Assembly (NCBI RefSeq): GCF_003473485.1
Contig: NC_053046.1
Span: 3,792,001 to 3,856,000, forward strand
Reading direction: 5' to 3'
Source: Medicago truncatula
Taxonomy: Eukaryota > Streptophyta > Magnoliopsida > Fabales > Fabaceae
Length of the DNA stretch: 64,000 nt
The notes beneath the pieces are model-generated. The model did not search any database. It saw only the letters and a list, made by a program, of their open reading frames with translations, and was not told the DNA's origin. Below, piece after piece: positions 1 to 64,000 of the stretch (position 1 is its first letter; every line of letters begins with the position of its first letter). The position numbers were made by a program, and so were the translations under genes.

Positions 1-28
1 CATTAATGACCATTTTAAATTGTCTTAG

Positions 29-112
29 GTGGAATTCGAACTCTGTCCCTTGACATTACAAAGTCAAGCTACCATTGAGCTGACACCTCTTGGACCACGA
101 ACATATTTCTAT
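29..112 (-). mobile_element. tRNA-derived SINE-like head (partial)
   Basis: On the minus strand this stretch reads like the two internal RNA polymerase III promoter boxes of a tRNA-derived SINE. An A-box-like TCAGCTCAATGGTAG lies near 82-96, and a B-box-like GTTCGAATTC lies near 34-43. No tRNA cloverleaf can be drawn, so this is not a tRNA gene. Element limits and target duplications are not visible because the window edge is close. Confidence 0.4.
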
Positions 113-222
113 GAAAATTCAATCAAGAACACAGGGCATAATATCATCCAGGAGACTTCAGTTTTTATCCATCATTGCTTACATCAACACTCAAGTTCCA
201 ATATCTATAAACCATTGCAACA

Positions 223-684
223 AGGTATGCATTTTTAGCAATACATACACACACACACACACAACAACAACAACAACAATCAGGCTTTATCCCACTAAGT
301 GGGGTCGGCTACATGATTAAAACGATGCCGCAATGTTCTATAATATCCATATCCAGTTCATTAATCCCTAGACTTTTCTTAATAGTTTATCTTATAGTTT
401 TTCTAGGTCTTCTTCTGCCTCTAGTGATTTGACTACTATCCATTTAATCTACAACTCATTAATCGCTAGTCCTTTCTTAGTAGTTTCTCTTATAGTTTTT
501 CTAGGTCTTCTTTTGTTGCTAACTTATCCGCTATCAACTACAAGTTAGCTTATCTGCTATCCGCTATAAGCTCATTCACTATCAACTAGATTATCAGTTA
601 TCAGTTATTTTTAACAGACAAAACTTAAAACAATTCCAACAAAAAGGTATGCATTTTTAGCAATACACACACACACACACACAC
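223..684. repeat. Duplicated flank with CA microsatellites
   Basis: A block reading AAGGTATGCATTTTTAGCAA followed by a CA dinucleotide run occurs at about 223-262 and again at about 645-684. The 380 bases between the copies hold a LINE 3' end and a second palindromic repeat. The two copies are nearly identical, so this is a local duplication or a very long target-site-like duplication. Confidence 0.6.
263..520 (-). mobile_element. RTE-type LINE 3' end, duplicated
   Basis: On the minus strand the sequence ends in a (TTG)n tail (263-279 on plus is CAA repeats). It is preceded by TAGCCGACCCCACTTAGTGG, a motif common to plant RTE LINE tails and the Au-type SINEs that share them. A translated piece, GRRRPRKTIR, matches the conserved end of the RTE reverse-transcriptase polyprotein. 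The segment 360-418 is repeated with changes at 460-515, so two copies of the coding tail lie side by side. The family assignment rests on recognised motifs, not on a search. Confidence 0.55.
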
Positions 685-830
685 TTAAAAACAGTAAAGT
701 TATCAGCTGGTTCAACAACTAATTTTACCAAACACTACCATTTCAATACTCTAGCTTGTCCGCTATCAACTACAAGCTAGCTTGTCAGCTATTAGCCTAA
801 ACTCATCCACTAAATAGTACACACACGTTT
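525..830. repeat. Palindromic legume repeat fragments
   Basis: Short related motifs such as CTATCAACTACAAG and GCTAGCTTGTC recur at 530-620 and 750-810, interrupted by the second CA-repeat block. They look like pieces of a MITE-type repeat. I cannot name the family. There is no coding potential. Confidence 0.35.
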
Positions 831-881
831 CAAAAATTAAAAACAATAAAGTTATAAGATGAACAAAGAGAAATATCATAC

Positions 882-1312
882 CCTCTAAAGAGACCATCAC
901 CATCTAAATACTGCGGCATGGACAAATTAGCCAAAATCGTCCCGGAAGACTGAAAATTAGCCACCATCTTCTCATGTTCCCTTCTTCTCTTCAACCTCTC
1001 CAACTCGGCTTTAATCTCTTCAGCTCTATCCAACCTGGAACCAAGTTCCAAACCAGATTTCAACCCTTCCATACCATAAATATCATAAACCTGTCTCTTA
1101 TTCGGATCTGAAAGAATCTCATAAGCTTCACAAACTCGTTGAAAATTCTCAGTAGCAGCATCTTTCATGAGAGGATTTTGGTACTTGTCTGGATGATAAG
1201 CTTGTGCCCATTGACGATAAGCTTTGCGGATTTCTTCGTCGGAGGATTCGGGTGAGAGGTTGAGGATTGCGTAGAGTTCACGATTGTCTTGTTCTGAGTT
1301 TTGTTCCATCAT
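882..1312 (-). CDS. OWL1: J-domain co-chaperone, OWL1/DNAJC11-like, first exon
   Basis: This is the first coding exon of a DnaJ-type protein. The start is ATG at 1312 (two adjacent Met codons; 1309 is equally possible), and the exon runs to a GT donor at 881. The J domain spans about residues 10-75 and carries the HPD signature (YHPDK) that stimulates Hsp70 ATPase. It is followed by a basic charged helix ([13 protein letters not shown]). The sequence agrees with Arabidopsis OWL1 (At2g35720), a J-domain protein needed for very-low-fluence phytochrome responses, and with the animal DNAJC11 class. An open frame continues upstream to 1450 but lacks family resemblance, so I excluded it. The remaining exons lie left of position 1, and the first intron holds the repeats at 1-880. 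Gene assignment is firm; the photomorphogenic role is by homology. Confidence 0.85.
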
Positions 1313-1780
1313 TGGGATGCGATTGAGAGAGTAATGGAGAATTTGGGAGAGGGTTATTAGGGTTTTGCAGAGAAATTGTGAATTGCGAGGGTTTAAGGGT
1401 GAAGGGAACTTTTTGCTTACGTCACTAATGTTCCGAGACAAAACATTCAAGGTACAGTAGTCCGCTCTCTTCCTTGGAGAGTCGGAAAATGTTGTGAGTA
1501 GAAAATAAATAATAATAAATAAGTAAATAAAATAAAAACGGTTTGGTATCGAATACCTATCTCTTCAAATACTATGAATCAAAAAAAAAAAAATACTCTT
1601 CGAAAATATTTGCGAATATGTATCCACAAAAGTATTAAAATTAATTTTAAAATTTTTAAAAAATAAAAAAATTTAGTGAACATATGTAGAATGTTTCACA
1701 TATATACGCAAATATTTAGAAGATATTTCACAAATATATATCTTAAAAAAGATGAAGTGTGGAAAAAGGTGAGACCATAT
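1313..1780 (-). promoter_or_regulatory. Upstream region of the OWL1-like gene
   Basis: This is presumed 5' leader and promoter of the J-domain gene. A telo-box-like AAACCCTAA (minus strand, near 1350-1360) lies just upstream of the start. No convincing TATA element is seen. The outer part is AT-rich filler. Confidence 0.35.
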
Positions 1781-2060
1781 TAAAATTTAATGGTCACTAT
1801 AAGATAAAATATTTAGAATTTTGTTTTTAGTCCTATAAAATAAAATTACATTTTTTAGTCCTTCTGACATTTTCCTTAAGCATTTTAGGGACCAAAAATA
1901 TTGACAGAAATTTTTTACATGGACTAAAAATGATGATTGAAAATTTTTATAGGGACCAAAAATGCTGACGGAAAATTTATAAAGACTAAAAAGTGTGATT
2001 TTATTTTGCAGGGGCTAAAAACAAAATTCTGAATATTTACAGAGACTATTTGCTAAATTA
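1781..2060. mobile_element. MITE with TTTTTAGTCC inverted repeats
   Basis: The ends are imperfect inverted repeats: AGAATTTTGTTTTTAG on the left pairs with CTAAAAACAAAATTCT on the right. Internal TTTTTAGTCC and GGGACTAAAAA motifs repeat. The core resembles the element at 61632-61885, so the window holds two copies of this family. No transposase is present. MULE-type origin is inference. Confidence 0.6.
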
Positions 2061-2298
2061 ATCCAAATGAATATGATTTAATTTAAGATGTAGATAGGTA
2101 AAGTTGTCCCTTGATGAATCAAACTTAAAAGCTATATAATTTATGAATGAATGTAATGGAAAAAAAAAAAAAAAGAGACTCGGTCGGTTAAACAAAATTT
2201 GTTTTTTTTAACAATCAAACAAAATTTGTTTTGACTTAACTTACTTTAATGATGATTTTGTCATATATTAATAAAGAATAATAAATGCAGATTTTTTC

Positions 2299-2447
2299 TA
2301 AATATTTCTTTTTGGTCTTGCAGCCTTGTGGTTAGAGCTCGCAGAATTTGATTATGGAAAAATAGAGTGTTTGGGGTTCGAACTCTGACCCATGCATATA
2401 ATATACAATATCCTACCAAATGAATTAAGTTTACGGAATAAATATTT
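2299..2447 (+). mobile_element. tRNA-derived SINE
   Basis: The body starts with TTTTTGGTC. It has an A-box-like GCCTTGTGGTTAGAGCTC and a B-box GGTTCGAACTC about 45 bases later, and ends near TTTACGG. The 9-mer TAAATATTT flanks it at 2299-2307 and 2439-2447 as a likely target duplication. It belongs to the same family as the better-preserved copy at 46548-46685. Confidence 0.65.
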
Positions 2448-2927
2448 TATACGTATACAAGTTTGATTATAAATCTTTTTATTAACGTATCTTAGTCATT
2501 TCATACATAATAAATCTTTTATAAATCGTTTTTTAATTTCTTTTTCTTACCTGCAACAAAATTATAAGATGATTTTTCAAAGCAAAAATTTGCCAAGCAA
2601 CCTCTCAGGGAAAACATATTTGAAGTTAAAGTATTTTTTTATATCTCGTCAATAGACTTATCTTTATCAGTTGTATCGACTTTATTCAACATCTCGATTA
2701 TTACGTTTTCTATATCTAGTATAACCATTTTCATCAATTGTAGTGTTGTAAACTAAAAGCGTTTTGGGTAGTCTTTGGAACATTTATCATAATTCATGCA
2801 TGGTGATCTCTGATTAATTTATCCACAAGGTTCGTGCATCATCAATGACATGAGTGCCTCTAACAATTTCGAATATCACTTCATACAAAAAAGAAAGTTG
2901 TGTTTCTGACATCAAAAGTTTTCTAAA

Positions 2928-3686
2928 GACATAAGTAAAATATTAAAATGCCCTCAACGGTAGTTAACTACCATGGAGAATCCGACGGTAATTAACTATC
3001 GTTGAAGACCCAACGATAGTTAACTACCGCTAAAAAATTGTTATTTTATTTACAATTCAATAATACTTAGCAAAAGGCTCAGCATTTTTCCTTATCACTC
3101 AAATTGTAGATTACCACCGCCACCAATGATCCCTTAATCTCACCATAAATTTTCCCACGTTTTCTTTATTATATTTTTTTGATGTAGAATCCAAATTGAG
3201 TTTTTCAGTTTAAGATGTTATATTGTTTTCTACTCATAGAAGATCTTATAAAATCTTCAATATAATTTGAAAAAAAAAAATAGTAAGTGAAGCACCTAAG
3301 ATAACATATCACCGTCATAATCAAACCACATCCTTTTCTTTTTCTACTCAAACTTTTGACTCAACCATGAAAACCCATTTTCCTTCGGCGCAAACTCAAA
3401 CGTCACAACCTTGAACTATGATCCATGAATTCGTAGGGTGTTAGAAGAAGAAATGGCCGATAATAAACGTTAGTGATTTATGGAAATAAGAAATTGACTT
3501 ATTTATCAAATCATAATAGCTAGCCTGTTATGAATAAGGAACAACCGAAGAAATGAATTGTAAACAGAAAAACAATTTTTCAGCGGTAGTTAACTACCGT
3601 TGGGTTCAGCGGCGGCGGTTAACTGTCGGCGGTTTGCCCAACGGTAGTTAACTGCTGCTGGGACATTTACGTATTTTACTTATGTC
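2928..3686. mobile_element. Non-autonomous element with ~130-bp inverted repeats
   Basis: The left end beginning GACATAAGTAAAAT (2928) matches, over roughly 130 bases with scattered differences, the reverse complement of the right end closing at 3686. Both arms carry several copies of the palindrome GGTAGTTAACTACC and variants. The centre (about 3060-3560) is AT-rich with no ORF. The long inverted repeats suggest a MULE- or foldback-type element. I could not find a clear target duplication. Confidence 0.65.
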
Positions 3687-5519
3687 AATAGGAAGTATTC
3701 ATGGTAAAAAAACAAATTTTTACAAAAAAAATATGTGCATGTGAAAGGTATCTTTTCGCAGTTCAATTGTTTACATCTAAAAAACAAATAAATTATTCGT
3801 ACAACATCCAAAGACGACAATATAATAAAGAAATATAAATATGTAATTAACACGACTCTTGTCGGCATCAAATTTTCCAAAAAGTTCACCTTTTTCTCAA
3901 AGCATCCATCAATTGATCCAACTTCACTTCAAAGATTGCAGATAATATCATGTTCTTCGTTCGTCTTTAAACCATGGATTTTGATAAAATATTGTACTTA
4001 TCTCCAATTCGAATCACGCGTAATAGTGATGAAGAGATTGGGATAATCATATGAAAGATTATCAATATTTTATAATCAAAGTTGATAGTATTATTTTATA
4101 ATCAATATTTGTCACACCCTGTATTTCTAACATATGAAAGATTTGAATCTCTAACATTGTGTAGCAATCCACAAAGAAATGTTGGAATAGTCTTCTGAAG
4201 TGTACAATGTTACCATACTTAACATGTTTATTGTCTTGAATCCTGTACAAAATGAATACCATCAAAGCAACCTTTTTCCTTTTACGTTCAATATTCTCGT
4301 GGTCTTCTAATCTAATTTTTATATCTACATGGTATCCATCTCCACCAAAAGAAAACAACAATGGATATTGAACTGACATAGATGAAACATATGTCTCATA
4401 AATTCGTTCGAACTCCCCACAAAAATCTAAACAATAAGCTCTCGACTATTAGTGTTACAACTTCATCACACGTAATAAAATTATGTGTTCTAGAAACCTT
4501 CAAACGGTTTGCTAAATAGTTTGATATAAAATTGCTGAATAAAATTATGTGTTCAACGTGATCCTTAACGTCATCGCCACGTGGGTAAAACCATGTCAAC
4601 TCAATGATGAAGTGGGGCCAAGGACCTTTTTCAAACAATTTTTTTTTTTTGCAGGGATGTATTTGAAAGTTTTTTTTTTACAGGGACGAAAATCAAAATT
4701 TGATCAAATTACTAGGACGATTATCATATTTAAGCCTAAAATTAATCATTTTGAATAATAAGTTAAATACCAAAATAACTTTAAAAACTATTATACTTGA
4801 AATACTTCATTCTATCTATCTTTGGCCTTATTGTGTGTATATATACAGTTGTGTGAATTAATGGCGTAGAATTAGAATCCAACATCAGACTACCCATGCG
4901 ATGAAAGTTTTGACCATTAAGAACGAACTATGATAGTCCATCTCCATCGTTTATTGTGTGTTCAATCATATTTTCCATCAATATGAACAAAAACATATTA
5001 TTGTAATCCCTAATATTATTGTATTAAAAATTGAACTATTTAATATTTTAATGAATAGTTTTTCAATTTAAAGACTTTAAAGTGTGTTTTAAAGAAACTC
5101 GTCAGCAAGACCTAATAGTATATTACAAAAGTATTTCCACTTCTATGTTTCTCCCTTATTACATTTTTTTTTATAGTTTACATTATCTTATTTTTGTAGT
5201 TTAATTCTTAACTAGGAAGAATCATGTATTATGGCACATGTTTCATAAGATATCATTGTTATATTAATTGTTATTAAAATATGAAATTAATAATATATTT
5301 GATTAATTAAAAAAATATAATATTATATTTAACTGATATAGCCAAAATTAAATAACATAAGTAGTAAACAATTTGTTTTTCATAGAACGACTTAGTACTT
5401 TCAATGGAATTGAATGAAATGGTTATAATCATCATAATTTAGTTTTTGATACGTACATCAAATTGACAGGATTAACTTTTGCAAATGAGTGACATTTGTA
5501 AGTCATAAATCGGTGAAAG
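3687..5519. other. Intergenic, no gene seen
   Basis: The open frames here are short and have no recognisable domain. A decayed MITE fragment with TTTGCAGGGA and TTTACAGGGACGAAAATC lies at about 4600-4736 and resembles the elements at 61.9-62.9 kb. The rest is AT-rich sequence. Confidence 0.5.
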
Positions 5520-6471
5520 ATTAACCTTTACATGATTAACTTTTGCAATTGTAGTTTCAATATATTCCAAAAACTCATAAAACTTTTTTTAGCAAAAAAC
5601 ACTTATTGCATACAATTTTGAATCGGTTACGATTATTAACATATGTCTGCTCAGTATCAGAATTCACAATAGCCTCCCAAGAAACAATAACCGTCTTCAC
5701 CACTTTCACTTGATTTGATCTTTTTCCCATCTTTGCCTTTGAGATTTTTAACTTTGCAATCTGTCTTACATTTTGCTCTAACATTTTTTCTGATGTGAAA
5801 TTCACACAACAGAGTAGTAGCCTCGGGGAAAACAATATTAACATCATTCATCAAAGCATTGTTCCAATAAGTGACCATGACTTTGGGTGAAATATCTTTG
5901 GATTTCAACAAATCATGGCACCTCTCTATAGCCCAACTGACCTTATCCTCTTTCTCAAACATCATATAAGCAAATGCAATAGAGAACATCAACTCGGTAG
6001 AAGTTACGCCAACAAACTCAAGAAACGAAAGACGGTATTTGTTGGTCTTATAAGTCAAATCCAACACAAGCACATGAGAGAATGTGTTAAACAACTTGAT
6101 GGATTCAGGATGCGCCCAGAAAATATCTTTGTTATCATCGGAATCTGCATGCTTCCTATAATGATACACATACTCCCTCCGTCTTTAAATATAAGCAAAA
6201 TTGACTTTTTAGGTTCATTCATTTAATGATGTATGTGTAGATTTTGCTTATATTTAAAAACGGAGGGAGTACTTATTATCAACCAAGGATTTTATGAGAT
6301 GTTGTATTTATGATCTTGGACCCCTTATAGATTGCATATACATGTAACATGCATTATAAATATGCTTGATAATACTTGTAGTTCGACGATTCATATTCCT
6401 TAAATTGATAAGAATATGTCTTGGAGGAACCAAACAGTCTGTCAAGGCACGAAGGTGACTACTGTCATTTG
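5520..6471 (-). pseudogene. MULE/FAR1-type transposase, C-terminal part
   Basis: On the minus strand the translation follows the MULE transposase order. First comes the block LVPPRHILINLRNMNRR at about 6430, then YNACYMYMQSIRGPRS. After the Stowaway insertion come YHYRKHADSDDNKDIFWAHP and VLDLTYKTNKYRLSFLEFVG, the first catalytic-Asp block. CEFHIRKNVRAKCKTD follows, then a frame change near 5760, then VIVSWEAIVNSDTEQ. Frame breaks and the 101-bp insertion at 6171-6271 make it non-functional. The upstream half of the same gene is at 30948-31537. The two halves were separated by the outer hAT element, whose 8-bp target duplication sits exactly at the break. It could be a decayed autonomous MULE or a decayed FAR1-related gene. 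Confidence 0.8.
6171..6271. mobile_element. Stowaway-like MITE
   Basis: This 101-bp hairpin has terminal repeats TACTCCCTCCGT and ACGGAGGGAGTA and a TA target duplication, the signature of Stowaway elements mobilised by mariner transposases. It interrupts the MULE transposase reading frame, which continues on both sides. Confidence 0.9.
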
Positions 6472-6489
6472 CAGTGGCGGAACCAGACA

Positions 6490-6753
6490 AAAATATTTGG
6501 GATGGCCGCCATCAAAATAAACTAGAATATATAAATCGTTTTGCATATAACATATTCCAGGCTCACGTTCTAAATAATTCTTAATGTGTTTCGGTATAAC
6601 TCTATTTTTCTTTGAAAGATAAGGCTCATTTTCTTCAATTCTTGAATTCTCACAAACTTGTTCAGGTTCAGAAGAAGAAATTATAACGTCTTCATCATTT
6701 TCAATATCATTGGCCTTCCTCTTGTAAAATGAATAGATTTTTTGATTCTTCAT
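6490..6753 (-). pseudogene. TTF/zf-MYM-type hAT transposase N-terminal fragment
   Basis: From ATG at 6753 the minus strand reads MKNQKIYSFYKRKANDIEND, the typical start of plant TTF-type zinc finger (zinc finger MYM-type 1-like) hAT proteins. It then gives an acidic stretch and IKNYLEREPGICYMQND, matching the ERDPG block before the zinc finger. The frame then runs into the terminal repeat at 6472 and ends. The zinc finger, catalytic core and dimerisation region are missing, consistent with internal deletion. Confidence 0.65.
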
Positions 6754-8247
6754 CTTGATTCTTCTGTTGCAAAGAAACAAATTTATCATTACAAAATGAT
6801 GTAAGAAGTCAAACATGAACCAAAACTACCCCAAATGAACATATGAAGCATAGAGTAAGAAGTCAAACAAACAACATTATAAGCTGCATAAGTCAATATT
6901 GAAATAAAGAATCCTCTTGGCCCATAAGCATAAAAAAATTTCTATAACATATCAAAACCATTTCTATAATTCTCATAAATAAGATTAGCCAAAATACTCT
7001 TTCCACCACTACCATTATAACTACCTTGAACCATCAGTCTTTGACTCATAACATCAATTGGGGTCTACACTAATTGTGCATGTATAGCAGAAGACCAGAA
7101 GTAACACTAACTGCAGCACTAGCTATAGCAGCAGCAGTGTTATCCGAGAAACCCAATTCAACAAACGCAAAACTAAAAAATAAATAAATAACTGGACACT
7201 GACATTTTCCTTAATTATGTTAAGATATGAATTTTAAAAATAGTACCTGCAATTTCACAAAGTAGGATCTTAGCTAGATGTTAGCACATGGTCCCGTTAT
7301 TCGAATTCAGTCACTCCTAACCCCACGCTCTCAATTGCCCTGCAAAACCATTACTCTATATTCAATATCTACAATGGAAAACATACATAAAAACCTTGAT
7401 TTACCTGAGCAGTAGTATTATTAACAAAAATAAAAAATCCCCTTTTGTTTTGATTAGGGTTGTTATACCCTGTTTTTGGACCTAAAAATATTGGGCCCAA
7501 TTTCATTTCAAACTTTGTCAATTATCAAATTTCAACTGCACAGTTCAATTTGTCTCTGTCTCGCAGTATTTTCAATCACAATTTTACCTATGTTTTTCTT
7601 GCATAAAACCTTTCAAAATGTCTTTACTTGTCTTGTAAGTCATTCAAAAGTGTCTCTGAATCATTGCATTGCTTTTTCTACAGTTTATTTCAAAATTTGC
7701 AAAAAGTCATACAGAAGGGTATTTTGGACATCTCCTGCAGTGGGACCCATTTTCATCCTTGTGACTGTCTCTGAGTCTTTTCGAATTGTTTTTTACATTT
7801 CATCAGTAAACCTTGTTAAAATTCATTTCAAACTTGCGTCTGAGTCAGTGTTGAGTCAATTTCAATCTGTTTAGGTCGTTTTTAGCCCTAGGGGCATTTT
7901 GGTCATTTCACATAAAATTTTGGCATGGGGAGGTTACTTTGAAGTACCTCATTTAGGCCATTGGTTCGTTTTAGTCCGTTTTGTCAATTTTATTTTTTGT
8001 TTTTTGTTTCACTTTACGTTTGGTCAAATTATGTTTTTTATTCAAATTTTATTTTTAATTGCATTTTGGTCCCTCAATTGAGGTCCCAAAATTGCATTTT
8101 TGTCCAAACTGTTTTTTGTTTATTTCATTTCAAGTTTTTTTAATTTTGCAGTCCAGTCCTTGTCATTTTCACAATTTGCAGATTGGTCCTTAAATAAAAA
8201 TAGCAAGCAGCGCCCAAGTAAGCAAGTCCAGGATACGTGTCAGTTCT

Positions 8248-8282
8248 CCATTGGCCAAACAGTACACTTGTCAGCTATAAAA
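8248..8282 (+). promoter_or_regulatory. LTR promoter: CCAAT-like box and TATA box
   Basis: An inverted CCAAT (ATTGG within CCATTGG, 8248-8254) precedes TATAAAA at 8276-8282, followed by a CT-rich leader (8350-8362). This is a plausible start of the element's genomic RNA. The same site exists in the 3' LTR at 23631-23637, where it would direct transcription towards the neighbouring host DNA. Confidence 0.55.
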
Positions 8283-9303
8283 GCAACACAGTGTCAATGA
8301 ATTTCACACGTTTTTCGATTCATCAAGTGCCAACTCATAAACACAGAGTCACACTCTCTCTCTTGTCAGTTACAAATCAAAACAGAAAAAGCTTCAACAT
8401 TCATCAATGGCGTAAACCTAACCTTTTCCAGAAACAGAAACTACACAAATTCAAGCTATTTTTCATGGATTCTCAGTGAGTCTTTGAAGAATCATCATCA
8501 TTGAATCAGTATCTTCGCAATTCAAGGTGCGAATTCGCCAAAGGCAAACTCCAGCACCGATCACGAAGATACAGTGAGGAAGACGAAGAAGAAGGAAAGA
8601 TAATGAAGGTTTAAACCGGCGAAGAAGACGATAAAGCAAGAAACCAGCAGGAACACCGGTTTATTTCCGGATTCAAAGCCAAATCACATAGCATCAGGGA
8701 TTGAAGTTTTCCAAAGCATTTCTCCATTGAAGGTTTCAACCAAAACCTTAGGTAAAACTCAGAATCTCTTCTCAAGATAATATCACTGTTAAACCTAAAA
8801 AACACGCAAGCAAAACAGATCCAAAGGTTCCAGAATTCAAAGAAAAACTATAACCGTAAACATCAAAGTCTAGATCCGTAAGGATCAACGTTTTGAAGGC
8901 GAGAATAAGCATCAAAAAGTAATCAAACGACGAAACGATGTAGATCTTTAAAGATCTAAACGATCTCATTCAAAAATCAAAAAAAATCATTTCAAAACCG
9001 TAAAAGTTTTTTTAAGATCTATGTCGTTTCAAGCCGTAATTGAAAAAACGAATGCTGGATTCGTGTTTAGGGTTAAAGGACGAATCAAAATATGCAAGAA
9101 TCTTTGAAATCTGGAATTTTAGGTCACCAGAAACTGCATGAACTCGCCGGAGAAGATGAAGTTTCCGGCGGACCTTCAAGGTCTCCGCCGTAGCTTCATC
9201 CTCGCCGGCGGCGAGGTTAGAGAGAAGTGAGAGATGAGAGAAGAGGGAGGAACTTAGAGAGAGAAAGGGAAGTAGAAAAATGAAAAAACCGGAGCTCTGT
9301 TGC

Positions 9304-9310
9304 TTTTATA
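9304..9310 (-). promoter_or_regulatory. Antisense TATA box inside the LTR
   Basis: On the minus strand TATAAAAGCAACAGAG (9310 downwards) nearly copies the plus-strand promoter TATAAAAGCAACACAG at 8276. The two face each other about 1 kb apart. A pyrimidine-rich leader (CTCTCTCTAAG, CTCTTCTCTCATCTCTC) follows on the minus strand. Function is inference. Confidence 0.35.
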
Positions 9311-10987
9311 AGCCAGCGAACCGGACCGGTCCAAGACCGGTCCAATCCCTTTTGTTCCTGGCCGTTTGATCTAGGGTTTTAGAATCCTGGATCAATCGTG
9401 CGTCCCCTGTGCATCCGGGTCTGTTGGTTATTGGGCTTGGGCTTTATCCATTGTTTTTTTACGTTTTTTGCTCCTTTTGTGCTATTCACACTGTTTTTTT
9501 TGCTACTTGCACCTGTTGCTTGCTCACCCTTTTTTATAAGAAAATCCTAAAAATCCTGGTTATTTCTTGGTATATTCTTGGCATTTCTATGGTGTTTCTT
9601 GCATAAAAAAAGATGTTAAAGTGGCATGAACTAATTCCATGTGCTTTTACACTTTTGGTATGTATTTTGCTATGTTTTGTTCTTGACATTTTGATATTAT
9701 GACATGGATAAAGGATGCCTAATATGGTGATGAATATGCCTCTGGAAATGTGTTTTTGTTTGCTGTTTTTGAATATGATTTTATGAATTTCTTGTTTTGC
9801 AAGCAACAAGTTTAGTCTTAAGGAATAAAGTGGCAAATTCCTCTATGAACTTGGTGTGATATTTTGCATGCACATGTCTCCATTAATTGCATGTCATGGT
9901 TTAAAACAAAATTTCTTTCAAAATTGCCATGATGTGATAGTTATGGGTCACTAGCATCTTTAGATATCATATCAAATGTCTTTTAGGTTTATTACCACTT
10001 TATTACTTTTTTTCTTTGCCATCTTTATGCATTTCCTTTTAATTACTTCCTACTATTGTGTGCTTTATGATTACTAACCATTTCATCTCATGTGCCATTC
10101 ATTTCATAGCATTCCACCACTCTCTCCACTTTCTTTAGCTTAGCATTTATTTTTGCAAGTTTTAATTCATTTGGTAATGTAATTTGTTATCATCGGTATG
10201 TAGCTTGGCAAAGGGGCCATAGAATGTATTTAGGCAATTTTTGTAATATGGACTATGGACACTATGACGCACCGACACGCACACACTCACCTTAGATGTA
10301 TGCATAGGATTGTATGTTTAGATAAGCGTATAGGTTTGAACACTTAGATAAAAATCCAACTTTTTTCCAAAAAGAACATGCAAATAACTTCACTTGAAAA
10401 CCTTTTTGAAAATAAAATGGAGTCAAAACTCCTTATTTTCCCCTTTATTTTCTTAAGTAAAATTTTCAATAAATCTTAATCCTCCATAGACTTCATTTTG
10501 AAAAAGACTAATTCCACCTCACTTTTTCCAAATCTTATGCCCTTGAGGCCTCTCATCTCTATTCTTCAAAATCTCTTTTCAAACTTAAAATCAACCAACA
10601 AAAACAAAAACCATTTTTTTGAGAATGAACTACGAACGGTTTTGATCCCTTAAAAGGGTACGTAGGCAATGAGTCAAAACTCATCCAAGCCGAAATAAAA
10701 TCAAATTCTACTTCTTCTCACCCCCATTCTTAACTAATCACACTTTCTTTTTTACAAATAAGCAATAAAATTAAAGCGTAGAAATAAACTTAGGAGAGCG
10801 GTTCTTATGGAATACCATAATCGCTCCGGGTGCCTAACACCTTCCCGTAGCGAAAACGACCCCCGAATCTAGAACTTTTTAAGGGTTTTTCTCCTTTTAC
10901 CCTTCCCAAGAAAAAAGAGAGATATCAACGGTCAAAAGGTTCAAGTCCAATTAATGGCTTGGCACCCAAAAACCATGATAACAGAAA

Positions 10988-11006
10988 TGGCGACTTCACT
11001 GGGGAC
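10988..11006 (+). other. Primer-binding site
   Basis: TGGCGACTTCACTGGGGAC starts four bases after the 5' LTR. TGGCGAC is complementary to a 3' end GTCGCCA, as in some plant tRNA-Arg species, and tRNA-Arg is the reported primer of Ogre elements. The exact tRNA cannot be confirmed from the window. Confidence 0.7.
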
Positions 11007-11693
11007 TCTTTTTAGCGGGTCGCGCCTAGTTTTCCTTAGTTTATATTTACGCTTTGTTTTATTGCTTACATATGTGAATACTTGTTTACTTTCATTTGAC
11101 GTGTGGGGTAAGAATATCAAAAGTCCTAACCCAGGCTGAGTGAACTTATGTTAGGGTAGAGATATAATCGACAATTCAATCCGGGGGTTGCCTCGTGTAT
11201 TGGATTATGCGATCAATCTCACATAGCTGAGGCATTTTGAAGGTGATATTGTCGGCGTGTGTTGTCATGCTTAGGCACTTCACTTTCAATTGTTCGACGA
11301 AGCTATGAACCGTAGTTACCAAACCCATCCTAGCCTTTTTAGGACGTAGTGCGGTGGCTAAATTGAGTGTTGTCTCAAACTTTAGTCGTCACGCGATACT
11401 ACACTCAAACTAGACCTTCTCACAAATAATCATGGAACGGGTGTCGTCCTGTACTACCATGATATATGTGAGAGAGGTTGCAGTTTGGGAACTGTGTTAG
11501 AACCTTGGTTACTATTATCTGAAGCCTTAGTTCACCGGACGCCGTGTCCATCCGTGGCCTTGTTACTTTGGATCTCAACCCACATTGTAACTAAACAACA
11601 CAATCATGCATACATGCATTCATGCATAAACATTTTTTCATGCATTCATCGAAGGGTTTAAACAAATGGAAATTTTTGTAAATAACCACAGGT

Positions 11694-13124
11694 ATGAAGA
11701 AGACTAAGTGCTACAAGTTCAAGGAAGTGGATTTGGTTAGTTTGAGAGAGTTGGCACTCAAGGTCAAGAGTCAAACAGGGTTCCGACTCCGGTATGGGGG
11801 ATTGCTTACTTTGCTCCGAACCGATGTGGATGAGAAGTTAGTGCACACTCTAGTGCAATTTTATGATCCGAGCTTCCGCTGCTTCACTTTCCCGGACTTC
11901 CAGTTGGTTCCTACTCTCGAGGCTTACTCCAATCTAGTGGGTTTACCCATAGCCGAGAAGGCACCTTTCACCGGTCCCGGAACTTCTCTTACTCCTCTGG
12001 TTATTGCTAAGGATCTCTACCTCAAGACTTCCGACGTCTCCAACCATCTTATTACCAAGTCTCACATCCGGGGGTTCACTTCGAAGTATCTTCTTGATCA
12101 GGCTAATCTCGGTACCACTCGCCAGGACACACTCGAGGCTATTCTTGCTTTGCTTATCTACGGGCTCATTCTCTTTCCGAACCTCGACAACTTCGTGGAC
12201 ATGAATGCTATCGAGATCTTTCATTCCAAGAACCCGGTTCCTACTTTGCTAGCAGACACCTACCACGCCATTCATGACAGGACTCTCAAAGGCCGTGGGT
12301 ATATTCTTTGCTGCATACCTCTTTTGTATAGGTGGTTTATTTCGCACCTTCCGAGTTCCTTCCATGATAACTCGGAGAATTGGTCCTACTCGCAGCGGAT
12401 TATGGCCCTCACTCCTAATGAGGTCGTCTGGCTCACTCCCGCCGCTCAAGTGAAGGAAATCATCATGGGTTGTGGAGGCTTTCTCAACGTACCTCTTCTT
12501 GGTACTCGTGGAGGAATTAACTACAACCCCGAGCTTGCTATGAGACAGTTTGGTTTTCCTATGAAGTCGAAGCCCATCAATCTTGCTACATCTCCAGAGT
12601 TCTTCTTCTATGCGAATGCTCCTACCGGACAAAGGAAAGCTTTCATGGATGCTTGGTCCAAGGTTCGAAGGAAGAGTGTGAAGCATCTAGGTGTGAGATC
12701 CGGTGTTGCTCATGAGGCTTATACTCAGTGGGTGATAGATCGAGCTGAGGAGATTGGTATGCCTTATCCAGCTATGAGATACGTGTCTTCATCCACTCCA
12801 TCTATGCCTCTACCTCTACTCCCCACAACTCAGGATATGTATCAGGAGCATCTAGCTATGGAGAGTCGTGAGAAGCAAGTGTGGAAAGCTCGGTACAATC
12901 AAGCCGAGAATCTAATCATGACTTTGGATGGTAGAGATGAGCAGAAGACTCATGAGAATCTGATGTTGAAGAAAGAACTAGCTAAGGCCCGGAGGGAATT
13001 GGAAGAGAAAGACGAGCTGCTTATGAGGGATTCCAAGAGAGCCCGAGGACGACGAGACTTCTTTGCCAGATACTGTGATTCAGATTCCGAGTCCGACGAT
13101 GCTCCGACTACTTCCTATGCTTGA
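11694..13124 (+). CDS. Ogre ORF1 protein (plant-mobile-domain-like), unknown function
   Basis: This uninterrupted 476-residue frame lies between the primer-binding site and gag, the position of the extra ORF1 that defines Ogre elements. The N-terminal two thirds is globular (for example QFYDPSFRCFTFPDFQLVPT and YGLILFPNLDNFVD) and resembles the plant mobile domain / aminotransferase-like proteins spread by retrotransposons. The C-terminal third (about 385-460) is a charged coiled coil (LMLKKELAKARRELEEKDEL) ending in an acidic Ser/Asp tail. No catalytic signature is visible. Its function is not known in the family. It has no frameshift, in line with the youth of the copy. Upstream, 10984-11693 is untranslated leader. 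Confidence 0.85.
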   Translation: MKKTKCYKFKEVDLVSLRELALKVKSQTGFRLRYGGLLTLLRTDVDEKLVHTLVQFYDPSFRCFTFPDFQLVPTLEAYSNLVGLPIAEKAPFTGPGTSLTPLVIAKDLYLKTSDVSNHLITKSHIRGFTSKYLLDQANLGTTRQDTLEAILALLIYGLILFPNLDNFVDMNAIEIFHSKNPVPTLLADTYHAIHDRTLKGRGYILCCIPLLYRWFISHLPSSFHDNSENWSYSQRIMALTPNEVVWLTPAAQVKEIIMGCGGFLNVPLLGTRGGINYNPELAMRQFGFPMKSKPINLATSPEFFFYANAPTGQRKAFMDAWSKVRRKSVKHLGVRSGVAHEAYTQWVIDRAEEIGMPYPAMRYVSSSTPSMPLPLLPTTQDMYQEHLAMESREKQVWKARYNQAENLIMTLDGRDEQKTHENLMLKKELAKARRELEEKDELLMRDSKRARGRRDFFARYCDSDSESDDAPTTSYA

Positions 13125-13411
13125 GGGCTTCATGTGTTTATTTCAAAGTCTTTCTTTTGAGAATACTATGTAGTTTTGATTATTTGCAAGATTTCTAATT
13201 TGTTTAAAAATCCTTCGATGAAAAAATAAGTCTTTCGCATTTGCATTTGCATATCATGCATCATATGCATCATGCATTGGTCGCAAAGGCTTCCAAGTGC
13301 TCACTACCTCCTGGTTTCTCTGCCACAGTGTGAAAAGTGGCTCGTGCTCAGAGAATTTACGAACCTGATAGAATTGATCGAACCAGAGAATACAGAAGAA
13401 AGAAAAGGGCT

Positions 13412-16400
13412 ATGGAAGAAGAGAACACGCAGCTTCGTACCGAATTGGCATCTTTAAGGGAGGAATTGGCCAAAGCTCATGATGCTATGACTGCTCTGTT
13501 GGCTGCTCAGGAACAACCAGTTCCTGTAGTTTCTACAGCTGCAAATGTGACTCCTACAGTAACGACTGATCCCCGCTTTATCATGCCATCCGGGTATCCT
13601 TACGGACTTCCGCTGTACTATACTGCTAATACGGGGGCAGGGACCTCTGGTACTACCAACAGTGGCCCGATCCCAGGGGCAAACTTAACTCCAGTTAGTA
13701 CCGCCTTGACTCAAGCCGCAACAACTGTTACCGAGCCCATTGTGAATGCAGTGCCTCTATTTGTCCATGCTAATGCGCACCACGGGAGTATTGCCACAAC
13801 CGGAACTATGGAAGAGAGAATGGCAGAACTTGCCAAAGAGCTCCGACGGGAAATTAAGACCAACAGGGGAAATGGAGACTCCATTAAAACCCAGGATCTC
13901 TGCTTGGTATCGAAGGTAGATGTTCCAAAAAAGTTCAAAGTCCCGGAGTTCGACAAGTATAACGGGCTGACTTGTCCTCAAAATCATATTGTCAAATATG
14001 TCCGGAAGATGGGCAACTACAAGGACAATGATTCCCTTATGATCCATTACTTCCAAGACAGTCTGATGGAAGATGCTGCAGAGTGGTATACTAGTCTGAG
14101 CAAAGACGATGTCCATACTTTTGATGAGCTGGCCACTGCTTTCAAGAGCCACTACGGGTTTAACACTCGATTGAAGCCGAATAGGGAGTTTCTCAGGTCC
14201 CTATCTCAGAAAAAGGAGGAAAGTTTCCGTGAATATGCGCAAAGGTGGAGAGGGGCAGCTGCCCGTATCACTCCTGCTTTAGATGAAGAAGAAATGACCC
14301 AGACGTTCTTAAAGACCTTGAAAAAAGATTATGTTGAGAGGATGATCATCGCTGCCCCGAACAACTTTTCGGAGATGGTCACCATGGGAACCCGTCTTGA
14401 GGAAGCCGTCAGGGATGGAATCATTGTGTTTGAGAAAGCTGAATCCTCTGTGAGTGCATCGAAGAGATATGGTAATGGACACCACAAGAAGAAAGAAACG
14501 GAAGTGGGGATGGTGTCAGCTGGAGCCGGTCAATCAATGGCTACCGTTGCTCCTATCAATGCAGCTCAAATGCCTCCGTCATACCCATATATGCCGTACT
14601 CTCAGCATCCGTTCTTCCCACCGTTTTATCATCAGTACCCTTTGCCACCGGGCCAGCCTCAGGTGCCCGTCAATGCAATTGCCCAACAGATGAAACAACA
14701 GTTGCCGGTTCAACAACAACAACAACAACAACAACAGCAGCAGCAGTATACTAGACCAACTTTTCCTCCTATACCAATGTTGTATGCAGAACTTCTTCCA
14801 ACTTTACTCCAGAGAGGACACTGCACGACTAGACAGGGTAAGCCCCCACCTGATCCGTTGCCTCCAAGGTTCAGGTCTGATCTCAAATGTGACTTTCATC
14901 AAGGTGCCTTAGGTCATGATGTCGAGGGGTGTTATGCTTTGAAGTATATCGTGAAGAAACTCATTGATCAAGGGAAGCTGACTTTTGAGAATAATGTTCC
15001 ACATGTCCTCGACAATCCGCTACCAAATCATGCCGCTGTGAATATGATCGAAGTGTGTGAGGAAGCTCCTAGACTTGATGTCCGCAACGTCGCAACTCCT
15101 CTAGTGCCTCTGCACATCAAGCTGTGCAAAGCTTCTCTGTTCAGCCATGATCATGCCAAGTGTCTAGGATGCCTCCGTGATCCTTTGGGTTGCCATGCTG
15201 TTCAAGACGACATCCAAAGCTTGATGAATGATAATCTTCTGACTGTCAGTGATGTTTGCGTGATTGTGCCAGTTTTTCACGATCCGCCTGTCAAGAGCGT
15301 ACCTTTGAAGAAGAATGCTGAGCCTTTGGTGATAAGGTTGCCAGGACCAATTCCTTATGTTTCGGACAAGGCAGTGCCATACAAATACAATGCTACTATG
15401 ATAGAAAATGGAGTAGAGGTGCCTCTAGCCTCCTTTGCCACAGTAAGCAATATTGCCGAAGGGACTTCTGCAGTGCTAAGAAGCGGGAAGGTTCGTCCGC
15501 CATTATTTCAGAAGAAGGTAGCTACGCCAATCACTCCACCAGTTGAAGAAGCAACTCCAACCGTTGTTTCACCCATTGCTACAGATGTGAATCAGCCAGG
15601 CAAATCTATAGAGGATTCGAATTTAGATGAGATTCTGAGGATAATAAAGAGGAGCGACTACAAGATCGTTGATCAATTGCTGCAGACTCCTTCGAAGATA
15701 TCTGTATTGTCATTGCTCTTGAGCTCCGAGGCTCACAGGAATACCTTGTTGAAAGTGCTGGAGCAGGCTTATGTTGACCACGAAGTCTCGGTAGATCGTT
15801 TCGGTGGCATAGTGGGAAATATTACTGCTTGTAACAACCTCTGGTTTAGTGAAGAAGAGTTGCCGGAAGTGGGAAAGAGTCACAATCTGGCTTTGCACAT
15901 CTCGGTGAATTGTAAATCAGACTTGATATCAAATGTGTTGGTGGATACCGGTTCCTCTCTCAATGTAATGCCCAAGACAACTCTAGATCAGTTGAGCTAC
16001 CGTGGGACCCCTTTGAGGAGAAGTACTTTCTTGGTCAAAGCTTTTGATGGATCTCGAAAGAATGTGCTGGGGGAGATAGACTTGCCAATAACCATTGGCC
16101 CTGAGAATTTCTTGATTACCTTCCAAGTGATGGACATTAATGCATCCTACAGTTGTCTGCTGGGAAGACCGTGGATACACGATGCGGGTGCGGTAACCTC
16201 CACCTTACATCAGAAGTTGAAGTTCATAAGGAATGGAAAGCTTGTTACCATTCATGGAGAAGAAGCATATTTAGTCAGCCAGCTGACTTCTTTCTCTTGT
16301 ATTGAAGCAGGGTCTGCTGAAGGGACTGCTTTCCAAGGTTTGACCATTGAGGGTGCAGAGCCTAAGAAAGCTGGGGTTGCTATGACTTCATTGAAAGATG

Positions 16401-16660
16401 CTCGGAAGGTTATCCAGGAAGGTCAGACTGCCGGTTGGGGCAAGGTGATACAGCTCTGTGAGAACAAGCGTAAAGAAGGTCTCGGGTTCTCCCCGTCATC
16501 AAGGGTTTCCTCGGGAGTCTTCCACAGTGCAGGGTTTGTTAATGCTATCTCTGAAGAAGCCACTGGATCTGGTCTCAGGCCTGTATTTGTTACACCAGGA
16601 GGCATTGCGACAAATTGGGATGCCATTGACATTCCTTCAATCATGCATGTTTCTGAGTAA
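13412..16660 (+). CDS. Ogre Gag-protease polyprotein
   Basis: The frame is open from 13334. The first ATG is at 13412 and the TAA stop at 16658-16660. The order is a coiled N-terminus (MEEENTQLRTELASLREEL), the retrotransposon gag capsid domain (about 14040-14440, with DAAEWYTSL and FREYAQRWRGAA), a poly-Gln run (14709-14747), and a Cys/His motif CDFHQGALGHDVEGC (14888-14932). An aspartic protease with the catalytic triplet in VLVDTGSSLNVMP (about 15936-15974) follows, then a G-patch-like stretch GWGKVIQLCENKRKEGLGF near the end. Gag packages the RNA and the protease cuts the polyprotein. The stop codon overlaps a splice donor (next entry), so this may be the unspliced product. Confidence 0.9.
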   Translation: MEEENTQLRTELASLREELAKAHDAMTALLAAQEQPVPVVSTAANVTPTVTTDPRFIMPSGYPYGLPLYYTANTGAGTSGTTNSGPIPGANLTPVSTALTQAATTVTEPIVNAVPLFVHANAHHGSIATTGTMEERMAELAKELRREIKTNRGNGDSIKTQDLCLVSKVDVPKKFKVPEFDKYNGLTCPQNHIVKYVRKMGNYKDNDSLMIHYFQDSLMEDAAEWYTSLSKDDVHTFDELATAFKSHYGFNTRLKPNREFLRSLSQKKEESFREYAQRWRGAAARITPALDEEEMTQTFLKTLKKDYVERMIIAAPNNFSEMVTMGTRLEEAVRDGIIVFEKAESSVSASKRYGNGHHKKKETEVGMVSAGAGQSMATVAPINAAQMPPSYPYMPYSQHPFFPPFYHQYPLPPGQPQVPVNAIAQQMKQQLPVQQQQQQQQQQQQYTRPTFPPIPMLYAELLPTLLQRGHCTTRQGKPPPDPLPPRFRSDLKCDFHQGALGHDVEGCYALKYIVKKLIDQGKLTFENNVPHVLDNPLPNHAAVNMIEVCEEAPRLDVRNVATPLVPLHIKLCKASLFSHDHAKCLGCLRDPLGCHAVQDDIQSLMNDNLLTVSDVCVIVPVFHDPPVKSVPLKKNAEPLVIRLPGPIPYVSDKAVPYKYNATMIENGVEVPLASFATVSNIAEGTSAVLRSGKVRPPLFQKKVATPITPPVEEATPTVVSPIATDVNQPGKSIEDSNLDEILRIIKRSDYKIVDQLLQTPSKISVLSLLLSSEAHRNTLLKVLEQAYVDHEVSVDRFGGIVGNITACNNLWFSEEELPEVGKSHNLALHISVNCKSDLISNVLVDTGSSLNVMPKTTLDQLSYRGTPLRRSTFLVKAFDGSRKNVLGEIDLPITIGPENFLITFQVMDINASYSCLLGRPWIHDAGAVTSTLHQKLKFIRNGKLVTIHGEEAYLVSQLTSFSCIEAGSAEGTAFQGLTIEGAEPKKAGVAMTSLKDARKVIQEGQTAGWGKVIQLCENKRKEGLGFSPSSRVSSGVFHSAGFVNAISEEATGSGLRPVFVTPGGIATNWDAIDIPSIMHVSE

Positions 16661-16937
16661 TGTGTCTTGTTGCTTTAGTGCTTTGTTTTCAAAATAACAA
16701 TCCTCTCGCTCTGCCCAAAGCGAAAGTGATATTTTCTGTAAGGGCATGTTTGTTTCGGCATTGCCGTTGATTAATAAAATTTTGTCGTTTCTTCCACGAC
16801 TACTTTTTTTAGTGTTTTTTCCCTTGGAAACAATGGTAATGCCAGAAAAAACCAAAACGTCTGTATTTTCTTATTAATTTCAAAAATCTGCATGAAAAAA
16901 AAAACTCTTTCTAAAATCATCCAATCATTATATGCAG
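16657..16937 (+). other. Predicted intron between protease and RT
   Basis: Donor GA|GTAATG at 16657 and acceptor TGCAG|G at 16937 bound a 281-base, T-rich segment with stops in all forward frames. Excision joins the gag-pro frame (phase 2) with the pol frame exactly in register. The gag-pro stop codon TAA is made of donor bases. A spliceable intron at this place is documented for Ogre elements, so unspliced RNA would give Gag-Pro and spliced RNA the full polyprotein. Confidence 0.8.
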
Positions 16938-19900
16938 GTTGAACCATAATAAACCCGTTGAACACAGTAATCCTACGGTTCCTCCAAGTTTTGATTTCCC
17001 TGTGTGTGAAGCCGAAGATGAGGAAGGTGATGACATACCGTATGAGATTACTCGGTTACTTGAGCAAGAAAAGAAAGCCATTCAGCCTCACCAGGAAGAG
17101 ATTGAGCTTATCAATATAGGTACCGAGGAAAACAAGCAAGAAATCAAGATTGGTGCTACTCTAGAGGAAGGGGTTAAACAGAAGATCATCCAGCTCCTCC
17201 GGGAATATCCGGATATTTTTGCATGGTCGTATGAAGATATGCCAGGTCTAGACCCTATGATTGTGGAGCATCGGATCCCCACCAAGCCTGAATGTCTTCC
17301 CGTCAGACAGAAATTGAGAAGGACTCATCCTGATATGGCTCTCAAGATTAAGAGCGAGGTTCAAAAGCAAATTGATGCGGGTTTCCTCATGACAGTTGAG
17401 TACCCTGAATGGGTTGCTAATATTGTACCAGTGCCGAAGAAGGATGGTAAAGTCCGGATGTGCGTTGACTTCAGGGACTTGAACAAAGCCAGTCCAAAAG
17501 ACAACTTTCCATTACCTCATATTGATGTGCTCGTTGATAATACTGCTCAATCTAAGGTGTTTTCCTTCATGGACGGTTTCTCCGGTTACAATCAGATCAA
17601 AATGTCTCCGGAAGATAGAGAAAAGACATCTTTTATCACTCCATGGGGTACTTTCTGTTACAAAGTGATGCCGTTCGGCCTAATTAATGCTGGTGCTACC
17701 TATCAAAGGGGAATGACTACTCTGTTTCATGACATGATTCACAAAGAAGTCGAAGTATATGTGGACGACATGATTGTGAAGTCAACAGATGAGGAGCAGC
17801 ATGTTGAATATTTAACAAAGATGTTTGAAAGGTTGAGAAAATACAAGCTGCGATTGAATCCCAACAAATGTACATTCGGTGTCAGGTCCGGGAAGTTATT
17901 AGGCTTCATTGTCAGCCAAAAGGGCATTGAAGTCGATCCTGATAAAGTCCGGGCCATCCGAGAAATGCCAGCTCCACAGACAGAGAAGCAAGTCAGAGGT
18001 TTCCTCGGGCGTTTGAATTACATCTCCCGGTTCATATCTCACATGACCGCAACCTGTGGGCCGATCTTCAAGCTACTCAGAAAGAATCAGCCTGTTGTAT
18101 GGAATGATGAATGCCAGGAAGCTTTTGATAGCATCAAGAATTACCTGCTGGAGCCCCCTATCCTTGTCCCACCCGTGGAAGGAAGGCCTTTGATTATGTA
18201 TTTGGCGGTATTTGATGAATCCATGGGATGTGTACTTGGTCAACAAGATGAAACTGGAAAGAAAGAACATGCTATCTACTATCTGAGCAAGAAGTTCACC
18301 GACTGTGAAACTCGGTATACAATGCTTGAGAAGACTTGTTGTGCTCTAGCTTGGGCTGCCAAACGCCTGCGTCATTATTTGGTGAATCATACAACTTGGT
18401 TGATATCCAGAATGGACCCGATCAAGTATATCTTTGAGAAAGCTGCTGTTACTGGAAAGATTGCACGCTGGCAGATGCTTTTGTCTGAATATGATATTGT
18501 GTTCAAAACTCAAAAGGCAATCAAAGGTAGCATTCTTGCCGATCACCTTGCTTACCAACCTCTTGATGATTACCAACCAATTGAATTCGATTTCCCCGAT
18601 GAAGAGATCATGTATTTGAAATCCAAAGACTGCGAAGAACCGTTGATTGACGAAGGTCCAGATCCCAATAGCAAGTGGGGTTTAGTCTTTGATGGTGCTG
18701 TCAATGCTTATGGTAAAGGAATTGGGGCAGTCATTGTATCCCCGCAAGGGCATCACATTCCCTTTACCGCCCGAATTCTGTTCGAATGTACAAACAATAT
18801 GGCTGAGTATGAAGCATGTATCTTTGGGATCGAGGAAGCAATTGACATGAGAATCAAACACCTCGACATCTATGGAGATTCTGCGCTCGTCATCAATCAG
18901 ATAAAGGGTGAATGGGAGACCCACCATGCTAAGTTGATTCCTTATCGTGATTATGCGAGACGTTTGCTGACGTATTTTACAAAGGTTGAGCTGCACCATA
19001 TTCCTCGTGATGAGAACCAAATGGCTGATGCTCTTGCTACTCTATCCTCCATGTTTCGAGTAAACCATTGGAATGATGTGCCAGTAATCAAAGTGCAACG
19101 CCTTGAAAGACCTTCACATGTGTTTGCTATTGGGGATGTGATCGATCAGGCTGGTGAAAATGTGGTTGACTATAGACCCTGGTACTACGACATCAAACAG
19201 TTCTTGCTGAGCCGTGAGTATCCGCCGGGTGCTTCCAAGCAAGACAAGAAGACCTTGAGAAGATTGGCCAGTAGATTCCTGTTAGATGGAGATATTCTGT
19301 ACAAGAGAAACTACGACATGGTATTGTTAAGATGTGTTGATGAACATGAAGCAGAGCAGTTAATGCATGATGTACATGACGGTACCTTCGGGACCCATGC
19401 TACAGGGCATACTATGTCAAGGAAGTTGTTACGAGCAGGTTACTACTGGATGGCCATGGAGCATGATTGCTACCAATACGCCAGAAAATGCCACAAATGT
19501 CAAATCTATGCTGATAAGATTCATGTGCCTCCGCATGCTCTCAATGTTATGTCATCCCCATGGCCGTTCTCAATGTGGGGCATCGACATGATTGGAAGAA
19601 TTGAACCGAAGGCTTCAAATGGTCATCGTTTCATCTTAGTGGCAATTGACTACTTCACCAAGTGGGTTGAAGCAGCATCTTATACCAATGTGACCAAGCA
19701 AGTGGTAACTAAGTTCATCAAGAACAACATCATCTGTCGATATGGTGTTCCCAGCAAGATTATTACCGACAATGGTACCAACCTGAATAACAATGTGGTG
19801 CAAGCTCTTTGTGAAGAATTCAAAATCGAGCACCATAACTCTTCTCCTTATAGACCTCAGATGAATGGTGCAGTTGAGGCCGCCAACAAGAATATCAAGA

Positions 19901-20112
19901 GAATTGTCCAGAAGATGGTAACCACTTATAAGGACTGGCATGAGGTGTTACCCTATGCTCTACATGGCTACCGTACTACTGTGCGCAGTTCAACAGGGGC
20001 AACCCCTTTCTCTCTTGTATATGGTATGGAAGCAGTTCTTCCTTTGGAAGTGGAGATCCCATCTCTCCGTGTGATCATGGAAGCAAAGTTATCTGAGGCT
20101 GAATGGTGCTAA
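16938..20112 (+). CDS. Ogre Pol: RT, two RNase H domains, integrase
   Basis: The frame starts at the intron acceptor; there is no need for its own ATG. Reverse transcriptase occupies roughly residues 70-400, with VDFRDLNKASP, the catalytic YVDD (17758-17769) and FLGRLNYISRFI. The connection/first RNase H is next (RWQMLLSEYDI). A second, archaeal-type RNase H (FDGAVNAYGKGIGA at about 18690, NNMAEYEA, GDSALVINQ) follows, as in Tat-lineage elements. Integrase has an HHCC zinc finger (HDVHDGTFGTHATGH to CHKCQ) and a DDE core: GIDMIG (19580), TDNGTN (19768), GAVEAANKN (19868). The frame ends at an in-frame TAA (20110-20112) directly after the core. The integrase C-terminal region continues in the same frame downstream. 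Confidence 0.9.
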
Positions 20113-20427
20113 AGCCGGTATGATCAGTTGAATTTGATTGAGGAAAAACGTATGGATGCCATGGCTCGTGGACAGTCATATCAAGCAAGAATGAAGACTG
20201 CCTTTGACAAGAAAGTCCATCCTCGAGAATTCAAGGTAGGGGAACTTGTATTGAAAAGGAGGATAAGCCAGCAACCCGACCCAAGGGGCAAGTGGACGCC
20301 TAACTATGAAGGTCCTTATGTTGTCAAGAAGGCCTTCTCCGGTGGTGCTTTAATCCTTACACACATGGATGGTGTAGAACTTCCAAATCCAGTGAATGCC
20401 GATATAGTCAAGAAATACTTTGCCTAG
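20113..20427 (+). pseudogene. Integrase C-terminal region beyond premature stop
   Basis: The same frame as pol stays open after the TAA at 20110-20112 and runs to TAG at 20425. It encodes typical Ty3/gypsy integrase tail sequence (YDQLNLIEEKRMDAM, REFKVGELVLKR, KWTPNYEGPYVV). Only the single nonsense codon separates it from the core. Without readthrough the integrase would lack about 105 residues of nucleic-acid-binding tail. Confidence 0.85.
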
Positions 20428-20453
20428 AAATATGAAAAGAACAGCGTGGTAGG

Positions 20454-21331
20454 TCGAAAACCCGAAAGGGCGGCCTAGGCAAAAATGCGCTTCCCGGTGG
20501 ATCGAAAACCCGAAAGGGCGGTCCAGGCAAAAATAAGGGACAAAAAAATATATGAAAAGCTCGCTGAGATTGTACACAACTCAGGCAAGAATGAGCGTCT
20601 CGATGAGCCGAAAACCCGGAAGGGCGGTTCATGCAAAAATGAGATTGAAACAAAAGGCAAGTAACTATATCTGGCCAACCACCGTCCCCCTTGGGGCATC
20701 TGCTGCTGTTAATGACTATCTTCATCTAAAGCCTCTGTGCTTGTGAATTCAAAATTTCCAGGAAATGTAGTGATTACTGTGTTCAATGTACCACCAACCA
20801 ATAAAATTACCATTTTCCAAGCTTTGTGAATCCGTGGAGTCATGCCTTTGGCTGACCACCACTCTTATACATCAATTTGAGCCTTTGCTTTTGTTTGAAA
20901 ATTCTATTTTTTCTTCTACTTTCAAAGCTATATACAAAACATTTTCTTTCTATTTTGATAATGACAATGCTTGAAACAAACATTTTGAAAATTGAAAACC
21001 TTTTGTCTATTTTGAAAAGCAAACCTGAGCAACAGGGTACATTCAAATGAAACATGCATGAGCGAGAGTATGTTGATGTCTATTTCAATATATGTTATAA
21101 GCAGGTTCTCCTCCAGGATAGTCTGTGGTCAATGGCAAGAATGAAAAAACAGAACGAAAACGCATGAAAACAAATGAGCTCGCTAAGTTGAAAACCCGAA
21201 AGGGCGGCTTAGGCAAAAATGAGCACCCCGCTGGATTGACAACCCGAAAGGGCAGTTCAGGCAAAAATGGGGCATTGAAAAGAATTTATTTCCCTGGTGG
21301 ATCGAAAACCCGAAAGGGCGATCCAGGCAAA
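20454..21331 (+). repeat. Dispersed AAAACCCGAAAGGGCGG motif repeats
   Basis: Six copies of a ~30-base unit containing ACCCGAAAGGGCG-like sequence and ending GGCAAAAATG occur near 20454, 20502, 20606, 21187, 21233 and 21299. The core ACCCGAAAGGGC-type sequence could form a small hairpin (CCC/GGG). They lie in the untranslated 3' region just after pol, and similar motifs are familiar from other Tat/Ogre elements. Confidence 0.75.
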
Positions 21332-21899
21332 AATGGGATGCAAAAAATGAAAATGAGAATATAACATGCAAAAAGCATTGACCACAGATGAAATGTCTAC
21401 AACATACCCAGCACTGAAATGCCCAGCACAACGGCGTTTTCCCCAGTAAAGTCTTCCAAGATTCTATCTCCAGCAAGTTGCATACCTGCCTGCCCTCAGC
21501 CTTGGCTCCGATACGTCTCCCAACGACGTCATCTCCAAAGAGGATTTCCAAGAATGTGTAATATAGCACGAGCCACTACGTGCCCAATGCTCTAATGTCT
21601 TGTCTTCCCCGTGAAGTCGTGCCTACAAAATGCCAACAGTCATGCATTACAAGCATTCATACATGCATAATCATGCATATTACGTATCCATGCATTTAAT
21701 GAATCTGTTATATCGTCCATGCATATTGCATTTCCAATGTCAACATCAGTCTCAATTCAATACTCATGTCAGGTTCTCTGTCGAAACTTTGTGAGCCAAT
21801 AATATCGGTCAATTTCTACCTTTCAAATCAAATCGACGTCAAGTCAATCTCAATCTATATTTTGTCAGAATAAACCAATCCCCAGTGAATATGTTTCTG

Positions 21900-22540
21900 T
21901 TTGGTCAAGTGGCTAGTTCAAGTCCAGGAACAGCTTGTACCTATCAATTTGCTTATGTTATCGGTCAAGTGCCCAGCTCAATCCAAGAGCAGCTTGTACC
22001 TGTCAATATGTTTCCGTTTGGTCAAATGGCTAGCTCAATCCAAGAGCAGCTTGTACCCGTCTATCTGTTTCTGTTCGCTCAAGTGGCTAGCTCGATCCAA
22101 GAGCAGCTTGCGCCTGTCCATTTTGTCTTTGTCTCCGGTGGAGTAACCAGTTCGCATCCAAGAACAAGCTCACACCTGTTTATTTGCCTTTGCTTTCAGT
22201 CGAGTAACCAGCTCAAAGCCCAAGAGCAGCTCGCACTTGTCAATTTGCCTTGCGTTCAGTCGAGTAACCAGTTCGAATCCGTAAGAACAACTCGTACTTG
22301 CCAATTTTCTCTTTTTCCAGTCGGGTCACCAGTTCGAATCCATAAGAACAACTCGCACTTTCCAATATCCCCAAGTGAGTTACCAGTTCGAATCCATAAG
22401 AACAACTCATGTTTGTCCAGTAACCTCTATCCCCTGTGAAGTGACCAGTTCGAATCCATAAGAACAACTCGCAGTTGTCTGTTTGTTTCATCCCCGGTCA
22501 AGTGGCTAGTTTGAATCCAAGAACAGCTTGTACCTGTCCA
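21900..22540 (+). repeat. ~60-bp tandem repeat array in Ogre 3' region
   Basis: About eleven diverged units of 55-62 bp follow each other, each with a GTCAAGTGGCTAG-like start, an AATCCAAGAGCAGCTTG-like middle and a CCTGTCAATTTG-like end (starts near 21904, 21963, 22020, 22077, 22137, 22199, 22257, 22319, 22372, 22437, 22497). The frames across it are by-products of the periodicity. Variable minisatellites in the 3' untranslated region are known for Tat-lineage elements. Confidence 0.85.
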
Positions 22541-22801
22541 GCTTGTTTCTAGTTTCCCGTTACTCTGCTATTCACTATCTTTGTCAATGTCCACCAATCC
22601 CGCAATGGATACGACATATTTTGTTAATTCCAATCCCCATGAGATCTTGCATTCATAATCCAAATGATGCATGGCATGCATATTATTTGAAAATGGGTAG
22701 GCGTATTTTTACGTCCAAACACAGTGCAAATGCTAATATTTAAGTATCTTCGTCCTGTCAAGCCAAAGGCTCCGTCTCTTGACTCTCCAGACAAAGAAAC
22801 T

Positions 22802-22815
22802 TAAATAGGGGCAGC
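22802..22815 (+). other. Polypurine tract
   Basis: TAAATAGGGGCAGC lies immediately before the 3' LTR. Ogre-like polypurine tracts commonly end GGGGGCAGC before TGT, and this matches in form and place. It would prime plus-strand DNA synthesis. Confidence 0.75.
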
Positions 22816-25800
22816 TGTTATACCCTGTTTTTGGACCTAAAAATATTGGGCCCAATTTCATTTCAAACTTTGTCAATTATCAAATTTCAACTGCACAGTT
22901 CAATTTGTCTCTGTCTCGCAGTATTTTCAATCACAATTTTACCTATGTTTTTCTTGCATAAAACCTTTCAAAATGTCTTTACTTGTCTTGTAAGTCATTC
23001 AAAAGTGTCTCTGAATCATTGCATTGCTTTTTCTACAGTTTATTTCAAAATTTGCAAAAAGTCATACAGAAGGGTATTTTGGACATCTCCTGCAGTGGGA
23101 CCCATTTTCATCCTTGTGACTGTCTCTGAGTCTTTTCGAATTGTTTTTTACATTTCATCAGTAAACCTTGTTAAAATTCATTTCAAACTTGCGTCTGAGT
23201 CAGTGTTGAGTCAATTTCAATCTGTTTAGGTCGTTTTTAGCCCTAGGGGCATTTTGGTCATTTCACATAAAATTTTGGCATGGGGAGGTTACTTTGAAGT
23301 ACCTCATTTAGGCCATTGGTTCGTTTTAGTCCGTTTTGTCAATTTTATTTTTTGTTTTTTGTTTCACTTTACGTTTGGTCAAATTATGTTTTTTATTCAA
23401 ATTTTATTTTTAATTGCATTTTGGTCCCTCAATTGAGGTCCCAAAATTGCATTTTTGTCCAAACTGTTTTTTGTTTATTTCATTTCAAGTTTTTTTAATT
23501 TTGCAGTCCAGTCCTTGTCATTTTCACAATTTGCAGATTGGTCCTTAAATAAAAATAGCAAGCAGCGCCCAAGTAAGCAAGTCCAGGATACGTGTCAGTT
23601 CTCCATTGGCCAAACAGTACACTTGTCAGCTATAAAAGCAACACAGTGTCAATGAATTTCACACGTTTTTCGATTCATCAAGTGCCAACTCATAAACACA
23701 GAGTCACACTCTCTCTCTTGTCAGTTACAAATCAAAACAGAAAAAGCTTCAACATTCATCAATGGCGTAAACCTAACCTTTTCCAGAAACAGAAACTACA
23801 CAAATTCAAGCTATTTTTCATGGATTCTCAGTGAGTCTTTGAAGAATCATCATCATTGAATCAGTATCTTCGCAATTCAAGGTGCGAATTCGCCAAAGGC
23901 AAACTCCAGCACCGATCACGAAGATACAGTGAGGAAGACGAAGAAGAAGGAAAGATAATGAAGGTTTAAACCGGCGAAGAAGACGATAAAGCAAGAAACC
24001 AGCAGGAACACCGGTTTATTTCCGGATTCAAAGCCAAATCACATAGCATCAGGGATTGAAGTTTTCCAAAGCATTTCTCCATTGAAGGTTTCAACCAAAA
24101 CCTTAGGTAAAACTCAGAATCTCTTCTCAAGATAATATCACTGTTAAACCTAAAAAACACGCAAGCAAAACAGATCCAAAGGTTCCAGAATTCAAAGAAA
24201 AACTATAACCGTAAACATCAAAGTCTAGATCCGTAAGGATCAACGTTTTGAAGGCGAGAATAAGCATCAAAAAGTAATCAAACGACGAAACGATGTAGAT
24301 CTTTAAAGATCTAAACGATCTCATTCAAAAATCAAAAAAAATCATTTCAAAACCGTAAAAGTTTTTTTAAGATCTATGTCGTTTCAAGCCGTAATTGAAA
24401 AAACGAATGCTGGATTCGTGTTTAGGGTTAAAGGACGAATCAAAATATGCAAGAATCTTTGAAATCTGGAATTTTAGGTCACCGGAAACTGCATGAACTC
24501 GCCGGAGAAGATGAAGTTTCCGGCGGACCTTCAAGGTCTCCGCCGTAGCTTCATCCTCGCCGGCGGCGAGGTTAGAGAGAAGTGAGAGATGAGAGAAGAG
24601 GGAGGAACTTAGAGAGAGAAAGGGAAGTAGAAAAATGAAAAAACCGGAGCTCTGTTGCTTTTATAAGCCAGCGAACCGGACCGGTCCAAGACCGGTCCAA
24701 TCCCTTTTGTTCCTGGCCGTTTGATCTAGGGTTTTAGAATCCTGGATCAATCGTGCGTCCCCTGTGCATCCGGGTCTGTTGGTTATTGGGCTTGGGCTTT
24801 ATCCATTGTTTTTTTACGTTTTTTGCTCCTTTTGTGCTATTCACACTGTTTTTTTTGCTACTTGCACCTGTTGCTTGCTCACCCTTTTTTATAAGAAAAT
24901 CCTAAAAATCCTGGTTATTTCTTGGTATATTCTTGGCATTTCTATGGTGTTTCTTGCATAAAAAAGGATGTTAAAGTGGCATGAACTAATTCCATGTGCT
25001 TTTACACTTTTGGTATGTATTTTGCTATGTTTTGTTCTTGACATTTTGATATTATGACATGGATAAAGGATGCCTAATATGGTGATGAATATGCCTCTGG
25101 AAATGTGTTTTTGTTTGCTGTTTTTGAATATGATTTTATGAATTTCTTGTTTTGCAAGCAACAAGTTTAGTCTTAAGGAATAAAGTGGCAAATTCCTCTA
25201 TGAACTTGGTGTGATATTTTGCATGCACATGTCTCCATTAATTGCATGTCATGGTTTAAAACAAAATTTCTTTCAAAATTGCCATGATGTGATAGTTATG
25301 GGTCACTAGCATCTTTAGATATCATATCAAATGTCTTTTAGGTTTATTACCACTTTATTACTTTTTTTCTTTGCCATCTTTATGCATTTCCTTTTAATTA
25401 CTTCCTACTATTGTGTGCTTTATGATTACTAACCATTTCATCTCATGTGCCATTCATTTCATAGCATTCCACCACTCTCTCCACTTTCTTTAGCTTAGCA
25501 TTTATTTTTGCAAGTTTTAATTCATTTGGTAATGTAATTTGTTATCATCGGTATGTAGCTTGGCAAAGGGGCCATAGAATGTATTTAGGCAATTTTTGTA
25601 ATATGGACTATGGACACTATGACGCACCGACACGCACACACTCACCTTAGATGTATGCATAGGATTGTATGTTTAGATAAGCGTATAGGTTTGAACACTT
25701 AGATAAAAATCCAACTTTTTTCCAAAAAGAACATGCAAATAACTTCACTTGAAAACCTTTTTGAAAATAAAATGGAGTCAAAACTCCTTATTTTCCCCTT

Positions 25801-26338
25801 ATTTTTCTTAAGTAAAATTTTCAATAAATCTTAATCCTCCATAGACTTCATTTTGAAAAAGACTAATTCCACCTCACTTTTTCCAAATCTTATGCCCTTG
25901 AGGCCTCTCATCTCTATTCTTCAAAATCTCTTTTCAAACTTAAAATCAACCAACAAAAACAAAAACCATTTTTTTGAGAATGAACTACGAACGGTTTTGA
26001 TCCCTTAAAAGGGTACGTAGGCAATGAGTCAAAACTCATCCAAGCCGAAATAAAATCAAATTCTACTTCTTCTCACCCCCATTCTTAACTAATCACACTT
26101 TCTTTTTTACAAATAAGCAATAAAATTAAAGCGTAGAAATAAACTTAGGAGAGCGGTTCTTATGGAATACCATAATCGCTCCGGGTGCCTAACACCTTCC
26201 CGTAGCGAAAACGACCCCCGAATCTAGAACTTTTTAAGGGTTTTTCTCCTTTTACCCTTCCCAAGAAAAAAGAGAGATATCAACGGTCAAAAGGTTCAAG
26301 TCCAATTAATGGCTTGGCACCCAAAAACCATGATAACA
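22816..26338 (+). repeat. 3' LTR of Ogre element
   Basis: It is 3,523 bp, with TGTTATACCC at the start and ATAACA at the end, offset 15,355 from the 5' LTR. The target duplication AGGGT follows at 26339. Differences from the 5' LTR were seen at about 24483, 24967 and 25800-25801. Confidence 0.95.
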
Positions 26339-26740
26339 AGGGTTATGGGAAAATTGAAATTGAAAATCAAATCAAAAATCAAATTCAATAACAAACATAA
26401 AGACATTGAAACAATATCATTACTTACTAACGCATGAAGAATCAAATTAAAATACACTTACAATTTTATTTTAGGGTTTGTAGAGAGATTGAGACCAATG
26501 AAAAATCAAAGTCAGAGATTGATGCAGAGAGTTTGCCGGTCACGGGATTGTCGGTGGGTAGGGCTGGCAATGAACCGAACCAACTCGAATATAGTTCGTA
26601 ATTCGACTCGACAATTGGTTCATTGAACTTGGTTCATGAACCAAATGAGCCGAACTTGAGCTGAAAATTAAGTTCGTTAATTAAATGAGTTGAACTTGAA
26701 CTATAAATGGTTCGATTCGTTAGGTTCATGAGATGACTCG

Positions 26741-26742
<2 letters not shown>

Positions 26743-26787
<45 letters not shown>
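26743..26787. repeat. (TA)n microsatellite
   Basis: About 45 bases of uninterrupted TA dinucleotide lie inside the left subterminal part of the inner hAT element. It is likely length-polymorphic. Confidence 0.95.
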
Positions 26788-26791
<4 letters not shown>

Positions 26792-27647
26792 TTTAGAAAC
26801 TTTTATATTTTTTTACATGAATTAAATATATAAAAAAATCCCTAAAAAAAAAGATGTATAAAAAAAAGAACATGTTGTCACGTATCTCAAAAAACATTTA
26901 TCCATCCGTTCCACTTAGGAAGTAGGAACGTTTCTTCTTCTCCATCTCCATTTATTTTCTCCATTTATTTTTGCATGTATCTTCATTATTCCATTTTCCA
27001 ATTCCACGCCAACATACAACGTTTCTTCTTCTTCTGCTCCGGCCATAGACAAGTTCAGCAAGGGGCAAGACTCAATCAAAAGAGAAGGTCATTCTTCTTC
27101 TCTTCTCTAGAGGTATTTGCTTCTGATCAATTTTGTGCTCATTTGTTTCTTTGTTCTTGTACTGACTTTTGAGTGATTTATAGTAAAATTTGTGTTGATT
27201 TGTTTAAGAATTCTCTGTTATTAGATTATTGCAGTGTATCTTTTTTAATCTATGTTTTGGATTCCAATTCTAGAATTGTAGTGTTTAACATAGAAAAAAA
27301 ATGATAGTTTTCCCTTTCTTTCAATCTATATACTCTTATGTTTTTTTTTTCAAAATGGGTTAACTTATTGATAGGATTAAAAATTTAGAAAGGCTTCTTT
27401 AAACAAATTTTTGGAGTTAAGTGTCTTTGCTAGATTGGATTTGTATGTTTTTTGGAACTTTGTGATGACAGAAAAGGTTGTAACTTCGATTTCAATGCAT
27501 CAATGTTTTGGTTTTATTTGGAATGTTCATTGTTTGGAGCATTGATGGATGCACTGTTGAGAATTTTTTTTGGGTTAATTTGTTATGTATTTTTTTGTAC
27601 CAATAAATTTCTATTTTATAACATCATGAAGTTTTCATTTTGTAGAG

Positions 27648-29842
27648 ATGTCAGCTAGTACGTCAATTGAATCCTTGGGAGGTTCACCCCAAAATAATGG
27701 AGAAGAGTGTTTAAGTTTGTTGAATCCTATCATTGATTTAGATGTGAATACAAACGAAGAACCACTAACAAATGAAGCAACACTGACAAATGAAGTTGGG
27801 AATGAAGAGAATGTCGAGAACAACGGCGTTATTCAAAAGGCTAAGAGAAAGAAAACTTCTCCAGATTGGGATCACTTCAAAGAAGTGAAGTTAAAGGATG
27901 GAACCAAAAAATGGCAATGTTTACATTGTAAAAGAACTTATGTTGTTGCGAGTGGGTCAACTAGCCATTTGAAGAGACATTTAAGGGAAGTATGTCTTAT
28001 TTACAAGAAGCTAGCAGCACAACAACAAAAATTAAACTTGAAGCCAGCACAAAGCATGATTGATGAGAAGCTTTCCGGACCACTACTTATGAATCCAAGC
28101 GCTAAGTATGATCATGAGAGACAACGAGAAGCCACTGCACATTGGGTTATGATGCATGAACATCCATTTAGTATTGTTGAGGAAGAAGGTTTTCTTTTCA
28201 TGATGAAATGTTCTAATTTCTCATATGAGAAAATTAGTCGAAAAACATTGAAGAATGATTGTGTTGCTGTCTATGAATCTGAAAGGAAGAAGTTAAAGTC
28301 AACTTTGAGGACAATTAATAAGATTTGCTTGACCACTGATTTATGGAAGTCGCAAAATCAAAAGATAGAATACATGGTGCTAACTGGCCATTTCATTGAT
28401 GCTGATTGGGTTTTGCAAAAGCGCGTTCTCAGTTTTGTTCATGTTCCTCCTCCTCGACGTGGTGTTGATATTGCTGATGCTATCTTCAAATGTATCAAAG
28501 AATGGGGCATTGAAAATAAAATATTTAGTGTGTCTGTGGATAATGCATACTACAATGATAGATGTTTGAAAGAGCTAAAAGTTTTACTTTCAAGGCACCA
28601 AAAATTAGTGTTGGATGGAAAGTTGTTTCATGTCCGCTGTTGTGCCCATATACTAAACTTGCTTGTCCAAGATGGTATTGGAAGAATCAGAGAAATAGTT
28701 GAAAAAGTGCATGACAGTGTGAGGTTTATCAATTAGTCTGAAGCAAGATTGCGAACGTTCTCGGAAATAGTTCAACAACTAAAGCTTGGTGGTAAAAAAT
28801 TAATTCTTGACTGCCCTACTCGATGGAACTCCACATATCAAATGCTGTCAGTTGCAATACAGTTCAAAGAAGCTTTTCCACGTTTTCAAGATCGAGAACC
28901 AAGTTATACAACTCTTCCAGATGAAGATGAGTGGGAAAAAGTTGAAAAAGTTTGCAAGCTGCTAGAGGTATTTAATTCTGTTACAAATATAATTTCTGGT
29001 AGTGAATATCCAACTTCTAATTTATATCTTGCTGAGGTGTTTCAAATCAAGCAAGTGTTAGATCAAGTTGTTCAAGATGAGTCTAACTTCATGAAAGACA
29101 TGGCAAACGCGATGAAGGAAAAATTTGACAAGTATTGGGGTCAATGTAATCTTGTTATGTCCCTTGCTTCTGTTTTGGACCCTAGGATCAAAATGATGGG
29201 AGTAAACATGTGCTTTCCTTTAATTTACCCCAGAGATGAAGCTAGCAAAAATATAGAAAAGGTGCAAAAGGCTCTTAATGATATGTACCTAGAGTATGCT
29301 GATAAGCTTCAGGAGCATAGAGAAGAAGGCTCTAGTAGAACTAGTGCTGATCAAAATGGGTTGACATTAGAGCCAACAAGACCCACGGGGTGGTCAAAGT
29401 TAATGAATTATGTCCAAGAACAACAAGCAATTCCTGCTGTAAAATCTGAAGTTCAAGAGTATTTGAATGAGCCAACTTACAAGCCTAACGATAATGGTCA
29501 TATGTCCTTTTGAATAGCGGAAAATATAGAGTATTATCTCATATGGCAGCAGATGTTCTTGCTATTCCAATATCTACTGTGGCTTCAGAGTCAACTTTTA
29601 GCGCTGGGGGGAGAGTTATCGACCCATTTCGAGCTTCCCTACATTCTTCTACCGTTGAAACTTTAATTTGTGGTGGTGATTGGCTTCGAGTATTGCATGG
29701 GATTAGGAACAAACCTAAAGTAATGTATTTTCTCTTGATCATTATATATAGTTTAATCTTTCAAAAAAAGTGTTGATGATTTATCGATATTTTTTATGAA
29801 TAGGTGGAGCATGTTTCGACAGAAATCACATTATTCCCTTGA
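27648..29842 (+). pseudogene. BED-type hAT transposase, two breaks
   Basis: The frame opens at ATG 27648, directly after an acceptor-like TTTGTAG. It has a BED zinc finger at about residues 75-115 (WDHFKEV, CLHCKRTY, HLKRHL). The transposase core has LTTDLWKS, FSVSVDNAYYND and HVRCCAHILNLLV. A TAG at 28734-28736 interrupts the same frame. Near 29507 a small deletion shifts frame just before the C-terminal dimerisation block (NSGKYRVLSHMAADVLAIP, STVASESTFSAGGRVID). A last small exon after an intron (GT at about 29720, AG at about 29802) would end at 29842. Both breaks argue against an active protein. Confidence 0.85.
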
Positions 29843-30558
29843 TGTTAAGTAGGTACGTTTCTTTTTCATTTAATTGACAAGAAGCTAGTGTGAATATATG
29901 TTGGCAAAGATAGCATTTTTGTATTGGGTAAAAGCCACTAATCAGAAATATAGCATATATGTTGAGTAAGCTTATGGAATCTTCATAAGGTTTTGTGTCT
30001 AAACATAACTATGATATGACATTTACGGGCATGAATAAGGATTTTTAGCATAGTCCAAGACCTTTTATTATTATGCTTTTACCATTAAACGATTTTTCCT
30101 TTATTAAGTTGTTTATTGATATGTGACATTTTTCAGGATGTTGATCCACTTTCTCGTTTGTTGTTCAGAATTGTTGCTGCTATAGAGTTCGCATCATGTT
30201 TGAAGTTTGTTTCTTTCTAAATGAGTAAAGATTAAGTTGAAGGTTGTGTTAAATGTGGCTGAATACAATTTTGTCTTTAAGGGGAGAGCAATTGGAGTTT
30301 GGAAGTAGAAAAATATTATGCATTCTGTTATCGACTAATTGAGTTTTGTTGGATTTTTTGTATCAGATATTTTTTTTCTTCGTATTTATGCAACCTTTAA
30401 CTTTATATAATTTATGTCTATTCTATGCATGCTTGTGGGAACTTTTATTTTACTTCAATATTTACTTTAAAAAAAATAAAAAATAAATATATGTATATAT
30501 ATAAAATATCAAAGATCTATAAATTAACTTTTTTTTATAAATTTTTTTGGACGAGTTG
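29843..30558. other. Inner hAT 3' untranslated and subterminal DNA
   Basis: This AT-rich stretch follows the transposase remnant. I see no coding sequence. The terminal 150 bases of the element after it hold the GAGC-rich subterminal repeats. Confidence 0.5.
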
Positions 30559-30947
30559 AGCAAACGAACTAAACCTAACGAGCTGAACTCGAGCTGAAAA
30601 AATAGTTCGTGTCGAACTCGAGCCGAGTTTCGAGCCGAACCAATTCTTATCGAGTCGAGCCGAGCTCAGACAGGTTCGGTTCGACTCGACTCATTTCCAG
30701 CCCTACCGGTGGGAGAGGGTGGTGACTGATGTCGTGGGATTGCCTGTGGGTGGCGAGAAGCGAAAATATGGCTTGTTCTTTTCTTTCCCGTTCTGGAGAA
30801 AATTGGCAATGAGAGTGGGATGTGGGTGAGTGAGTGGCATGGCAGTAATATTAAAAATAACTTAGGAATATTATGGTATTTTCCCAGAATTAATGGGTAG
30901 GCCATGGCCATACCCAGTCCTCACGTGGCTCTGCCACTGGTCATTTG

Positions 30948-31537
30948 GGTTTAGACGTCTGCCGGTTTTATGACCTTTCAATTCAAGTGTCATCTCATGG
31001 TTGTGTTTTTCTGTTACCAACTTTAAGGCTTTAATTACCAACAATCAACAAATAACCTCTCGTACGAAACAAACACTAACATTTCACCGAACCCATTATC
31101 TTACGCTTATACATCGTACTCTTTATGTGAGCCTCCTTTTTCACATATTAATATAATAAATGCATTTTGGTCATTTCCACTATTATCTTATTTACCGATA
31201 ACAACGGTAAATCCTAGCTTCCTTGCTTCTTCTCGAACTCACTCAAACAACTCGTTCCGTGATGCAAACTTTCTTTTAATGGTAAATTGTTTCCGATGAT
31301 CAATAGAAATAACTACATGCTCAACATTTGGAGCATCATCAGGTGCAGGTAAAACAAGTGGAGGAACATCATCCACCTTCGCATCGCATCGCAGGAAGGA
31401 ATATCAACTAGAGGTGGGGGATCCTCGGATTTAGCATTGTTAGAATCATCCAAAACTCAAGGTGGAACAATAAGTAACACAATGTGTGGTTTAAATGTTA
31501 GGTGCAAATGGAGGGGGTCATCAATGGGAGCATCCAT
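30948..31537 (-). pseudogene. MULE/FAR1-type transposase, N-terminal part
   Basis: On the minus strand a possible start ATG (31535-31537) opens MDAPID. After one stop and a frame change, the sequence gives VEHVVISIDHRKQFTIKRKF, then VREEARKLGFTVV (the conserved block before the zinc-binding region of MULE transposases). It then gives KHNHEMTLELKGHKTGRRLN, the HNH-containing block. The reading runs straight into the target duplication GTCATTTG at 30940-30947 and continues in the same frame from 6471 downwards with DSSHLRALTDCLV. It is therefore the upstream half of the pseudogene at 5520-6471. Confidence 0.8.
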
Positions 31538-32935
31538 AACTGAAACGGTGCAAAAACAAAGTGAGGAAAACTAAGTAGTTTTTGTATTGGCATACTTCAA
31601 ATTGTATAATCGGAACCAAATTGTTACGAGTTCGGATTGTATAATCCAAACTAAGCCAGTGCAACTGAGGTGATGTGATCAAAAGGAAAACGCTAGGAAA
31701 TCGAACGAGGAAGGTTTTATAGTAACATTGCCTTTGCATTCAGACGAAAATGATGTGCAAAACGCCTCTTAATGACCATATTTTTATCCAAATCACGTTT
31801 TCGCTCAAAGTGGCGTGCTTTTGGAGGTATAGGGAGAGTTTGGAGAAAAATGTGGGCAAACCTATATATAGAGAGGTTTCAAATTATATAATCTGAAATT
31901 TTTCCGCCTTCAAGTTCGGTGTTTGTATTCCGAACCATATATTTACATACATTTAGATTCATGACGAATTTAAGAGCAGTTTGGCAAATAAAATCCGAAA
32001 TGCGGTTCATATTATATTTTTCGAGCAAAGGGTATATTGGAGAAAAAAATAGGTAACACATAGAGTGGGAAAAGTAAAAACCCTATATAAGGCCCACATC
32101 TCCACCAACCAATAGATAATTCATTATACACCTTTCACACTCCTTAAACCCAAACTGACTTGAACATTGAAGTTTTTTTTTTTTTTTTTTCGCAAGAACT
32201 TCCACCGTCGAACTACAAAACATCTATCAAAGAGCAATTATTCTACCAATCTACCTTCACTGTGAGATATCCTATCTTATCCAACAAACCTATGTTCACG
32301 ATCAGAACAACTAAAGTAACAATTCTAACCATTTTATAACTGTCCTCGAAGGGATTCAAGCCTAACACTTTGATGTTATACGACTAAATCTTACCGCTAT
32401 GATAATTTAATGACTAAATTGATGTGTTTTCATAGTTTAGAGACCGCTAAACGTCAACTTAACAAAAATGTTAAGAGATTAATTAGTTGTCTGAGAGAAT
32501 AGTTTATGGATTTTAAGTTGATTTTAATAATTTAGAGAAAATTATTGAGATATTGATATTTTATGGACTGAATTCACCTTTTGTTCTTTATTAGGACATA
32601 CTTTCTCTCTTTTGTTTAATGCCTTGTAACAAAAAAAATCAACATGAGTTTTGATAAAGAAAAGTATAAAAAAACATGAGTTGATTAGTCGTAATCCTAA
32701 GCTACCATGTACCGGCCCAACTACCATTTAAAAGGTGTATGCATCTTTTTCCCCCCTAGTGAGGGGGTGTCCTCAAGAAAAAGTCCTCTCTTGCTGGCTG
32801 ACTCTTCTTCTCCCCTCTCTATAATGCTACTATAGTCTTTTTAATACTACTCCACTTGAAACTTTCGCATTCCCTACACGCCACACGCTAATATTAATAC
32901 TATACTATATAATCCTCTTATAAGTGCAGACACAA
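31538..32935. other. Intergenic, upstream of the GT8 gene
   Basis: Repeated TATAATCCGAA- and TATAATCTGAA-like motifs at 31590-31900 look like remains of the MULE flank. A poly-T run lies at 32169-32190. From about 32780 the sequence is pyrimidine-rich (CTTCTTCTCCCCTCTCT) and AT-rich and probably holds the promoter and leader of the following gene. No other gene is seen. Confidence 0.45.
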
Positions 32936-32968
32936 ATGCAAATCATTACTTATACTAATCCTTTTACA

Positions 32969-35900
32969 ATGGGTCACAATGCAAATACTCTCAAATCGTT
33001 ACTGCTATTATCACTTGTGTTATGTCATGTTTTCTCCTTAGCACCTTCCATTGAAGCTACGTCTACACAGAAATACAAATACAAGAATGCATACGCGACA
33101 ATGATGTATGTAGGAACACCAAGAGACTATGAATTCTACGTTGCTGTTCGTGTTCTTGTTAGATCACTTTCAAAACTTAATGTTCAAGCTGATCTTGTTG
33201 TCCTTGCTTCCATTGATGTTCCTCTTCCATGGATTCAAGCTTTGTGAGTGATTCCATTACATTATCTTACAAATTTCATTATTTTTTAATTTTTCGGTTT
33301 TATGTAGCATTTCCTTAATTAATTTACCTTCCATTACACTTCCAACATCAATTTAGTCCCTCCACCAAGTTTAAGGAGTTTTAATTGATTTTAATAATTT
33401 ATAAACCAAATTGGTGACATAGTGATAATTTTGTTTAGGAACTAAATTGACCATTTATTCCCTTCAAATATTCATAAACCCAGTCCATGTTACATTGGGA
33501 GATGCTCCATGTTAGATTAAATTTTCGGATTAAAATTATGATTATTAATTAATAACAAAAACTGGCTAATTAATTATTATCATCGTTAATTCATATGTTT
33601 AATTGTTAGCATTGGAGTAGCCACTATGAACAAAGTGTGGGTTAGTCAAATTGGAGATATTTTTTGGGGTTAATTGGTGAGAGAATATCCGTTTTCACTT
33701 TATTAGTACAAGTATTTGACTGTTAGTTTGTGTTTGTCTTTACTTTTTGTTTGAGCTGACTTTCAATACGAAAGCACGTTGTGTTAGAACTTGAACGCGT
33801 GTTTTTTGTTCCTGTCGAAAAACAAAAATATATAGTACATTTTTAAATTATTTTTTTTTCTTTTTTTTAAATTTTTATTGATTACTTAATTTGACCATTT
33901 ATTATCCATTTTATTTGTCATTTGTCTACCAAATGGCAGAAGCTGGAGGCCTTGTATCCCTAGTCTTCCACTTGGGAAGTTATCACCAAGTCAAGACACC
34001 AATTAGCTAGTTGCCAAAGTACCTGATCCTTTCAATTCAATATTACTAGGATTTTCCAAAATTTCAAACATACCGACATAACATATTTTATTTTATCATA
34101 TGGATATTCATAAAATAGGAAATGTGTCAGTGTCTTACTTGTAATATAGTCTTCGAATCCTATTTTATTTTTTATGAATACTTTCATATACTCCTAATAT
34201 TTGTTGATATATGGGCTAGAATATAAGAACAGTGTTAAAAAAAAATATGATTATAATCATAGCATTCATATATATGTTAATTAGAAATGATAAAAGTCTC
34301 TTTTACAAGTATTTTTCATCTAAACATATTTTTCTAAATAACTTTTTCCTTTCCGACGACTTATATTTCATTAATCAAAATATGTTCAATTTTATGTGGT
34401 ATATTATCAGCCAAATCTTAGAAACTAGACGAAAATGTGACTGCCTTAGCAAAATTATTTGGACAACCTCATTTGCTGTCTCCAAATAAATTCAACACTA
34501 ATTGATAATTTTGCTTGTATTATATCAGGGAAGAGGAAGATGGTGCAAAAGTCGTGAGGGTGTCAAACTTGGACAATCCCTACAAGCATCAAGATAATTT
34601 TGACAAGAGATTCAAGTTATCACTGAATAAACTCTATGCATGGAGCTTAGTGGACTATGACAGGGTTGTTATGCTAGATGCTGACAACCTCTTCCTTCAA
34701 AACACTGATGAATTGTTTCAATGTGGACAATTTTGTGCCACATTTATCAATCCTTGTGTCTTTCATACGGGTCTCTTTGTCTTGCAGGTATAATCATATT
34801 GCCTTAAACAAAAAATCTACCGAGAAATATTTGCAACATATATATAATTGATCTCTGTCATATGGCTTATAATATTTGATATTTGCAGCCATCAACGGTT
34901 GTGTTCAAAGACATGGTTAATGAATTGCGAAATGGGAGAGAAAATCCAGATGGTGCAGACCAAGGTTTTATAGATAGCTACTTCCCTGACTTGCTTGATA
35001 AGCCATTGTTTCATCCGCCTTCAAATGACACCAAGCTTGAGGGAACATATAGGCTTCCTTTAGGTTATCAGATGGATGCTTCTTACTACTGTAAGTAAAT
35101 TAAAATAGAGTTCTTTAAACATTTTAATATGCACTAATGCAGTCGCTCATTGGAATCTAAGTAATTTGTGCTAATATCTCCCCTTCTTGATTTCAGATCT
35201 TAAACTTCGTTGGAGCATACCATGTGGACCAAATAGTGTGATCACATTCCCGGGGGCACCATGGTTGAAGCCATGGTATTGGTGGTCTTGGCCTGTCCTG
35301 CCACTAGGCATCCAGTGGCATGAACAACGTCGCCAAACTATAGGGTAAGTTTGAAAGGGCCGTATTCATTATTTTTGAGTTTCTCTAATCTTATTGTAAC
35401 GGAAATCAGTAAGTGTTTTGTTTTTTCTTTGGAACAATGTTATTGGTGCAAGTAATCATTAAGGTGGTCTTTTTTGGTCCATATGTATATTTACTTAAAC
35501 CCTTTATTGGAGTCTCTTCTCTTGATTATGTTTTTTCCATCCACTGTGCTCAAATCCAAGACCTTGTTTAAGGATCTGAATCCAATTTCACTCGAATCTA
35601 CGTAATGTTGATATTAAGGTGGTCTAATAGTCTATAACTTCTTAGACAGAAGATTTCAGAATATATTTATATGTTAAGTGATAGATATGCTCACTTGGCA
35701 TTATGTTCATTTGTTTCTGGTAGTCCTTATTTCTGTCGCGCCAGATAATTTTCTCACATTATGAAACTGAAAGCTGATGTAAAATTTGACTTATAATTGG
35801 TGCAGGTATGCTTCGGAGATGGCTGTGATATTTATCCAATCTGCAATATACATAGGAATAATAGCAATGACGCGTTTGGCAAGGCCGAGCCTCTCAAAAA

Positions 35901-36346
35901 TATGTTTTAGGCGTTCCGATAAGAGCATCACCCTGGCACACAGCAGCCTAAAATTAGTAGCATTGTGGTGCATACTTGCTGCTTACGTAACACCAGTCTT
36001 TATCATACCTCACACAATTCACCCTCTACTTGGTTGGATCCTGTATTTTCTTGGTTCTTTTGCATTTTGCTCAATTGCAATTAATATCTTTCTTCTACCA
36101 ATGTTACCAGTTTTGGTACCTTGGCTTGGGATTCTTGGAGTCCTAATGGTTATGGCATTTCCTTGGTATCCTGATGGAATAGTAAGAGCTATGTCTGTGT
36201 TTGGCTATGCATTCTGTTTTGCTCCATTTTTGTGGATATCTTTAGTGAGGATTGTGACAGGTCTTCAACTATCTCTAGAGAGGGAAGCTTTTCTACCTAG
36301 ATTTGCAGAATGTTATCCACAATCTTGGTTTAACAAGTTATTTTGA
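32969..36346 (+). CDS. PGSIP7: GT8 glycosyltransferase, PGSIP7/8-like
   Basis: There are five exons: 32969-33243, 34529-34787, 34889-35090, 35197-35344 and 35806-36346. All have GT-AG junctions and stay in frame, giving 474 residues. I chose the ATG at 32969 for its better context and the signal sequence that follows (LLLLSLVLCHVFSLA); an in-frame ATG at 32936 adds 11 residues. The GT8 domain starts at YATMMYVGTP and carries the metal-binding DXD in VVMLDADNLFLQ. HTGLFVLQ and DGADQGFIDSYFP follow. The last exon encodes about five membrane spans. The family is the plant glycogenin-like / GUX group; the architecture fits PGSIP7/8 (PGSIP7 is At2g35710) and, less well, PGSIP6/IPUT1. A secretory-pathway or Golgi role with a UDP-sugar donor is inferred; the acceptor is unknown. 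Confidence 0.92.
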
Positions 36347-39300
36347 GATGTATACTTACATTAAAATTGTATTCATTTGTTCACTTACATTAAATTTTAT
36401 CAAATCTCACTTGTACTCATTGTTTAATTATTTTGTTCTTTTTGAAATAAATAAATAAACTTGATCTCTGCTCTATTTGCAGAGAGGTTAAAAAACATGG
36501 TGCAAAGGGAAAATTCATACATTCACATTATGTAGCTATGTGATGACCAACTATATACCAAACAAAACTTAAGTTGTACGGTAAATAGTAACCATTGTGT
36601 TATTGTGTTGCTAATCACAACGATTTTATTGCTCTAGCCTCGAACTTAAGTTGTACTGAAAAGAATGAGGGCGAGTTGATTTGGATATTGAATCTTCTCG
36701 AGTGTAATTGGTTTTAGACCGCTCTAAAATTGATTATAATTTGAAGTTATAATTTACAATATTTGTCAATAAAATTGTTTAGAATTGATGAACATTTTCA
36801 ACCAATAACAGTTGGATAAGATGGTAAGATGTTGGAGACAAAATTTCTATCAAGCTATAGCCCAAGTGCATAACCATAATATAAGAAAAAAAGACAAAAA
36901 TAGCTCACAAATTGTGATTCGTCACTTCATGCTTATATCTCCTCTACTTTCTTGACATACAACTACCTCAAGTCCCTCAAGAGACTAGAGATATTATGGT
37001 GAAGAAAACTTAAGTAATTTTTTACATTTATACTAACTTTCCACTTCTTCTTTACTTCACATTTTTTGATGTGAGACTTGGATGAATATCAACTTTGACC
37101 CAACATAAGTAAGAGACTTCTTTCAACTTAACCAGATATCTTGGGTTTGAATTCAACGTTAGGAATGTGTTAAATCCTTTAGGGGTGAGTTTTGTCACCA
37201 ATTGCGATTCCATCTTGCTTCGATGGATTAATCTATGCAGTTATGCACAAATGATATTCAATTATAAAAAAAACATATATTACTTAACATTAACTCAATT
37301 TTAGTCACTACATAATCAAATACACACTAAGAAGTGAAATCAAAATAATAATTTGTCAAAAAATCAAAATGATGTTGCAAATTGTTTGAGAGAAACTCAC
37401 ATGATAAATTGTAAAATTTAACAATTACTTAAAAATTTCATTAATATTTTTAAATTTAATAATTATTTAATTCAAGCACCAAGCTGATACTCTACATTGG
37501 TTGATTTAAGTGATGATTAACTCTTCAAAAAATTATTGTAACCATCTATATTCATTGTAGAAGAAATGTTAAAGTCGCATCCTCTGACCAAAATACTCTC
37601 TTAACTCTTAAGCACATTCTCATCACCTTTTGTAAAAGATATTTGGAACTGGGCATGTGGCAAAGCCATGGCTTCCTTCTCCCGTGAATTGCAATCATCA
37701 TAGATTATTCTATTTCTTAACTAATCATTATTGAGGACTTTGTTTACAAGTTTGTGTAAATTTTGTCCCATGCCCCAGCAAATGAAAATGGACACTTGAA
37801 AGAGAAAAGACATCGTGACCCCAACGTTCAAAAAATTTGTGGGTGGGACCAACTTGTCTGTGAGTATAAAGATAAAAAGGTTGAAAAGAAAGGGCATATA
37901 AATACAAAAATACTATTTAAGCCATGCTAGGACCATCATGCATGTGTGTGTCATGAACATATCACATCATGATCACACCATCAAATGACCGTTTGAGGTT
38001 TGAGGTATAACGTAGATTCTTTACATTTGTGGTGAATCAGTGGAAGTGGACAGAAAAGATAAGCTATTGATAATTAAGAATGTTATTATAGTGAAAAGGG
38101 ACTAATGAATTCTTAGACTTGGCCCCATTACCTCTAAGCACAATGCTACTACTAAGATAATAGTACGATGAAAACATATCCTGTTATTTTCGGCTAGGAT
38201 GACTTGAAGAACAAAGTTCTTGGACTGTGAGACTTAATTCAAACTTGAGATTACACTCATTAAGAAAACATCTTATTGAGAGGTAGATTTTGCAATTTGA
38301 TTATTAGTATTTCCAAACGAAATCTATTGAGTAAAATGGTAGAGCCCAACAAATTGAAAAATAAAATAAAAAATTAATTGCACTTTTAATCCCTCAAATA
38401 TAGTGATTTTGACATCTTAATGTTTTTCTTCTTTGTAATTTGATAGCCTCCTCTCAAATTCTTCCAAAATTTACACTAAAATGTTTTTTTTAAGAAACCA
38501 TACCAGCCCAACGAAATTGGCATCGGCGAAAATCGAACTTAAGACATTAAGAGGTGTGCAATAGAAAGTATTAAGTCAACATCACCGAACCAATTCAAAT
38601 GGATTAACATGTCATCATTTATTAAGGTGACACCCGACTCTCTTTGTAAGAGAAAAAAAAGTCACCTTAAATATGATAATATTTAAATATATATCATATC
38701 AATAAATGGTGTCACTGTAAATTTCTGAAAAAAAATTGGGAGAGGGACCAACAAATCATAAGAGCTAAAAACAAATCTTACAATAACAAAATTTTGGGAG
38801 GGTGAAAGTGCAATTAAATAAAAATATATTGATTATTTGAAATTGATAGAATGGAAAAGTCCTCAACAAACTTGTAAACACCTCAATGTTCTCAGCAAAC
38901 TTAAGGCTGCTCACTCAAATGAAAATATATAACGATCACAGTCTAAATTATGTATTGAAAAGGCTGACTAAACAAACAATATTACTTATTCAAAAAAAAA
39001 AAATACAATATTACTATATTTTTTTTAGGGGAAATATCACGATACTTTTCTAATTATTTATTATCTTCAAAAAATATTACTACCATATTTTGAATTTTAG
39101 TAAATTTTTCATTATCTTTAATTTACTTAACCAAGTGTCAAAATAAAGCACGGAAAATGTTACTCCATCCGATTCTATTTATAAAAAACATTTGATTTTT
39201 TTTTATTTATTGCATAAATAATGTATTTAGTCTATATTCTATACCAAGTACATTAATTATTCAACGAATCTAAAAAGTCAATTTTTTCTTATAAACAAGA

Positions 39301-40018
39301 CCGGAGGGAGTATCAAGGGTAAATGTACAGACTAAACAACACCATGGAAGGTAAAACTCGGTGTAATTATATCTTACGTTTTTTTGTAGCATCGATAATG
39401 CAATGTGATGTGATCTCACCTTTGACTCTTTGGAACTTTAAAGTAGTATAAAGGAAAAATAGAAAATTGAACAAGGACTGATTCATCTACCAATTAAGAA
39501 GTGTACTAGTTTATTTACGAGGAAATTATCAATTAGGCTGTTGGTTTTGGACTTTAGAGAGAATCTATATAGTACCTAGTTAGTTAGGCAGTATTCTCTG
39601 CTGGTAGTAGTAGTATACCAAGCCAAAAGGATGATGACCCACAAGTTACAAGATTTGGGGTACTTCAATGTTAACCAATCAATTTTCCAAAGGCTACTCT
39701 ATTGGTAAAAATGACCGTTGGAAAAACCACTATCTATTGGCCAATATTAACTCATAAAATATATCACAACGATAATATATAGTATAATGCAGCCAAATAC
39801 CTCTCACTATAAAATACACAAAGTGCCTCTCATTTGTTCTTCCTTTTTACTTACACACATTGTATATTATACTATACTATTCCACAAATATTTTAATCAC
39901 CATGCTCCCAAGATATATAGTATAAATACAATACAACATATCAAACAGTTTCTTCTTCCAAACATTCTATTCTTATTTGTTTGTGTTCAATTCTCAACTC
40001 TCTCTATATATATATATA
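36347..40018. other. Intergenic, no gene seen
   Basis: This is AT-rich DNA without sizable frames. It holds a Stowaway-like MITE (39161-39312) and, near 38486-38600, a weak antisense B-box-like AATCGAACTT that may be an old SINE. The 3' end of the GT8 gene is probably soon after 36346, and AATAAATAAATAAA at 36447-36460 could be its poly(A) signal. The last 250 bases contain AT-rich promoter DNA of the pectinesterase. Confidence 0.5.
39161..39312. mobile_element. Stowaway-like MITE
   Basis: Terminal repeats TACTCCATCCGATTC and the reverse complement of CCGGAGGGAGTA, a TA duplication, and pairing arms TTTATAAAAAACATTT and TTCTTATAAACAAGA mark a 152-bp Stowaway-type hairpin. It is less perfect than the copies at 6171 and 62973. 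Confidence 0.8.
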
Positions 40019-42366
40019 ATGGATACACCTACTCTTTTACATTCTTTGCAATTGCTTTTGGTTTTCACTTGCATGTTGTTAAATGCAGGAATAGTAACAC
40101 TTGCTGCACGCCTTCATCATCATCATCACCACACTACCTTCAACACATTGTCTACTACAAACTCTTCCAAGAACCACTGGATCGGACCCGTTGGTAACCG
40201 TGTTATCACGGTTGATATTAACGGTGGAGGTCAGTTCCAGTCCGTCCAAGACGCAGTAAATTCCGTCCCAGATAACAATACAATGAATGTCCTTATTCAA
40301 ATCAGCGCTGGATTCTATAAGTATGACGACTTAGCTTGAAGCTAGCTTTTAGGCTCAATATGCACACCATTACTTAGTGGTGTTACATGTTCCTTTAGCA
40401 TTAATTAAGTTTTGTATGCATTTGATTCTATAAGTATTAATTATATATATTCATCAATTAATTATTTGAATGAAAGTAATAATTTGGTGGTGCATATAAA
40501 CTTGATGGTGCAGAGAGAAAGTGGTAGTTCCCGTGACAAAACCGTACATAACATTTCAAGGGGAAGGGAGAGAAGTAACAGTGATTGAATGGCATGATAG
40601 AGCTTGTGATCCTGGTCCCAATGGACAACAGCTACGTACTTATAGAACTGCTTCTGTTACTGTCTTTGCCAACTATTTCTCTGCAAAGAATATCACCTTC
40701 AAGGTAAATATTAGTATATCTGTTAATATATTGCTGTTTTTACTATCGCTTATCGGTAAATATTTTAACTGATAATTAACCTCAATGAGACAAAGGGAGG
40801 AAGGAACTATTGTACGGCATGTGTTGTCACTACCTACCAATATTGTCATTGTAAAATATAGCTATATATCTCGTGATCTTGCACTTGTTTTTTTCTGAAA
40901 AAATAAATTTTGATAAGATTCAAAATAAGAAGTTCTAATTTCTTTCATTTCAATGTCTTAGTGGAACATAAGTGACAAAAGTGTCAATTTTTTAACTTCT
41001 CTATCTTAGCAACTTTTTAACTTAGCTAAAAAAAAAAAAAATTGTTGAATAATCATTCCCTTTTTGGCAAAGAGTTGAGAATAAGAAACTAATAAAGCAA
41101 GAAATGAATGGTGAGCATGCAGAATACAGCGCCGGCACCAATGCCCGGGATGCAAGGATTGCAAGCGGTGGCGTTTCGCATATCAGGGGACAAAGCATAC
41201 TTCTCCGGATGTGGCTTCCATGGTGCACAAGACACACTTTGCGACGATGCTGGTAGGCATTACTTCAAGGAATGCTACATTGAGGGCTCCATTGATTTCA
41301 TTTTTGGAAATGGAAGATCCATGTACAAGGTATGATTCATTATTACTTATTATGATAACACGAATTCTAGTAGTTTATTTATCTCAATTTTGGCAACATT
41401 ACCTTACTAATGGGTTCGTTAAAGTTGAAGTTAAGAAAAGAAAAGAACCTTTTTATTTCTCTGTCACACTGCACTTTTGTGTCAGGAAACTCAAAATTCA
41501 TCAAGAGCAATCCAAAACATTGAGATGCGTAAATGGACATTAAACTAAGGCAATTGCCAAGTGTTATTTGAAGATGGACTATTGAAAATAGCTCAAAATT
41601 TCAACCAAAATAGAGTCGCACTTTGAAGTAGAAATCTACCACGGTTATCCCAAAAGAACATTAAGTTGAATTTTCAAATACTACTAATATTCATGTTGTT
41701 TTTTTGTTGAACAAGAATACATTGTTATAGTTTCAAAAGAAACTTGTACCTCATTAATTGACATAAAGCTATAGTTTCAAAAGAAACACTGAAATTCATG
41801 TATCTTAAACTCTCAAAGTCAAACTACTCCATCTCTTAATAAAAACATATCTTAATTGGAGATTCTCAGGATTGTGAGCTGCATTCAATAGCAACAAGGT
41901 TCGGATCCATAGCAGCACAGGATAGACAATACCTAGACGAGAAGACAGGCTTCACATTTGTACGATGCAAGGTGACAGGTTCAGGCCCACTATATGTAGG
42001 ACGTGCAATGGGGCAATACTCAAGAATAGTTTATGCCTATACATACTTTGATGATATAGTTGCACACGGTGGTTGGGATGATTGGGACCACACCAACAAC
42101 AAAAACAAGTAAACATTTTATCCTTCTTTTTGTTTTGGTTATGACATTATTACCACACTGATTTTCTGAATTTTAACTTTCTTGTTGATTTGTGGTGACA
42201 CTTAATTAGGACTGTGTTCTTTGGAGTGTACAAATGTTGGGGACCGGGAGCAGAGGCAGTACGTGGGGTGTCATGGGCACGAGAGTTGGATTTCGAAACA
42301 GCACATCCATTTATCAGGAAGAGCTTCGTCAATGGGAGACATTGGATCGCACCTACTGATGCTTAG
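40019..42366 (+). CDS. Pectin methylesterase (type without PRO domain)
   Basis: There are five exons: 40019-40320, 40514-40703, 41123-41329, 41870-42108 and 42210-42366. All junctions are GT-AG and in frame, giving 364 residues. A signal peptide (about residues 1-29, [16 protein letters not shown]) is followed by six consecutive histidines. The catalytic domain has all family signatures: GFYKEK (the GxYxE box), QAVAFR, GAQDTL with the acid/base Asp, IDFIFGNG with the nucleophile Asp, and YVGRAMG with the conserved Arg. There is no N-terminal inhibitor (PRO) domain, so it belongs to the short group, near Arabidopsis pectinesterase 53/15 types. It would demethylesterify homogalacturonan in the cell wall. 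The exact orthologue is not decided here. Confidence 0.93.
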
Positions 42367-44996
42367 CCATTTATAGCATTATTATTGACTTCCCCAATTA
42401 CCTTTTAAAAATGTAATATAGAAGGAAAAACAAAAAGAATTATAAGATGCAGCTCATACCAAAGGAATTCATTTGTTGACAATTTTGATATCCTCTCTTT
42501 GTAGAGGTGATTCTTTTCATTGAGTGTTCTTTGACCTCCCTCAAATGTAATAAAGAAGATATTCTTTTTATGAGACAGTGATGCTAACAATAACACTACA
42601 TATTTCCCAAAGGTGATTGATTTACTTACAACATAATCAAAATCCTATTTGTTTTTGTTATTGATAAACCATTTGAAAGATTGACCAAGAAAATATTAGA
42701 CCTAAGAGTACCATCAGTGATTACACTACTGCTCTAGGCATCCGTAGAAGCTGGATTGATTCTGAGAGGTGCCTATCTAAGAGAATTATAGTGAGACAAG
42801 ACTTAACTGCATGAGCCACCGGCATGACAGACAGCTCTAAGCAATTTGCCTCACCCGGAGATAGTTGAGAGTGGTGTTGGTCAATTATGAGCAATAGTAA
42901 AAATGGTTTTTAAGGAAACAGGGGAAGAACACAACAATGGCATTCTAAAACACAAGCTTTTTACTCATAGTTTAAATGTGGAACTTAAAAATAAACCAAT
43001 CAACTATTGGAAACAGAAACACGATGCTATAATATATTGATTAATGCTTCAAAATAATTAGAGCATAGCAAAATAGAATATATTGGCACAAAAACGCAAC
43101 AATGCTGTACTATACGACAATAGTTTTACTCATGTAAGTATTTTAAAATAAGTAGAACATAAGAAAAAGCAAATTGAGCATCACAACTTATCATTGTTCG
43201 ATTATACGAGAAAAAAAAAATTCCAACTTCTAGTTATCAATTTGTTTTTGGACAAATCATCAGCTATGGTCTATAGATTGGACAAAAGAATTAGAAAGAC
43301 GACGTTTAAAAAAAGAAACAGGTATGGTATCTAAATTGCAATTAGAGAATTACTACCTCCGTTCCTTTTTAATTGCCACTTTTGAAGAAATTTTTTATTT
43401 CTAATCAAGTATCACTTTCAAAGTTCAATAAAAAGTTTCAAAAAAAAAATTTCCTTTTTAATTGCCACTTTTGAAGAAATTTTTTATTTCTAATCAAGTA
43501 TCACTTTCAAAGTTCAATAAAAAGTTTCAAAAAAAAAATTCAATACAACATTAAATGTTGGTTAGCAATTTCACTGACTCGGCCTTCATCCCCTTCCTCA
43601 TTTTATATTTTTTGGCTTGTCAATGAAGTAGAATTAAGACAGGTGAGCACATTATTTATTTTTTTGCAGAAAATTAATTTTGTATGGTTTGCTAGACAAA
43701 GGGGGAGCGCAAGCCAAATTTTAATAATCCTAGCGCAAATTAAATTATATATTTGGAAATAGAAATAATATTTTGACAACCCTACATACATATTGAGGGG
43801 TATTTTCCTTTTTTTCTTAAATTAAGTACATTAATTTTCTTAAAAGCAAGAAAGAATAAAAAGCTTCTAAACAACCATTTATTGGGGTGACAATATATCA
43901 TAACTCTTTTGGAATAAGATCTCTTTTTGTACACAATCGGGCATTGCAACAATAGGTAGCAGAACCAAGAAGGGAAGTGAAACATAGAAAAAGTTGATAA
44001 TCCTCTTCCAAACCCCAACTCACAATAGCACAAATATGGGGCACAAACAGGTAACCAGAAACAATAATGAGAGACATGCAAAAAAGGACAAACAAACGCA
44101 GGAGAGCCCGTAGAAACGTTTGTATGACATAACAGGGGAGTCAATTTCATTGCTACCAAATTGGTGTGACAAAAAAAAGGCTAAGTGAAGAAATGGGAGG
44201 ATATAATATGGAATCACCATGTAACGTTCCATTCGACCATTGATCCAATCCATTTCCCAATCCAAACATAACCCATGGCTTTGGAACTAAGAAAAATATA
44301 AGGTCAAAATCTAGACTGAGGTAGTAGAAAACATACATTTGCAGTCAGTGAGACTACAGGAAACAAAACAGAACTCAACATACATTTCCCCATTGATGAA
44401 GGTGGTGGTAAAACATTCCTAATTCCTATTCGCCAAAAACTCAATTGACATGTCCAGTCTATATGAACACAAAGAACTTCTCGTCATGTATGTTCAAATC
44501 AAGACCTTGATGGATAAAACCATTCATCGTAGTCTTGGTAGATTTAAGAATAATTTAGCCGATAAACCTACAAAGAATTTCCCTGACTACGTGTGTGTTT
44601 GGGTTAGCTTTTGCTTTGATGGGTGAGTTTACACTACAAATTTCTGAAGCTAAAAATCTCAGCGTCTGAAACCACTTCTATCAAGCAATCAAACAAAGCA
44701 TACGATAAATTTATTTGAACCGCAGTTATTCCGCTGATATAACAAGCACGCACACACACTACAATAACTAAAGTATAAGTTCTTAAAGCTAGTTAAAAAT
44801 TAAGACATGCAAGAACTGTATGCAAAATAAATATTTAAGTTTGATATTTAACTAGCACAAAAAAGGTTCACAATTCATAACCCCTACATCCCACCAAAAA
44901 AAAAAAAAAAAAGGAAAATCAAAATGAAATTAAGATTAAGATTCTCAACATATTTCAAAAGCTAAGGTGAAAAACATCATTCTTCAATCCACGATC
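42367..44996. other. Intergenic, no gene seen
   Basis: Frames at 43.6-44.3 kb on the minus strand are hydrophobic but have no domain and poor codon character. An 89-bp tandem duplication lies at 43362-43539. A poly-A run at 44897-44913 is close to the 3' end of the eS30 gene. Nothing else is supportable. Confidence 0.5.
43362..43539. repeat. 89-bp perfect tandem duplication of a MITE arm
   Basis: The 89 bases from 43362 (TTCCTTTTTAATTGCCACTT...) are repeated without visible change from 43451, both ending in a run of A. The preceding TACTACCTCCG looks like a MITE end, so a single arm seems to have been duplicated. Identity implies a recent event or a slippage-prone sequence. Confidence 0.85.
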
Positions 44997-45420
<424 letters not shown>

Positions 45421-45432
45421 GATTGAAGAAAT

Positions 45433-45575
45433 GAATCTCTCTCTCTCACACACTCTCTCTCTCTCTAGCTTCTGCGGCTGGAGGCACAAAACCAAAATCG
45501 GGGCTCTTAACGATAATGGTTTGGTTTGTGCTATTTGTATTGTGGACTAGGTTAGGGTTTTAGGGCTTTGGGCTC
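45433..45575 (-). promoter_or_regulatory. eS30 leader and telo-box / site II promoter
   Basis: On the minus strand a CCCTAAAACCCTAA sequence (telo-box, around 45552-45566) lies beside GAGCCCAAAG (45567-45575), close to a site II-type element. This pair is characteristic of plant ribosomal protein genes and gives growth-linked expression. The leader between it and the ATG has long GA repeats (45435-45466). Confidence 0.7.
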
Positions 45576-45880
45576 AACTATGTTCAAATTAGAGAACATT
45601 TCTTTTTAAACCCCCCTTATCTTAATTCCATCGAAGTCTCTTTGTGCTGAAAAATGCTCGTTATTTCCCGAATGTGTTAAAATGTCTTTTTAAGCCTCTT
45701 ACTAGATGTTAAGGATTTATTTTATTTTTTCAAAATGAAAAATTAAAGGTAAAGGTTAGGTTAGTTTGTACAAATTTGTGAATTCAAACCTTCAATGTGC
45801 TTTGAATAAAAAGTAAAACAATATAGTAACATAGTATTAAAAAAATTAGATTAATATATTTTTGTTCCTATTAAATGATA

Positions 45881-45911
<31 letters not shown>

Positions 45912-46531
45912 TTTAATTTATTGCCTTTACAAATTTTATACGGACAATTCAAAACTTATTGAGGTCTAAACCAAGTAACCTAAAAGTATGAATGTGTGAT
46001 CCTAAAAGTTGAATGATTAATTGCTTTTAGCATTTGATGAGGACAATCAAAAAATAAGTTACAATCAGATAATACGGATTTCGGGCGGTACTTCAATTCG
46101 GGTCCATAATTTCTCTGTGGTGGGGTTGGTTTTACCTTTCATTTTATATGGATTTTGTCTTCTTTTGTTGATTGCAGTTTTATTTTGTTGCTGGTGGTGT
46201 CTGATTGTGGTGATATTGTTCTGTGCGGTGCTGATGCTGTATTTAATGGTTATGTGCATTCATTTTTCTTTCCCAATCAAATTCGTTTCCAGAACTTTGT
46301 TTTGGCAGTGAGTTTTGCTATTGCAATGGAGATATGTTGGCTGACATTGTTCATGGGATGGACTCCAGGAGAATTAAAAATAGGGTAAGTTTAACGTCAA
46401 CTTCTCCATTATTTTTTTATTGCTGTTTTTTTTTTTTATTCTAATTTGTGTGTTCTTGCTGGTTTGTTCTTGCTATTCTTTTATTCGCTTGAAGCATCTA
46501 CCACATCAATTCTTGGTAAATTTCTATCTTC

Positions 46532-46701
46532 CCTATGTTTCTTTTTTTTCTTTTTGGTCAGGTAGCCTAGTGGCTGGAGCTCACACATTTTAAATGTGGA
46601 GAAGTGGGGTTTCCGGGATTCGAACCCCGGCCCCTGCATATAAAATGCATTTGTCCCTACCAACTGAGCAAAGCTTACGGGGACACCTATGTTTCTTTTT
46701 T
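46532..46701 (+). mobile_element. tRNA-derived SINE with 16-bp target duplication
   Basis: The body (about 46548-46685) has an A-box-like TAGCCTAGTGGCTGGAGCTC and a B-box GGATTCGAACCCC, and closes with AAGCTTACGGGG. The 16-mer CCTATGTTTCTTTTTT occurs on both sides (46532-46547 and 46686-46701), a clear target duplication. It is the same family as the copy at 2299-2447. The tRNA-like head does not fold into a full tRNA. Confidence 0.9.
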
Positions 46702-49604
46702 ATAATCAGCTTTTGTGTGATGATACTATCAACATATACTTTTTTCTCATTAATTTCATCAAGTTTATATTGGAGAGACACCAAATGTCTATATAATAGA
46801 GCCACTTTGCAGTGCTTGAACGTGAATTTTTTTACTCTTACATATCTTAAAGACATTAACAGTTTTCAAAATAATTTGTGATGAAGGCATGTTTCATTTT
46901 AAAAGAAGAGCTCAACAAGTAAAGGTTAGATCAATATTTCTTATGCACTAATTTTGACAGATCATGTGTTCCCTGCACATACTCAACGAGTCTATTTGAG
47001 GCATCAATGGCTATGTGTATGATTTTAGCATTATATATCAATCAATATCAATACTCTTAACAAGCTGCGGAAAAAATACACTCTTTAGATTTGCAAGCCT
47101 TTTATATTAGAATTATGTGATTACTACAGACCTTTAAGTACTTAGACTTACGACACCACCCTATCTATCACTGAGAAGGAAATAACAGAGAAAGTGACAG
47201 AGTTGTGGCAAGGAAAGAATTTGGTTCATTTTCATCACTGTGGTTGATTGGTTGTTGTTCTACGATTTGATTTCTTGCTCTTATTGTTCATCTAATTTTT
47301 TTTTTTCTTTTCTAAAATTGATAGGTTTCCCTTCTAACTTCTTTCATTTGCAGTCTTGGTTGAATCATCTATTCATGCTTTTTTGAATGCTTTATGATAT
47401 GGGCATGGACTCATTATGAGGTCCATCTCTATCCCTCGGACTATATCTTTCTAGAACATATATTTTGTAACCGGTCATTGGATATGGAGAACATTTTTGT
47501 TGTGGGATTTGACATGGACTATATCTTTTCTAATGTATGTGGGATTGGTTTGGTATTTGGTGTGTGGTTTTTCATCTATTAAGAAACTTTTAGTTCATGC
47601 AAAATTGCTATTGTTTTGTGATTATCTACTTTAGACAAGCTCACGTTAGAGAGTAGTACTGCCAAGCATATAGATCCTGAAATGGTGTGGAAACTGTATG
47701 TGGGCTATGGTAGTCTGGCTCAAAACTATTACACACAATAGGGAATTAAGCTGCATGACTCAAACTTATATGCTGTCATTTAGTGGCAGGGAACATATTA
47801 TCATCTATATTCAATTCAGGTGCCTAGAAACTATAGTGCTAGGTGACAGGTTTCATCAACATTGATATATTTTCTTGGTTCCAATTTCTAATATTCATAC
47901 TCCTCTTACATCTTTTATTTCACTCTTTTTTTTTTTTTAACAAATATTCAATGCATCATTAGACAGGGGTAAAGGAGTTATATGTATGATTGTGATTCTC
48001 TTGAGATTCCCATTAGAACCAAGATACTTGCCTTAATGCATGTTATTCACTATATCCTTCCATCTCTTCTATCTTCATGTCACATGCATCCTGATTTTTT
48101 CTCCCTAACTTTTGGAGATTTCACATTGCTCTGATTGGTTCCTTTTTATATATGTGTGTTGTCAACTTTGTTCATGGAACCAATGACTATATGCTTTTAT
48201 TATTGTTGTTCGATTTATTTTGTGATCACTTGGACAACAACAGAAGTATCTAGCCATGAAGCTCCAACAAGTAAAAGATTGAATTTGAAGGTGATGACAA
48301 CCATGTAAGTGTTGTCCTTATGCTTAAAAGGTGGCCGCTATCTTAAAAAATATAATTTCCTTTTTCCTTTCTAGATGACAGCTATACTATTCTGGTATGG
48401 ATTTACCTACTATGCTATCATGTATATTACCATTTATCTATTATCTATTGAAGTGTCCTGAAACCTCTTATTGTGCTGTCAAATTTGATCGATCATGGAA
48501 CCAATGGCTATATGCTTTTAGTGCTGTCCGTCGATTTATGCTATGTGAAATTTAGTTATTTTATTCATCTCTTCGTGTCATTTTGCTGCTGAGATGTGGG
48601 TTATTTGGTGTCTTTTTTGTGCAGGTTGTGTGATAGATGTTGAAAGCATACAATGAAGTGGTGAAAAGCATGGTTTGAGAGGACACGAGTTAAATCTGAT
48701 GTTTTAAATTTTTTTCTTTTTATATTTGTAAGGTTATTTTTTGCAATTTATTGAGTATTGAGCACTAGAGAGATATTATGAAGATATTGTGAAAAAGAAT
48801 ACGAGTGTACTCATGTTAAGCAGTTAATGTAAAATGAGAACATCTTGGCTGATGTATATACTTATCATTTCCTTATGTATATTCAACTATGTCATGGTAA
48901 TGCATATTAAAATATTTTTAATTTGCCTTATATTCTCTGCAACAATTTATCTTAGCAGAGTTTTTACAAATTTGTGATGAATGTAACATTGAAATTGAAC
49001 TTTTGTTAATGGGGGATTTGGTAATATACTGCTTGTGGTATTTGGGAAGGCATCTTATTGAATAAATATGTATTGGCATTTGTTTATTATATATTGCTGA
49101 AGTCTTATGTAGTTTATAACCTCAGAAGTGAACAAAGAGTAGTAAAATGGCTTGCTTCAATTGTCAAACTGGGCCAAAGATATATCTTTGCATGTTTAAT
49201 GATGCAATTAAGAAGCCACATGCCACATTGAGAATAATTATGACTCCTACAAAACTAATTTCGTTGTTGCTTTGGAGCATAGCTTTTGCAAAATTATAGT
49301 AGGTTGCCTTGTGGTTTGGTCTGATGGTAAAACGTTGTCGTTATTATGTATAGCTTTTGTATGTTGAATAATGTATAGCTTCCTGTCCTGTAGTTATTGT
49401 TTGTGGATTATGGGAATTAAGAATTCCTTTGTAATATAATCTTGATTAATGTTTATGTATAATAACAACTAAGTATTTGTTGGTTAATCAATGTGGCAAA
49501 TTGTGTAACAGTACTTTATGAATAGATTATTACGCGTCTATGATTTGATATGTAGTATGTATAACGTTGTCGTTTGTTGATTTTGGACACCAATTATTGC
49601 ACAG

Positions 49605-49636
49605 CCCGTGCGTATGCACACGGGTCCGCACACTAG
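49605..49636 (+). mobile_element. Helitron-like 3' terminus
   Basis: The stem CCCGTG (49605-49610) pairs with CACGGG (49619-49624). Nine bases later comes CTAG followed by T, the CTRR end plus T expected at a Helitron 3' end. Plant Helitrons often show exactly this CCCGTGC/GCACGGG hairpin. I could not identify the matching 5' TC end, so the element's extent is unknown. Confidence 0.55.
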
Positions 49637-50836
49637 TTTATTTACAACATAGATAATACAATTTTGATTTTTATTAGATTTTTTCTCTATCCGAGTTGTG
49701 AAATCTTAGACATGCTAACATAGTAACATCTATCCTATTACTCAATTTAATGCTTCAGCCCTCACACACTTTCTTCACACTATCCAATACTTTTCAGATG
49801 TGTAATTTCTACCATAAACATGTTTTTATGCTCGAGTTATATTATCATAAGATTAGATAGCGTTAGCTTTCACGTTACCTGGAAAAAAATATCCTATCCA
49901 CATACAGATCATAACAAATACTTGTATGATCATATAACTTGAACATACATTAGACCGTAGACTATTGAGGCTTTGTCTATGAGCTCATCGGCAGTTTTAT
50001 TAGAAAGTACGTGCTTAAAGTTTTATTTATTGTCGCAAATTAGGATTTATATATAAAAAAAATGTTATTATTTACTGTTACAAATTACGATTTGTATAAA
50101 AAATGATTTAAATATATTTATTGACCTTAAATAACAAAACCGTGAATGTTCATGCATCTTTAATTCCCCAAATTCTTATTGCTAAAGAACAATCAGTAAC
50201 TTGGATTATTGCAACTTTGTACTAGAATCAATATATAATTAGTCATTGAGGAAAGCAATCACTGACGAGCAAATGCCTTGCATCCCTTCCCTTGCACCAT
50301 CATTACATCATATAGATCATACATGTATAAATACTTAAGGGTGATCTGGAAATTTAATATCGATTAAAAACTGAAACAAATACAAAAGGTATAAATCTAT
50401 ATGTTACAATTCCATAAACTATACTTTGTCCTTGATCTGTTTGAGGACATCTTTTTCCCTGGCAGGGCATTTTGTTTCTTGTTTGATAAATTAAAATGAA
50501 CAAATGAGTCCTAAACAGGAGGCCACATTTCTTGCCACCAGTTCCATAATCCTGATATGGTAGCTGGGGTCAACTCTTTCACATTTTAAACAAAACAGCA
50601 CCCACTATCAAGTGAGCAGACCACATTTAATCTTACATCACCAGGTCGGGAGTTGGGAACCTGAGAAGAGAATGGGAACGGGGAATGGAGATGGATTTTT
50701 TTTTTTTTTTTTTTTCTGTATAAACTCCATCTGATGTTCCACTATTCCGTACTTCTAGAGAAATGCAGAAGCAGGGACGTCCCAATTATTCTGATGATCA
50801 AAACAAATTTTGATATTTACAAGCTTGAGTATATGC

Positions 50837-53800
50837 TCATAGTTCAACCTCTTGAAGATCTTCACCGAAACTGCCACTTCTCGTAGGCCCTTGCATTAAA
50901 GATGATGGATCAGGCATAAACGCTGATGGTGGCATGCCCAAAGCTGCCCCTGAAGGCTTAATTTCACCCATTTTTGGGGGGCTAAATGAATCATTAAAAC
51001 TTCCACTCCATGAAGCTGTTCGACGAGAATGGGAAAAATGAGACTCATTGCCATCTGTCTGCCCCTGTTTTGAGATGTTGCCCGCACTTGGAAACCTTTG
51101 CATGGTCATTGTTTGTGCGTGTTTTGGAGGATGGTATGACCAATCATTTGTGGAAGATGTAGAAGGGTTTTCATTAGCTGCACTATCTTCTAGGTTGCTT
51201 TCAGCAATAGCCTCCATATTCTGCTCACTTGATGATGGTACAGGAGCTGGAATAAAAAACTTTGCATTGGCGGGAAGAGCAGGTTTCACAGATTGAACGG
51301 AAGGGGACTGAAACAAGTTTGCAGAGCTTCCACCATTTTGGTTGAAGGTGTCAACATATCTAAAAATCCATAAACAATTTCATCAATATTTTTTGCCTTT
51401 CAAATTCCGTCGATGATAATTGACAGACAGATAAAAACATATTTTTCATGGGAACTGAGTAGCTGCGCAAAATAGCCAGAACTCATAGGTTCTTAATTAT
51501 CTATCCTTTTTTCATCTTTGGTATTTCTACATTCATTTAAGTTAGGACTCCAAACCAGATAAACCTCTATATTATAACACTTGGGTCCTCATAAAAATTA
51601 GAGATAGGGAAAAATTACAGTCACTTCCCCGAGATATGTCTAAATAACACATGGATCTCCTTTATTTTGTAAAAGACACCCACTTCCCCTTAATTACATT
51701 GAACTTTAAGAAATAGAGGCGAGTTTGTGTCATTTAGACATATCTCAAGGGAGTTGTATGTCATTTAAGGGTGGTGAAAGACACCCACTTCCCCTCAATT
51801 TTATTCACCTTCAAATTTTATAATCTAATAGAGAAGCTAACAGGAGGCCCATTCTATAATGATTCACAGATGACACTATAACTAAAACAAAAATGGCAAC
51901 TGCTTGCAACTATTAACTTGATTTAACAAGATATGAAAAATAAGCTATTACCTTGACCGAACACCAAGACGACTGCGAGCAGAGAATTGATTTGAGCTAG
52001 GTGGTATAGGTGGCATCCCTGGACTAAGTTCAGGACTTGAAGTTCTTGTGCTCGAGAACTCATTTGGAGTCAAACCTTCTGTCTTCAATGCAGATTTTAA
52101 ATTGTAGTCAGCTGAACCATTCTGGAAAGCAGCAGTTGTCGGAGGTGGTGGTGGCAGAGCAGCTTCTTCAGCTGGAACTTCAGCACCTTCCTCTACCCAT
52201 CTCTTCAGCTTTTCGTCATAATAAAACTTGTTTTTCTCTCCCAATTTAGCCTTGGGATAGAGCAGAATAGGAATTTGAATAGGCAAAGTCAGAACTCGTA
52301 CATTTGAGAAGAAAAAGAAAATAGAACAGAATAAATGTATGGAACAACTAATGATACCTGTTTTCCAGATCTCAAGACTAGCCCCACTGTTTTTTGCAGA
52401 AGTTGTGACCCAAAACCAAATCGCGAAAAGCGTGATGCACCCCCTGATACCTGGACTTTTCCTTGTGCATCAGGTGATGGCGATTCCTAGGTTAAATAAA
52501 CCAATTTTTTTTCAAGTTTAATGCTAGTCAATCAAAACAGAGAGGAAGGTGAAAATCTTTACAGTAGTCACACACCTGTCTTGGGCTTCTACCAATATCT
52601 GGCTCTGAAACACTTCTATTAGGCTTTGCTGCCATTCTATTATTGTCAGCTGTCCACTCACTTATGGGTTCCAGTGAAGCAGATGGAACTAAAGATGACA
52701 TGGCCATTGTTGACTGGCTAGTAGATACTCTTGGTGCCATATGCTGGTAATGCTGTTCACTTCCATGAACGGTTGCTTGTGATGATGTTGGAGCAGGTGG
52801 TGGTAAACCACCAACAACTCGATGGGCAGTGCTATCAAAAAAGTTGAGCAATTTACCAACTAATTTTGCAGGAGCTAAATTTGCAGCATATCCACCCTGA
52901 AAAAAAATATACAAGAGGGTAAGTAACAAGTTATAAAAATGATTAAGAATTAACAAAGGGCAGGGAAGTACCTGTTGGTGGGTCCTAATTCTCTCCTCGA
53001 GAGCTAATACCAGCTGTTTCCACGTTTCTACTTCCGGAGCACGGCCAGTTTTCAAGGATTTCAGTACTGCTTGGCAGTACCTGAGATCAAAAACAACAAT
53101 GAGATAGATCATGTAGAGAATAATATCGCAGATAATACTCTGTGTACTTACTTCAACGAGTCCGAAACCTTTCCCACTTCAGCTAGCATATGTGCATATA
53201 TAAGCTTATATGGTTGAAATGAATGCAAAACAAACTGAGAGTTTCCAAGCAGCTTTGAATATTCATATAACTCTGTCCTCTGTCCAAGCACCCATCAGAT
53301 AAGTTTGAGTTATTTCGGAGACACATACAAAAGAAAATATCAAATCATACTGAGCATGTTCTTTTAGAAAGCAATAGTTGCTGAGGCGGCTTAATATACC
53401 ATACAGATAGATCAATTATGAAGCTTACAAATCACTAGGTTGATTTAAAAAAGATTATTCATTTGAAGATAAAACCAGGACTGGAGATAATTAATAAAGA
53501 AATTGTGATTTCTTAACCATGTAGACCATCTAACAAGTAACAACCACCAAAGCTTTTTCTCACCAGATGTAGTACATGAATCAAATGATGCGTGTATGCC
53601 TCTAACGCCCTGTCATAAATCATATATAGAGATAGACCATTGAACTCTAAATTATCGCTCAACAGACTGACTAATAATTTTTTTTTGGGTGCATGTATGC
53701 CTCTCTCCCATCATGCCTAAACCACCTAAGTTGGGATTTTACATATATTTTACGTTAAGAGCTATATCCTTACATTTTCCATAATGACATCATTCTTAAT

Positions 53801-56800
53801 TCTATCTTCTCTTGTGTAACCATGCATCCATGATAGCAGTCTCATCTTGGCAACACCAATCTTATTTTCTTTTAGTCTTTTACTTGTTCACCATTCCGCA
53901 ATACAACAATGCAGGTCTAATAATTGTTCAGTAGAATTTTCCTTCAAGTTTTAGTGATACTTTACTATCACAAATTACAAAAGTACCTTCATTTCATCCA
54001 ACCTAATTGAATCCCATAATTGACACCTCCATCTACCTCCTAGTCCTTTTGTAGGATGGACCCGAGATGTTTAGAACCTTAGATTTGTGGTATGGTATCT
54101 TCTACCATTTTTAACTCTAAGCTAATATTTTATGTTTCTTACTAAACTTGCATTCAATATACTATATTTTATTGCTACAGGCGGAAACAGCATGTTACTC
54201 AGTTTTAAACTTCCATTGGTTTCTTCTCTCTATTATCCAACTAAAACCGCATCATCTGCACACGCAAAATGTGCTGCAATGTTTTTTCTTGTATATGATC
54301 AGTAAGCGCATCTAAAACCAAACTAGAAAAAATATAGGTACAAAGATGACCTTTTAGCTATAGGGAAGTCTGTATCTCCACCTTGTGTTCATAAGATTAG
54401 TAGTGACCATTCATACAAATTTTAAATTACTCAAATATACACAATCCAAATTCCTTTTTTCTTCTAAATCCTTCCACGACACCTCCCCTATCACCTGTCT
54501 CTTCACAACTAATTAACAAGAAAATTGTGGCCAGGCCTTTTTTTTATTCCCCTGATACTATGCGTCAATCTTCACAGAAATATGTAGCTTTCATGGTCAA
54601 TTTCGCCAACATAAAAATTAAATTGATTATGGGTAATGCAGCTCTCCTGACTATATCTCCACTCAATTACCCTCTCCAAAAGCTTCAAGATAAGATACGA
54701 GTCTGGTCCCCATGTAGTCTTGTGTAATTTTGTATGTCATCTTTGTTCTTGAAGATAAATATTATCATATTGTGCCTCCATTCATTCAATATGCTCTTGG
54801 AGTTCAAAATCTCATCAAACAACTTGTGAATCAAATTATGCATTTCACTCTCAGCCTCGTTCTGACCTCAATAATTGTGCTGCTGCTTTATCATCTATCA
54901 TCAACTTCAGTGCTTTTACAACTCTGATTCTTTAGTTGTAGTAGTTTTGAATTGACTCTCTTATCTAGTATTAAGGCTATCTAAATTCAATGCTTCCTAA
55001 GCATGTATATATACTAATATGAAACAACACCCTTGGTTGAACCTTGCAAAATCCCTAAAACTCAAGTGATTGACGACCAGAAAAACTTTTTCTGACAAAG
55101 CAAGAGAGTAGGGGCAGAAAAACACGGGATACTTGATACTTTCTGGGAAAAGGACTTATAACACATGCATGCAACAGAACGGACAAATATTGTGGTCGAA
55201 GTAACTTAAGAACTAAGGAGATTCCAAATTACCTGAATAGCTTCTGGACTAGCATAAGTTCGAGGACGTGTCCAGTGATCTGCTCCTATTAGGCAAAGTC
55301 TTGTAGCGTCCGAGTATGACGAGAAGTTTACTTCAGCAATTAAATAGCAGATGTGTGCAGCAGTAATCTAAAATATGACTCCCAAATCAGAAGCAGAATG
55401 GAAAGGTACAAAAATCATAACAGAACAAATGAGAGAACGAGAATTATACCTCTCTTTTTTCCTTCCACAGGCAATCACCAAGGTGCATCATTACAAGTTC
55501 GTCACCTTTGGTTCTGTTTGCAGTTATTACAGCCAGATTCTCCTCCCAGTCTTCAAGCATATCATTAGATCCAGCCTGAAATTGCAAGCAACAACTTAAG
55601 TTTTAGCTTCCAAGTCAAAAAAAAGCACTACACTTTGCAACTATTGAATAAATGTACGTAGTAGAACAACTAGATTGTATGGCTTCTTCCGTTATCCTCT
55701 TGGGATTACCTGTTCAGACTGCTGAGGCATACCAACAGCACCAGGATGCCCACTAATTGAGGTTTCTTCGGTAGGGAATACATCATTTGGTCGCCCAGCA
55801 ATTAAAAGGCATAATGTGCGTAGAGGTGACCCTGCAACCAACTGACGAAGTGCCATTTGCCTTACTGTATCAACATAGAACTGCATCGCAAATATGGACC
55901 GAATTTATTTCTCTAACAAAGGAGGTACGAGAAAAATATTGTAAGACCCAAAAGGGACCATCTAGATCTGAAATTTTGGCATCTGACCTGCTCACCGAGT
56001 TGTGAAGCAAGAACAAGTGCAGGTCCCCACAATTGCCCTTCTTGTGCACGCTGTAAAGCCTCCATCTTTTTGCCAGAGACAAGAAGATTTTGCATTTCAG
56101 AAGCAATTGCCTAGATCAAATCAAAATCAGTTAAAGATACATACAAAACAATGTGAAAGGGGGGGGGGAGGGGGGGATCATATAAGGAGTAAATTAATAC
56201 ACACCTTCATTTGTTCTTCAGAAGGAAAATTTTGCAGGCAATGACTTGGCATCCCATACTGAGTGAACTCTGTCCCATTAACCTTGGCAGATGCAAAAAG
56301 CTTTGCAACTGCTGACTCAGGAGCATCATTTTCCTGTTTCAAAATGAAAGCCACAAAACGTTACCAAATGTGAAAGTGATCCCATGAGAGTAGTATTCAG
56401 GCAATAATATAAATAACTCGGAATTGCCGGCTACCTAAAGGTGTGATTAGTAAAGCCAAACATGATATTTTAACCAAACAGAAAGAATAAGACATAATCA
56501 TTTGCAGAGCAATTGTAATTATAATGTTCAAAACCACTTCAAAAGGAAGTGATTAAAAGATTGAAATATTGCAATATATAGCAAATATAGGTCTCCAGGA
56601 TTTGTATTTATGAAAATTAACCTAAGATTTTACGCTTAAAAATGTTTCAAAGTCTTGTGAATAATACAGCTCTTAAAAGAATGGAATGTTGATCAAACTA
56701 GGAAAGTGTGGTACCGAAAAATCAATTAAAATTAAAAATGATATATAAAGCAAACAAAAACAAATGAATGCCTGAAGTTGTAACTTACTTTTAGTATGGT

Positions 56801-59457
56801 ATCTGTACCAAAAGGAGAACGTAATTTTCCATAATGCTGACAAGCTATTTTAAGCAAGGAGAGGAGGAGTCTCAACCTTTCACCTTTCTTATAATCCATG
56901 TCAGGTGATTCGCAGCGTGCAATCCTCTCATCTAACCATTTGTACAGCTCCTTACTTCCAACACTACCACCAACTAATGGACCTGGGAAAGATTGCTGGC
57001 TTAGAGCACGAAAATAATCACCAGTAGCATTTCCAATAGTCAAAGAATTGTTGCTTCCTGTGACGGCTTCCATCAAGTTCAACACAGAAATAGAACCTTG
57101 TACAGAATCCTTCAGATAAAATAAATATATATCAGTTAATAAATAAACAAAAATATATCAGTTGAGAATTTAAAGAATTACTTTGTGGAAAGAAGAAGAG
57201 AAACGAGGGAAAATATTTTCAAACAGTGAAATAAAAGCAACCTCCAAGTCTTTCAGAAACCAGATCAAATTTAGATCAAAACTGAAAAGAATCAAGAATT
57301 AACCTGGCTTCCATATGATGCAGTCAAAGCACTTGGATCTTTCATTATGATGAGTTTTCCACCAAATCCGAAAGTTACTAAGGCATGAGAAGGACGCCCA
57401 GCAGATGATCTTCCAGCATGAGGGGCATAAGAATATTGAAGTCCACCCTGGATTGGTTGCTGGGAATAACTATGGGAGTTCTGATTTTCAGCAAAAACAT
57501 TCGAGAATTGTTTTTGTTCATCAAACTTTGTGTTTGGATAATTAAACTGTTGAGCAATGTCCCCGTGAGGGACAAAAGTTTTGGGTGCAAAAGTTCCATT
57601 ATCAAACTCTGTGTCTTGATAATTAAACTGATGAGCAATGTCCCTGTGAGGGACAAAAGCTTTGGGTTCAAAAGATCCCTTATTGTTTAATGCAACCGAT
57701 CCAAAGGAACTAGAAGTATTTACTTGCTGGTTACCATAAGAATGGTGAACTTGCTGGTTACCACTAGAAGCTGTATTATTCCCTATTTTAGTGGAAGCCT
57801 CAGTCGCATACATATCAAAACCCTGCTGGTGGTTAACACCATGCGAACCACTCCAGCTACCATTTACCGCCTGACTACCAACACCCTGTGATCCGCCATA
57901 ATTACCTGCTTGGTTAACACCATGCGAACCACTCCAGCTACCATTTACCGCCTGACTACCAACACCCTGTGATCCGCCATAATTACCAGCTTGGTTAACA
58001 CCATGTGAACCACTCCAACTACCATTTACTGCCTGACTACCAACACCATGTGATCCATCATAATTACCAGCTTGACTAACACCATGTGAACCACTCCAGC
58101 TACCATTTACCGCCTGACTACCAACACCCTGTGATACATGATTACCAGCTTGGCTATACTCACTATACAAACTGTTATCATCATTGAAGGAGGAAGTACT
58201 GGTAGAAGTATGCCCATTTTGAAGTCCATGAACAGAAGATTGAACGGATGAATTGTAAGTTGCCAATGAGCGCCATTCTTGGGCAATTGTATCATAATAC
58301 CAATCAGGATATTGAGGATCAAAAACCATATGCTCCAGGTACCCATTATTTCCTTGTGAAACCTGATTCCAGCTAGACACACTTTCAGTTGTGCCTGTTT
58401 CTGCCAAAGTTCCAGCAACAGACTGGGCAGCTTGTTGCAAATAAGAGATCTCTGTTTTTCCATCAGAAGCAGCAGCCCAATCCACCGCTGTATTGGCTTC
58501 AGAAGTTTGCTGACTAGTAGTTGTTGCATTGTAGTCTTCTATCTGATACCATTGCCCGGTGATATGGTCATACTTCCAGCCAGGATAAAGATCCTCCCAA
58601 TTCTGACTACTGCTCAGATCTTGTCCATTATTATGTAGGTTTGAAGATGCATCATAAGCTCCACCACCCTCTTGATATTGCACATAATTGACTGAAGTAT
58701 TTAAGCCATCACCTTGCTTGCCCGTATGATTATCAAAAGACGTATCATAACCTTGAACTCCTTGATATTGCGAGTAATCTACCGAACTATTTAAGACAAC
58801 ATTATGAGCTTCGATAACAGGACTCACCTGACTATTTAAATTATCGTGTGAAATCACCGGAAAATCACTGGATTGATCTCCTAACTCACTAAAAAAGTCA
58901 GAATATGATCCAAACCCGCCAACTCCATTTGCATCATCAGCACTGAAACAATTCCAATCTTTCTCCTTAATCCCCGAAAGAGCAACCTCATTGCTCTCGC
59001 CAACAGCTGCAATGTCCATTAAACCCGAACTAGCAACCTCATTGCTCTTGCCAACAGGTGCAACGGCAGTGAACTCTGATCCAATCCCAATCTCTTCCTT
59101 ACCAAGCTCCGTCTTACTATCACACTCAACTGAACTAGAACCCATCAACAAATTCCCCTCCTTACCGTCATCATCACCTCCACCATCTAAACCCACATCA
59201 GATTTCACAACACCCAATTCCTCTTTGACTTCAACCCCACTTTCCCCAACAACCGAATTATCAAATGCACCAGCATCAACATCACTTATACTCAGATTTG
59301 CAAACGCATTCGCGTCATCAGAATCATTCCCTTCATCATTACCAGACTTAATAACAACAGGCTTAACAGGCCCCACATCATCATCGTCCTCAACAAGCTT
59401 ATCGAAAAAATCCTCATCCGTCTGATCCTCCATCTGAAATGGAGGATTCGATGCCAT
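50837..59457 (-). CDS. SEC16: SEC16 / MAIGO5 COPII coat scaffold
   Basis: Thirteen coding exons on the minus strand: 57304-59457, 56789-57109, 56205-56333, 55988-56110, 55710-55880, 55450-55575, 55233-55367, 53152-53279, 52972-53080, 52576-52896, 52358-52486, 51952-52250 and 50837-51359. All junctions fit, giving 1,555 residues. Start MASNPPFQMEDQ was chosen; the open frame upstream is unlike the family. Exon 1 encodes the acidic, disordered N-terminus and a 27-residue repeat array. Exons 2-9 encode the conserved central domain (FPGPLVGGSVGSKELYKWLD, RLLLSLLKIACQHYGKLRSP, LWGPALVLASQLGEQ, LAVITANRTKGDELVMMHLG), which binds SEC13 in the family. The tail has Pro-rich segments (MPPIPPSSNQF). It organises ER exit sites for COPII budding. 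It is longer than Arabidopsis MAG5, largely through exon 1. Confidence 0.95.
53690..54870 (-). mobile_element. Decayed RTE-type LINE inside SEC16 intron
   Basis: On the minus strand successive pieces match RTE reverse transcriptase in the right order: HKLFDEILNSKSILNEWRHN (about 54800), KNKDDIQNYTRL, FACADDAVLVG (the ADD catalytic box, about 54260), KLEGKFY..TIRPALLYCGM (about 53930), and MRLLSWMHGYTREDRIKND (about 53820). Frames are broken by stops and shifts. It lies in the 1.95-kb intron 53280-55232, the longest of the gene, and shares the gene's orientation. Only old remnants remain. Confidence 0.8.
57841..58150 (-). repeat. 81-bp coding minisatellite in SEC16
   Basis: Four head-to-tail copies of an 81-bp unit start at 57841, 57922, 58003 and 58084. 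They encode a 27-residue unit with the core SQAVNGSWSGSHGV followed by NQAGNYGGSQG. The period is a multiple of three, so copy number can vary without frame loss. Copies differ at only a few positions. A second, two-copy repeat (PKAFVPHRDIAHQFNY and PKTFVPHGDIAQQFNY) lies at about 57530-57670. Confidence 0.95.
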
Positions 59458-59900
59458 CACCAAAAACCCTAAACCTAACACTTCCACTTGAATCTCACAA
59501 AATTCTTCAAAAATTTCACGCTCCGATTCCGATAATCTCAAATTATCAAAAAATCTCGATGTTATAGCTAAACCTCGAGATCGTAATTGAAAAATCTGAA
59601 ATTATCGAAAAATCTCGATGTTGAAGATAAACCCCAAGTAGAAGGAGCAATAACTGAATCAGAAAACGAGATCTGAGAATTGTTAAATTGAATTGACGGG
59701 ATCGGAATACATAGAGAATTGAAGAAAAAATTACCAGGAATTTGAGATAATGGTTTTAGGGTTTGATGAATTGAAGGAAGGTAGGGGTTAGAGAGATTGA
59801 GAATTTTGCAGGAAACTGTAAAGAGAATATTTGGAGAGAGTGGAAAGAAGAAAATTGTTTGCACCACAACTCATCAAGAACAAAATAATGAAAATACAAC
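59458..59900 (-). promoter_or_regulatory. SEC16 5' leader and proximal upstream region
   Basis: Leader sequence precedes the ATG at 59457. A duplicated ATCTCGATGTT / AAAAATCTCG motif (59540-59565 and 59605-59625) occurs. CCTAAAACCATTATC and AACCCTAAAACC on the minus strand (near 59752-59765) resemble a telo-box. An exon-intron boundary in the leader (AATTACCAGG at about 59730) is possible. No TATA box is evident. Confidence 0.35.
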
Positions 59901-59999
59901 AGTTTTTTTTTATTAAAAAACATTAAAAAAAAAAAAAAAATGTAACCAACAATTTTTTAAATTTTTGTTACTTTCTTTCAAATGATAAAAAATATTTAT

Positions 60000-60170
60000 C
60001 TTAGTCCATGAGTCATGAGCTTACCTCAGGAACAGATAATGCACAATTTTGTGTAGGGATCTGGGTTCGAACCCTGAACATTTCACTTATTCATTTTAAA
60101 GATCAATTTCTCTAACCACTAAGCACACAATGCGTAATATATACAAGGTCGAAATTCAAACCTCGCCTAT
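60000..60170 (+). mobile_element. SINE-like remnant
   Basis: A B-box GGGTTCGAACCC at 60062-60073 lies about 55 bases after an A-box-like CATGAGTCATGAGCTTAC. The continuation to 60170 has further tRNA-like pieces in the other orientation. Ends and target duplications are unclear. Confidence 0.35.
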
Positions 60171-61622
60171 CACTAAAAAAACCTTATTTCAAAAAATCAA
60201 TCATATTTATCTTTTCAATAATATTTTAACAAAGTATGGCTTTATTCAAACAACAAACTATTTCTTAAAAAAAATCGTGTTTATATTTTAACAATAAATT
60301 ATAGATATAGATGTTTGTTATTTTTAAATTGTAACAAATCATATTTATTTTTTAACAATAATAGAATATAAATTGAAGTCAATATATTATAATTATAGAT
60401 ATTTTGTAACAAATCATACTTATTTTTATTTTTAAAATAATTATAATCTGCTGATAATAGTATAAAACTTTTTACACATATCAAAATTAAACTTTTTATT
60501 TTTTGCATGATTAATAAAGAAATAAACAAACAAATAGAGTAACTTTTTTGGTGATTTGCAAGGTGGTCAAAGTTGTGTACCATCGTTGAAAAAAGTAGAT
60601 TGAGACAAAAGCTTTTAGAAAAAGGGAACATGAATTATGCAAAACGCATTGCTACTTCCATCCACATATGGGGCATTCTGTCTTTTGTTTAGGGTATTGA
60701 CGGGTAGTATAAAGAGCCCTCCTCCTATGTTATCCAAAAAGTGACTTTGAGTAAGACAGGTATGTGCATTTTATGAAACAGATCTTTTTATGTTTGGTAG
60801 TGGTAATGGAGATTAGATATACCTAATAATAGTGTTTGCAGCAAAAATTAAGTAAATTTAAGTTCTTTTTAGACCAAGGTAAAGGTCACTCGAGGTAGAG
60901 TAAAAAACTCAATCAACATGTTAGCAAAGTTTAAAAGACATCCCTGAAAAAAAAAAGTTTAAAAGACATAATTTATTCAAAGAAACCTTAAACTTATTTT
61001 AATATAATTTTTTCAACTTTATTGGCTTATGTTGATTTCCAATATTTCAGCCCTGCATATAGACGGTATGATCGAATGCATGGAATTAATCGGTTTAAGC
61101 TGAATATGGAGTATTTAAAAAAGAGAAATGATATTTGTTCAATTATTTTTGTACAATCTTTTCTTTCATACTTATATTATTTTTTTATTCTTTTTCTTCA
61201 TTTTTCTCTTTTCATTGTTTTTATCAATGAAAAGATAGCACAACAAGGTTGTCTCAAAAGTTGTAGCAAAAAAGATGTTCATATATCACTACTCTTTAAA
61301 AAAAGGAAAATGTTAATCGGTGATGCCCAGGGGCATCGGTTAAGGAATTATAAAAGAAAAATTGTGTATTTTACTTTTTAAAACTCGAAAAAATGTTACT
61401 TTTAATGTTGATTTTGTTTTTTCTTTCCATTTTTATCTGCTTAACTAGTGTCCGGGTGTACTGGTTAACAAGACGCTTAAAAAAATATTTGTCCTCCAAA
61501 ACAAAATGCGCCTGTCTTTCACTTAAAAAAAATCGATTTTTTTTTAGCTTCTGGGATCTTCAAAGCTAAAGTAAAAGAATAATGTTAACACTCAATACCC
61601 TAAAGTTTTCTTGGGTATATCA
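60171..61622. other. Intergenic, no gene seen
   Basis: AT-rich sequence. A frame at 61022-61381 has no recognisable domain, and its end overlaps a small palindromic repeat (GATGCCCAGGGGCATCGG at 61321-61338). No gene is supported. Confidence 0.45.
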
Positions 61623-61631
61623 TAGAGTTAA

Positions 61632-61885
61632 GGGTTAATTAAGTTTTTAGTCCCTACAAAATAAAATCACACTTTTTAGTCCCTGTGACATTTTCCTTAA
61701 GCCATTTTAGGGACCAAAACTGTTGATGAATTTTTTTACAGGGATTAAAAGTGCTGATGGAAAAATTTATAGGGACTGAAAATTCAGATGAAAAATTTTA
61801 TAGTGACTAAAAAGTTTGATTTTATTTTATAGGGACTAAAAACAAAATTTTGAATATTTATAGGGACTAAAAACTTAATTAACCC
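61632..61885. mobile_element. MULE-like MITE with 9-bp target duplication
   Basis: The terminal repeats GGGTTAATTAAGTTTTTAG and CTAAAAACTTAATTAACCC are perfect reverse complements. The flanking 9-mers TAGAGTTAA (61623-61631) and TAGATTTAA (61886-61894) differ at one base. The size is 254 bp. A 9-bp duplication points to mobilisation by a MULE transposase. The core resembles the copy at 1781-2060. Confidence 0.85.
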
Positions 61886-61911
61886 TAGATTTAATGTCAC
61901 ATTACATTTTT

Positions 61912-62944
61912 GGCTAAAATATGGTTTTAGTCCCTGCAAATCTGCCTCGTTTTGGTTTTTAGTCCCTGTAAAAAAAAATTGTTTTTGGTCCGTGCAAAAA
62001 TTTTTGTTTTTGAAAATAGTCCCTGGAGGGACTATTTTCAAAAACAAAAGATTTTGCAGGGACCAAAAACTACAAAATGGGTTCAGTCATCATGTGCCAC
62101 GTATGCAAATCATCACAAAAATGGGGTCAAGGACTATTTTAAAAAACAAAAATTTTTGCAGGGACTAAAACCAAAACGAGACATATTTGCAGGGACTAAA
62201 ACCATATTTCAGCCTACATTTGCAGGGACCTTTTTAAAAAACAAAATATTTTGCAGGGACCAAAAACTACAAAATGGGTTCAGTCATCATGTGCCACGTA
62301 TGCAAATCATCACATAAATGGGGTCAGAGACTATATTAAAAAACAAAAAATTTTGCAGGGACCAAAAACAATTTTTTTTTGGGTTAAATATGTTTTTGGT
62401 CCCTATAAATATTTTAACTTTTCGTTTTAGTCCCTCTAAAATTTTCCTTCAACTTTTAGTCCTTATAAAATTTTCAATCACTACTTTTGGTTTCTATTTT
62501 TAATTTAATTTTTGTATTTTTTAATGAAATTGTGCAGAAATATGTATAATATTCTAAAAACAATTCCTACAAAAAATTAGAATTTTTTAACAAAACACAA
62601 ATTAAATATTAATTTTTAATCGTAAAACATAAAAAAAATTATATTAAATTCATGTTTTGTTAAAAAATTCTAAATTTTTTTTGGAGTGATTATTGTAATA
62701 TTTTAAATTTTTCTGAAAAATTTTATTAAAAAATATGAATTCTACATATGAGTTTACTTTAAAAGAGGGACCAAAAATGAAGATTCAAAATTTTATAGGG
62801 ACTACAAGTTGAAGGAAAATTTTAGAGGGACTAAAATGAAAAATTGACATATTTATAAGGACAAAAAACATATTTAACCCTTTTTTTACAGGGACTAAAA
62901 TCAAAACGAGACATATTTTGAGGGACTAAAACCATATTTTAGCC
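61912..62944. mobile_element. Compound MULE-like MITE (partial dimer)
   Basis: The outer ends GGCTAAAATATGGTTTTAGT and ACTAAAACCATATTTTAGCC are inverted repeats, and TACATTTTT is duplicated exactly at 61903-61911 and 62945-62953. Inside, a first full unit (61912-62213) ends in its own terminal repeat. It is followed by a second right-hand part that repeats GGTTCAGTCATCATGTGCCA (62081 and 62278). Another MITE is nested at 62381-62880. All frames here are non-coding. Confidence 0.85.
62381..62880. mobile_element. Nested 500-bp MITE with ~100-bp inverted repeats
   Basis: GGGTTAAATATGTTTTTGGT at the left pairs with the right end closing CATATTTAACCC, and pairing continues for about 100 bases (TTTTAGTCCCTCTAAAATTT against AAATTTTAGAGGGACTAAAA). 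It is inserted in a T-run of the surrounding element, T9 on the left and T7 on the right, so the target duplication is hidden in the run. This is a well-known legume repeat type. Confidence 0.85.
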
Positions 62945-62972
62945 TACATTTTTAATGGGTTTTAGTGATTTA

Positions 62973-63123
62973 TACACCCTCCGATCACTAATATAAGCAA
63001 AAATCCACTTTTTAGATACATTCAATTAATGATGTATGTGGTCTTTATTATATGTCACATACATCATTAATTAAATGTATCTAAAAAATGAATTTTTGCT
63101 TATATTAGTGACCGGAGGGTGTA
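62973..63123. mobile_element. Stowaway-like MITE, nearly perfect hairpin
   Basis: TACACCCTCCGATCACTAAT and ATTAGTGACCGGAGGGTGTA bound a 151-bp sequence that is almost fully self-complementary (TACATTCAATTAATGATGTA pairs with TACATCATTAATTAAATGTA). TA is the target duplication. The near-perfect fold suggests a fairly recent copy. Confidence 0.9.
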
Positions 63124-64000
63124 TATGGTGTTATTTCCCTTATATATACCGTGTACCCGCCTTTTTTTGGGTATCAAATCATGCAAAATAATTCTGATTT
63201 TATCTAAAAAAAAATTGATTTCATGGTTTGCTCTAGATCCAAAACTATGAAAATTCAATTGAAAACAATAGAAGAAACTGTGGGATAGAAATAAAAAGAA
63301 ATGATAAAGAAGCCAAAAAATGGATTTAACTAATTTTGTAAAAAGTGGAAGGGCAGCTGGGAAGACACTGGCTGGAACAAAATCAGAGCACATAAATGGA
63401 ATTGGAATATTTCAGTCCTTACAAACGTGAAAAAACTGTTTGATGGTCGGTCAGTCAGGTCCACAAACAAATCCCCAACACAGACATTTTTGCATTGCAA
63501 GTTTGAAGGCATCTAGTAAGTGCTTGTTTGGTTACAAGCTTAAATAAAATGAATTATAATATGAATTTTGATGTATGTGATAATATCTTTAGGCTTGTGA
63601 CAAAGGAAGTATATTGCTTCTAGTTGGTTAGTTACTTTGAGAAGAGAAGAGAAGCCAAATTAAGTACAATGAAGAGAAGCCAAATTAAATGCCACCATAC
63701 ATCATACTATACAGTTGGTGAAAACATATATCATAAGTTATGCTACTGATAAAGATAATACAAATGCTTTTACCTAGCTACTTTAAAACAAAAAAAAAAT
63801 AATAATCATATACTAACTTTACCCAAATGTCATAAAGTAAGAAAACAACTACTCAAATATATAGTGATATCCAATTATCCATACCACACCATCATCGTGG
63901 TCTGGTCTAGCGCGATGTGTGTGAGTGTTGTAAACTCTAATGTACCAAGTTGGATTAGTACTCCTAAAAGAACTTATAGCTTAGTTAGGCATCAGAAAGA
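63124..64000. other. Intergenic, no gene seen
   Basis: AT-rich sequence with small frames only. A short direct repeat AGAGAAGCCAAATTAA occurs at 63649-63664 and 63673-63688. Nothing else is supportable before the window ends. Confidence 0.45.

Follow-up and report, generated by a model that had tools for sequence, protein, structure and literature searches.

Results

Organization of the nest

The window, by which we mean the whole stretch of 64,000 nucleotides analysed here (Medicago truncatula, NC_053046.1; C5:3792001-3856000), contains a MULE pseudogene split by a hAT element (hAT1), which is itself split by an Ogre retrotransposon and by a second hAT element (hAT2). This transposon nest is real, and its members, a MULE, two hATs, an Ogre and a MITE, are all of known kinds. 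The first-pass annotation had read a MULE split by a hAT, that hAT split by an 18.9-kb Ogre at AGGGT and by a second hAT, a Stowaway in the MULE half and a MULE frame running on across its junction; all of this is borne out below. It had also counted four levels. Because Ogre and hAT2 both lie within hAT1, side by side and neither within the other, the depth is three (MULE, then hAT1, then Ogre and hAT2).

At all three split points (hAT1, Ogre and hAT2) the target duplications are flush with the element ends. At the same spacing and with the true site included, an equally good match occurs at 1 of 39,504 window positions for the hAT1 duplication, at 53 of 45,097 for that of Ogre and at 56 of 59,825 for that of hAT2. 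Short flanks were joined across each junction and searched in the same genome (430 Mb, 42 contigs); the empty sites reported below are paralogous sites, and the genome repeat counts from this search are lower bounds.

The MULE pseudogene and its MITE

Both halves of the MULE gene lie on the minus strand. The C-terminal half (5609-6471), delimited by paralogue alignments, carries a clear MULE transposase domain at 5657-6184 (PF10551, Pfam 1.3e-18) and ends in GTCATTTG at 6464-6471; the N-terminal half together with an upstream part (30940-32077, from paralogue alignments) starts with GTCATTTG at 30940-30947, the two copies being identical in 8 of 8 bases. The limits first annotated were 5520 and 31537; similarity to other MULE copies places them at 5609 and about 32077 instead. 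An additional insert at 31499-31852, suggested by paralogue L009, is not upheld: the alignments of L049, L054 and L057 continue across this segment, so that L009 probably carries a deletion.

With a single duplication copy retained, the frame passes the junction as GRRLNPND followed by SSHLRALTD; several stops and frame changes occur along the gene, so that the frame crosses the junction yet is not open over the whole length. Halves belonging to different families had been named in advance as an outcome that would speak against the reading. This is not what was found: the 10 places matched by one half are also those matched by the other (11 loci, of which L046 and L009 are the identical place and were counted once). 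The junction peptide was matched across the join in 10/10 fetched loci, with stops inside the matched stretch in seven.

The corresponding empty site was found elsewhere in the genome. Among 50 first-look candidates 40 rows were scored, two of them being the window halves; 37 of the other 38 extend across the junction, covering at least 12 bases to the left and 59 to the right of the duplication, and the remaining one begins inside the duplication. GTCATTTG is present as a single copy in one aligned paralogue, and a second panel reads CAAATGAC/A in 7/7 correctly oriented rows. This panel comprises seven loci: L049, L053 and L055 were excluded from it for their reverse orientation and still counted for peptide and MITE-flank matches.

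Within the C-terminal half lies a 97-bp Stowaway-like MITE (6173-6269) with terminal inverted repeats (TIRs) CTCCCTCCGT, flanked by TA at 6171-6172 and 6270-6271. Its 31-nt arms are 97% complementary. Stowaway elements are recognised by CTCCCTCCGT ends, and these, the TA duplication and the short palindrome are all present. The MITE is missing from 6/6 of the MULE copies (10 fetched) in which both flanks were matched, the flanks meeting there within two bases, and its sequence had no match in any of the 10 fetched MULE loci at E 0.001.

hAT1

Together with its inserts hAT1 spans 6472-30939, flanked by the GTCATTTG duplication; its own sequence amounts to 1430 bp (6472-7460, 26344-26558 and 30714-30939). 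Read inward, its TIRs are CAGTGGCGGAACCA and CAGTGGCAGAGCCA. Paired ends together with at least 7 of 8 duplication bases were found at 7 of 18 other places of its family in the genome; the other 11 lack this combination, some of the fetched stretches containing one end only. Duplications of 8 bp are typical of hATs, and hAT1 combines such a duplication with short TIRs. For the copy in the window, the longest reading frame gave no Pfam domain, and hence none of a hAT transposase. Since a longer relative sharing the hAT1 ends, L031, does carry Dimer_Tnp_hAT (8e-8), we read hAT1 as a non-autonomous relative of a hAT family and not as an autonomous hAT. Plant hAT transposons are described as having a BED finger and a C-terminal dimerisation region (PMC6027215); hAT1 differs from them in having no recognisable transposase domain. 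Among the matches listed in a literature search, the TIR string CAGTGGCGGA was found in a silkworm MITE paper; it was absent from a paper on plant hATs.

Ogre

The Ogre LTR retrotransposon (18,878 bp, 7461-26338, plus strand) lies between two AGGGT copies at 7456-7460 and 26339-26343 that agree in 5/5 bases. Its LTRs, 3523 bp each (7461-10983 and 22816-26338), agree at all but 4 of 3523 sites, and two of these four are adjacent. Ogre elements have a primer site complementary to tRNA-Arg; directly after the 5' LTR stands TGGCGACTTCACTGGGGAC, a candidate for such a site that may resemble tRNA-Arg. The empty site was again found elsewhere: 21 of 26 non-window rows cross it with at least 15 bases on each side of the duplication, three begin 2-9 bases to the left of the duplication and two are one-sided; AGGGT is single in 7/7 aligned hAT1 copies.

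Between the LTRs we found an extra reading frame upstream of gag (11682-13124, DUF7745, Pfam 1e-118), a gag-protease frame (13334-16660; Retrotrans_gag 1.2e-10, the protease matches falling below the cut-off) and a frame with reverse transcriptase, RNase H, a second RNase H and integrase (16915-20112), all on the plus strand. The second RNase H precedes the integrase (RT_RNaseH 424-526, RVT_3 599-709, rve 884-981), and a second RNase H in this place is a criterion common to Ogre and Retand (PMC6317226). The two polyprotein frames, taken from stop to stop, are 254 bp apart, the gap being about 274 bp on average according to the same description. The second RNase H, the extra frame and the split polyprotein frames, all found here, place the element among the Ogres (Ty3/gypsy, Tat lineage). 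An extra frame upstream of gag is described for Medicago Ogre (PMC2533021), and among published elements ours resembles Ogre1/Mtr57 of M. truncatula, which shares this frame and an interrupted pol region and is close in size (LTR 3523 bp here vs 3529 bp, element 18,878 bp here vs 18,772 bp; PMC2533021).

hAT2

The second hAT element (26559-30705, plus strand) has the TIR TAGGGCTGG and ends reading TAGGGCTGGCAATGA and TAGGGCTGGAAATGA. Its duplication copies, TCGGTGGG at 26551-26558 and CCGGTGGG at 30706-30713, agree in 7 of 8 bases. Pfam identified a BED finger (zf-BED), a hAT-like RNase-H domain and a C-terminal dimerisation domain, which place hAT2 in the hAT superfamily. The BED finger and the dimerisation region are shared with the plant hATs described in PMC6027215; in hAT2 the gene is broken. 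Both of its lesions, one stop and a 22-bp gap, are missing from a full-length sibling, L044, whose own duplication is perfect (8/8). Deeper nesting was considered and none was noticed inside Ogre or hAT2, as judged by their lengths (18,878 bp vs the published 18,772 bp, and 4147 bp vs 4193 bp in L044).

Only 3 of 15 non-window rows cross the hAT2 site, and 12 end 19 or more bases short of the duplication, so that this empty site rests on three copies. All three aligned hAT1 copies have a single CCGGTGGG-like site. The left duplication copy reads T where 3/3 paralogues read C, so that the mismatch most plausibly arose by a subsequent substitution in the left copy. In an alignment with two siblings, 26 of the 2804 shared columns show a substitution private to hAT2; within the coding span the count is 7 of 1112. 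The private counts of the siblings themselves are larger (129 and 133) and probably include misalignment near gaps.

Discussion

Serial insertion and its alternatives

We hold it as nearly certain that this locus arose by ordinary transposition, through four independent insertions, and take MULE, hAT1, hAT2, Ogre as the likeliest order. A MULE copy would have decayed to a pseudogene, and may already have been broken when hAT1 entered its coding part, giving rise to an 8-bp duplication. Having no recognisable transposase, hAT1 was presumably mobilised by transposase acting in trans. Later hAT2 and Ogre would have entered hAT1 at separate points, hAT2 probably before Ogre, and a Stowaway-like MITE would have entered the MULE at a time that nesting does not fix relative to hAT1. 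The insertion points, the duplications and the empty sites in paralogues are direct observations.

Two other accounts of the locus have to be weighed against serial insertion. An artefact of assembly or recombination might be suspected, as long near-identical LTRs are difficult to assemble and the locus was read from the assembly. Yet every junction carries a duplication of the length typical of its element type and has an uninterrupted counterpart elsewhere in the genome, and we consider such an artefact extremely improbable. Alternatively, the split gene could be a domesticated FAR1-related host gene and not a transposon gene. The label 'MULE/FAR1-type' used in the first-pass annotation holds for MULE; for FAR1 it is not confirmed, since the FAR1 DNA-binding domain (PF03101) scores 13.9 bits against a Pfam cut-off of 28.1. 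The weak match (E 0.094) nevertheless speaks for a host gene to some extent, PF10551 is common to MULE and FAR1-type proteins, and of the long terminal repeats that, along with a 9-bp duplication, mark MULEs no convincing pair was found in window positions 3000-6471 or in L009, where many AT-rich pairs arise by chance. Against this, 37 other junction-spanning copies were scored in the genome and stops interrupt the matched stretch in 7 of 10 fetched copies, both as for a mobile family, and no FAR1 domain was seen in the N-terminal pieces of three paralogues. A host gene is thus very unlikely, if less so than an artefact, and we retain the serial insertion of transposons into a MULE pseudogene.

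Order and age of the insertions

The order of all insertions had been said to follow from the sequence alone. Nesting does place MULE before hAT1 and hAT1 before Ogre, likewise MULE before hAT1 and hAT1 before hAT2, and MULE before the MITE. A total order has to be rejected for the pairs Ogre/hAT2 and MITE/hAT1, which are siblings side by side.

For Ogre and hAT2, sequence divergence suggests that hAT2 came first: private substitutions amount to 26 in 2804 columns for hAT2, compared with about 2 in 3523 for each LTR branch, and the hAT2 duplication shows the T/C change. The reverse, with Ogre entering hAT1 before hAT2, strikes us as improbable, albeit the least so of the alternatives considered. 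Nesting gives the siblings no order, hAT2 could have brought the bulk of its private changes and lesions with it, and a fast C-to-T change could account for the single mismatch between the duplication copies. On the other hand, the private changes of hAT2 far outnumber the Ogre LTR differences, and over 112,000 years, the upper bound of the Ogre age, a change among the 16 bases of the two duplication copies has a chance of only about 2% at a uniform 1.3e-8 per site and year. Decay of the duplications was considered as a clock and is a weak one, because the hAT1 duplication is perfect (8/8) in spite of being older than both inserts, that of hAT2 (7/8) included. The order with hAT2 before Ogre is the one we prefer.

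The LTR divergence is likewise observed, and from it we infer absolute ages. With the rate of PMC2533021, 1.3e-8 substitutions per site and year, the 4 differences in 3523 sites would date the Ogre insertion to about 44,000 years (95% Poisson range 12,000-112,000); at 6.5e-9 the estimate would be 87,000 years (24,000-224,000). Private changes at 1.3e-8 would put hAT2 at 0.5-0.7 million years, an upper bound only, since some of these substitutions may predate the insertion. There is perhaps an even chance that the Ogre insertion, at about 44,000 years (12,000-112,000), is so recent that accessions differ, some with it and some without. If so, Ogre1 would be a recently active family and empty and filled alleles would coexist at the nest locus.

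Nesting in plants

SanMiguel reportedly described nested LTR retrotransposons of plants in 1996. In plant LTR retrotransposons nesting is reported to be common, arising by serial insertion with target duplications as here (PMC6911290). That survey counted LTR retrotransposons within LTR retrotransposons, whereas in our nest four of five elements are DNA elements (MULE, two hATs and the MITE). The nest neatly exemplifies a common phenomenon and leaves knowledge of these families unchanged. Its value is that of a clean, checkable case of serial transposition, with five elements of four kinds, useful as a test for nest-annotation programs; it also shows that paralogues allow empty-site testing inside one genome. 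No paper combining the term 'related empty site' with nesting was found in the literature searched.

A MIR2680 match in the Ogre polymerase frame

Rfam MIR2680 (RF03842) matches window positions 17091-17258 on the minus strand (195 bits), antisense within the polymerase frame of Ogre. In the same genome all 36 scored matches (the best 36 of 36,682 first-look candidates) reach at least 209 bits, and the family has no match in any of 14 control genomes. The eight loci fetched are without exception Ogre pol; they share 94.9-96.2% identity with the window, and in each of them the match is antisense. Folding of the antisense strand was not clearly better than that of shuffled sequences, either for the window copy (z 1.50) or for L068 (z -0.61), nor for trimmed 132-nt pieces of L068 and L070 (z -1.33); the sense strand gave z 0.02, and z -1.38 in L068. 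No paper was found under the name MIR2680 in the literature searched. For the curation of microRNA families, a match antisense to Ogre would be of consequence.

Rfam microRNA families and transposable elements

The Rfam microRNA family MIR2680 looks like a misannotated fragment of a retrotransposon. Its match in the window (17091-17258, minus strand) is antisense polymerase sequence of the Ogre LTR retrotransposon, and the same antisense Ogre polymerase was matched in all eight loci fetched from elsewhere in the Medicago truncatula genome (L068-L075). The family cut-off was passed by every one of the 36 places scored in this genome, out of 36,682 first-look candidates. Compared with shuffled sequences, folding of the MIR2680 strand was not clearly better.

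A second family, MIR2593, matches positions 62991-63105 on both strands, within a palindrome formed by an inverted repeat (62971-63125). Since this palindrome also resembles the Stowaway-like MITE at 6173-6269, MIR2593 may itself be a MITE. The Stowaway-like element itself gave matches to MIR1120/MIR1122, MIR6224 and MIR1862, all of them under the family cut-offs.

Candidate genes and other features

In L055, a genomic paralogue of the MULE transposase pseudogene, the frames following the MULE paralogue (about 2596-3180) yielded no Pfam match; by eye, a motif in them gives a resemblance to an OTU cysteine protease.

On the minus strand of the window, a Sec16 domain (PF12932, within 56732-57157) adjoins a 769-codon frame with 81-bp tandem repeats (57292-59601), for which Pfam returned no match; the two stretches possibly constitute a single Sec16-like gene. 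A frame with a DnaJ domain lies at 830-1564, also on the minus strand.

At 43362-43539, an 89-bp sequence occurs in two adjacent, identical copies, probably a recent tandem duplication.
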